64,000 bases of DNA, taken from contig VIIQ02000582.1 in assembly GCA_007449985.2 (NCBI GenBank), forward strand, positions 62,001 to 126,000. Direction: 5' to 3'. Below are positions 1 to 64,000 of this stretch, in pieces. The position numbers were made by a program, and so were the translations under genes. This DNA is from Desmodesmus armatus. Lineage: Eukaryota; Chlorophyta; Chlorophyceae; Sphaeropleales; Scenedesmaceae. How positions within the stretch are numbered: the stretch's first letter is position 1; each line of letters opens with the position of its first letter. A model generated the notes under the pieces. The model saw only the letters and a list, made by a program, of their open reading frames with translations. It made no database searches and had not been told where the DNA came from.

Positions 1-2324
1 CTGTATATCTTCATGAATCACTTGTGCCCGTCAATCGGAGCAGTGATTGCTCTGATAATGTTTGGGTCACCCCTCAAGGCAGTGATGCGGGCAGACAAGG
101 AGAAGAGCCTAGGGGTAGGCTGCATGCGTCTTTTATTGATACTAGACAAATTCTGCACACGCAACAGCACAATAGCTGCAGCATGGACGCGTCGCTTGGT
201 CACAACAGGCAACTGCAGCAGTCCTTGTCAGCAGCTGCTCCGGGACTTGTGCAGCTTTGCACCAGATGGACAGCTAGCAAGTGTACTGTAGCTTCAGGCT
301 GATACAAAAAGTACCACAGCTCCCAGAAGGTGGGTGCTAGCTGAGGACATGGCCTCAACAGCACCGTATGTGCTTGTTGTAGCGCAACAAGCCTTTGGCG
401 TTCCACCCTTGTTGTCTGCTCGTGCATCTACTGCCTTCGTCTCCCCTGACCTTGACCCACAGCGCTCTCCTTACTGCCTTACAGGAGCTGAACCCTCTGC
501 CGTTCATCGGCATCTTCGCCAACTGTACCGCCTGGCTGCTGTACGGCACCCTGACCAAGGACCCCTACGTGTACTTTTCCAACATCCTGGGCCTGCCCCT
601 GGGCTTTTGGATGATCTTCACCTCATTCAAGTGGGCCAATGAGAAGGTCAGTCAGGGTTATGGGTTTGGGGTTTCACTTAACCCCCTGCAGCACTGGGTG
701 CTTGTTGTTGACTGAGTAGCCCCTTGAGCTGCCTGGGTTTGCTCAGCAAGAAGTGGATGCAGCATCGTCATGCTGATTGCACCAGCAAATGCTATGTTGG
801 GTGTCAGACCCAACACCCTGATACACTTCAGCATCCTGTGGCAGAAATGTACTTTCGCACAGCACTACAGGCAGTGTGTATGCTTGGGCCAAATCACGGC
901 AACATCAGCTGCAAAGCAAGCACAACACCTCCTTGTGCCCCCAGCTTCCACTCAATGGCACAGATGTGAGTATGTTTCGCAACAATCGCCCACTGACAAT
1001 CCATTCTCTGCCATGTGTTTGCTGCTGTGCTGTTCTGCTGAGCACAGACCCAGAACCGTGTGCGCAACGTGTTCATGGTGTTTGTCTTCTTCTTCCTGCT
1101 CGTGGGAGTCATCAACCTCATGGCAGGCTTTGACTATGCAAAGAAGAAGCTGCTGTGGTGAGTCATCATGACATCATGAATGATTCGAACTGGTGCATGC
1201 TGCCTCTGACTCTAGTAAAGCCCTCATTCACAGCCCTGTGCGGCACAATGATAAATGTCGTGCTTTTTTGGACACACGAGACAGCAGGACAGCCGTGACA
1301 CACCGTGTGGGCCCAGTAGCGGGACAACTGATCGGCGGCGGGAAAAGCAAGGGCCAGTCAAGGTGCACTTTGCTGCATGTGCACCAAATCCCGGGCAATT
1401 TGCTTCCATCTGTCTTTCAAGGTCACATCAAGGTGCAGCAAACCGGCAGCGCCCCACAAGCCAACTCCTGTACTCCCCCACCTTCACTCTATGGGATATT
1501 GACTGAGCCTGTCTGCTGTGCTGTGCTGCGCCCTGCTGCTTGTGCTGCCTGCATCTCACAGGGGCTCTGCTGCCGTGGCAGTGCTGGGCGTGTACTACGT
1601 CTTCCCCCTGTCCACTGTGGGCAAGGTCCTGAAGGAGAGGGACTCCAGCAGCCTGTACTGGCCCATGTGCCTCATGAATGTCATCAACGGCTGCCTGTGG
1701 TTCGCATACGGCCTGGCCATTGTTGACTACTTCATCTTCGTGCCCAAGTGAGTGATCTGACGTTGGAATCAGAGGGATCAGAGCTCTGGAATGGTGCAGT
1801 GGCAATGCGCAGCGTCACTTGGCTGTAGTTGGAGATGCTGTGTGTAACTTTCATTCGGGGCGCTGAGCAGCCAGGACGCAGTATCTGCAAGAGTATCGCA
1901 CTGCAGCTGTATGTACTGCATCATGGTGATGCAGCTGCACAGCAACCCAGAACCCATTTCAGCCTTGGGGCATGGGGTGATCTATGTAATATCCTTCTAC
2001 ACATGCATGCAGCCGCACCTCCTGACCCTGCTCCACTACCGCTGCTGCTGCCCTTCGTGCCTCCCACCCCTCCTTCCTGCCCCCCACAGCGGCGTCGGTG
2101 CAGCCTTCAACGTCGTCTGCCTGATCCTCTCCTTCGTGTTCCCGGCCAAGAACCGCCCACCAAAGACGGAGTCTGAGGGCGGCTTCTTCCGCCGCTTCAG
2201 CAGCAGCATCAAGGGCAAGAATGGCCAGGCTGCTGCTGAGCGTGACACAGAGATCGGCTCTGATGTGTCCAAGTCTGACTTGGAGCATGCAACCAACATC
2301 GTTGCCGACAGCAGCAGGCTGTGA
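1..2324 (+). CDS. SWEET sugar transporter A (5' end cut by window edge)
   Basis: A SWEET (MtN3/saliva) carrier, predicted to move sugars passively across a membrane through seven helices. The exons are 1-114, 485-646, 1048-1157, 1562-1747 and 2090-2324, all with GT-AG joins that keep frame (268 codons visible). The first helix begins LYIFMNH, matching residue 4 of the neighbouring SWEET B, so only about three codons are lost. Family hallmarks are WLLYGTLTKDPYVYFSN in the first repeat, a second repeat with VLGVYYVFPLSTV and WFAYGLAIVDYF, and a Pro-Asn-Gly motif rebuilt across the last splice. The cytosolic tail is hydrophilic (RRFSSSIKGKN) and much longer than in copy B. Exon boundaries match SWEET B exactly, so this is a tandem duplicate. 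Substrate and membrane cannot be read from sequence. Confidence 0.93.
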
Positions 2325-4435
2325 ACAGCACAACCACCAACAATGCAGGGTATGCAGATGGACAGCGCTAGCGCAATATCTGCTGGTGGTTGCTGCCGGC
2401 AGGTTGTCAGCTGTGAACAACAAGCAGTGTTGATTGTCGCTGCAGCAGGATGTGAGCAGCGGCTGCTTGCGATGAGCTTTGCTGGAGCAGCAGTATTGCC
2501 TCACCGCTGCGTCTGGGGTATCCTATGGGACATTTTGTACGGCTGAGGCATGCAAAGCAGGTTTGGCAGCACTGTGATGTGCTGTGCTGTGCCGTGCTGT
2601 GCTGGGATGCACAGCCAACACAAAGGGGCTTGCATTTGCCCCCATCTGGGGTGCTCTATGCTCTTTTGTGGCGACGGCGGCATCAATTCAACCCCAGGGC
2701 AGTAGTGCCCCTTACCCAGTATCTTTGAATTCGATTGGTAGTTTTGTTCTCTCAAGCAGCATGCTGTGAAGCACGCTGCTGTCACATGCGACTGCTGCCG
2801 CTGCATTTCATCGCAGTGACACACATACATGCGTGTACTCTTACATAGACAGGACTGACCGGTTGACTGCAGGATGTAGCTCAGAGGAGGGGTTCTGGCT
2901 GCTGGTTGACTTGTGTTGTGCCATGATATGTTACAATGGTGGCCATGTAGCACTACACTTGACCCTCCTGCAGCCCCTGTACATCATGCCACAGTTTTGC
3001 ACCAGCATGCTGTTGCAATCCTGCCTGGCATTCAGATTGGTATGTGTTCTTCGTTTGTCTGCCATTGCTTGAGTCCTGGTTTGCGCTGTGACTGTGCGTG
3101 TGGCATTGTTTTGGTTGTGGTGTGGCTGACTGGATTCCTTCAACCTGATCCGCGTGTTGTGCCAGCACCGTGGATTGGATGCATGCTTCATTATTTGCTG
3201 AGGGTTTGCCTCAACCCTCATCCTCCCTTCTGCACCGACCATCCAAGCACACAGCCTTTCCATGTCATTTCCAAGCTGCCAGACCCTGGCAACCCAGGTT
3301 CAAAGGGCAACACCGATGTTGCTTGTGACCGTCCTTGCACCTGCTAGTTGTGAGCATAGAGTCTAATGGACCATTGCACATTGAACCAGCTGCACCTGTG
3401 CACCCCAGGATGTGGGCGATTTTGGATGCCCAGGTATGGCTTGTGTGGTTCAGCTTGTCACCCATTGAAACAAACAACAAAGCAGATGCGCGGCTGTTCC
3501 GGGCTAAGTAGTCAGTGGATCATTAGGGCGCACCAATCTTTGAGTGGATGTTGGTAGCGTATGTTATCAAAGTGACATTGCAAGAGTCTCTCACATTACA
3601 GAATGGAAAACAGCCCACATGGCAAGAAAGGGCAGCCATGTAAAGGTGCACCCCTTGCGTGAACACCGCACAGCAGAAAAAGTCAGGCCCTGCCCTGAGG
3701 GGAAAGAAGTGGAGGTAGAAACTCAGAAGGCTGCATGAGAATGCATGCATCCTTTCCACTGCCTGACACTGTTATGGACATCACAGCCATCGTCACTATA
3801 AACCTTTGCAAGGCACAGCCAGCTGGCCAGCTGGGTCCAGGCTGGGACAGGCAACCTGATCAAGCCACGTAGTACCTTCTGATATTTTCAGACCTGTTCA
3901 AGAAGCTGAAAAAAAGCTATATCATTTGCTGTCAGATGGGCCCGGGCCACACATCAAATTGCGAAGTCGAGCGGTCGGGTGAGTCACTCAGGACCAGCAA
4001 GGCACCGTGGCGCCTCCACCGTGTGTGCGCCTGACATTTTTCTTGCATCAATTGTTCGGCTCTTGCTTGAAGTTTTTGAGGCTGCTTACTCCAGCTTCCC
4101 GCCATTTGGCACCAGAGGATCCAGCAGCCACCAACGTGAGCATAAGCTGGAACCGTGTTTGCTCAATAAACCGTTTAAATATAAATAACCAGTTGGGTTG
4201 CTCCACTCGAGCAGTTGTCACCTGAGTTGTTGGCCCGGCCTCTGGCACGCGCGAAAGCGTCAGCAGGAAGCCTTTTCGGCATAAACAAATAGGATCACGA
4301 TGCAGATCTGCTGCACAGCTGTGTCATCAGCCCGACAGCGCAGTCCGAGCTTCTGCAGTAGCTGCCCTGCTGTGCAACAGCTGGTGACTTGACAGAGTGT
4401 GACTGCCTGTCTGTGTGCAGGGTCAAGCAGGCCCA
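2325..4435. other. Intergenic region between the two SWEET genes
   Basis: About 2.1 kb that should hold the 3' UTR of SWEET A and the promoter of SWEET B. I saw no conserved coding exon, tRNA or strong repeat. The open frames here are short and give no recognisable protein. A pyrimidine-containing stretch ending in CAG lies just before the SWEET B start (about 4411-4420), so a further upstream non-coding or short coding exon is possible. Confidence 0.5.
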
Positions 4436-6421
4436 ATGGATTTCCTTTACATCTTCATGAACCACATTTGCCCGGCAGCAGGAGCTGTTATAGCCCTGCT
4501 CATGTTCTCAACACCTATGAAGGCAGTGTTGGGGGCAAACAGGGCCAAGGACCTTGGGGTGAGCAGCCAGCGGCATGGCTGGCGTCGTGGCCACCAGAAC
4601 AGCTTGCAGCTTCTACAGCGTTGCAGCATGTACCAGCTCAGTTCAGGAACTGCATTTTGAGAGTCAGGGCAAAACACCAGCACATGCGGACACTAGCAGC
4701 AGGCTTGCACCGGCTAATCAGCCAGTGAAGTCCGTCAGCTTCACAAGCCGCTACAACAGGCGCTGTGCTGCTGCAATAGCCCACATCTTGGGTCAAGCAA
4801 GCAGCGCAGGCATGCATCACAGCAGCTTTCATGCGCATGGCCATCATCCATCAAGAGAAGCTGCTTGGCAGCACTATTGGCTGCAGCATGTCAGCAGCAC
4901 AGAGTTGGCCACAGCAAGCTACATGACCCCTGTCAATCAAAGCAAGGTACAAACTTTATGCTGCTTATTTTATCCCTGCTGCAGGAATTGAACCCTCTCC
5001 CATTCCTGGGTATAGTGTTCAACTGTGCCGCCTGGCTGCTGTACGGCACTCTGACCAAGGACCCCTACGTGTACTTCTCCAACATCCTGGGCCTGCCCCT
5101 GGGTATCTTCTACGTCTTCACCAGCATCAAGTTTGCAACAGAGAAGGTAAGCAGTTCGCCTGGAGCATTGCAGCGATCAGCTGATCAGAAATCCAAAGCT
5201 TGTGGATTTGCAGCAGAGTCTTCAGGCAGTAGTTGTGGTCGTTGTTGCTCAATCACGCACATCATGCGATGTGCAATTCTGATATCACAATGCCAGCGGT
5301 CACTGCTCACACCCAGCAGATGAGCTCAAAGCAGGTTGACTTTGACAGCGTCTTGCACATCAAACTCCACACTCCTGCTGTTGTCTCCTGCAGGTGCAAG
5401 ACAGGCTGCGTAACATCTTCCTTGGCTTCCTTGCCTTCTTCCTGGTTGTGGGGGTGATCAACTTGATGGCACCCTTGGACTATGCTGGAAAGAAGCTGCT
5501 GTGGTGAGCCTCAAAATTGAAATCAAGCAGCAGGAGGCATTCAAGCTGCAAACAAACACATCTAGCAAGCCGCCAGTGTGGCTCTAAGTTGTTTTGGGTT
5601 GAGGCATACCAGCATGTGGGCAGACAACATGGGTTGTTCCCAATTCAAGCAAAGGGGCCCTGTAGTTGGCTTCGGCTGCATCACCCCAGGTGACCGCTTC
5701 TCATCCCAGAACATCTTTGAGGCATACTAGGTCAGGGCCTCAGCCGCCGGCTGCCTGTCCCTTACACTTCACACAACACAGCCACCATACTCACCATTTG
5801 CACCTTGCTGGTCCTTCCTGCCGTCCGTATATCCTTGCATTTCGACAGGGGCTCTGCTGCCGTGACAGTGCTGGGTGTCTACTATGTGGCTCCCCTGTCC
5901 ACCGTTGCTACCGTCCTCAAGAACAGGGACTCTAGCAGCCTGTACTGGCCGCTGTCCCTTATGAATGTCATCAACGGCTGCCTGTGGTTCGCATACGGCC
6001 TGGCCATTCTTGACTACTTCATCTTTGTGCCAAAGTAAGTGGCAGCGCATATCATATCAGGTTCGACAGTGATGTGTCATTGTTATGCATGTGGGGTTGA
6101 CCTCACCTGATTAGTTGACAGGTCTAAGACAAGACTGCATGAGGGGCGTACTGACGTTACCGGTGGCTCTGTTGCTGCGTGTGTCTAACCGGCCCATGGT
6201 GTGTCCTGTGCTCCTGCAGCGGTGTGGGAGCAGTCTTCAACATAATCTGCTTGGGGATGTGCTTTGCCTTCCCTGCCAAGTCCCGGGCAGCTGCCAAGCA
6301 GACAGAAACAGACAGCAGCAGCAGTGGGCTGTTTGGCTGCTTCCGCAAGGGCGGCAACCTGCCAATCACAGCCGACACCCCAGAAAACAAGGATGTGGAG
6401 GCCAGCACAGGACAGATCTGA
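4436..6421 (+). CDS. SWEET sugar transporter B
   Basis: A complete tandem paralogue of SWEET A, 260 aa. The exons are 4436-4558, 4985-5146, 5394-5503, 5849-6034 and 6220-6421; the three internal exons (162, 110 and 186 bp) have exactly the lengths seen in copy A. Two MtN3/saliva repeats are visible: helix 1 MDFLYIFMNHICPAAG, then WLLYGTLTKDPYVYFSNILG, and in the second half VTVLGVYYVAPLSTV and WFAYGLAILDYF. A Pro-Asn-Gly motif is rebuilt across the last splice. The C-terminal tail is short and hydrophilic. I chose the ATG at 4436 because it directly precedes helix 1; a GTG-led extension to 4415 is unlikely in a eukaryote. A TGTAA motif sits at 6493-6497, 72 bp after the stop. Transport role is from the family; the substrate is unknown. 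Confidence 0.94.
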
Positions 6422-8842
6422 ACCCTCAGCTGCGTTTTGGCAATGATTGCAAGGGTGCTGTCGCAGCAGCTCACAGACTTTGCCCATGGCAGTGTAAATT
6501 CCTGGGTACAGTTCCCAACTTTGTTGCACTGGCAGGATCTTGAGTCAGAGCTGACTGAAATGATAGGCCAGGCCTAAGTCCAGGTGTATCAGGCTGCAGC
6601 CTGCGCTATCTGTACCATACTGTCATAGGAAACTGACTGAGGGTATTTGTGACTGTTGGCCTGGTTGGCTGGTTGGTTTGTTTCAGGCTGGGACATCAGG
6701 TCAGCAACCTGTTTCCATAGCAGGCTTGGCCATGCAATGCAGCTGTAGCTGTAGTGTCACACTACAAGCTATACAACCGACCATGCAGCGTGCTTGGCTT
6801 GCCTGTGACTGTAGCAAAGTGGTAAAGTTGTTCATGATTGATTTTGTCTGATAGGCCACTAGGCAGGGTTTTGTAGCACTGCTGTTACCATGCATGGTGC
6901 ATTAATGCACATGCATGAGCTGCAGCAATTGTGCTAGCGCTTGCACAACACTGTTGGTAGGCTTGCTAATGACAGTGTCCTCAGGTGCAGCTGTCATGAT
7001 ATATGTAGGCAAGTAGCAGCACACTGCAAGGTTTGGTGATGCCATATGGCTGATAACCTTTGAGCACAGTTTTGCGCTCAGTACCGTATGTCACAGTAAC
7101 CCAAGGTATAACTTGCGGCTGATAGTGGTGAGCTGCAAGGCGCATACTGCACACACTTGGTGGCTGGCAGCTGTCATATGTTCAGCTGATTACTTTAGCT
7201 TCTTTTAGTCGCCAGTCACCTGCCTTTCTGGAGGTTGTTTCGCCTCGTTTTCCCCTGGCATAGTTTGTATGGATCAGTGTGTGTCATGCTGCTGTGTTGA
7301 GTTTATGCCTAGACTAGCCATGCAACCGCAGCCAGTAGTGTGCACAGAGTTTGACTTGTGTCCAAAGTTTTGGCACTTAGACGGCCAGTTAGGGTCTTTG
7401 TGCGCGTACTGTGTGTGTACCTCGTGCAGTGCACGCCCGATTTTGTGTGTCACTGTGTTGTACTGGGATTTTTGGGTGGTGCAGCATGGGTTGTGTGCTT
7501 GAGTAGGGAGTTGCAACAAGTTCTTGGTGAGTGTCCACTACAGCCCTACAGGATGTGACCCCCAGTCAGTGGCCCTGCTGGAGCATGTAAGGCTGGCACA
7601 GGGCCAGCAGGGCCCCTTCAGAGTCTGGGGCGCAACGTGCACCGCAGGAATATGCCAAGATGAAAAGGATTATGTCAGCATGCTTGCCATGCATGATGCA
7701 TGCACACAGGATCAGTAAGGGCTCTCCAGGAGCATGAAGCACATCATGTGGCCAGCCTGGGAAGTTGTGTAAGGCTTTGAGTGTGCCATACTCAACAGCT
7801 GCACGACCAGCACATGTTGTGGCAGCTTGCTAGTGCTGCTTATGCTCTGAGGTGCTGCCAGTGCTTTGTGCTAGGGTTTAGGCCATTCTCTCTCTCAGGT
7901 ATGGCGCGTGACTGCGTGCACAGCAGATGACTGGGATAACAATGCAGGCTCCAAGCCTGTGTTGTGAATGACAATATGAGCACAGGGGCGGGGCTGGTGT
8001 AATGCCTGCAAGTCCAATTGTTGCAAGATTTGGCTACTAAGTAGTATGCTGTCTTTGAGCGTTTGGGTGGCTTCGCATGCAAGCGCACTTCACATCCTGA
8101 ACCTTTACACGATTTTGGCATGCTGTTAGTGTCAGATGGATGTGCACCCCATGCCATGGCTGTGTCACTGAAAACACATAACAACACAGCTTGGAACACT
8201 GTCAATGCATGTCATGAGTCATGACACATGCTGCCTTGCCCTTGCTGGTATTCAATAACTGCCAGGTCATAATTTGCTACAGTACATTACAGGTATGGGG
8301 GGACAAAGTCCAAAATTCAGCACCAGCCACCGAGCCAAGGGCTCACGAGAGTGCCCAAAAAGCACACCACTTGATGCAACCCCACAGGCACCTGTCCCAT
8401 GCACCCGATGCATGCACCTGTCGCAATGGTTTGGCTGTCTGGCAGCACGCGCCTGACCAGCTGGCTATACACTCCCCCTTTCCATTAAGGGTATAAGTAC
8501 ACCTTGTGGCACAACAGCGGTGTGCACTCCAGAAGGGCACCAGGGCTGATATGCCATTGCCATGCTGGCCTTTCACAAAGATGGCCCAGCTACCAGCTGT
8601 GCTGATACATGCCGCAAATGGTGGCACAATGCCCTGGCAGAGGGCCAGACAACACACAGCTGCTGCAGCATCTCGTATTCAACGTTGGGACCACTCAGCA
8701 GCCCAGTTGATGAGGCACGGCCGCAGCATCTGCTGCATGTGCTGCTGCTTCGCGCTGCATCCGCTGCTGCTTTGTGACGCGGCAGTGGCCTTGGTGGATG
8801 CTGCTCATGCTGTGATACTGATACATAAACAACACATGCACT
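6422..8842. other. Intergenic region after SWEET B
   Basis: About 2.4 kb with the SWEET B 3' UTR (TGTAA at 6493-6497) and, at its right end, the 3' flank of the minus-strand COPS9 gene. I recognise no gene. An 11-bp inverted repeat (7571-7581 with 7604-7614, arm GGCCCTGCTGG) could form a hairpin with a 22-nt loop. Many short open frames on both strands look random. Confidence 0.45.
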
Positions 8843-9586
8843 TTATTGCGGCATGTTGATGTCATCCTCGTCAAAGTCGTCCTGCAAGCAGCAATACCAA
8901 AAGCATGCACACAGTCAGCACAGCCACAGCAGCAGCAGCATAAGGGACATGCATGTAAGCAGCACAGCTATAATGACAACATCAGCATACAGCAATGCTG
9001 ATCACAGTGATGCACCGAGATGGCCACCAAGCCAGGACGTGCTGGTCACCCAAAGCTGGGTCGCAGGCAGCATCTGTTTGCGCTTGAAGGCCTTGTTACA
9101 AGACAGCTGCATGCATGATCTAGTTGCTGCACCTGTGGTGTCTGTTGGTGCCGTAAGTTGTGGCCTGGGTCTATGCCAAAAGATCTGGTGTATATTGAGG
9201 CAGACCCAGAGCAGATGGGATGCAGGCCCCCAGGAGCTGCTGCACACTGCTGCATGTATGCCAGCTTTCACAACACTCCAGCAAGGTGGCCGACCACCTC
9301 CAACATAGGTTCAGGCTTCCGCTGCTGTACATGCAGGTTCGCAGTTGGCATCACAGGCATGTGGCACAGGCTACTGCTCTCAGTTAAGCCTGTGTCCTAT
9401 AGATGGCCCTAGCCACCTATCTTGAACATAACACTGACACAGCCACCTCACCTCGAACCTGTTGAAGAAGTCAGTGTCCACGAGCTTCTCCTGCACACTG
9501 GCGCCCTCCATCCCCTCAAGCAGCTCCCTGGAGTCGTCATCAAACAGGAAGTCCTCAGGCCCAATCATCCCAGGCAATGGCTTCAT
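8843..9586 (-). CDS. COPS9: COP9 signalosome subunit 9 (CSNAP/MYEOV2-like), 57 aa
   Basis: A very small two-exon gene. Exon 1 is 9586-9452 (45 codons, from MKPLPGMIGPEDF to FFNRFE); the donor is GTGAGG and the acceptor TTGCAG; exon 2 is 8881-8843 (DDFDEDDINMPQ then stop). The joined tail TDFFNRFEDDFDEDDI matches the diagnostic acidic C-terminus of CSN9 (CSNAP), the accessory subunit that binds the COP9 signalosome through an aromatic-acidic motif and tunes cullin deneddylation. The length, 57 aa, equals that of the human protein. The gene is divergent from the TPR/SGNH gene, with 303 bp between start codons. The second exon codes for only 12 residues and would be missed by most gene finders. 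Identification rests on the tail motif and length. Confidence 0.85.
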
Positions 9587-9889
9587 GAGGGATTAGGCTG
9601 CTAGTTGGTTGTGCCAGTAGCAATGTTTGGCTTTGCTGAGATGCCAAGGTGGGAGTGATCCAAGAAGTTGGGTGTGCGTCCTAGTGCGTATGGAGGACTA
9701 CCTTGTGATTCAGGAATTTCCTGACGAACGTTTCTAAAGTAAAGCACGTCCCATGCTACGAACAGCTGTTGGGGTTCAGCAGATCACCCATCAGATCAGC
9801 AAGGCAGCTCACCCATAGCACTGCATCTGCACATTGCAGAAATGCAAATGCATACCCCGTGATGCGGTCGTGCTGCAAGCCTCCTGCAC
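9587..9889. promoter_or_regulatory. Shared divergent promoter region, COPS9 / TPR-SGNH
   Basis: 303 bp separate the two divergent start codons (9586 minus, 9890 plus). No TATA box is obvious in it. Its role as a bidirectional promoter is inferred from gene layout only. Confidence 0.4.
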
Positions 9890-12800
9890 ATGTCTGACTC
9901 ACATACAGGCAGCCATGAACAGCAGCTGCACACAGCCAGCCAGGGTGCAGCAAAAAAACAGTGGCGCACAGCAGTCAGCCTGCTGCGTCCTCTGACTGAA
10001 ACAGGCCACCTTGAAGCTTCGAGGCTGCTATGTCAAGTCCTTTTATCAGCTGGCAGGCCTGCAGAAGCAGCAGAGCATCTGGCTGTTGTGATAGATGCCC
10101 ACCCTGGTGAGGACCCTAAGCATCCTGATGCTTCCTGCCGCCCACAAACCACTCCTGCACTGTCACAATTGCATTTTGCCTATGTTGATGTACCTTAAGA
10201 ACAGCTCAGCAAGCTGCCAAACCTGTGCCTGCGTTGCAGGGGACGTGCAATTGCTCAAGCAGCTGGGTGACTGCCACTTGCAAGCCAGCCGCTGGCAGCC
10301 CGCCCTGACTGCCTACCAGCACGCACTTGCCCTGCTTCAAGACCAGCAGCAGCAGCACCGCCAGCAGGCAACACTGCAGGTGCATGCAAAGGACGACCCC
10401 ACCAGCCAACCCCAGCAGCTGCAGGATGCAGCACGCCCAGCACATGTGCTGGACCTTGTCCTGCAGTCCTGCTGCGCAGCAGCGATGTACCCCCAGGGTG
10501 GCGCCCATGCAGAGGCCGCGGTTCATTTGGTGCAGTCTGTCATGCAGCAGCAGGCAGGCAAGAAGCTGCCTCAGGCGCTGAAGCTGTACTCTCAGGTGAT
10601 CTTGGTCATCAGCAAGCACTCGGGCATCTGAACCCATGTCTGCACCATTCTGATGCATGCACACCTATCTTTCACAATTTATCAAATGTTTTTGTGCACC
10701 AACAATGTTGTACAGGTAGCATTGGACAGGCAGCTGTGGGCCGCCGCTGCCACTGCTGCTGTCGAGCTGCTGGCTCAGCAGCCTGAGGACAGGGAGGTAC
10801 AGAAGCTGCTTGCACATGCTGTACAGGTGCGCGCAGCCAGCTTGGGATGCGTCAGCCGTTGTCTCGTGCATCTGTATAAGCCCTTGCCAGCAGTCCATGT
10901 CATGCTGCATACGTGATTTGATTCGTAGCATCTTGCATTCAGCTCTGATGGTGCCCTCGGCAGCTGCTGACTGCCGTCCGGCCTGCTGTGTCACTTCATG
11001 CTGCATCTGGCTGCCAGCCTGTGCTCTGCAGTACCACTCGAATGCATAACCTCTCGCCATGTGCTGTCCTGCAGGACTCCAGGGGTATGGATGGCCTGCT
11101 GTCAGCTGTGCTGAGCCACAAGCAGCCCATGCGTGCAGCCCAAACCTGTCAACCGGGTTCCGCCCCTGCCGCGGCTGACACTGCAGAACCAGCACCAGCA
11201 GCCAACAGCCAAGCAGCATCCACAGCAAGCACTAGCCCTGTCAGTGCAGCGGCAATGGCATTTTTAGCCAATGTACTGCTAACCCAGGGAGCAGTACAGC
11301 AGGCAGTCCGGCTGTACCGCTGTGCTGTACAGCTCTGCCCAGGGTCTAGCCGGTGTGTGCTGGGGTTGGCGCAAGCTTTAGAGGTGCATTGTGACTATGA
11401 CGGGGTCTTGCAGGCGTTTTTGGGGTTGTGCCGGTCAAACAGTCAGCAGCAGCTTGGACCCTTGAAGTTGCAGGTGGGTGTGTGATGCTGTCAGGTGGTG
11501 TCCGCCTGCAAGCGTTGGTAAGTACTGCATGTATGCATCGCAGGTGCTGCTTTGCAGCTGTACAGCCATGTCAAGTGGAGGCTGCTCAGCATAAGGTTGT
11601 TGAGTTTGTTTGAAGTAACTGCCAACTGTGCTGCAAGGTGCTATACACACACGGCAGCTAGTAACCCTGGTTTGCCGTCTGAGGCTTCATGTATCACGCT
11701 TGAACTCATTGGAGCCGGGGTGAACTGCAAGTGTCTCTGCACCACCTGATTTTGCCGCCGTCCTCATTCAACGCAGGAAGTACTTGCCCTGTCAGCATTG
11801 CAGCAGGCGCCCCAACGGCCGCTCGCGTTTGGCAGCCTGGACTGGATCCAACACACAACTGCGCAGCAGCACACAGCCGCTCATGAACAGCACACAGCCG
11901 GCCGCCAGGCCATTGCGAAATCATCAACGCGACAGCAAGATCACCACCAGCAGCAGCAGCATGAGCACCAGCAGCAGCAGGAGCATCCACAGAGGCAGGA
12001 GCATTCAAGGCAGCGGGATGCAGGAGCAGAGCAGGGTGCAGGGCAGGATCACTCCCCGCTCACAAAGCTGATGCAGACAGCCCTTCACATTGACGAGGCT
12101 GTCCCTCAGCAGACTGGCAAGAGCACCTGCATGCCTCATATGGCTGGCTGGCAGTTGGCAGAGGCATGCGATGGCTCCTGCCTACCTCTGCCAACTGCCA
12201 GCCAGCTATCAGCGGACCCTCCTGCCCAAATGCTGCCGCAGATGCCACAGCAGCAGCAGCCATGCAGGCAAGCTACAATGCCACCTGGTGGTCTGCATGA
12301 GCAGCAGCAGCACTGTGAAGAAGCCTGTGTGCTGTACAGCAGTGCTTCAACCCCAGCACATCACAGCTGCCCAGCAGCAGCAGCAGCAGCCTCAAGAGCA
12401 GCTGAGCAGCTGCCTGTGCCCGCACTCATGCCCACAGCAGTGGATCTCAGCAAGCTGGCACTTGTCAGCACAGCTGCCAAGGTCCTGTTCTGTGGGGGCG
12501 CACTGCAGGCTGCTCAGCAGCTGCTGCAGTGGTGTGAAGTGGCAGAGCAGGCAGCAGCAGCGCAGCAGCCGCTGCACCACAGCAGTGTGAGGAACGAGGT
12601 GGCGTATGCCAAACTTCTGCGGACGCTACTGCTAGAGGTGCCGCCGCCGTTGTGTGCAAGGGATCTCTCGCACAGGGGGAGTTATCCTGTGCTGTATGTG
12701 TGTGGAGACTCCCATGTTCTTCCTCGTAAGTAGCGCAGTGTGGATGGAGCTTTACAAGCAGTGGTTGCTGCCTACAAGCACGTTTCTTGCTGTGTATGCA

Positions 12801-14133
12801 CCGTGACCCCTGTTATGGAGTGCCCTGTACTGCACTGCATTGCATTGTGCAATACCAAATGTACTGTACTGTATGCCAACCGAAACACAGCAGATGTCAC
12901 ACCATAGGGCATTGTCCTGCCAACTTAGTTCTGGACTGGCAGCAGGCCATACTGTGTTCGCGTTGTAACTTTGTTCTGGGCGAACAAAATTGTGTGATGT
13001 GCCGTGCTGTGCTGCATGCGCTGCTCTGCTTTGGTGTGTGCAGTGGCCTGGAGGACACTGCTGCTGCATGGCCAGCAGCACCTCATGGTTCCTCTCTTAA
13101 TCACAGGCTGCAAGGTGAGGCACTGTGTGTACTTGCAAGTACAGCACAGATTAGTACAAGACAGGACAGCACATGACAGTACAAGACAGGACATGCCTTG
13201 ACTACAAAGCAAACAGCATGCTGGCTGCCCTATAATCTGTGTATCTGGAGCTTTGGGTTGTCTTGTTGCCTTGCTTTCTTGCTTGAGAATAAATAAGCTC
13301 ATCCTGCTTGCATTTCATCGGTTTAATTATTGCAGCCAAGCTGTCATGCTTGCCTGTCACGTCATTCCCCCCCCCCCCCCCCAATGCAGGCATGGCACCT
13401 CAGGCCTGGCAGCATGCATCCCTGTGCCCAGCAGTTGAAGTCAGCTCTGGCTACTGTGCCGAGCAACGGCAAGGTCCTGCTGGTGGTTGGGGAGATCGAT
13501 TGCCGGGAGGGGCTGCTTATGTCCGTCGAAAAGATGCAGGTGGGTGCCCAGCTTCTGCTGCTTGCTGCTTGACAATAAGCCAGCGATGACAGGTGACAGG
13601 CAGTTGTGCGCTGCTGATGGAACATGCCAGCAGTCACTCCTACTGGTAGTACCAGTGGTGCAAGGCACTGCCACTACTTCTGCTGATAGGCTGCTTGCGC
13701 TGGCATTGTGCTGGGTGCCATGTGAAGCAGGATGTTCTGGCCGATGTTGACAAAGCCGGCGCCGTCTGTTGCCTGCCTGCTTTGCTGTTGGTCTGTGCAG
13801 TACGAGTCGCTTCAAGCAGCAGTAGCAGCTACAGTTGAGGCGTATGTTGGCGCCATCTTGCAGCTGCTGCAAGAACACAGCCTGCAAGTCTTTGTGCACT
13901 CAGTGCCTCCTGTCCTGCCTGAAACACGGCATGTTGTGCATCTCTTCAACATAGCCCTCAGGCAGCAGCTACAGGCAGCCATGCAGGCGCAGCCTGAGTT
14001 GAATGGCATGCTGAAATTTGTGGACTTGGAGGACGTACTGCTGCAGCATGGGGAGTGTTTGAGGTTGGATGGATCGCATCTGCACCCCAGTTACAGTAGG
14101 TACTTGCAGGATGCCTTGTCTTGTAAGGAGTGA
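9890..14133 (+). CDS. TPR-repeat protein with C-terminal SGNH-hydrolase-like domain
   Basis: Eight exons: 9890-10106, 10240-10595, 10716-10826, 11075-11473, 11777-12725, 13044-13114, 13390-13539 and 13801-14133, giving 861 aa with phase kept throughout. Residues about 1-360 are helical TPR-like repeats (AAKKQWRTAVSLLRPL; LKQLGDCHLQASRWQPALTAY; NVLLTQGAVQQAVRLYRCAV). A Gln/His-rich linker follows (about 400-580). Residues about 665-861 resemble an SGNH/GDSL-type hydrolase: VLYVCGDSH with Ser673, GEIDCREG (735-742), and LDGSHLHP giving the Asp841-x-x-His844 pair of block V. Enzyme activity and substrate are not known. The gene is divergent from COPS9. A TGTAA motif lies at 14195-14199, 65 bp past the stop. 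A decayed copy of its 3' half lies at 16.8-17.7 kb. An intron polypyrimidine tract near 13370 is a pure C run. Confidence 0.85.
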
Positions 14134-14957
14134 GATACGTCACAGCAACAAATCACAACCCATACAGGCAGTGCACAGGATTAGTTTTCCACGTTGTAAT
14201 ATACAGTGGTTTGATTGGAATGTTTTGCAAGCTCTTTTGCTGGCAGTGTGGTGTGAATGTCAGTCATCATCAGCACAGGCAGGTGTGTAGTATTTGTTGT
14301 CTTGTGTGTCTGGGACGAATTGGTGGAGGCTCCAGGCTTTGAGCTATAACACAGCCGCCATGGCGTGGATGGTGTGGTGATTATGTTGAACTGATCCGCC
14401 GGCGTCACAGTTACACAAGTGTGCATGAGGCCGAGAGTACACACACAAGGTAGCACAAGCCAGCAGCCAAATCAGATCTTGAGTGGCACTTGCTGTTCAG
14501 CAGGACTTGAAGGACATTGATGCAGACGTGGCGATCTGTTGAGGCGTGCAATGCGTGTCATACGAATCAATGTGTGTGGTGGTACTCACCGCTTTGCAGC
14601 AGGGCCAACACAGGCAACAAGCAACAGGACAGAACACCTCAGCAATCATGGGGCCACTGATAAACCAGGCATGTCACACAGCTGGGGCTTGTGTGGCCCA
14701 CACACGTGCGGCACTGCCATTAAAAAACACACCCATCACCACTTGTGAACACACTTTAACATCGTGTCAGAAGAAGCATTGATGGATCAAGCACCAAGTT
14801 CCTCAGGCTCAAGTTGAGGGAACATCAGCAAACCCCGTGCGCTGCCACGTACAGCTGACCATTATGTTGTGTCAGCATCAGCACTCGACACGAGTTGGTG
14901 TCTGGAGTGTAGGGAAGGGTTCCCAAATAGACTGTATACACTGCAGCTTCTTGCAGC
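14134..14957. other. Convergent intergenic region; 3' UTR of glycine-rich gene 1
   Basis: Holds the 3' UTR of the TPR/SGNH gene and, from about 14411 (TGTAA on the minus strand), the probable 3' UTR of the glycine-rich gene on the minus strand. Bases about 14400-14710 are clearly related to 17880-18190 downstream of the second glycine-rich gene, showing that the 3' flank was duplicated with the gene. Confidence 0.55.
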
Positions 14958-16393
14958 TCATTCGTCATCCTCGCCCCTCAGCTTGCGGCCCCAGCCGCCG
15001 TGGGAGGTGTCATGCCACACTGCGTGGTGGTGGTTGCCGTGGGGGACTGGGGGAGGGCCACAGAACAGCAGCAGACAGCAGCAGGCAGGTGACGAGGCAT
15101 CGAGGGTGAGTTGTTCAGCAGTAACTTTGGCTTTGAGTGAAATAAGCAGATTAGTAGCCAGTAAGGCACGCTACCACCCAGCCAAGAAACCCCTTTGCAC
15201 ACTAAATAAGTACAGTACTGGCAGTATTGACAGGACAGCTGGGGTGATATGTGCAGGCACTGCACGCGTTGAACATGCATATGGTAGACCAATGCTGAGC
15301 TTCAAATGATCACAGTGCCAAAACAGCACAGGGCCTCACCGTAGTCCCAGTGGCCATGGCCGCCACCATAACCGCCCCAGCCTCCATGCTGAGCAGCATC
15401 TGTCTCTTGAGCCTCCTCAGCCTTGTCAGCAGCCATCAGCTTGCGGCCCCAGCCGCCGTGGGAGGTGTCATGCCACACTGCGTGGTGGTGGTTGCCGTGG
15501 GGGACTGCAGGATGGCAGCAGTATAGCAGCAGGCAGATGTAATTCAGAGGCATAATTTAGGATTGCACTCAGTAGTTGACAGTTGCACCTTACAGTTGAG
15601 TGCAAGCAGCCAAGAGCAGCCTTATCTCATAATGAGAAAAGGCCTCAGCTGTGGTATTGCAGCTGGCTTCAAAACATCATACATGTTGGACCTGAGAACT
15701 TCAGCTCAAAGAGCTCATGCTGCATGCGATACAGTACAGTGCTGCGCTGCTACAGGTGTAGCCCACTGGGTGTTGCTGCTAGCTAAGCTAGCATGTCAAA
15801 AGCGGCCAAGTGTGCCGCCGCCGCCACCAGGTGATCGCAATATCTGGCCCAAACAAGCCCTGGCACCACTCACCAATGTCCCAGTGGCCGCTTCCATGGC
15901 CATAATCACCCCAGCCTCCGTGGTCTGCCTTGTCAGCCTTGTTGGTTGCCAGCAGGGACCTTGCAGAATAGCCCCCCGCCACAGCATCCTCGTCAACATC
16001 TGGACACAGCAGCACACCAAATGTGGCTTGTTCGTCAATCCATGGCATTTATTGCTAGTGGCCAGGGCCTTCCCTAACGGAAGATTCCACACGAAGCTGC
16101 AGGCCTAGGGGAGGGTGTTCACCAACTGTGTGGTGCCCATTGCCTTGACGTTCCGCCAAGCGCAACACATGGCTGTGGCCATTAGCTATTATCGTTCACA
16201 AGCGCTGTAGAATGCTATGCAGTGGCGAGCCCGCAATGGTTTTGAACTCTCAGCTCCGATAACGTTACAGTCACTGCACACTACTGCTAGGGTCTATGGA
16301 TGTCATGGTAAGCTGTAGCCTGAGCTCACCTGCTGCAAGCATCGGGGTTGCTAGCATGGCGAAAGCCAGGATGGCGATGGCCGCCTTACGCAT
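14958..16393 (-). CDS. Secreted Gly/His/Trp-rich modular protein 1 (147 aa)
   Basis: Four exons on the minus strand: 16393-16330, 15999-15874, 15504-15340 and 15046-14958. Exon 1 is a complete signal peptide (MRKAAIAILAFAMLATPMLAAG), so the product should enter the secretory pathway. Every intron is phase 1, so internal exons can be duplicated without frame loss. Two exons open with the same module, VPHGNHHHAVWHDTSHGGWG followed by RKL; exon 3 ends in GGWGGYGGGHGHWD. The protein is rich in His, Gly and Trp, which suggests metal or polysaccharide contact in wall or matrix, but I recognise no named family and assign no function. It is paralogous to the gene at 18472-20814. The TATA box at 16515-16526 lies about 125 bp upstream of the start codon. 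Confidence 0.8.
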
Positions 16394-16514
16394 ATTGCCG
16401 AACGTCCGGGACTGGCAATACAGGTATGCCAGAAACAGAAGACCGCGCTTCGTTGTATTTCAGGAGAGATTTCTATGCCAATGTGCAGTTCATGAACCTT
16501 GCAGAGCCTCCCTT

Positions 16515-16526
16515 GGGGTATTTATG
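16515..16526 (-). promoter_or_regulatory. TATA box of glycine-rich gene 1
   Basis: On the minus strand this reads CATAAATACCCC, about 125 bp upstream of the ATG. The paralogue carries the near-identical TATAAATACCCC at 20951-20962 at a similar distance, so the element is conserved between the duplicates. Confidence 0.6.
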
Positions 16527-16828
16527 CAGGGAAAGCCCGCGCGGCGGGGGATGACAGTATCGGTCATTTGGTTTTCAGTATCGTATTTTTGTTGAGGCCC
16601 AACGTGCCGCGTGGCTTATCCTGTCTATAACGATTACCAAGCTGTGACATTGGTCAGGTAAAGAAGGCCGCCACTATGCATGCATGGATACGATATATGG
16701 AAGGTCTTGCAAGCTTGCAGGTGGCGTACCGCGACAAGAATGCCAAGTGACTCTAGATTCACAGTTGTGTGGAGTCATCCTTAAGTAGATTCTGATGTAC
16801 TGCTGTGTTCACAATCTGCACTTGGACG

Positions 16829-17720
16829 CTCTGTCATCACAGCTGCCAAGGCTCCGTTCTGAGGGGTTGCACTGCCAGCCACTTAGCAATTGCTCAAGCA
16901 CTGAAAGCAGACAGCAGGCCCTGACGCCTCCTTGAGACCGTCTCAGGCTGAGTCGGCGTGCGCTGGGCTTCTGGAGACTAGGCGGCACCGTTGGTCCTGG
17001 CCATTCCTGCTACTATCACTGTCAAACTGGGTCAGGGCCCTGCAAGGTAGATCATTTCAGCGGCAGGCACCCCTCAAAGGCATCAAGTGCTGTATGTTAG
17101 AAACCATGCTTATGTGTTGGAATGGTATGTGTTTGAATGTCCAGCAGTGCTTTTTGTGAGTGTTGCTAAGTTTTGCCAAGTGAAACAATGCACATATGTG
17201 CAAGCCAAATTGCAGTGTGCACCTAGGAATAGCAGCACCTGCCACAACAGCAATTCCCTGACAGCTTAGCTAACACTTCTGCGCTGGCAGCAGACCATGC
17301 TGTTAATTGTCTCCTTGTTTGCTGTTCTGGTCTGTGCCCCTTGCCTTGCTGTCTTCTGCTGGCACAGCCATCTTCAGGACACTGCATGTGAAGCAGCACC
17401 ACATGGTTTCATTCTTTGAACTACTAGTTCAGGTAGTACCTGCTGCAAGGTGAACCTTGCACCAGAAATGACTTATGGCATGCAGTTGCCCTGCGATAGG
17501 CAATGTTACTGACTGCACGTTGACGTGCTGAAAAACACCAGGCAGCCTGGCTCAGCCAGGCAGCATGCTTCTGTGACCCAGACTGCATGCTTCTGTTGCC
17601 GTACTGTTGATGCGGCCAGGCCTCATGCACTCAGTGCCCTCCTGCCTTGCCTGACACATGGCCTTGAAGCTTTGCAAACATTCCAAGAACAGCAGCAGCT
17701 TGTTCTGTGTGAATCTGTGT
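16829..17720 (+). pseudogene. Decayed copy of the 3' half of the TPR/SGNH gene
   Basis: Several blocks match the intact gene in the same order. CACAGCTGCCAAGG near 16840 matches the end of its exon 5 (near 12469). The stretch with AGGACACTG near 17375 and the downstream CTGCAAGGTGA matches exon 6 (13044-13114). CACTCAGTGCC near 17628 matches exon 8 near 13898. Frames are broken, splice sites are largely lost and the ends are missing, so this is a pseudogene. It sits upstream of the second glycine-rich gene exactly as the intact gene sits upstream of the first, which marks it as part of a tandem block duplication. Confidence 0.75.
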
Positions 17721-18471
17721 GAATTGGAAGCAGTGGTACCTGGTCAGCTGATGCTGTTGGCGCAGGCGCTTGAAAAGCCACTGAGTAGTGTGCCAGCGGG
17801 CATACAGATGCCTTGACACAGGCATTGCCTCAAGCAGCCTGTTGATGTGTTAGTGACTCAAAAGTACAGCAGTCAACATCACAGTTACACAACTGTGCGT
17901 CTGGTTTGAAAATCAACACACACAAGGTATGAAGCCTGCTGCCGACTCAACATTTGAGTGGCCCATGCTTTTTCAGCAGGACTTTGAATGGACATTGATG
18001 CAATTGTGGCAATGAATTGAGGCGTGTGTTGTGTTGTCATAGAAGCAATGTCTATGGTGGTACCGCTGCTTTTCAGCAGGGCCAGTACAAACAACCAAGA
18101 ACAGAACAAAATCTCATGGACAAGAACCATGAACAGATCCACACAGCTGGGGCTTGTGTGGCAACTTGTAAAACCCCTGACAGTAACGTGTCAGCTAATA
18201 CATCGGAGCCTTCAATGGGTGATGCTCACCCACCAGCTACAAAAACAAGGCCTACACATGGTTGTTTCCACAGGCACTCCACAAAGTGAGAGGCACTTGC
18301 TGGCTGTGATAAGCGAGCTACCTTGGAAAAAAAACTTTATCCAGATCACCGCTACTCACAGTTGCCCATCAGTACCTGACAAGAGTCGGTAACTGCAGTG
18401 CAGTGCAGTCAGTGCAAGGCAGGGGCCCTGACGCAGCAAACTGTATGCAGTGCAGCTACGCTACTTGCAGC
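17721..18471. other. Duplicated 3' flank of glycine-rich gene 2
   Basis: Related to 14134-14957. Shared landmarks are CACAGTTACACAA (17883 and 14407 areas), GGACATTGATGCA and CAGCTGGGGCTTGTGTGGC. On the minus strand the first landmark contains TGTAA (17885-17889), so much of this stretch is probably the 3' UTR of glycine-rich gene 2. No coding sequence is visible. Confidence 0.55.
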
Positions 18472-20814
18472 TTATGCGTCCTTCTCAGCCATCAGCTTGC
18501 GGCCCCAGCCGCCGTAGCCAGTGTTGTGCCACACTGCGTGGTGGTGGTTGCCGTGGGGCACTGTACAAGGCGACAGAACAGCAGCAGACATCAGCAGCAG
18601 GCAACAGAAGGCAGGTGATAGTGAGACGGATGTTCAAAGGGACACGGTGCAGCAATGGCACATTGCTCACAAGAATGTCTTCTGGGGGTTGGACCCCCAG
18701 AAAGGTATCCTCTGTGGTTCAGGGTTCAGGTGCTGTAAAGCCTAGCTATAGAGAACACCCAGGCATGCAGACACATGACGAGTCTGTTGCAAGTATTCCA
18801 CTGTTGCAACAGCAGTACTGTTTATGCAAAACAAGTTGCCAAGCACACTTTGCAAGCTGATGGCAGTGCGGCTGTCTGTCAGGGAGCATATGCAGAAAAA
18901 GTCATGCCTACCGACAGCCAGCTGCACATCAACAGCAGCTGATTGAAACCTTCCAAGGGACATACCCTGCAAGCACATCACTCACCAACATCCCAGTGGC
19001 CGCTGTTATGGCTGTGACCGCCATACCCGCCATGGCCACCCCAGCCGCCGCCGTGGCCGCCATACCCGCCCCAGCCGCCGCCGTGACCGTGGCCACCGCC
19101 GTGCTGTGCTGCGTCAGCCTCGTCAGCCTTGTCAGCAGCCATCAGCTTGCGGCCCCAGCCGCCGTAGGAGGTGTCGTGCCACACTGCGTGGTGGTGGTTG
19201 CCGTGGGGGACTACGAACAACAAGCAGTAGCAGCAGCAGTAGGAGGCAGCAGGCAAGTATGGTGAGACACGTTGATAAAGGAGCCCAGCCTATCAGTCAG
19301 GCAATGCTCTAGCGCCCTGTTCAGGCAACAATTAAATATGCAGGCATTACTACACTGCCAGTGAATCTGTGACAGGTTGTCAAGCCTGTTGGCTGGCCCA
19401 TTCACCTCAGTGCAGGTGCTGTGCTCGATACCACTGCATGCTGCCCGGGGCTGACTACGGCTGTTTTGCAATCATGTGACATGCCGCATGTGGCCAGTGG
19501 CCAGTGCTTTGTGAGCAGCACAACATATGGGCGCCTCATGAGCTGCTGGCTTGCTGGCTGGTGCCAAGGTCCCAACCTCTTTCTGCTGTCATACTTAGTT
19601 GTCTTAGTAATACACTGTCCTGTCCTGTACTTGACTGTAGGATACGTGTAGAAGGACTGTCACAGCACTATGACACGTATCAGTTGTGTGGGTAGTGATG
19701 TTACTCACCAACATCCCAGTGGCCGCTGTTATGGCTATGACCGCCCCAGCCACCGCCATAGCCGCCATGGCCACCCCAGCCGCCGCCGTGGCCGCCGTAG
19801 CCGCCCCAGCCGCCACCGTGGCCGCCGTGTTGTGCTGAGTCAGCCTCTTCAGCCTTGTCAGCAGCCATCAGCTTGCGGCCCCAGCCGCCGTAGGAGGTGT
19901 CGTGCCACACTGCATGGTGGTGGTTGCCGTGGGGGACTGCGGAGGGAAACAGGAGCAGCAGCAAGCAGCAGCAGGCAGGGGATAGGTGTCATGAGTTCAG
20001 AGTCCTTAATACCGCCAGTAGTCTGGCGATGCTTACAATGACCTCGAGGAGGTGCCATCCCCTTCCCAATGGCATCCTTGCTGTGCTGTTATGTGGGGAA
20101 ATGGTTGTGAGCCTGTGGGCCAATACGCTAGAGGCATATCTCTAAGTCCAACCAAAGACCAGATCAGTGGTGCACATATGAACTTTCAACAGGATGTCTG
20201 CAATGACGTGGATTGGCAGCTGTGCATGCTGCTGTAAACACACAGGCAAACCCTAGCCTGACTCTGCTCATGTCTTACCCATGTCCCAGTGGCCGCTGCC
20301 ATGGTTGTGGACGCCCCAGCCACCACCATATCCACCGTAGCCGCCTCCTCCCCAGCCACCGTATCCACCCCAGCCCCCGTGGTCAGCCTTGTCAGCCTTG
20401 TTGGTCTCTAGCAGGGACCTGGCCTTGCCCTCAGCCTTGTCCTCAGCACCTGTGTAGATAACATCAGAATACATATCGTTATGTTCTAGGAAGTCACCGG
20501 ATGTGTATCTTTGCTATTTGTTTCCTGGACGGGTGCACATGAAGCTGCGGTGTCACTGTCAATCTACAATGCATCAGTTACTAGGCAGCGTCCACACGTT
20601 GTGTTGCGACAAAGCTGAAACGTCATTGAAAGCTTCGATAACGATGCATTATCGGTTTGAAATAGTAAAAGGGCCCACGCTGCCTGTCGAAGCAAAGCTC
20701 GTTACTGCTGCTGTCTACGCGTCACCCTGCAGGCAAAGTCCGACACCCACCTGCTGCAAGCATTGGTGCTGCTAACATGGCCATAGCCAATATGGCAATG
20801 GCCGCCTTGCGCAT
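18472..20814 (-). CDS. Secreted Gly/His/Trp-rich modular protein 2 (258 aa)
   Basis: Five exons: 20814-20751, 20449-20279, 19936-19709, 19210-18986 and 18560-18472, all split by phase-1 introns. Exon 1 encodes only the signal peptide MRKAAIAILAMAMLAAPMLAA. Exon 2 is a spacer (EDKAEGKARSLLETNKADKAD, then Gly-Trp-Gly-Tyr repeats). Exons 3, 4 and 5 each start with the VPHGNHHHAVWH module. Exons 3 and 4 continue with RKLMAADKA and long GGWGG/GGYGG/GHGG arrays, ending HSHNSGHWDV; exon 5 is short and ends RKLMAEKDA. Compared with paralogue 1 it has one extra module exon, an apparent within-gene exon duplication. Secretion is supported by the signal peptide; function is unknown. The TATA box is at 20951-20962. 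Confidence 0.82.
18986..19936 (-). repeat. Duplicated module exons in glycine-rich gene 2
   Basis: Exon 3 (19936-19709, 228 bp) and exon 4 (19210-18986, 225 bp) are near-identical over their first 110 bases and share the same ending. The flanking introns are not obviously identical. Both exons are multiples of three with phase-1 ends, the pattern expected for exon duplication. Confidence 0.75.
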
Positions 20815-20950
20815 GTTGGCGGTCGACTTGACTGCAGCTGGCAGTACAGGAGCGCCAGAAACGAAAGAAGTGGACGAAACCTGTGCCAATGTGTCTTACG
20901 GCTGTAACAATATCTCAGTGTTTGCCTAGTGCTGCGGGAGGGGCTGCCCT

Positions 20951-20962
20951 GGGGTATTTATA
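20951..20962 (-). promoter_or_regulatory. TATA box of glycine-rich gene 2
   Basis: TATAAATACCCC on the minus strand, about 140 bp upstream of the ATG at 20814. It is conserved with the element at 16515-16526 in the paralogue. Confidence 0.65.
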
Positions 20963-21710
20963 CAGTCGAGCCGACCGCGGCTCCTCAGATTTGTTTATGC
21001 GATGGTGTCCCTGCACAGCTCAGGCCGTACATTCGATACAAATACGTGCCCCATTTGTCTATCATGATGACATAATTCCTTCCTGTGGAGCCCAGCACCA
21101 TAGTGGCGCCTGTCGTCATGCTGCTTGCCGCGATTGCTCCTGTGATGGGGCAACCAACATGCAAAGGCCGCAGTGATTGCTGCTGCTTGACACTGTTCTG
21201 CCTTGAAGCTAAACATATACTAACATCACCATCCTCAACAGAGGCAGCTGCAGCAACAGGGGTTGATTCACATGAATGCTACTGCTGAGTACTTCAGCTT
21301 TGCTTCCTCTGCGGCGGAGTAGCAGCGTGGTTGTGGGAACCTTCTTTGCACTCACTGCCAGCGCATTTTGAGGACTGTGCTAAACAATTGCCTTGCGTAT
21401 GTGCCAATGTGGCATCCCTGTTAGCCCCCAATTCCCCAAGGCACGGTGTTCAGTAAACAAGCAAAGAGCTGGAATATGCAATGGCTTTCCACCCGCACAA
21501 CATCACACTGCCACCACATCACCTTACATCTTACAAGCTGGTCTCACAGATCGTGCAGTACTGTGCACACCACAGTGATCCCAGTAAGCAAGACACACAA
21601 CAGCAGATACAACCACTAACCACTTCTTTTTGTTGACAAACACGACAGCTTCAGCCTCTGCGATCTTACTACAACACAGCAGCACACACAACACAACAAG
21701 CAACCTGGTG
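20963..21710. other. Promoter of glycine-rich gene 2 and 3' UTR of peptide deformylase
   Basis: Two TGTAA motifs on the minus strand (21524-21528 and 21531-21535) lie about 175-185 bp past the deformylase stop and probably mark its poly(A) site. The short dispersed element described separately is inserted in this 3' UTR. No other gene is seen. Confidence 0.5.
21607..21675 (+). mobile_element. Short 3'-conserved retro-inserted element, copy 1
   Basis: Contains the family core CAGCCTCTGCGATCTTA near its right end, followed by CTACAACA. It is flanked by the 7-bp direct repeat ACAGCAG (21600-21606 and 21676-21682). It lies in the 3' UTR of the deformylase gene. The short, less certain flanking repeat suggests it is the oldest of the four copies. 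Confidence 0.6.
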
Positions 21711-24432
21711 TCACCGTCTGCTACCTCCAAAGCCTTTGGCTGCTGCTTTTTGGGCTGGTACCCGCTGCACCTTCACCCCAGGGTTTGCAGCCATGAAGGT
21801 CTCCTCTAGCTCCAGCAGCTGGGGCCTCACCTTCTCCACCTCTGAGGATTTCATCCTGTCATGGAACAACACACCCTGCAGCAGCAGCAGCAGCAGGAGC
21901 AATGTTGGATGTCAAGCAAACGGCTGTGAATCCTACGATGCAGTCCAGAGAAGTGAAGCACTGCAAGATACTGACATGTCAAAGGGGCACAACACCCAAC
22001 CAGCACCTTGAGCCACAAGCCACGCCAGTCAAGCAGCCTCTCTCTGCAGTGCATGCAGCTTCAACAGCGCAAACGCTGCCAATGCAACCAACGCGCCGTC
22101 AAAGCCACTACAAGGTGTCTGGACAATCAACATCGACAAACCCTGCGCATTGGTCCAACCACAGTCAGCAAAGACCCAGGCTTCCCATAGGCTGCTAGAA
22201 AAGTAGACAGCACCATCAGCAAAGCAGAGGATGAGCCGCACCTGTAGGTGGTCATACTCATGTTGGAAGATGCGGGCCACAAAGCCTGTCAACTGCATCT
22301 CCTGCTGCTGCCCTTGCAAGTCTTGATACCGCACCTCGATCTTTGTTGAACGCTGCAGCAACACAGGCAGTGCCAACAGAAAAAGTACACACCGTCAGCA
22401 CACAATGCACCTGTTACATCAGGCGACGACTCAGGATAACAGTCAGTTCAATCAGAGCACATCATGTGACACGCCTCCCATGTGACAAGCCCACCTGGCA
22501 CCCAGCAGTACCACATGGGCCCTGCTGTGCCTGTTGCGCGCTAAGGCGTGCTGTGGCATGCTGTGGTGGACTGTCCGTTGGGAACACACAGTTGGTTCCA
22601 CAGCCAACCTCAATCAACCCGCCTCAACCCAGCCACCCACCTCAACGTCTGCGTAGATCCTGGGGAATGACAGGCAGCCCTCCTCGTCTGCCTCTATAGC
22701 CTTGCTCTTCTCTATGATCTGCACATGCACACACAGCAACACTTAGAGTCCCCCCTCATTTGAAACCCAACACATGTGGCACAAGCTTGTGTGGCACGAA
22801 ACAGTTGCAAGCAGCTGCAAGCGCTGTGCCGCCAGGCGTACCTGGCATAGCGCAACGCAGAAAAAAATACATCAAATGGGACAATCATTTGTGCAGCAAC
22901 CCTATTGGCTGAGCAGTGGCTGGCCCACTGAGCAGTGTGCACACCCTGTACTTCATCACCAGCTGCAAAGTGACGCGCCAATGTGCATGCGCAATAGCTG
23001 CCTGTCACAAGTACAGACAATACCGCACCCACCAAACCACTCCCTACCTCTGGGTTGACCAGCACTGTTTCAGCTGGGTCGCCCTGCTTTGCTGTTTCGT
23101 TGAAGACCATCAACCGCACGTTGACCCCTACTTGGGGAGCCGCAAGGCCCACACCATCGTCCCTGGACACAAAAGCAGCGCAGCAGCACAGCCACGTAAG
23201 CATAGCACAGCATAGCACAGCGCCAACACACTCTGTGTCAACACACAGCCGCCGAGTGCATCACACCAGCATCAGCATGAATGAATGCAAAACTGCAAAC
23301 AAGGAATGGAAAGGGCTGTGGGGTGCGGAGCGTCCTGTTGAACTGGACACTGTTCGCATATGTGTATAGACACAGGGATATTATCTGATACGCCTGCTGC
23401 AGGCTGGTTCAGCGCTGGGCTGCCAGCCCACTCAGTCTAGATTTGTATAACATGTGGGTTGTCTCTCCTGGGTCTGACACAGGCAGCCAGGTCGGCGCTG
23501 TCAGCCAGGATCCTGCTGTGGCCTCGCACAGACCTTCCTCAAGAGGACAGGCCTGCGTCACAGCTGCTGTGTGAAGGGGCACAGCAGTGCTGCAGTGCTG
23601 GCCTTTGCTTCAGCAGGAGACACCCCTGTAGCTTGGCTGACATGCAAACCATGCAGTGCGCTCAGCACTCCTGCAGCTTGCTGACTGTTGACTCACTGGT
23701 ACATGATCTCAAACATCTGGGTAGCCAGTTGTTTGAGTGTGTCGTCGAAGACTGCGATTTTGGCATTGACCGCCCGTAGGCGAGGGTCTGGGTACTTGAT
23801 TATGGACAGCGGCGTGCTCCATTGCAGCTTGTCAACTGCAGCAGCATGCAGGGCTAGTGTCAGGCAGGTGCAGTGTGACACATGCAAGTTGCAGCTGGGT
23901 GCCAGCAACCCCGGCAGCAGCACTGCAGTAACAAAGTGCATGACAGCATGAAGACATGCAAGCAACTGGCTGCATGAGCAATGCACAAGCAGTGCTGGAC
24001 TGTTGTCCTTGCTGGTACTTGCGGTTGCAGCTGTGGCACATGCACATGATGCCAGCAGGCAGCCAGGCTGTGCTCCTTCTGAAAGGTAGTGTACCTCACA
24101 CAGTAGTGTGAGGTCACACGCTGAATGCAACTCATGCGTCAACACAAAGCATGCGATAGCTTGTGGACCTGGCTGTGGGGTGATGGGAGATTCCCCCTCC
24201 CCCACCACCACTCCTGGCATGCTGCTCACCCTGTCCAGGCGAGTCTGCCTGCCATGCATGGGTTGATTCACAGATTTCACTCACCAACAGGCACTTCCCG
24301 AGGTGCTGCAGTCCTGCGCGCCTGCATGCGGACGTTCCTGCTGCTGGGAGTCATTGCCGCTGCTGGTGCCGCTCCTGACGACGCCCGCCGCCAGCTGCTG
24401 CTGCTGCTGCTCCTGCTGAGATGAAACGCCAT
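21711..24432 (-). CDS. PDF1B: Peptide deformylase, organellar type (PDF1B-like)
   Basis: Six exons: 24432-24285, 23835-23697, 23162-23048, 22718-22641, 22340-22242 and 21875-21711, giving 247 aa. The enzyme removes the formyl group from N-terminal Met of proteins made in plastids or mitochondria. All three catalytic motifs are present: GVGLAAPQ (99-106), EGCLS (147-151, metal ligand Cys149) and QHEYDH (186-191, ligands His187 and His191, catalytic Glu188), followed by LQGVLFHDRM. The N-terminus (MAFHLSRSSSSSSWRRASSG) is Ser/Arg-rich and acid-poor, as in an organelle transit peptide. The C-terminal tail is basic (QKAAAKGFGGSRR). The EGCLS and HEYDH spacing fits PDF1B better than PDF1A, but plastid or mitochondrial targeting cannot be separated here. 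Confidence 0.93.
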
Positions 24433-25160
24433 GCCACGAGGTGGATTGGACACCAATTGGTGTATCACACGCCCTGTCACACTGCACTGCATGCACTTGT
24501 GCTTGCCTGGGGGCGAGGAGCGTGGGGAGGTCACCAACCCCTTGATAAGGAGGTCACCAAACACTGAGTCAAGCCGAAGAGGGTGGGTCAAGGGAAGCCA
24601 GATCATACAGGAACAAAATTAGGTGGTTTGAAAGGCCCATGTCATCGGGAGCCTTTGTAACAGATGAGTGGCAATCACTTCTTGCACCTGCAGACAGACA
24701 GCACTCCCACATTCCCGCACGTTGTTCACGAAGTGACTAGTTCAAAACGACATCGTGGAAATACCACAGTGCTTCGGTAGGAGCCCGCATGCGTGAGGCC
24801 GTTGGCTTGCATCGTGCCTCGGAGAGCTCGCAGAAGGGTACTCAGCAAGTTGTAGTTGCGGCTGGTGGCATCCAGACGCCACCAGCCAGCCAGCCGTGGC
24901 TGGCTGAATGCAGCAAGGCGTAGGGAGCGGAGAGGTATGATATGAAGCATGCACGCTTGTGATCTGGGGCACGTCGGCAGCACTTCTCAACTTTGGTATG
25001 GCCTTCATGACCCCTGCATACCCATCGGGCACTCTCCTGCACCAGCCAAAGGGGTCTCTCCATCAGCTGTTGTCAACAGCATTGTACGCCCGCATCGGGC
25101 CCCTCCTGGACCCAAGGAAGCTCATGTGACATGCTGCATGACGTCTCTGCTGATTTGCAG
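24433..25160. promoter_or_regulatory. Divergent upstream region, deformylase / RAZUL-tailed protein
   Basis: About 730 bp. It should hold the deformylase promoter and the unresolved first exon of the plus-strand gene. Frames at 24949 and around 25005 on the plus strand are open but cannot be joined to the next exon by a believable intron, so I leave the first exon undefined. Confidence 0.35.
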
Positions 25161-28100
25161 GACACCTGCGGGCCATCCATCGACGCTACGTGCAAGCGGC
25201 TGTCAGATGACCGAGACAACAGCAGGGACAGGGAGCGCACAAGCACTGCCCGGCAGGTGCGTTGCTGGCTGCAAAGTGGGACGCAATATCGTATTCAGCA
25301 TGTTCAACATCTGCTGGTGGTGGCAAGTGGTCGGAATAGCCTTCCCGCCATCAACACCTGCATACCACAGCTTTTGAACACTGACACAAGTGCATTGCTT
25401 GTGGCCTTGCGTTGGGCGCACTGCAGGGCCAGGAGGCATCGGATGTGAGCAATGGGATGACTGGCAGCGCCCGAGCCTGCGACCGTGCTTGTGATGGCAA
25501 GCTGCAGGCAGCTGCCAACAAGCCATGTGCAGATGCAGCCCCGCACAGCCGCGATCACCAGCAGCCCAGGGATGTTGTGTTTCCAGCAGCAGCTGCAGCC
25601 GGGCAAAGCGCCTTCGCTGCTCAGGCCGGCAGCTTCCCTGAGTTTGGCACATCAGCCGGCAGTGACCAGGGCGGCAGCTTCATGCGACCAAGAGGGGTGG
25701 AGGCCATGATGGGTGGCCAGCGCAGGACAGCCTCTGGCGCGCTGACATCTCCCTCTGGCCTTTCTGACCATGGCAGCCTGCTCACAGAGCGTGCAGCATC
25801 AAATGCCAGTGCACACAGGACACTGCTGGGTGGGATCAGCCCCAACGCCGCCAGGTCAGCTGCTGCTGCACCAGCACCAGCTGCAGCGTCAGGACTCCTG
25901 GAGCTGCCAGATGACGCTCTAGTCAGCGACGATGGTGATGGTCCTGTTGCTGCAGCTACCACCCCAGAGCTGGCACCAAGTGGGGATGGCCTGCGGCAGC
26001 AGCCGCAGCAGCTGCTGCTGCAACGCAACTCACCAGAGTTGTCGGCAGCAGCAGCTGGCGCAGCGGGGCTCACAGCACCAGCAGGAGCAGCAGGTCCAGC
26101 CAGGGGCAGGCCTGCTGATCTTTTGATCCCGTCACCAGCGGCCACCTTCTATGTCCCCGTGAGCCCTGCCACTGGGGTGATGCACGCCTATGCTGGCGGC
26201 CCCATCCCCATCGACGAGCTGGACCTGGACTTGATTGATGGAACCCCAGCGTGGACGCATCCGGGCTCAGCACCAGCAGCAGCCCCACAATCAGCGGGGT
26301 GCCCGTTGGGCGCAGCACGCCAGGCCACCTGCGCAGCTCGAGGGACCACGACCTGCGCCGCATGGCCGTCATCAACCAGATGCTGAGCCCCAGCATGCAG
26401 CAGGGGGCAGCAGCGCACATCACAGCAGCAGGGGGCAACAGCGCCGGTGGGCCCGTCATCAGCATCACCCCAGATGGTGGACAGCTGCAAGGCCCTCAGA
26501 TGTTCACAGGGGCCACCCGCAACCGCGCGCTGGCCGGCAGCAGTAACAGCCTGGCGTCCACAGCCTCGGGCGTTGAGCAGTACAGCAGCACGGAGTCGTC
26601 GTCTGAAGCTGCAGTGCAGTTCCTGCAGTCGATGCGCCTGTCGCCTGCACCCAATGGGTCGCCGGCGCGCCCGCGCTCAGCAACCGCAGCAGGGCCGCCG
26701 CGTCCGCCGTCAACAGGAGCCAGCAGGGGAAGCTCGGCTGCAGGGTCGCCCGTGCCACCCGCCAGCCACGGCGCCGCAGCAGCACTCCTGGCTGGGAGTG
26801 TGGTCGCCAGCCCGCGCACACCACACTCCCCTCTCAGCGTGATGCTTAGCCCGCGCACCAGCAGCGCGCGCATGCTCAGCGGGCAGGGCACCGTCCTGCC
26901 AGGGCCTTTGTTCAGCAGCGGGTTCAATGTGGCCTCAGCCACAGGGCCTAGCCCTGGGACCAGCCCGGGCACCAGCAGCGTCGCCGCTCCCAGCAGCACA
27001 GCCAGCAGCTGCTGCACCGGCTCCAGTGGAAGCACAGCAGCGCCTGCAGGGCAGCCGCCTGCAAATGCAGGCGGCCGCAGCAGCCTGCTGTCGTCCACAG
27101 GGGCAGCTAACAGGAGGCTTACGTCTCCATCGCCCACAGCAGGCATGGCAGGCATGGCTCAGCAGCAGCAGCAACAGGGCGAGGCAGCGCCGCCGCCAAC
27201 GCAGATGCAGCAGCACCTGCGCCAGCAGCTGCAGCTGCATGACACGCGCTTGGGGCCGCATGGGGGGTCCCCGCTGTCGCCGTCCCACCACCACCAGCAG
27301 CTGCCCCCGCGGGGAGACAGCTTACTCTCCCCCTCTTGCCCTACCCCCCTGGTCCCGCCGGCTTTGACGTCCGCAGGTAGTCAGCACAGACTGCCTGCAG
27401 ACGGCGCGGCTGCAGGAGTGATGCCGGGAGCCCCCGGCACCACCCCTGTCAGCCGTTCGGCGGGGGGCGTAGGGCATCTGAGGATCCACGAGTGGTTGGA
27501 CCACCAGTCGTGGAGGCTGCCGTACGAGGTCCCACAGGGCCTCAGGGACGCAGCAGATTTGAGGGAGGCAGCTTCGCAGGAGCAGCAGCTGCACGGGCAG
27601 TCGCGCATGGGGCCCAGCAGGGGCCCTGGCAGCAGCCGGGCCAGCAGCCAGAGGAACAGCCTCACTAACCTGGAGTCGCCAGGGAGCTTGCTGGTCAACC
27701 CTGGCGGCCAAAGCCTTGGGCTGGGCAGATTCCCTGCAGGCGCAGGGGGCTTTTCAGGCGCTGGGATGCCGCCGCCGGCCCTGCACAGCTTGCATCACCA
27801 GCCGCATGCGCTTGCAAATGGCCAGCATCACCAGCATCACCACCACCACCACCACCAGCAGCAGCAGGGCCTGGGTGAGCGCTCGCTTGGATTGCTGGCT
27901 GCCATTCAGAGCCAGGTGGGTGCAGCACATGGCACAGCACACAGCGGCCAGTTGGCCGGGCCGGCGGCAGGGTTTGATGGGGACCTAAGCGTGGGGGCAT
28001 CTGGGCCTGTGAGCACCGCACAGTTGCCCGTGCACACCGGACTGGCTTTCCTGCCAGCAGGCAGTCCAGCTGGGGCCTTGTCGGCAGGGGCTTCACCCTA

Positions 28101-29381
28101 CCATGGGTTGGACGCGCAGCAGCAACAACACCAGCTGCACCATCCAGCAGCAGCAGGCGGGCACAGCAGCAGCAGCGGGGGGGCTCACAGAGTGGGTTGG
28201 AGCCCTCTGGGGCCTCTTGGGCAGTACTCTTGGGGCCTTGGAGCCCCTCGGCAGCTGTCCCTGACCCCAGGGCTGCCCAGCACTCCACCCCAGGCAGTGA
28301 AGCTGCCGAGGGGGTGTGGTGTGACTGTGAGGCGCAAGCACAGTGCCCGCATGCAGCGTCACGCCAGGCAGTTGGAATGGGTTTGGTACGCGCGGCGCAG
28401 CACAGCGACGCAGATACAGGCAGGGACAGCGGCGGCAGCAGCACCGTGGGCCCAAGTGCCGTGCAGCTAGGCGCTGGCAGCCACCTGTATCCTGCCTGCA
28501 GCCCTGGCAGGCATAGCTGCAGCAGCTGCTGCGGCCAGCAGCATGGGGATTGCACCTGCGCTACAGCAGGAGCAGCAATGTGGCCAGGTGCATTGGAGGG
28601 AGCACATCTGAATCATCCAGCCATCCAGCACAGCCCTGGCAGTGGAGCAGCGGCCTGCAGGGCTGGCAGCGACAGACCGGCTGGAGGGTCACTTTGCGCT
28701 GCATTGGATGTGCGGGAGTACCAGCAGTCAGCTGCCCCACCCACCTGGCGGCAGCTGCAGAGCCCCTTGGTTTCACCCAGCTGGCGGTGTGCTGGTGCTG
28801 ATGTTGATGCGGACGCCGCTCGGCAGCACGTGCAAGCTGACCAGCATGTGCTGCCGGGCATTGCGCAGCTGCTGCAACGACGCGGCGAGCAGCAGCATCG
28901 CACCCGGGCTCCTGCGCAGCAGCAGCAGCCGTGGCAGCGGGGTGTCAGCAGCCCAGCCGCACTGCCCGACAGCAGTATGGTTGGTCCGCCTTGGGCATCT
29001 TCTGCGTCAAGTGGGCTGGGGGCTGCAGCGGACGCGCATCCAACAGCCACAGGAGGGACAGGCTGTCGGGATGACCAGGGCCGTGGTGTAGTGGTGCCTG
29101 CTGCTATTGCAGCTGCTGCTGCTGGCAGGTGCAGCAGTGATGGGGGCAGTGAGAGCTCCCCGGCCAAGCGCAGCAGGATAGCTGCAGCCGCACAGCGCAG
29201 CCAAGGCGACAGCAGCCAGGGTGGCGGGGCTACTACGCTTGTTGAGCTCTTGTGCGACAAGGGGTTTGTCCTGAGGGTGCTGCGCACGTTACCTGGCGTT
29301 GACCCACAATCACAGGTGGTGTGGGAGGCAGTGGCAGAGCTGCAACAGGCGCTGCTACACAAAGGCAGCCCGCCAGATTGA
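25161..29381 (+). CDS. Long low-complexity protein with Rpn10 RAZUL-like C-terminus (5' end unresolved, two frameshifts)
   Basis: Exon 25161-25256 (DTCGPSIDATCKRLSDDRD and on) joins in phase 0 to a very long exon, 25427-29381. The protein would be over 1300 aa and is rich in Ser, Pro, Ala, Gln and His, so mostly disordered. Islands of order are HLRSSRDHDLRRMAVINQML and LRIHEWLDHQSWRLPYEV. The last about 40 residues, DKGFVLRVLRTLPGVDP and on, resemble the Rpn10 C-terminal RAZUL helix pair, which in Rpn10 binds a ubiquitin ligase. The frame shifts twice by one base: near 26245 (a run of four C) and at 28177-28183 (a run of seven G). Adding one base in each run keeps the protein open, so these look like homopolymer sequencing errors, although true mutations cannot be excluded. 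Function is unknown. Confidence 0.6.
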
Positions 29382-30211
29382 TCAACTGCAGTGAATTATG
29401 CAGCGGGGCTGCCTGTGAGAGCATACTCCCGCTGCGCGATGATAGCGCTGCGTGCCACAGGGTGTTGTGAAGCACCCACGTCGTCTGAGTGTCTGCCGAT
29501 ATGACTGACGTTGGTGTTTTGTCTTTGTTGGATCCTGCGTGTGTGGCCATGCCATTAGTTCCAACGTGGATGCGTTATGTCTCCTCCCGCTGTCGTGATG
29601 TGGGCAGGCTGATCCAATCAAGCAGCTGCTGTGGGGTTCAAGCAATTTATTGTATGTGCTTGTGGCTTAAGTGCATGTTGCAGTTGTGCATTTCCTTGTT
29701 GTGCCCTGCTTCTTGTACCAGGACATGCCTGCACACTCCTACACAGCCAGTTTTTGTTTTGCCAGTCCCAGTTTCTCTCTGTCTTTCTCTGTCTCTCTCT
29801 CTCTTTTGCCTGGGGGGCCAGGAGGGTTGTACCTTGATGCTGCAGGTTGGGCTGCTGACCGTGGGGGGGTGAAGCCCCATGCATTGGGACAGGGAGCCTT
29901 ATGCATGGCCTTGAGTGGGCACACTCCGCTGGCCCCTGGCTAGCTATCCGGTGCGCGGCTGCTTGGCTGTTGGTTGTCAGCGCCCCACCATGCTACTCGG
30001 CAGGTGCCTGCAGAATTGTCTTGTTCATCTGCAGCATAGGGATGACTCCGCTGCTCTTTTGTTTTGTGAAGGGGGATCTTCTCCAAGCTTTTCTTTGTGG
30101 CAGTGTGCCGGAGCTTCTTTGTTGGAGTGTGCTATGGGTTCGTTAGCAAACGGCGCAAGCAGTTGCAGCAGTTTGTGTCCCCTCCCTCTGCCGGCGGGCG
30201 GATCTTGCTGC

Positions 30212-30268
30212 CCATGTGATTTATGGCACTCCTCCAGTTATGCCCATGTGATTTATGGCACTCCTCCA
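30212..30268. repeat. Two-copy tandem repeat, about 33 bp
   Basis: GCCCATGTGATTTATGGCAC and the following CTCCTCCAG occur twice in a row. A second two-copy duplication with a 20-bp unit lies 150 bp further on (30417-30457). Both are recent slippage-type events. Confidence 0.8.
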
Positions 30269-32558
30269 GCCATCTCTCATTTTGTGGTGTGTCTTTTCAC
30301 ACATAGCAAGGTGTCAGTTTTGCTCCCTGCTATGTGTCTTCTCGTGGCCAGCTGTGATGTGTGCTGCATCAGAGCTGATGGCTTGATACCTGTGACTGCC
30401 TTGATTTTGTGTGGTCTGAGGTTGTGTGCAACACTTGAGGTTGTGTGCAACACTTGAGCTAGAGATAGTTGCTGCCGCCGGGACCTGGGGTGTGGAGACT
30501 TTGGGGCCGTGAGCAGAGAGGTTGGGCACTGCACTTGCTTTCCAGCGAACCCTGGCATGCTTGTGCATGTACAGCCCAATCAGGAATGTGAGGCTGGGCT
30601 GATGTTTGATAGGTTTAGTTGTTGCTTGAGCAGGGAGTTGGGTTGTGTGTGTGATGAAAAGCTCGTGACCTGTGTAGTGTTTGAGAGGAGGGTCGTCAGT
30701 GGATGATTGCTTTGGCAGGGTCGGCTTTGGGGCAGAGCCACATGGCCGTGTGTGGGGCGTGGCATGGGATGTGTGGATCAAGGCAACACTGTGATGTGCC
30801 AATACCTTGTTGTGTGCTGAGCATGCACATGCTGGGTAGGTCAACACCATGCTTGGATGTGTGCTGAGTGCAAAGCTGTGCTGCGCACGATGTCGCTGAC
30901 AGGTTGCAAGGTGGTGTGTGCATAGTGGCATAGTGGCTGAGCTGGGGCCTTGCTGTCTTGTGTGATGAGCCACAGGAGCCTCTGCATTGCTTGGCTGTTG
31001 TGGTGCTGGGCAGCGGCCCAGGAAGGGTGCTGTTCAGCTGCCCACTGCCCTGAGCTGGAGTGCAACATGAGGGGACGGGTGGCTGCTCAAGTGCTGCAGT
31101 TTTGCAGGGTTGCGTGCGTGCATGTGAGGCTGTACGTATGTGCCATGCTGTGAGAGATGGCAACCCTTTGTTTTGCTTTAGGGGTGCGCGTGTCTGGTGT
31201 GCTTGCTGGGGGGAACCTCGAGCACGTGGGGTGTGGTTCAGCCACTTGTTTGTTTAGTTGCCCTGCTGCTGCACAGAAAGTGCGTGCGTTTGAATGTATG
31301 CCCGTGGGTGGACGCCCTCGTTGTTGGACTGTTGTGCAGGCAAGCCGTCCGAGTCACCACTGGGTCCCGGGCTGGTCGTGTAGTTTTGCGCCTGCCGCTA
31401 TCATGAAAGCTGCGAGTTGCTACCTGGTGCTCGCTTGGGCTGGTGGGTTTTGGGTCTTGTGGTGTCCTCAGGTCAGCCGTGATCTACTCTGTTGTGTGTT
31501 GCTTGAGCAATGCTTACGTATTTTGCAAGTGCGTGTCTTTACAGGGTGGTCACCTGTTTGGTTGTGAGCGCTTGAGGGCGATCTGGGCTGTCTCATCTAT
31601 ACTACCCACTGTGCTTGGCTCCTCGAGGAGCGCAGGCTATCTGCTCAGCAACGGCTAGGCTCATTCTTTCCCTGGGCCGCCAGCTCATGTGTGGATGGGT
31701 ACAGGCCGCCCCTGCAGCATGGACAGCCCACCGTTACGAACGGCTATGGCACTTGAGGTGCTACAGGCCTGTGCATCAGCACAGATCTCAATGCAACACC
31801 CGGGTGAGGTTGACACTGCGTCAGTCTGCACCACGCGCAGTGAGAATTGGTTGTGGCGTCAGTGCTTCTGTGCAGGAGCATTGACTGTATGTGAGACAGT
31901 GCCCGGAACCGGGGAGGTAGCAAGATTTCCTGTGGAGACACTGGGAACACACAAAGATGGGAACACAGAACACAATACATTGACTGTATGCTTTTGTACG
32001 CGTGTTACAAGACCGTGCGCCACTCGTTCTCCCTAGGTGTACTGTCCTGTGCAAGCGGGGGTGTTGTTGCTTGCAGCAAGGTTTGCCTGTGTGAATGGGG
32101 AGCCTGCGTGTGCGGCTGGTTGCAGGAGCCCTGGGTTGGGTTCATCATTGGGTTGCGTTGGCATCTGGCTTTTGCACAGCGCAGCCCTTTCAGCGGGCGG
32201 TTCAGTTCTGGTTGGTTTGCTTGAGCGCCGCCTCCCCTGTTATCGGCTGAGCTACAAAGTCCCCCCATGTCATCCTGCTCGGTTCTGCCTGCGCAAGCTT
32301 TGTAGGTGTCCATTTGCGGTGGTGTTTGAAGCCCCACAGCAATGCATCTTGTGCACGTGCATGCATCGTCTGCCTTTGATGCAGGTAGCTGCGTCAGTGT
32401 AGTTACTGACCGGCCTGTCTACGCACTGAAAGGCAGGGTTGGGTTTGCATGGTAACTCGGCAACAACGTCGTGCTGCGTGGAAAGCAAGTTCCAACAGGC
32501 GTCCATGCTAGGCGCTGGGCTAGGTGAGGCAAGCGGATTGCTGTAGACAGTCATACCC

Positions 32559-32775
32559 CAGTCATCAATAGCTGCAAGGCTTCAACACACAAGCCAACTA
32601 CCTGTCTTTTCATCGTTGACAGACACGGCAGCTTTAGCCTCTGCGATCTTATTACAACACAAGCCAACTACCACAACCAGTCATCAATAGCTGCAAGGCT
32701 TCAACGCACAAGCCGACTACCACATCCAGTCATCAATAGCTGCAAGGCTACAACGCACAAGCCAACTAGCAACAA
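32559..32775. repeat. 49-bp tandem array, three units, first unit interrupted by an insertion
   Basis: Units begin CAGTCATCAATAGCTGC at 32559, 32678 and 32727. Units 2 and 3 are 49 bp apart; units 1 and 2 are 119 bp apart. The extra 70 bp equals exactly the 54-nt element copy 2 plus its 16-bp target-site duplication. The neighbouring units therefore show the empty site. Confidence 0.9.
32603..32656 (+). mobile_element. Short 3'-conserved retro-inserted element, copy 2
   Basis: 54 nt containing GTTGACAGACACGGCAGC and then AGCCTCTGCGATCTTATTACA. It is flanked by a perfect 16-bp target-site duplication, ACACAAGCCAACTACC (32587-32602 and 32657-32672). It sits inside one unit of a 49-bp tandem array, whose other units reveal the uninterrupted target. 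Confidence 0.85.
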
Positions 32776-33108
32776 GTAGCCCATACGCCCACCTGCTTCA
32801 CGGTATCAGCTGACAAAGGATACAAACGACAATGGCCAATCCAGCTACCTGCTTTTGATTGCATTCAACACGCCAACACACAATCCATGACCATAGCATG
32901 GTTACAGAAATTGACATGAGCCTGCTTCAGTGCAGCAGGTAGGGTGCTTGCAGACACATAGCAAGGCCTGTGCTCAATCAAAATTGATAGTAAATGCAAA
33001 AGAGCCTGCTTGACTGGAGAAAAGCAAGAAAACATAAGTAAGCAAGCACATGTTCAAACCACTTGATGCAAGCCACAGGCTGTCACACCAATCATCACAG
33101 TGTGACCA

Positions 33109-34507
33109 TTAGCGGTGGCTGCTGCGTGCCTCCAACACTTCAAGCTGCTTGGGTGGGCGGTACAACCGCAGCAGAAGCGAGCTGGCCACCACAGAGACAC
33201 TGCAGCACAGAACAGACACATCAAAACGGGTCAGGTCGATGACATGTCCATACATTGCCTGCATGTGTGCGGCGTGCGGCCGCAATTGCCCAAACTGTGT
33301 GCAGATGCACGGCACATGGCATGCCATGATATCACCCAGCCTCGTGCTGAGAGCCTGTGGCGAGCTGTGGCACAGCGTCGAGGTTCCTAAATGCAGAGCC
33401 CACTTGTTACCCGCCCCAGCCCCTTATCGTAGGGTTGACCCTCACACCCAGTGGGTGTCATCCACCCTCACCCCATTCTGCTCACCTGCTTGCCGCCATC
33501 GCAACAGCAGCAACCCATGGCGGCATCAGCTGATGAGTGAAGGGATACAGCACACCTGCGGCAGCAAGGCGTGGGTCCATGGACCGGCATGGCATGGCGT
33601 GTCAAGACATGGCCTTTGACGGTGGCACAAGCGTGCGCACTTTGGTAGCCACTCACCATCACCCCCTCCTTTTGGAAAGAACCACACACGACCCTGAAAA
33701 TGTTACCTCCATCGACACTTGCATGCCATGCAGTGGCAGTCACCACCTGACAACCATACATCACCATGCTGGATATGCATGCATGATGTGTGCAACCAGC
33801 CATGCTCCCGAGTGGTATCGACAACTTGAACCTGCATCTCTTGCACATGTCTATCACCTTATGGGCTAGCAGCCCTTGTGAATGCATGAGGGTCAGCACG
33901 GGACATGTGGTCAAGCAATGCACATACCTGCAGCCACTGGGATGGCGAGCACATTGTAGCCAAAGGCCCACACAAAGTTGAGCACCATGCGGCGGTAAGC
34001 CCTGCAAACACAGTCAGCAGCGCACCACAAACAACACAGGTCATGGGATGAAGCGAATTGGCGCCTATGCCAGGGCTGCATGTAAAACATAGCCATAGCC
34101 AACATGAAGCTGTAGCAAGAGCTTGCCTTTGAGCTTGCCTTTGGATTTGCTCTGCTACATGTGTGAATAGCCTTGCTGTACATGCAGCAGACACATGCGC
34201 AGCAGACACAACTAGGGGACCAGAGCTGCAATTGACAGATCCCAGTACAAGAACACATGCGCACACAGCTGACATCTCTCACCCTACTCAGCCTCTCACG
34301 ATAGCCAGAGTCTCTGAGCTCCCGCCACCGACGCTCACCTTCTGCTCATGTCAAATGCCACCACAACCCCGGCCAGGCTGTTACGCATCAGCACAACATC
34401 AGCAGCTTTGATAGCCACGTCAGTCCCGCTGCCGATCGCGATGCCCACATCTGCCGCCGACAGCGCAGGACTGTCATTTATGCCATCGCCAACCATAGCG
34501 ACCACAC

Positions 34508-34540
<33 letters not shown>

Positions 34541-37500
34541 TACGACCCCCCCGACCCCCATCACCACTGCATACATCTGCCTCAGAGGCCTGCATGCGAT
34601 CCCGAGACCAAGGCAGCCAGCTGCTGCCGGGCTTGCTCTGCTTGCGTGTACTGCCAGCGTACTGCTGAGACACCGGCAGCAGAGGTGTGGTCAAGCTGTC
34701 CTTGCCATCCTGGGGCCAGGTGTCCTGCCAAGCTGCTGTGCTGTGCTTTGCTGCTGCTGAGGGGTCTGCTGTTGTGAGGGTCCCGGCCTTGAGCTCCTGG
34801 ATCATCTGTAGCTTTGTGTGCGGGAGTGCCTCTGCGATCACGCGGGACTGTGGCAGGCCGAGTTTCGAGGCCAGCACTGCAGCAGCACGGCTGGCAGGAC
34901 AGATTGCAAGCCACCGCGAGCAACAAGCACAGCAGCAGAATTGAGCAAGCGGTCAGACTGTTAACAAAATACCTTACAGCAACACGATTGACAGGACAGA
35001 ATGCAGGCCGCCGCAGGCACCAGAACACAGCAGCAGGGTTGAACAAGCGGTCAGCTGACAGTCACCAAAATATGACGGAGTTTAGCAGCGCGGCTTGCAG
35101 GACAGAAAATACAAGCCAGGCAAGGCTAGATGGCAAACAGCTCTAGGATGATCTGAGCAGCAGCTGTATGGTATATATCACAAGGGTGAGAGGCAGAAAA
35201 GCCCTGAAGTGTGACATGTCAAGCACTCATGTCTGACTGTCTGACACACAACCATGTCACGTGCGCATGTCTGCGTGTCTTACAAGGCATCACCTCACCT
35301 GCTGTCTCCCGTGATCATCCAGCACTGCATTCCGCGCTGCTGCAGCAGCCTCAGCACAGCCGGCGCCTCCGGTTTCATGCTGTCGGCAATGCCCAGCAGC
35401 GCGACCGCCTTGCTGTTTATTGCCGCAGCCACAACCGTCGCCCCTCCAGCCTCCATATCGGCTCTCTGCTGCCTGGCTGCTGCAGACAGCCCCACACCAC
35501 ACTCCTGCAGCCAGGCCACATTGCCAATGATGACATCCACAGCTGCCGCACTGCTGCCGCCATTGCTGCCACTGCTGCCACCATTGCTGCCACTGCTGCC
35601 GGCGGCTGGGATCACGCTGCAGCGCACACCCCTACCCGTCTGACTGTGGAAGCTTTCGATAGTGCACTGCAGCTCGTCAGGCATGACGCCCAGCTTTTCG
35701 GCATAACTGACAACTGCCTTTGCTAGCGGGTGTTCACTGCGAGCCTCCACAGCAGCAAGCATGGCAAGCATGAACCGCTGCGGCTGCTGCAGCTGCTCCT
35801 GCGGCGACCCTGCTGCTGCTGTGCTGGCAGCAGGGATGCTGTGGGTGTTGACTTGCTGCTGCTGCTGCTGTTGCGGCTTGGCTGGTGAGCTGCAGCGCAT
35901 GCCATTCGGCACGCCTTGCTGCCCCTTCTGCTGCTGCTGCTGCATGTCTGGGTGTTGCACTTTGTCGGCAGCGAAAGGCGATGGCGGCCCGGGATGGCTG
36001 CTGCTGTCATGACCAGCTGCAACTGGCTGCACCTTGCCAGCACAACAGGCTTTCTTCTGTGGAGAACTAGGCCGCTTCTTGCCTGGCGACTGCTGCTGAG
36101 AGGACTTCGAGCATCCACAGCCCCCCTTCTTGCTGCTGCAGCGACAGCTACTGCCGCACTTGCAACCTGAACCACAACTCGCATTGGAGCTGTTGCTTCG
36201 GGGCGCCGGCTTTTGCGCACTGCTGCCGCTACGGCAACAAGCTGACATGCTGCTGCTGGTGGTGGTGGTGGCGGCTGCGGTGCTGCTGCTGGTGGTGGTT
36301 TGCTGCTCTGCTGGCACTTCGGGCATTCCATCGTGGATGAAAACCAGCTGCTGTACCGCTGGCTTCCCGACTGTGAGGGTGCCAGTCTTGTCAAACACCA
36401 CAACTTGTGTCCTGCAGGCAGCCATATGCATATGCCAGTGCGGCAGAGCATGTTATGATGTCAACAAGCTTTGACTGAGTACAACGACAGTGGCAACATA
36501 CAAAGCAGCATGCTGAGCGGACCACTAACTGTGTAGTGGACAGTGCAGAAGCCCCACCAAACCCTCGCAGCTGAGCCCTATGCGTCAACAAAACTATCAG
36601 TAGTTCAGGCTGGGGGTTGCGTCTTATTGAGGCACACTCGCCCACAAGGAGGGGACGAAACCCTGATCCATTACCCCATAGCACACCTGTGTGCGCGTTC
36701 AAGTGTAGTGCCGCCCTTGATCAACACACCCAGCTTGGCTGCTACACCCGTTGCCACCATGACCACGGTGGGGGTAGCAAGGCCCAGGGCACAAGGGCAG
36801 GCAATGACCAGCACAGACACTGCATGCAACACAGCACGGCACAGCGCGACGGCAGCAAGTCAATCAGATGCGAAAGACCATCAGCTGCCGCAGTCCCGCC
36901 ATTTTCAAACTGCAGCCAACTGCTGTCAGCTGGTGTTGCCAACCAGCAGCTGACCAGTCACACAATGCTGTGAACAGCGTTGCAAAAAAACAAAAAAGCA
37001 AAACAAAAGTAAAAAACAGTGTTGCAAAACAGACCGGGACCTGTTGCGGCTGTCAGCCAGATGCAATGCGCTCGAGTAAACACTACAAATCCCAAAGCCA
37101 GGCATACCACAGTCACCAAGCACCTACCTGCACTCAGCAGGGCCAGCAAGAGGGGAGTGGTCCCTGCAGGCAGCAGCTCGGGGTTCAGCCGTCCACTGAG
37201 CCCTAAGCCCAGCCAGGTGGCAAAGGTGGCCGCAGCAATGACCGTCACCACCGGCACAAACCATGAGGCGATTGCGTCAGCCAGCGCCTGCAGCAAGGCA
37301 GAAGCACCAGAACAGCAAGCATTCGTGTTGTGGTTTACTCCGACTCTGGAAGTTCTTCAGGCACAGCGGCATATTCGGCTCGTCCTGGGGGCCCGGAAGC
37401 ATGGAAGGCAGCTGCCACATACACCCCTACACATCTGGCCTTGCATGCTGGAGCTCGCGCAAAGCATGCAGCGATTGCAACAACATGAGTCGATGCAGAC

Positions 37501-40500
37501 ACACCTGTATGGGTGCTTTGTAAGCCTGAGCAGCCTCCACAAGGCCGATGATCTGTGCCAACACAGTCTGGGCGCCCACGCACGTAGCACGGACATACAG
37601 CAGCCCAGAGCCGTTGACTGTGCCGCCGATGACACCATCACCGGGCTGCTTGGTGACCTGCAGGACACAAGCCAAGCAGCACGATGGTTTTCAGTCCCAT
37701 CTACCCATGTGTCCGATTCAATCCGTGCTGGGGGTGCCACCCATCTGGCTGCCATAAGAAATTCAGCGCTGCTTGGCGGCTGAAGCAAGGCATTGCTGGC
37801 AGCACCTGGGTCATCCAGATGCTCAAACCAGTGGTTTGCACTTACTCGAGTCAGCAGCACAGACAGGGGTTGAGCTACAAGGGTCAAGCATTCAAGACAA
37901 TGTGCACACAAGCAGAGGAGCTGCATTGTTGCTGAACGCCGGCAAACTCACATGCATAGGTTCTCCAGTGATCATGGACTCGTCAACAGCGCTGGTGCCT
38001 GCAGCGACGTTGCCGTCTGTAGGGATGGACTGACCCGGCCGCACCAGCAGAATATCCCCAATCTGCAACCGAACACAACCAAGGGTTGAAGGCCTGGCTG
38101 CACCTTGTTGTTTCTGACATCAGCACACTTGTCTGCGTGCGCAACCCATTTTGATAGTATCGGTTGATAACACATGCCATGCAAAGACACCGCTGCGCAA
38201 GCAAGCCCCTCCAGAAGCTTCGAACTTGAGCACAAACCCCCGGCACTCCTGTGTAACTTGAGAGCCGATTGCCTTCCTCAACCTGCCTGGGGTCAGCCCA
38301 ACTTACCTGCACGAGCCGTGTATCGATCTGCTGCACCGTTTCGACACGTCCATCCGCGCCCCCATACGTCACAAGCTCCGCAGTCTTTGGCGCCAACTGC
38401 ATCAGCGACCGCACCGCATCACTCGTACGGGCCTTTGCCATGGCTTCAAGATACTTCCCGAGGCACACAAACACGAGGATCAGCACGCTGCTCTCAAAGT
38501 AGACATGGCCCATGTAACTGGGGTCCAAGGCACACAGGATCATGGTGGTTACGGACTGTACGAAGGCTGCTGTGGTGCCCATGGACACAAGGAGGCCCAT
38601 GTTGGAGGAACCGTACTTGAGGCCATGCCACGCCTGCTTGTAGAAAGGCGTGCCGACTTTCACCTGCAAGCAAAGCACCAACAAGAGACCAAAACGTGTC
38701 TAGTCACGGTTGTCTGTGCTGCTGACCAAGCCACACCCCACAAGAGAGAGTTACCATATGCAGTGTACATGAAGACAGCGCCCAGCATAACCCCATACAC
38801 ACACTGCTTCACATGGCATGCATGCAAATCCAGCGCAGCAGGAGTCAGCACAAATCACCCAAAAAGCAGCATGCAAATGGAGCACACGCTCACCTGCACA
38901 ACAGCTGCCAGTATTGCCTGCACAATCCAGCCCAACGGCAACGCCCCAACCACCAAGGGACCCCGCATGATGGACTCCAGTCCAGGCAGCATGCCACCCA
39001 TGCTGAGGACCGCAACTGGCAGGGCGAAGGCACTGCCCAGCACCAGCCTGTGGCGCCAAGTGGCGGCTTCCCGCTCCATTGCTGCTGCTGGGCTTGCTGT
39101 AAGCACAGAGCAGGACATGCAGCACGAACATGTCGCGCATGGGTCAGGCAAACGGCTGAGTGCCCTGCAACCATCAATCTTGCTTTGACCAATTTAATAG
39201 CAGGCATCAACATACTGATAGCAGGCATCAGCATACGGTTTTGCATCGGTGGGGGGTTGCCGCGCATGGCATTGTGTACTGAACGCACCTGCAGCTGACT
39301 CTCCAGCCTCTGTCTTGTCAGCCAGTGTTGCTGTGAAGCCTGCACAGCACATATATGACAGCAGACTGCATCATGAGTTGGAGGTAAGACTAGATGCACA
39401 AAATGGTGTATGCAACCCTGCAGTATGGTATGTGCAGGAGCTGATGGTGCATGCTGGTCTAACATGAAAGGTTGAGCTGCCACACAACAGTGCAACTGCA
39501 GACCGGCAGCTGTGCTAATCCATCATCTGTGCTGGTGTGCTGGGGAGCCGCTTGCTGAGCATCCATCTGCAAGTGCTGCAACAAACTGCTAGAAGGATAA
39601 GACGGCGGCATGTCAATCACCTGCATCGTCAATTGCCTCAAGGACATCCCGAGGGCCACTGGCGCCTGAAGCGTCCAAGGTGACCATGGCTGAGTTGAGC
39701 AGCAGGTTGACAGCCACTGTCGTGACGCCAGGCAGCTGCAGGATAGCACACAGCACAGGACAGGACCGCACAGCATGGCACAGCATAGGACGACACAGTG
39801 TTAGCACTGATTGATGCACCAACCAGCACGCCACTCCTGGGTCAAGTCCGACGACCGTTTTCAGAAAGATGAATCACCCTCGTCCAAAATGTGCCAATGA
39901 ACACTTGCTGACGACCTTGCTCACAACACTTCGGGCCGTTTGAATGCTTGCAGCTCCATGTTTCAGTGTACGTTATGTTGGTCGTATGATGTACACTGTG
40001 TCAGCGGCTGCAAACTGACCCCATGGAGTGCCCTTCACAGCAGCCTCACCACCCTTACCTGCTTGACTGCAGCCTCCACAGACACCACACAGCTGCCACA
40101 GCTCATACCCTCGATGCTGAACTTATACTCCTCACTGGCTGGGACAGTCACTTCTGGCAGACCCTGCAGGCCCCCTGCCGCTGTAACGCCAGCACCGGCT
40201 CCTGCACCACTGCTGCTGCTGCTGGCGGCTGCTGCCCCAGCTACAGCTGCAGCATCCTGACCAGGACCCGCTACGGTGATAGCCACCTGATCCTGCTGCT
40301 TCTGCTGTAAGTCCTGCGCAGGTAGTGCTACGCTGGCTGGCAGTGGTGGCAGCTGCTGTGCTGCCGGCCTCAGGTGTGAACCCCGCATCGGGGACTGCTT
40401 CACGGGGGAAAGCACAGGTGAGGGCAGGGAGGACAGGCCGGCGGAGCCCCTGCTGCTGCTTGCAACCCTGGCCAGGTTTGGAGCGTTCTCCAGCAGCCGA

Positions 40501-41562
40501 CCCAGCAGCGCGGCTGGATTGCTGCTGGCTTTGATGAGCTCATCGTACGAGCTGCTGCCGGCTCCACGCTCGTCCTCCGCTGCTGCAGCCGCAAGTGCTG
40601 CTGTGCTGGGAGGAGAAGCAGCTGCTGCTGCTGTGGCGGCGGCTGCAGGAGAAGCTGTGCTGGCATGGCTGGTGCTGACTGTGCTGGGGCTGGTGGCTGC
40701 GGCGCCGGGCTGCAGGACAAACCCATAGGGCTGCAGTAAGGGTGTTGCGGATGACTGGACGGCTGCTGCTGCTGTGTGTGGCAGGAGTACCTCCAGGCAG
40801 GCTGTGACCAAGTCAAGCCTCACACCTGCAGCAGCAGCAGCAGCAGCAGCAATCACACAGCGCTACTGGGTGGTACCATGACACAGGCATCATGACTACA
40901 TCGCACCAACATGCATATGGATGAAGCGAATCATCAACCCCCCTTCTGCTCCAAAGTCTGTAAAGTCACACTGTTTGATCAGCTGCTGCAATGAGTCCGA
41001 TCATAAACCCTCAGCTGCAGTCAGGTCGTGTGCGCATTTGCAGCTGTTGCTGACCATTCACCACCAACCACCACCAGACAGCAGCGATACAATGGCCTAC
41101 TCACCCAGGACTTCCGGCAGTCTATCCAGCAGCACACCCCCAGCAGCATTTCCGTGTTTCCTGATCACATCTCTGTCTGCTGCCCTGTATGATATGGCTG
41201 CAACAGGCTGTGACAGCTCCAAGGCTAGCTGCTTAGCCTGCGCAAGCAAAAAATGTATCCGGTCAGTTTTATGGATGTCCATCATGCATGAAGGCCTTGC
41301 ATGGTGCATTTTGACCTGTGCAGCTGCAGTTCACCTGTTCCTGCGCTGTGTCATCATTGCAACTGCAGCCATGACACTTGCAGACACAGAGTGACAGCAC
41401 AGCAGCACCTCCGCGGATCAGGAGATGCGAGCATGTGCAGCCTGATCGGGGGTCACCACAGCAAGAGCAACCAGGTTGTGAAACTGATGCTTTTGCCGGA
41501 CTGCAGCAGGCTTTGCTCTCTTCCTGTAGAGGCTGCTGAATGCCCTTGCTGCAGCAACTCAT
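33109..41562 (-). CDS. Copper-type P1B ATPase (heavy-metal P-type ATPase), 1436 aa
   Basis: Sixteen exons, minus strand: 41562-41335, 41237-41105, 40825-40059, 39735-39621, 39339-39289, 39096-38894, 38663-38307, 38062-37952, 37657-37505, 37287-37128, 36819-36687, 36411-35299, 34890-34339, 34001-33928, 33555-33486, 33199-33109. It should pump Cu(I) across a membrane using ATP. Motifs: HMA site GMSCGSC (360-366), actuator TGEP (650-653), ion site CPC (767-769), phosphorylated Asp811 in DKTGT, SEHP (about 1029), GDGIND (1309-1314). Odd features: a Cys-rich N-terminus (14 Cys in 76 aa), a 173-aa insert with 12 Cys between DKTGT and SEHP, and a roughly 90-aa insert ending in ten Gln just before GDGIND. 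The TGEP form and GEPM-V-T-K resemble plastid PAA1-type pumps, but targeting is undecided. The first exon and its join are the least certain part. Confidence 0.9.
34500..34541. repeat. CTG microsatellite inside a Cu-ATPase exon
   Basis: A CTG run on the plus strand read as poly-Gln (ten Gln) on the minus strand, directly before the conserved [12 protein letters not shown] segment. Likely length-variable. Confidence 0.85.
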
Positions 41563-41959
41563 TACTGCTGCTTGATCAGAGTGTCAGCTGAAATAGAGCC
41601 GTACATGCCTTTATCATCCTTGAGAACAAAAGCAGATGTTGATGGCCTACCGAGCCATGTTGGTTCGTGTTCATGTTGCTGTCGGGATCATTAGTAACCA
41701 CCACCGTAACCCACTGTTCATCGCGGCCTCAACCTTTCACCTGCTCTTGGTGGTGAGAGGTCCTTTATGCGGTTGTCTAGTTGTTGCATTGGGCTGCAAA
41801 CGATGCTGCCTTGCCGACTGTGACAGGAGAGTGATCACCTGAAGGGCCTGAAACAATACAGGTACTGGGAGGGGTTGATTGAGCCTTGATCTGTTGATGT
41901 GACTGCCCTTGTGTGTTTCGCTTCCTTTGTGCTTATATGCTGTGCTGTTGGCGCCTGAC
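41563..41959. promoter_or_regulatory. Divergent promoter region, Cu-ATPase / LRR protein
   Basis: About 400 bp between the two opposite start codons. I looked for a copper-response core (GTAC) in a convincing cluster and found none. The promoter role is inferred from layout. Confidence 0.35.
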
Positions 41960-44081
41960 ATGTTGCAGGACATGATGAGCCTGCTGAGCTGCCTGTCGTC
42001 CTTGGGTATGGACACCTGGGCACAAGTCTTGCTGCCCAAGCTGATCGCTCACGGCTCAGCACAAGCTGTGGCCAGCACATGCAGCCAGCTGCGAGACCTG
42101 TGTTTCGGTGCAGTGCAACACATCGACCTCAGCAGCGTGCAGGACAGCAGTGACACCAGCAAGATGGAGACTTGGGTGCAACCCATTCCTCAACACTTCA
42201 AGAACATCACTTCAGTGCAGCTACTGTTCCACGAGGAGCCAAGCTACCACATCATGGCATACCTGCTGCCAGCACTTCAAGAGTGAGCGGGTTGTGAGGG
42301 GGGGTAGCTGCTGTGCTCAATGATAAGCTGCGCCAAATAAATGTCAGGCTATTTGCGGCAAGTTGACGTTCGTAACAGGGTGCTGGTTCCAAGGTAAGGT
42401 TCCAAGGGTGCCACACACAGTGCACACTCTTTCAGCTGTGCTGATGCTCTGCCAGTAGGACACAGCGAGCGTCTGCAACAAGAAACTTTGCAGGATCCCA
42501 TTGTTAGGCTGCCTGCCTATCATGTATCAGATGCAACGTCATGACTGTCCAGCACATTCACTCTGACTCTCTCCTGTTTGCCTTTCCTGCACAGGCTGCC
42601 GAAGCTGAACTGCGTGAAGCTGACAGTGAAGGGCGACCCTCGGCCCTTGTCCATCAGCACAGTGCTGTACAGCTTGCGCACACAGCTGAAAGGGCGCGTG
42701 CGCAGCATGCAATTGGACCTACAGCAGAGTTGGGTGGGGGCAGAGGAGGCCTGGAGGGAGCTCGGCAGAACCACAGGGCTCACGAAGCTTGTGCTGGACC
42801 TTGGGAAGGAGGTAGGAGATCGCTTGATGTGCTGTTGGTCAGTGATATGTGACATCAGATGTGCCTTGTATCGCGGCCTGGATTTGGATAGTGCCGTCGT
42901 ACGAACACAACCTGCAGTGACACAGTCGCTCGTACACTGCTGCTCTGTCGATATGCGTGCAGGTCCCAGTGCCCCTCGGCCAGCTTGACCTTCTGCCATT
43001 GGCCCACCTGCGCAGCTTGCAGGACTTGAGTGTCACCGGTGGCAGCCCAAGCTTCTGCCAGCCTCTACTGTCCTCCCAGCTTGCCAGTGGCTTGACCGCC
43101 TTTACCCACCTGGATATGGCAGGGTGCCTGTACTCGTGCTTGTCACGCATCAGCAGCTGTGTCGCTCTCAAACATCTAATGTTGAGTTGCCCGGAGGAGC
43201 ATGAGCAGGAGCTGGGTCTGAGCGAGTGGGAAGCTTTGGGTAAGCTCACAGGGCTTGTGCGTCTGGGTCTCCCAAGTGCTCACCTGCTGACATGCTCCCA
43301 GGAAAGCTGCGATGCTCTCAGCAAGCTGACCAGGCTGCAAGGTTTCGATGCAGGCCTGTGGTGTGTGGGCATGGTGTCTGCGCTGGCTGCCTGTACCCAA
43401 CTGACATATCTGGGAGGGGGTTGGCAGCAGGATGGCAGCAGCATCAATTGTGTCAAGCTTCCTAATGTGGTTTCGTTGGAGTTCACGTATGGCAGTCCAC
43501 CTTTTGCTGCTTTCCCCAACCTTGATCGTGTGCAGCAGCTGAGTTGCGTCTCGACAGAAGCATTCGCCGCCATGGCGAAGCACTGCACCAGGCTACGGCG
43601 CTTTGGGTCTGTGTCAGACCCCTTGGTGAGCAGCACCTTGCCCACTCTCGACGCTGAGCCGATACGTGATCGCACAGCCGCTGTGATGGCACTGTCAGCC
43701 TTGACCTGTCTAACACACCTGGAGTTTATGGTTGACATACCTGCAGAGCTTGTGGCTGTGGTGGACGCCGTACTTACACTGCTGCCCCACGGCTTCCGCC
43801 ACTTGGAAGTATATGTGCTCGGGAGTGAATCCGTGCGGCTCGGGACCCTGTGTCACCTGGCAAAGCTGCATGGTCTGCCATACTTGAGTCTGCAGCTCGA
43901 CTCTGAGTCAGCAGCTCATATGGTGCAGGATGCTGCAGGCTTTCTGAGCGCATTGAGTGGCATCCACCGTGTATATATTTTTGGGCTGTCGAGTGAGCAT
44001 GTGGCTGCATGCGTGGCTGCTCAGCATAAGATTGAGGAGGCGGGGATGCCCTGCCCCAAGATCCTGATTTTTAATGAATGA
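41960..44081 (+). CDS. Leucine-rich-repeat (F-box-like) protein, 552 aa
   Basis: Three exons: 41960-42282, 42595-42811 and 42963-44081, with joins that keep frame (phase 2, then phase 0). The N-terminus (LLPKLIAHGSAQAVASTCSQ, then LRDLCFGAVQHIDLS) looks like an F-box-type helical start leading into LRRs, but it is too diverged to call firmly. The rest is a series of irregular LRR units such as LAHLRSLQDLSVTGGS, LTAFTHLDMAGC, VALKHLMLS, LTGLVRLGLPSA, CTQLTYLGG and LTCLTHLEFM. Such proteins usually recruit substrates to SCF ligases or serve as scaffolds; neither is proven here. The start may be 41960 or the in-frame ATG at 41972. A broken copy of its 3' end lies at 44277-44445. Confidence 0.8.
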
Positions 44082-44276
44082 GTGGCAAGCTTTTTTTGGC
44101 TGTTTCCTACATGCGGAGCTGACTCAGTTGTTTAACTGGAGTTGTATACCAAACCGGGGTGCAGGATTCAGAGCTACGGCAGGTTTTACCAGGGGGAAGG
44201 CTACGGTTGACAGGTTGGTGATGATTGAATGTCTGTTTGTGAGTAGTTGGAGCTGTTGCAGTTCAAAGTAATACAG

Positions 44277-44445
44277 CTGGCAAGGTGCAGGGATCACCAT
44301 GTGGTGCCACACTTGTTCATCATAGGCTTGACTCCGGAGTTATCAAGTCATGTGGTGCAAGAGACCGCAGGCTTTCCAAGTGATATAGTGGTGTGTCGTG
44401 ACGTTCGAGCTGTCGAGTGTGCATGTGTACACACGTGTGGCTGCA
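44277..44445 (+). pseudogene. Remnant duplicate of the LRR gene 3' end
   Basis: CTGGCAAGGTGCAGG, ATGTGGTGCAAGAGACCGCAGG and GAGCTGTCGAGTGTGCATGTG line up in order with 43857-44010 of the intact gene (CTGGCAAAGCTGCATGG; ATGGTGCAGGATGCTGCAGG; GGGCTGTCGAGTGAGCATGTG). Frame is lost. It lies about 200 bp downstream of the parent, so it is a local partial duplication. Confidence 0.75.
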
Positions 44446-45276
44446 CAGATCGTTTTCGTATGAGGCTGGTTTGTCCTGCCGCTGTGGCCTGCTTGTGATG
44501 CAGTAGCTGGCAGTCTTGTCACCTGTACCTCACATGTTGAGGAGTTACATGTCACATGCGCTTCATCTCAGGGTTGGAAGAGTTAAAAGTTGTCGATGGC
44601 TGGCCCTTTCAAATGTGTGGAAGCCGCGGGCGGTCAATGTGTTGTCGGTGTGGTCTGTGTCACAGTGCTACAGCTCAACTATCTCAGCACGTTGCTCTTC
44701 CCTCGGTTCACCTGGTTTTGCGGTGAAGTCTTGTCTTGTCAGTTCAATGCAACAAAGGAGCAATCAAGTGCCATCACTCTTCCCACCACATGTTGTGACC
44801 TCCTATCATATCGGCTGGGCGTTTTTGGCTCTGCAGTCATTTCCAGGCTGGAAAGACCAGCAAGCAAGAATACCCCACCAAACAGCAACAGTTGCTGAAC
44901 TGCTGATCACAGTGAACTCATAAGGCTGATAAATGCACTAGTCACTAAACTGGGCACGACAGCTGCAGCCTCTGCGATCTTACTACAACATAAACTGGGC
45001 AGGTGTGACGTGCATTCCCAAACCAGGCAAACATTGTGACAACATGAAATGGTAACGTGCGTTTAGAAGAAGTACAAGCAACATATATCTATACATACAG
45101 TTGCACTGTCTGCAAGCTGCAGGACCATCACTAGATTGGATAGGGCTGAAGTGGGCGGCCAGCCACCGGGAGTGCCCCTGGCAAGACGGAGTCAATCTGC
45201 CAGCCTGGCCACAACACAGAACAGAACAGCGTGCCATTGACCACCACCAGATGCATCAACAACAAGCACACAGCGA
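44446..45276. other. Convergent intergenic region, LRR protein / CDK8
   Basis: Contains the 3' UTR of the minus-strand CDK8 gene, including element copy 3. A minus-strand TGTAA occurs near 44543. No gene is seen. Confidence 0.4.
44957..44990 (+). mobile_element. Short 3'-conserved retro-inserted element, copy 3 (strongly 5' truncated)
   Basis: Only 34 nt: CGACAGCTG, then CAGCCTCTGCGATCTTA and CTACAACA. It is flanked by the perfect 11-bp duplication TAAACTGGGCA (44946-44956 and 44991-45001). It shares its 3' end with the other copies but starts much later, as expected for 5' truncation during reverse transcription. Confidence 0.8.
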
Positions 45277-50949
<5,673 letters not shown>

Positions 50950-51501
50950 CTCACTGGGTGGGGATGCTGCACTGACTGCAGATGTACACCAACAGCTATG
51001 AATACTGCATGTGCACGACTGTGGCTGTCTTTACTTCCTGCAGCCCGTTGTCAATGTGCGACGATGGGACTGTCCCTACTGTCTACTGTCATGGGTCCTG
51101 TTCACCACACACAAAGGGGCAGCACTGTACTTGTAGGTGCTTTATTCCTGCCTGTGTTCAGAGTTGCAATCCCTCTTTTCACCCTTGCTGGTCCTGCATT
51201 CACTCAATGTTCATGATTTGGAGTTTCCTTGGACCCGGGAGGTTCTGCATGTGACATCAGGAAACGAGCGTTCCACACAGATGAACGGAGCATTATAACT
51301 TGTCAATGGATACATGCACAACTTGCATCGGCGTTGCCAACCGAACCGTTGCAAAAGCAATCTGATCTACCAACCAACTTGGTTTCGTAAGCAGTCGCTC
51401 TGCCTACCTGCTTTTGCTACCATCGCAGAGCCTCAGGGTGTTTCAGCGAAACTCAGGCTTCGCACAGTGCAGATACCACCCAGATATACCCCACAAACAC
51501 A
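50950..51501. promoter_or_regulatory. Divergent promoter region, CDK8 / DDRGK1
   Basis: About 550 bp between opposite start codons. No distinct TATA box or known element is visible. Promoter role is inferred. Confidence 0.35.
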
Positions 51502-54338
51502 ATGCTGTTGCCAGTGCTGGCGCTCGCCGGCCTTCTAGGCTTGGTGGCAGGCCTAGCAGTATACCTGTTTATGCAGCAGAAGCAACCAGCAGCAGGAGGT
51601 ATAGAAGCATCAGAGCCAGAAGCAGCAGCAGCACCGAGGGTACGCTGAGGAAGCTGTGCTAGTGCAGTCCAACATGTTCCACGCTGCCATTGGTCCTACG
51701 CCCAGCAAGGCACAGCTGCCACCTACTACATACTGCTTGCATGACTTAACCTTCTGCACCACTGCACTGCACACGTCATGCTGACACACCTGCGCTGCTG
51801 CGCTATCTTTGGGTTGCTTGTCGCTGAGAACAGAGGGCCGGCCGTGCTGGGCGCGATGCAGACCGCTTGAGGCGCCAGCAGCAGCGTGAGCAACAGGAGC
51901 AGCAGCTAAGGCGCAGGCACGCAGCACAGCAGGATTCAGAGGACGAGGAAGAGGTAGGCTGGCCCCAACACTGCTTTGCAGCTGCAGTATGGCAGGATGG
52001 CCCTGCCTAGGGCCCTACAACACCCAGTGGTCACGAGCGTACACGCAAGGCGTGCATGTGCAGTGCAGGAGCTGCTATCAACATTGCATAACTGGGCCAG
52101 CCGACTGGAGACGTCCCATAGATCAGGCCAGCTGCGCAGTTTGTGTAACCACCTCCTCTGAGCCTCTGCAACCCCAGCAGCTGCCAACACCCAACACTCC
52201 TCTATCAATTGCGGCAGGAGGATGCATGGTGGCGCCAGCATCCCTACAGCAATCAACTTGGGTGCATGTAGCTTGCCCCGGCTGTGTGTAACAAGCATTT
52301 CTGTGGTGCATGCACCAACCCCGCACTTGCCTAAACAAACTGCAGGAGGGTAGTGAGGAGGAGCCTCCAGAAGACCCCAGGGAGCGACGCCGCTGGGAGC
52401 AGCAGCGCGCAAGGCGTGATGAAGAGGCCCGCCGGCAAGCCAAGGCTGACAAGATCAGCGCGTACGAGGACAAGCGGCGGGCAAAGGAGGCAGCAAGGGA
52501 GGCAAAAGAGAACGCGCAGGTAGGCGTCGAGGACTGGGCTTGCAGTGGGGGAGAAGTGCAATGCATCCGTTGGCTTGCTGCTTGTCACAGGTCTATCATG
52601 GGCTGGTGCATGTTGACTGCGGGAGACCTTTTGGTGTTTTGTCTTGCCTCGGCTTTTGGATACCTGTTATTTGGTCACTCAACGGCCAGCCAGGAAGGTT
52701 ATGCGTTGGCACAGACTTATGCCTTACCAGCAGACTGAGTGTGCTGTGTGTCGTGTCCTGCAGGAGGAGGAGATCAGGCGGGCTGCCGAGGAGAAGCAGC
52801 GTGCTGAAGACGAGGAGGCAGCAAAGTGGATGAACATGATCAGCGTAGAGGACACGGTGGGTGCCCGGGTGGTGAACATGTAAACATGAACATGAAAATG
52901 GATGCTGGGTGCTGTTGTTGTGGGAGGCACGCGTCAGCCCGACTGGGGAGCGCGGGAGAGAGGCCTGGGTTCTGTAGCAGGAGCGTAGCGAGTTAGTGAA
53001 GCGTGGAGAGGAATAGCGGTTACTGGATGATAGGAAGGCCTGGGGAACACCACTTGAGTACTGTAGAGACTCTGTATAGTGGTGGCTTGCATGACGTACC
53101 CTAATATAGGGATCAAGGCCAGACGTAGTGCTATCGTGTGTACGGGAGGTGGTGGGGTCAAGTCATTTGCATCCATCATGCCTGCCCCCCGTGTTGCCTG
53201 CAGGGCACGATTGAGGAGGCGACAGCTGCGGAGGACACTGGGCTGCTGGGGCGCTTTGTAGGTGCGGCACGCCTGCAAGCAGCTAGCACTGCAGTGTGGC
53301 CCCAATGCTGTCATCATCTGCTTGTGCTGCATGCATGAGTCAGCCTGACTTCCTTGGGGCACCAAAGTACAGACAGAGGTTCACACTGGGCGGAATGTTC
53401 AGCGTACCGTATTTTATTTGGCAGAGGCCTGGCCTGAAACGTACGTCATTGTGGGCCTCCTCCACTGCCCAGCAGGGTGAGATAGTGCAGCAGTGCAGCC
53501 AACTTGTCAAGGTGGTCGCCGCTGGCATTGTTGATCACTGTGTATTTCCTGTGGTGATCGCTGCAGATTACATCATCAAGCGCAAGATGGTGCCGATTGA
53601 GGAGGCTGCAACTGAGTTTGGCCTGCGCTCAAGTGAAGTGGTGGACAGAATCCAGGCAAGGACAGGCTGGCTGTGTTGGTTGTTGTGAAGTTGCGGTTGC
53701 TTGGCTCAGCTGATGCCTTATTCGGCTGACCAGCAAACCATGTGATTGTGTAGGTAGTCAGCATGTGGGGCGCCACACTGCCACCAGCAACCACCAGGAA
53801 ACGGATCAAAAGGAACACTGCCGTGACTGATAAAGGAATTGCGCAGGCCACAGAGTTAGTCATGCAGAGCATGCAAACCTAGGGATGACGGCTAAGAGCA
53901 TGCCTGTATGGTGGGAGGCATGCAGTTGGCCTGCTTGGCAGTGAATCAGGCTGCGTTCTCCACACAGCCTGTGTACAAGCTGCAGCAGGTGGCTGCCACA
54001 CTGTGTGTGTGTTGCAGAGCTGTACACGGCTGATATTGTACACGGTGTGCTGCTGCTTTTGGTGCGTGCTGCAGGGATTGGAGGCTATGGGCCGCATTTC
54101 TGGAGTGATGGACGAACGTGGCAAGTTCATCTACATCGGCAGAGAGGAAATGGAGGCAGTTGCAGCACACATACGGACCAAGGGGCGGGTCAGCATCGCT
54201 GCTCTGGCAGCAGCCAGCAACAACTTGATAGACCTTGAAGCCAAGACGGCTGTAGAGGTAGTGGCAGCTGGGGGAGGAGCCACAACAGGTCCCATGATTG
54301 ACTTTGACAGCATGCTGGAGGAGGAGGCTGCAGCTTGA
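51502..54338 (+). CDS. DDRGK1: DDRGK domain-containing protein 1 (UFBP1), 311 aa
   Basis: Seven exons: 51502-51639, 51834-51953, 52346-52519, 52764-52856, 53204-53261, 53567-53655 and 54075-54338. UFBP1 is an ER-membrane adaptor of the UFM1 ligase (UFL1) complex. It begins with a signal-anchor helix (MLLPVLALAGLLGLVAGLAV, then YLFMQQ). A highly charged helical region follows (RRRWEQQRARRDEEARRQAK), then KWMNMISVEDT and the winged-helix end DYIIKRKMVPIEEAATEFGL, RSSEVVDRIQ and ERGKFIYIGREEM. The length is close to the human protein (314 aa). The sixth intron starts with GC instead of GT (CAG then GCAAGG, 53656), a known rare donor type. The 3' neighbour PGRL1 is in tandem, with 412 bp between stop and start. 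Confidence 0.93.
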
Positions 54339-54750
54339 CTGCCTCACCATCAGCTTGCTGCAGTGCTATGAATTGGAGTTTGCAGGAGTGTTGGTGCTTG
54401 GCAAGCTTGGTTGTTGCCTGTGTGGTGCATGGCTTTCTGGTACTTGCACAGATCAACTGTGCTGTGGTGTGTGCAGGTTGGCATGGTGGTTTGACTGGGA
54501 TCGATGTTTTGACATGAATTAAGGTGAATGCGCCGTATAGCTGGCGTGTGTGGTCCGTGTGCTGCTCATCACTCACAACATCACAAACGAGGTTTTTGTC
54601 GGCCTGGTGACCAATCGCTCGCCGAAGCCGTTTCGTCCAATAGAATTACAGCAGCCTTGAACCTCTGTGTGCAGCCAGCTCTCTCTGCTTTGTAGCACGC
54701 CCTGCTCGATCCCCAGGCAACCCTCTTACCGAACCAACTTGCTAGTCAAA

Positions 54751-57700
54751 ATGAAGTGCTTGGCGCAGCGTTGTTGCAGCAGCTGTGTCGTCAGCCAGCG
54801 GGCTGTGCGGCCAGCGTTTCAGCTGCCTGGTCTGCATGGGCAGAAGCAGTGGGTTGTCAGGGCCCAGCAGCAGCAGGTGTGTGCTATATCACACAGGGGC
54901 CAGGGAAACATGCCCAGTGTGGAACAGTATGCCGCTGCTGCTTTGGCTGGGCAGATCCTGCATGCCTACTCCAGTTGCAATTCACAGCAGTAGCACTGAA
55001 ACAGCAGCAGCGGATCAGCACTAGGCATGATCGCCAGCTTCTTGCCCACTGGTGGACCATCACGTCTGCATGTCAGCATCACTTATGACCGTACACGTCC
55101 GGAACCAGGCCTGTGCTTTCCCATGCTTATCATTAGTGGGATGTGTGCTGCAACACTAGTAGCACCAGAGGAGTGTGAAAAGGACTGGAGAGATTTGGCA
55201 GTGGGCTAGGTCCTCCCAACCCCTTTGGCTCTATCAGCAGCAGCTATGCCTGCGGCTGAGTGGAGCTGGCCGCCGTGTGTGTCGTGCTGGCATGCGTTGC
55301 TGCTCCTGCAGGCCCCTCCAGAGCTGCAGCAGTCCATTGAGGAGGGTGTCAATGTGACTGGAGACTTCTGCTCGCTGGATGGTTCCGGCAAGCGCGTGAG
55401 GGAGCGCACCATGGGAGAGATGGAGCAGGTGTGTCAGCAAAGCAGTGCAAGGGGCAGCCTGACCTACTAATGGAATATGTCTGCCTTGCAGAGCATCGGG
55501 GCAGTGTAAGCCAGGCAACAACCCCGTTACCCACTCACAGATCTCTGTGCAATTGTTGTTTGGTTGTAGTGGCGTACTGCAAGCCTCGTGCTGGCATAGG
55601 CGTTGTCCTACCATGTGGTGTTGTTGGTACCGTTCTGGCTCCATGGATGCCCCAAAGGCTGAAGTTTACGTAGCTTTTAAAACTCCACCAGCAGCTGTTG
55701 CCAGACACAAGCCATGTTGTTCAGGGCATGCCGCATGCTTTTGATGGCCTCCCTAGTATCCAGCTGTGTTGGTGCAGCAGCTGCTTTGAGTAGAGTGCCC
55801 TGACACATGCTGCCAATCTTTCACACCTGTGCTGTCACAGGAATTCCTTGAGGCCATGACCGCCTACTACTATGGTGACAAGCCCAAGCTGTCTGATGAG
55901 GAGTTTTCGCTGCTCAAGGAGGAGCTGATCTGGAATGGTAGTAAGGTGGGGCTCAAGTCAGGCGGACTTCACATGCCATTCACGAGCACTGGTCACTGCC
56001 GCAGTGTGCTCCTCACCAGGGCAGGGCTCAAGGGACTGCAAAACACCGGCATATTTGCCGGATATACCGTAAAAAGTATAAAGTATAAAAAAGCATTTTT
56101 TAGACTAGATGTATATAATAAAATGCCTACTTTTTGGGCTCTGGCAAAGCCAGATAGCACTTGCCCTAAAAGAGTATCTAAAATTTTAGCCTTTTTATGT
56201 ATATATTAATTTATCTCTGTGCAGGCTTAAAAATTTGCCTATTTTCTTTTTTGAAATCTGCGAGCTTCCAGTGTCTAAATTTTTTTATGGGTGTTTAGAC
56301 ATTTAGTTATTTTCTAATGCCATTTTCTTTTTTAAATTTGCTGTACCTGGCCATTGGCATCTGGGCTTTAGCTCTAGCCATAGGGCATAAGCACTAGCCG
56401 AAGGGCTCTGGCTTTGCCAGAAAGCACTGGCGTTAGCCAGGCTAGGCTAGGCAAAGCCAGTGTGCTCTCTGGCGTCTGGCAAAGCCAGTAGCCAGTGCCC
56501 TTTAATTAAATAAAAACGGTTAAAAAAAATATATATATATAAAAGCCATATCTATTGCTTACCTCCTTACTTAAGCTATATAGTGCATTAACCATTATGC
56601 TATAAAAGAATTTATAAAAGAGATTAATTTGTACGTGAAAGGAATTGAACCTTCGTTCATAGTTTAGAAGACTACTGCCTAACCACTCGGCCACACGCAC
56701 CAGTATATTAAATATAAATAAAAAAAGTTTAATTAAATAGTTTGAGCTACAAAAACAAATACTGCATTTCTAACAAAACCTGCAACCATATGTGTTGGAT
56801 GTATCCTGCCTGGGTTCGCATGTGGTGCTGTCAGGGCCCTGAGTGCCACCCCAGTGGTGTCACTTACGTGTCCAACAGCAGGCCTCGGCCTCAGTATACC
56901 TCATGACGTGTCTTTTTGCAACACTTGTGCCTCTGCTTGTCACACACATCACACAATCAGCCCAACAGCCTGGCCACCGTTGCTTGTACTGTCACCTGCC
57001 TCACATGCATGTCCACTGCTGCTGTGTCCCCGCAGGTTGCCATCCTGGATGGTGACGAGCAGCGCTTCCTGGAGGCCAGCATGGCATACAGCGCTGGCAA
57101 GGCCATCATGAGTGACGAGGACTATGACGCCCTCAAGAACGAGCTCAGGATCCGCGGCAGCATTGTGTCAGCACAGGTGGGGGTGGTTGCTGAGGGTGGT
57201 TGCTGACGAGGTTATGGGCAGATGGGTGGAGCTGTCAAGTATCACCCTTACTGCATGTAAGCATGTGGTGGTGGTGTTGCAGTTGGTGTTCTGCCTTATG
57301 CGTGCTGTCCTCATCTGTGGTTGGTTTTGTGTGATGTTGGCGTGTCATTGTATTCAACTTGACAGATCATAGCGATTGTCTAGTGTGGCAAGGGACTGCA
57401 GGCCCAACACCACCATCCTGTCTGTGGCGGACTGTGCTGTACTGTGCTGTTCTGTACTTTACTGTACTGTGCCCCAGTTGTATATTTTCTGGCCCAACAC
57501 CGTTTGATCATGACAACTTCCTGCTTGTTTTGCCTGTCGGGCACGTGTGTCGTGTCCGGCAGGGTCCCCGCTGCAGTCTGCGCAGCAAGAAGATGTACAG
57601 TGACGCCTACCCCGACTACCTGCGCATGACAGCACTCAACGTGCCTGCTGCCCTGCTGGTGCTGGGCTTCCTGTTCAGCATTGATGACATCACTGGTGGG

Positions 57701-59015
57701 TGTGGCTTCCCAGCTGGCTGGTGGACCGATAGTAGTAGTTTACAAGCTCGGATGCTGTAGTAGCCCAGCAGTCAGCAGCAGCTTCCAGTAGTGATTTCCA
57801 GCAGTCATGTTGGTAGACATCGCGTGCTATGGAAGTTGGCAAGCGGGTCATTGTGCTGCGGGTGTCGTGGGGTTCAGTGCGCCTGATCTGGCTTGCGGCT
57901 GCGTGCGCCTTTGCATATATATACCTCACTTTGGGGCTTCAGCTTTTTATGTTTTACTTTATTACTTTTGTTTTTTATTTTTATTGTTATTTTTGGTTTT
58001 ATTTTTCCTGTACCTCACTTTGGGGCTTCAGCAGGGGCGTAGCCTAGCGCAGCATGTGCTCTCTGGACCAACAAAATGACCCGGCCCCTTATGGGCACAG
58101 CCTGTGCCGCACAGGTGCTGCTGTTCTTTTGCTGAAGCCCTTTGACGCACCATTGTCGCTGCCCAAATGTCATCTGTCACTGACTGTCAGTCTTGCTCCC
58201 TCTGCTGCTGCTGATGGTGCAGGGTTTGAGGTGACCAGCCTGATTGAGCTGCCCCCACCTGGCGGCATCATTGCGCTGTGGGCCGTGGTGCTCCCTACGC
58301 TGTACCTGCTGTCCACCTCCATCACCAACCTGGTGCTCAGGGACCACACCATCCTCAAGGGACCATGCCCCAACTGCGGCACAGACAACTTCACGTACTT
58401 TGGTGACATCTTCACTGGTGGGTGGGGCTGTTGAAAAATGCGTCGCAATCAGCATGTACATACAGTATCATGATGACGTCGATGGTGTGGGTAGACTGTT
58501 TGGCCTGTTGGCAGTGCCTGCAAGGGGCAGCTGCAGATCAGGCATGTGGCGAGGTCCACAGGGAGCCCTGGGTGTTGGTTCGCTGGCAAATGTATGTGTT
58601 GTAGGGTCCAGGGCTGTTGCAGAGATGGCAGTGCATGCGTGCAAGTGTTGCTTGGGCTTTGTTGCACCGTGCATGTTTGCAAACTGAAGCACCTGTGAGC
58701 ACCTTGTGTGGCTGTGTCAAGGGCTGCCAGTGTGGTAGTAGGCTCACTGACACGTATTGTGTGTTCCGCCGTTCGCCGCTACCTTTCTTTGCCTCGACAG
58801 TGTCTGGCAACAAGGGCGTGAACGTGCTGGAGTGTCCCAGCTGCAAGGCAGACCTGTCGTACGACATGAAGAAGCGCGTGATTGCGGTGGACCGCACCCC
58901 AGAGGACAAGGCAGAGGAGATGGCAGCAGCAGCTGCCAAGAAGGCGGCAGCAGCAGCAAAGAAGGCCGCAGCAGCAGCTCGCAAGGCAGCAGCAGCACAG
59001 CAGAAGGAGGCGTGA
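54751..59015 (+). CDS. PGRL1: PGR5-like protein 1 (PGRL1), cyclic electron flow, 343 aa
   Basis: Seven exons: 54751-54876, 55312-55428, 55841-55945, 57036-57176, 57563-57695, 58223-58417 and 58801-59015. PGRL1 is a thylakoid protein that works with PGR5 in cyclic electron flow around photosystem I. A transit-peptide-like N-terminus (MKCLAQRCCSSCVVSQRAV) leads to GEMEQEFLEAMTAYYYGDKP, DEQRFLEASMAYSAGKAIM, GPRCSLRSKKMYSD, two membrane helices (about 186-205 and 221-240) with IDDITGFEV between, and LKGPCPNCGTDNF. All six conserved redox Cys are present (62, 167, 256, 259, 284, 287). The C-terminus is an unusual Ala/Lys-rich tail. The third intron (55946-57035) holds an organelle-derived insertion and the fifth intron (57696-58222) a T-rich insertion. 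TGTAA lies at 59518-59522. Confidence 0.96.
56046..56785. mobile_element. Organelle-derived DNA insertion (NUMT or NUPT) in a PGRL1 intron
   Basis: About 740 bp of sharply AT-rich sequence (TATATATATATA, AAATATAAATAAAAAAAG) inside a GC-balanced intron. It carries a tRNA-Arg(UCU) gene and clusters of short GC-rich palindromes (GGCAAAGCCAG, CTGGCTTTGCCAG) of the kind that litter chlorophycean organelle genomes. The right edge is near 56785 and the left near 56046, where a short hairpin CCGGCATATTTGCCGG occurs. I cannot tell plastid from mitochondrial origin. Confidence 0.75.
56631..56700 (-). tRNA. trnR-UCU: tRNA-Arg (anticodon UCU), inside the organelle-derived insertion
   Basis: A full cloverleaf reads on the minus strand. 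The acceptor stem GTGCGTG pairs with CACGTAC at all seven positions (one G-U). The D arm is GCC...GGC. The anticodon stem GTAGT/ACTAT has loop CTTCTAA, with anticodon TCT. The T arm GAAGG/CCTTT has loop TTCAATT. CCA is not encoded. As a nuclear copy of an organelle gene it is probably not expressed. Confidence 0.8.
57922..58032. mobile_element. T-rich 67-bp insert flanked by 22-bp direct repeats, PGRL1 intron 5
   Basis: TACCTCACTTTGGGGCTTC followed by AGC occurs perfectly at 57922-57943 and 58011-58032. Between the copies lie 67 bases that are almost entirely T with some A and G. The direct repeats look like a target-site duplication. Read on the minus strand the insert is A-rich, as in a poly(A)-like retroposed tail; a short AT-rich organelle fragment is the other option. 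Confidence 0.65.
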
Positions 59016-59961
59016 GCAGTAACGAGCTGGTGGTTTGGCTGCAGCTAGGAGACAGTGTGTCACGGCAGCTGGCAAACCTGTTTGGTATGGAGTGGTTGCG
59101 GGTGTGTGAGTGAGTGGTTGAGGGCTGCTGCAACCAGACCTGGAGTGTGTTGTGGGGCTTGGCATTGTTGGCGTGTGTTCTTTCCTACGAGCGTGTGTGT
59201 GTGTGTGTGTGTGTGTTCTTTAGGCCTCTTGTTCTTGGAGAGTGCTGTTTACTATTGTGTGCAGTAGTGTCCCAAAGCTACTAGCTATGAGTAGTCCTAA
59301 GCTGCGCTGTTGCAGCTGTCTTGAGTGTTGTCAGCATACGTGCTGTGCTGCTTGCATGTGTAGCCACCTTGTGCCTTGTTGTGGGTCTCAAAGGATTCCT
59401 GGCAACAGCACTGCAACCTAGCGCCTGTTCAGAGCGGTGGTCTTAGCGGGGTACAGTTGACAAGCCCACTGTGCCTGAACCTGTGCAATGTGCACTGACT
59501 GTATGAGGGCATCTGATTGTAACACGGCTATCAGTGTAAGGCTCCCTACGTTGACTCCTGGACGCTGCATTCACCAGTTTGCGGTGCGAATTGTTTTGGT
59601 GCGCGGTGCAGCAATGGTGGTAGACAGACATGCTGTGTGAAGGCAAGACAGACACTAGCTGGCTGGCCTCATGTTATCATGTTATGCCTGTGCACACTGC
59701 AGCCAAAAGTTGTCACCAGGAGTGACAGGCATGTTTATGTATCATCAATTAAACTGCAACTGAGCCTTTCCGCCGCAAGAAAGAAGTTGTGATCTGCAGG
59801 CCAGAGAAGTGACAGCAGCAGGAGTCAGCTGGTGCCTGCTCTATGTGCACACGTCAGTGAGGATGTTGAGGAGCTGTCCGCAGAGGCGGGCTGCTTTTCA
59901 AAAGCAGTGCTGGCTCACAATCACAGGCCCTAAGCACAGAGTCACACAACAACATGAAAAT

Positions 59962-60024
59962 GCATATGCATCACTTCTTCTTTTCGTTGACAGACACGGC
60001 AGCTTCAGCCTCTGCGATCTTATT
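59962..60024 (+). mobile_element. Short 3'-conserved retro-inserted element, copy 4 (longest clean copy)
   Basis: 63 nt ending CAGCCTCTGCGATCTTATT, flanked by the perfect 16-bp duplication ACAACAACATGAAAAT (59946-59961 and 60025-60040). It shares TTGACAGACACGGCAGCTT with copy 2 and extends further 5' than copies 2 and 3. Confidence 0.85.
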
Positions 60025-60269
60025 ACAACAACATGAAAATCACGGCTAGCCTATTGATGCTGAGTCAGCCTCATGCCAAGGGTGTTTGGCTGCATGGCAA
60101 GAGAGACGCTCAAAGGGCTGTCATGTGATGTTGACAAGATGACTCATGTTGCAAGCAGGGGACATGCATATGTTGTTGTGCTACCTGCTGTGACCAGCGC
60201 ACCCAAGGACAACGCAGGCTGCAGACATCAGACTCCACGACAACGCAAACTATGACACATTAAAAGAAC

Positions 60270-60352
60270 GGGATGAGCAGGGACCGAACCTGCAACACCA
60301 TGATGCCCAGTAGCTGCTTACTCCCAGCAGCACACCAGTACACCACAGTCCC
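60270..60352 (-). tRNA. tRNA-like sequence or tRNA pseudogene (class II, Leu-like)
   Basis: On the minus strand an A box (TGGTGTACTGG) and a B box (GGTTCGGTCCC) each fit the pol III consensus at 10 of 11 positions. A TTTT terminator lies four bases past the end. The T stem GCAGG/CCTGC is perfect, and the anticodon stem GCTGCT/AGCAGC closes a 7-nt loop GGGAGTA, with a long variable region after it. Against a working tRNA, the acceptor stem pairs at only four or five of seven positions and U33 is absent. It could be a dead tRNA or the head of a tRNA-derived SINE. Confidence 0.4.
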
Positions 60353-60445
60353 ACGCCGGGACCCCTGGCTGACACTAGTACTGCGCTGCCGCTGATGCTG
60401 CATGTGACCCCCAACACCGACCCCTCTGACCCCGCTGCACTCTGC

Positions 60446-61880
60446 AACGTCACACACCCCTCCTGAAAATCCTTCCTTTCCATACTGGATTTCCGCTGCC
60501 TTTCCATACTGAATTTCCGCTGTTGCTGCCACCCCCACCCCACCCCCATGCATGCTGTTCCCCTCCCTAAGAAGAACCCGTCCACCCCTGACTGATACTG
60601 TCATGCTGTGTCGGCAGCTGCGCAGTGGCTCGATAAACAGAATGCATCCGCAGTGTAGGCCGACAACAGCAACCCCACAAGCCACCCCACTGATCCCCCT
60701 GCTGCTGCTGCTGCTGTTGCTGCCACTCCCACCCCACCCGCATGCACGCAGTTCCCCCTTCCCCTAAGAAGAACCCTTCCACCCCTGACTGATACTGTCA
60801 CGCTGTGTCGGCAGCTGCGCAGTGGCCCGATAAACAGAATGCATCCGCAGTGTAGGCCGACAACAGCAACCCCACAAGCCACCCCACTGATCCCCCTGCT
60901 GCTGCTGCTGTTGTTGCTGCCACTCCCACCCCACCCGCATGCACGCAGTTCCCCCTTCCCCTAAGAAGAACCCTTCCACCCCTGACTGATACTGTCACGC
61001 TGTGTCGGCAGCTGCGCAGTGGCCCGATAAACAGAATGCATCCGCAGTGTAGGCCGACAACAGCAACCCCACAAGCCACCCCACTGACCCCCTGCTGCTG
61101 CTGTTGCTGCCACCACCCCCACCCCACCCGCATGCACGCAGTCCCCACTCCCCCTAAGAAGAACCCTTCCGCCCCATACTGACACTGTCATGCTGTGTCG
61201 GCAGCTGCGCAGTGGCCCGATAAACAGAATGCATCCGCAGTGTAGGCCGACAACAGCAACCCCGCATGCCACCCCACTGACCCCCTGCTGCTGCTGTTGC
61301 TGCCACCCCCACCCCACCCGCATGCACGCAGTCCCCACTCCCCCTAAGAAGAACCCTTCCGCCCCATACTGACACTGTCATGCTGTGTCGGCAGCTGCGC
61401 AGTGGCCCGATAAACAGAATGCATCCGCAGTGTAGGCCGACAACAGCAACCCCGCATGCCACCCCACTGACCCCCTGCTGCTGCTGTTGCTGCCACCCCC
61501 ACCCCACCCGCATGCACGCAGTCCCCACTCCCCCTAAGAAGAACCCTTCCGCCCCATACTGACACTGTCATGCTGTGTCGGCAGCTGCGCAGTGGCCCGA
61601 TAAACAGAATGCATCCGCAGTGTAGGCCGACAACAGCAACCCCACATGCCACCCCACTGACCCCCTGCCGCTGCTGCTGCCACCCCCACCCCACCCCCAT
61701 GCACGCAGTTCCCCTTCCCCTAAGAAAAACCCTTCCACCCCATAATGACACTGTCATGCTGTGTCGGCAGCTGCGCAGTGGCCCGATAAACAGAATGCAT
61801 CCGCAGTGTAGGCCGACGACAGCAACCCCACAAGCCACCCCACTGACCCCCTGCTGCTGCTGCTGCCAGCCCTTTGCACA
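60446..61880. repeat. Tandem satellite, about seven units of 189-198 bp
   Basis: The landmark GATAAACAGAATGCATCCGC recurs near 60631, 60829, 61026, 61217, 61407, 61597 and 61787, giving unit lengths of about 197, 197, 191, 190, 190 and 190. Units contain TGTCGGCAGCTGCGCAGTGG, a variable CTG run and a C-rich stretch (CCACCCCCACCCCACCCGC). The inner units are almost identical, which implies recent homogenisation. Long open frames on the minus strand follow from the repeat and are not genes. Confidence 0.93.
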
Positions 61881-62833
61881 CAAGCCTGCTGATGCTGCAG
61901 CCTGATGATGCTGCTTTCTGTTGTAGTATGATTATCTACCATGCAAGAGGCGCGGACTGGGACTCGTAAGCCTGCATGTAGCTGAGAAGTTGCTGTCTAC
62001 TGTCTGGATGGCTTTGTCGAGTGGTTCGCTGCCCAGCTCCGGACTGCATGCAGCCACCTAGCAAGCAGCAAGCCCCACAAAAGCCCCTGGCGAGCATACA
62101 AGAAAGCTGGTTGAAGGACGAGAGGGCTGAAGGAGCACGCTGGGAAGGTGGAAGGTGGCAACAACAAGCAGGAGCAGAGGCAAGAACCTGACCTTTTGAG
62201 CAGTGCCTGCGGCTTTCGCACTCCTTCCTGCAAACAAGGCACCTTGGGCTGGTTGGGAGACCCTGCTCGATGTCGTTTCACGGACCGCACACGGGCAAGT
62301 TCAAGGTAATTACCTTATAAGACAGTATGATTTAGAGTCCACGGTATGCAACGACGGATGCCAACTGTGCTGGGAACTTGTTGGGTTGAGGTCCAAGTGC
62401 GAGACATATGTACCGCTACTGGGATGCTACAGCCTTGCGTGGTTTAGTATTTGGGCACAAGCCTAGTTCCACTCGCGATTTGTCCTCATGGTGCGGTGTC
62501 CTTCACAAGTTTGAGCGACTGGCATTGTCACTGGCACTAGACAGTGGGTGCCAGTTCTGTCAAGCTGTCAGCACATGTCATTTTGTGCATGCTGGAGCCC
62601 TCCAGTCAGCATACGGCACAAAACAATCAGCATACGGCACATTAACCAAGACAGTCCAGTATGATCGTTTGTCCAGCGGCAGCATGGTTGCAGTGCAGGC
62701 ACAAACAGCCGCCGGAGCAGCAACAGCAACAAAACTTGCTCTTTGAACCTCACCTTAGGTGCTTCAGGCAGGCAGCACCCTTGTATAATTCCACAGAGAC
62801 TGCGGGAGTGTCAGGCGTGCTTGTGTAAAGAAA

Positions 62834-62884
62834 GGGAAAACTTACTCACTTTGACAGTCACTGTCAAAGTGAGTAAGTTTTCCC
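62834..62884. repeat. Perfect 25-bp inverted repeat with 1-nt spacer
   Basis: GGGAAAACTTACTCACTTTG and the following ACAGT (62834-62858) are exactly complementary to 62860-62884, separated by one C. As RNA or extruded DNA this is an unbroken 25-bp stem. Confidence 0.95.
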
Positions 62885-62901
62885 TGCAGCACTAAGTTTT
62901 T

Positions 62902-62924
62902 CCTGCAGCACTGAGTGCTGCAGG
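62902..62924. repeat. Second hairpin, 11-bp arms
   Basis: CCTGCAGCACT, one G, then AGTGCTGCAGG. It starts 17 bp after the longer hairpin. The segment CCTGCAGCACT also occurs at 62883-62893 between the two, so the second hairpin may have arisen from it. Confidence 0.85.
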
Positions 62925-64000
62925 GCTGAATCCCTTCCCAGGTCATGGCCCAGCTGTGTGCGATGTGAGGGGTGGCAAGCATGCTGTCGGGTAATGTGTG
63001 AAATGCAGTATAAAATGCAAGAAACACATTAGAACAGTTGCAGCAGGGCAAGAGCAGCTGTGGAGAGTCATGAACATCAGCACATTCCAGGCCAGCTTCA
63101 AGCAAAGATTTCATGTTACAGCAGCAGTAGCAGCCTTGAAACATGTGAGCAGCCTGCACAGCTTAAATCCTGTTCCTTTGCAGGGAAGATGTGCAATGCG
63201 CACATGGGTGGGCTGCTGCAGACTACCGTAGTACCGTGGCACGGTGCAGCTGCAGATGGGTTGGGTTATGGCTTGGCACCATTCAAGGCAGCGACAAGAG
63301 CAATAGCAGCAGGAGAAGATGATTGAGGAGCAGAAGCAAAAAGGACTAAACAGCAACATTGGTCAGCAGCAGGAGCGGGGGGGGGGGGGGTGCTGCTGCT
63401 GCAGGTAGTCAGTCAACCTGGCTCCATGGGCATGCCGGACGTTGTTGAAGCAAAAGTGGCAGCAGTGACAGCTTGTGGCAGCTGGTGGCACCAGCAGCAG
63501 GGGCAGCGCTAGCCTGCTGCACAGGCTGCTCACTCAATGGGCCGTTGGTTCCAAACGTCGGGTAGGACAGTTACGGAGGTTTGTCTGACACTGTCACCTG
63601 CGCTATATGGCAGCATGGTGTGGTTTGGGTTCTCCCTTGTGGACGGACCCGGCCGGACACCGGCCAGCTGTGGCGGACGGACGGCAGCTGGACACTCCGC
63701 AAAGCGTAGCAACCGCGTTGGTAACACACTATGCTGGCACACTGATATAGTGCGTGCTCCAGCCTGACGTATGTCTCCACCTCGGCATCCTGCAATTCGA
63801 TCGATGAGAGATCGTTTTCCTGTAGAGTTCTATGTTCCTTACCGATGTGCACCCTACAGACATGTAATGTTTTTGGATACTAAATATCACTTATTTCAGT
63901 TGCATCGCAGGCTCACAGTAGGATCACGTTGGCGTTGCTGGGAGTTTGGCGCCAGTGTGCTCTCAGCAATCAACCTCTTACCCAACAACTTTGCTTCAGC

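What the first reader, a model, noticed from the sequence alone, without database searches (positions are those of the whole stretch)
21600..60040. New family of very short TSD-flanked elements with constant 3' end and variable 5' truncation
Four copies (21607-21675, 32603-32656, 44957-44990, 59962-60024), all in the same orientation, share the 3' core CAGCCTCTGCGATCTTA followed by YTACAACA but begin at different points (34 to about 69 nt). Three have perfect flanking duplications of 16, 11 and 16 bp; the fourth has 7 bp. A constant 3' end, 5' truncation and target duplications are the marks of target-primed reverse transcription, yet there is no poly(A) tail. They may be the tails of a LINE or SINE, or retro-inserted pieces of a structured RNA. 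All four lie in 3' flanks of genes.
Basis: partly seen in the sequence, partly recalled or inferred. Interest (0 to 1): 0.82.

Follow-up and report, generated by a model that had tools for sequence, protein, structure and literature searches.

The report
Truncated non-coding retroposon of an alga
The four short repeats are fragments of a non-coding jumping element, about one kilobase long when complete, that is scattered in hundreds of copies through this alga-like genome, most likely by copying RNA back into DNA; it is a new family of a well-known kind.

Summary
The 17-nt core occurs 4 times in the window and 849 times, at up to 1 mismatch, in the 115.8-Mb genome; the reversed-pattern control gives 0. 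Of 34 copies not chosen by length, 25 have exact target duplications of 10 bp or more, against 142 of 2548 swapped pairings. Copies end at ATCTTAYTACAA(C) with few variants, share nothing downstream (29 flanks), and are 22 to 661 nt long in the 25 clear cases, median 63. The duplication often begins with bases that repeat the RNA end. Copy 2 sits in a 49-bp minisatellite whose next units show the empty site. A longer parent exists: about 1.0 kb, without a Pfam-matching frame, a known RNA or poly(A). I read it as a non-autonomous, SINE-like non-LTR retroposon inserted by target-primed reverse transcription. Head-to-tail junctions fit template jumping. No helper LINE was found, but only a small part of the candidates could be checked. 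The host is probably a chlorophyte alga (weak evidence). New family of a known kind.

The parts
21600..21606 (+). 5' target duplication of copy 1 (ACAGCAG, 7 bp exact)
21607..21675 (+). copy 1, 69 nt, 5'-truncated
21676..21682 (+). 3' target duplication of copy 1
32587..32602 (+). 5' target duplication of copy 2 (16 bp), in a unit of a 49-bp minisatellite
32603..32656 (+). copy 2, 54 nt; core with 1 mismatch
32657..32672 (+). 3' target duplication of copy 2
32658..32768 (+). minisatellite units downstream without the insert, an empty-site control for copy 2
44946..44956 (+). 5' target duplication of copy 3 (11 bp)
44957..44990 (+). copy 3, 34 nt
44991..45001 (+). 3' target duplication of copy 3
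59946..59961 (+). 5' target duplication of copy 4 (16 bp)
59962..60024 (+). copy 4, 63 nt as bounded by the maximal duplication
60025..60040 (+). 3' target duplication of copy 4

Best explanation
The four copies are 5'-truncated insertions of a non-autonomous, non-coding retroposon of about 1.0 kb. Its RNA ends in ...GCGAUCUUAYUACAAC(A) without poly(A). A LINE-type enzyme nicks the target, the RNA's terminal ACAAC(A) pairs with the nicked strand where the target reads ACA or CAA, reverse transcription starts there and often stops within 100 nt, and repair leaves duplications of 10 to 25 bp in the clear cases. Shown: common 3' end, duplications, truncation series, overlap of tail and target, a longer parent, lack of coding capacity. 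Inferred: target priming as the mechanism, the helper LINE and its recognition of the RNA end, template jumping.
For: 849 genome matches, 0 in the control. Exact duplications of 10 bp or more in 25 of 34 copies not chosen by length, against 142 of 2548 swapped pairings, and in 14 of 17 further copies chosen for length (two of these 14, L049 and L050, lie in repetitive flanks and are doubtful). 18 copies chosen for length align up to the same 3' end with unrelated sequence after it; 0 pairs among 29 downstream flanks match at E 1e-6. Probes starting about 54, 318 and 601 bases before the core find 490, 72 and 40 places, against 849 for the core; the outermost 302 bases find 7 places, 3 of which reach the first 12 bases, two of those being one duplicated locus. 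In 36 copies the duplication begins with bases that continue the RNA end: mean 2.4 against 0.33 in shifted flanks, two or more bases in 24 of 36 against 6.5%. The tail of L035 reads ACGACG like its target, not ACAACA, so these bases come from the target. L040 has a piece of the element's 3' end joined to a 5' end that L044 shares to within two bases. On contig C612 the tail stands three times head to tail. L007/L008 show one copy inserted in another. Neighbouring minisatellite units show the empty site of copy 2.
Against: No helper LINE with this tail was found: none of 11 reverse-transcriptase hits on C1-C35 has an exact core within 10 kb downstream on its strand (lists compared by eye; 100 exact cores, and 150 of 627 reverse-transcriptase candidates); the LINE in L042 is followed by TGA repeats. 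No 3' hairpin is supported: 0 of 38 predicted pairs show compensatory change, most columns hardly vary, and the 3' end folds little better than shuffles (z -0.58 and -1.10). 9 of 34 copies lack an exact duplication of 10 bp. A few tails deviate (L009, L014, L021, L037). The overlap of tail and target could in part be target preference of the nicking enzyme, and the 36 copies were chosen for exact duplications that include the overlap.
Confidence: 0.88

Rival explanations
1. The copies are 3' ends of an autonomous LINE: the 1-kb element is only part of a longer LINE whose complete copies are rare, diverged or missing from the assembly.
For: Many reverse-transcriptase genes are present (150 scored of 627 candidates). 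5' truncation of LINEs is the rule (established knowledge).
Against: In the 20 long loci, homology in register with other copies ends within about 1.0 kb, apart from whole duplicated loci (L036/L041, L038/L039) and two weak matches kilobases upstream (L036/L037/L041, L039/L040); most have duplications at the border. Two copies of another variant, L053 and L054, have unrelated upstream flanks. L040 and L044 start within two bases of each other, and L040 has a tail-to-head junction there. 4 of the 6 frames of 50 aa or more in L040's element region were scanned, 0 Pfam matches.
Confidence: 0.08
2. Tailless retropseudogenes of an unknown host non-coding RNA: the constant end is an internal priming site on a longer RNA, as proposed for therian LINE1.
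For: No poly(A); start at a short match to the target; head of unknown origin; therian examples have defined 3' end points (PMC5322556, abstract and one section read).
Against: The tail-to-head junction of L040 lies at the same end, which fits a true RNA end. Several hundred copies, at least two variants and nested copies fit a replicating element. None of the 66 sub-threshold Rfam matches lies in the element; but an RNA not in Rfam is not excluded.
Confidence: 0.08
3. Chance or low-complexity matches, or a conserved host motif such as a 3' processing signal.
For: CA-rich flanks can give short chance duplications; the core also occurs once in a phage gene, by chance.
Against: 849 against 0 in the control; duplications far above swapped flanks; empty site in the minisatellite.
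Confidence: 0.01

Closest known systems
SINEX-1_CR, SINEX-2_CR and SINEX-4_CR of Chlamydomonas reinhardtii (tables of PMC3747384, passages seen)
   Same: SINE-type families of a green alga with a head listed as unknown and a 3' end that is not poly(A).
   Different: Listed with (ATT)n or (CTTT)n ends and RandI partners; here the end is YTACAAC(A), no partner is known and the longest copies are about 1.0 kb. Sequences were not compared.
Green-algal L1 and RTEX LINEs with (CAA)n and other short 3' repeats (table 3 of PMC3747384)
   Same: Short CAA-like 3' end; a likely kind of helper.
   Different: No reverse transcriptase here; a CAA run extended to about four units is rare, 6 genome places at up to 1 mismatch.
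Short internally deleted elements such as Persaeus with its CR1 partner Zenon (PMC6740152, abstract and outline)
   Same: Short derivative mobilised with a LINE's help.
   Different: No parent LINE shown here, so origin by internal deletion is untested.
Tailless retropseudogenes of therian mammals (PMC5322556, abstract and one section)
   Same: No poly(A), defined 3' end points, target duplications.
   Different: Those come from many host RNAs; here one repeated family.

Membership tests
Non-LTR (target-primed) insertions | Common 3' end with variable 5' truncation | tested here: met
   probe counts 849, 490, 72, 40
Non-LTR (target-primed) insertions | Target duplications of variable length | tested here: met
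   25 of 34 against 142 of 2548 swapped pairings; empty site
Non-LTR (target-primed) insertions | Poly(A) or simple-repeat 3' tail | tested here: inconclusive
   No poly(A); one or two CAA-like units in most sampled copies; longer CAA runs in 6 places
SINE in the strict sense | Head from tRNA, 7SL, 5S or another known small RNA | tested here: not met
   No Rfam match in the element in L040 or L044, the two longest copies; a pol III promoter was not tested
SINE in the strict sense | 3' end shared with a LINE of the same genome | tested here: inconclusive
Autonomous LINE | Reverse-transcriptase frame | tested here: not met
   Longest frame within L040's 1-kb copy is 92 aa; 4 of 6 frames scanned, 0 Pfam matches
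Short internally deleted LINE | 5' and 3' ends shared with a LINE | tested here: inconclusive
   The 302-base 5' probe finds 7 places: six copies of this family and one duplicate of the L040 locus
Tailless retropseudogene | Identified host RNA as parent | tested here: inconclusive
   None among Rfam families; an unlisted host RNA is not excluded
Stringent-type LINE/SINE 3' end | Conserved 3' hairpin with compensatory changes | tested here: inconclusive
   0 of 38 pairs with change on both sides, but most paired columns hardly vary; weak folding

The most novel reading that the evidence does not exclude
A non-coding RNA with a defined, tailless 3' end is used by a LINE-type enzyme that primes on a match of a few bases and often stops within 100 nt, so that the genome is seeded with hundreds of nearly minimal insertions; these give a natural record of how short a target-primed insertion can be (22 nt here).
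Probability: 0.3. Interest if true: 0.5.

Novelty: new member of a known kind. Interest (0 to 1): 0.4.

Why it matters
Inserts this short are easily missed by repeat screens (my judgement), yet 15 of the 25 clear cases in the sample are under 100 nt. The family offers many independent records of how target-primed reverse transcription may start without a poly(A) tail: how many bases of the RNA end match the target, how soon synthesis stops, and whether the enzyme jumps templates. It would also add a SINE-like family to the green algae; in the table that I saw, the green-algal SINEs are all from Chlamydomonas (PMC3747384).

Tried and rejected
Known RNA parent: Rfam on the window gave one tRNA. 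A permissive search on five long loci gave 66 matches, all below their gathering scores, 62 of them in L032; by their coordinates none lies in the element. I thought of an H/ACA box RNA because of the end ACA-ACA; nothing supports it.

Helper LINE: the LINE in L042 (endonuclease and reverse transcriptase) is followed by TGA repeats. In L051, 1 to 3.5 kb past a reverse-transcriptase hit on C3, there is no matching tail. A broken LINE in L049 does not show its 3' end. L052, found with the 5' probe, is a duplicate of the L040 locus interrupted by another element whose frame looks DIRS-like to me (not tested). L053 and L054, of a variant found, have unrelated upstream flanks.

3' hairpin: no support, though the alignment varies too little for a good test.

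Core in viral contigs: one exact match, in a phage gene, by chance.

The core's other strand can be read as coding (KIAEAEA); rejected, since copies are cut at any point and flanked by duplications.

Dropped rows: L032, L039 and L041, duplicates of L002, L038 and L036; L009, L047 and L049, odd tails, before the 36; L007, which overlaps L008, before the 29 flanks.

Literature: searches were seen as listings. In some searches (490 and 2,420 papers, 20 and 10 listed) no listed paper held the words Scenedesmus or Tetradesmus, so these searches say little.

Full report
The four sites are real. The 17-nt core is found four times in the window, all on the + strand, against a mean of 0.19 in shuffles.

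The window belongs to a 115.8-Mb genome in 831 contigs. The core occurs there 849 times with up to one mismatch, 420 forward and 429 reverse, and 0 times for the reversed pattern. An ATPase exon of the window has its best hits among unnamed proteins (up to 74% identity); the first two organism names in the list are Monoraphidium minutum (42%) and Tetrabaena socialis (35%). This suggests a chlorophyte green alga, weakly; the species is not known to me.

My sample is the first 30 exact genome hits (all on contigs C1 to C4, not chosen by length) plus the four window copies. 25 of these 34 have an exact duplication of 10 bp or more and 18 have 12 bp or more. When the 3' flank of one copy is compared with the 5' side of another, 142 and 22 of 2548 pairings reach this (swapped pairs come from all 51 non-redundant copies). 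The 25 copies, as bounded by the longest exact duplication, are 22 to 661 nt long, median 63, and 15 of 25 are under 100 nt. About two of 34 would reach 10 bp by chance at the control's rate. Nine copies lack such a duplication; two of them, L013 and L021, show 16-bp pairs with two mismatches (by eye). 29 downstream flanks of 700 bases share nothing with each other.

Copy 2 brings its own control. It lies in a 49-bp minisatellite. With the element and one duplication taken out, the array aligns with its own next units over 87 bases.

The longer parent exists. Twenty stretches of about 10 kb round long copies show homology in register ending at different places up to about 1.0 kb before the core, apart from loci that are duplicated as a whole (L036/L041, L038/L039) and two weak matches far upstream. 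14 of 17 non-redundant ones have exact duplications of 10 bp or more; L049 and L050 among them are doubtful because their flanks are repetitive. Six of 18 long copies (L002, L036, L037, L038, L042, L043) start within a few bases of ATGAACTACACTAG, about 640 nt before the core; this may be a second RNA start or a strong stop for the enzyme. The two longest, L040 and L044, start within two bases of each other, at GCACCAA; L044's duplication is short and ambiguous. In L040 this start is preceded, inside the duplications, by GATCTTATTACAAC, the element's own 3' end. That is what a jump from the 5' end of one RNA to the 3' end of another would leave; template jumping is described for the R2 reverse transcriptase (PMC8857657, abstract seen). 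A threefold tail on contig C612 and a double tail in L016 may have arisen so, or by tandem duplication.

Copy number falls steeply towards the 5' end: 849 at the core, then 490, 72 and 40 for probes starting about 54, 318 and 601 bases before it, and 7 places for the outermost 302 bases, of which 3 reach the first 12 bases. Divergence at the probe sites adds to this decline. The longest frame within the 1-kb copy of L040 is 92 aa, 4 of 6 frames scanned have no Pfam match, and no Rfam match lies in the element.

The 3' end hints at how synthesis starts. The duplication often begins with bases that continue the RNA end ACAACA: 2.4 bases on average in 36 copies, against 0.33 in the same flanks shifted; two or more in 24 of 36. 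Its first base is A in 25, C in 7, T in 4 and G in 0 of 36. L035 reads ACGACG there, like its target, so these bases stem from the target strand. This fits priming by a short match between RNA end and nicked target; part of it could be preference of the nicking enzyme, and the copies were chosen for duplications that include the overlap. A conserved 3' hairpin has no support.

The helper is open. The genome has many reverse-transcriptase genes. None of the 11 hits on C1-C35 has an exact core within 10 kb downstream on its strand (lists compared by eye; 100 exact cores, 150 of 627 candidates). The LINE of L042 is followed by TGA repeats.

In print, the nearest kin that I saw are the SINEX families of Chlamydomonas, several with heads of unknown origin and partners among RandI or L1 LINEs, and green-algal L1 and RTEX LINEs with CAA-like 3' repeats (PMC3747384, passages and tables). 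My searches for SINEs of Scenedesmus, Tetradesmus and Monoraphidium (listings only) showed no paper on such a family; this is weak evidence, since few listed papers concern these algae and subscription papers and repeat databases are not held.

It is a new family of SINE-like, non-autonomous non-LTR retroposons, notable for very short insertions and a tailless 3' end that matches its targets.

Noticed in passing
window 56630-56700 (-): tRNA-Arg gene, anticodon TCT.
   Followed up: no
window 32560-32768: 49-bp minisatellite, interrupted by copy 2.
   Followed up: yes
L042:6358-9900 (-): LINE with Exo_endo_phos and RVT_1 domains in a frame of 1181 aa that runs to the locus end, followed by TGA repeats.
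   Followed up: partly
L049:1-7875 (-): Broken LINE with endonuclease and reverse-transcriptase parts; a later frame holds a PHD-finger-like Cys/His pattern (my reading; Pfam gave no match for that frame).
   Followed up: no
L045:7672-9753 (+): Frame with RVT_1, RNase H and a Dam-type adenine methyltransferase domain, as known from DIRS-like elements (recalled).
   Followed up: no
L007/L008 (C1, about 1232690-1232810): One copy of the family inserted inside an older short copy, each with its own duplication.
   Followed up: partly
long copies, about 640 nt before the core: Six of 18 long copies begin within a few bases of ATGAACTACACTAG, near a GTTCATGAAC palindrome; second RNA start or enzyme stop not distinguished.
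   Followed up: partly
C612:260442-260501: 27-bp tail unit repeated, three cores head to tail.
   Followed up: no
C18, C64, C78, C558, C605 and others: A variant of the element with an extra stretch of about 75 bases near -510 and a changed probe site.
   Followed up: partly
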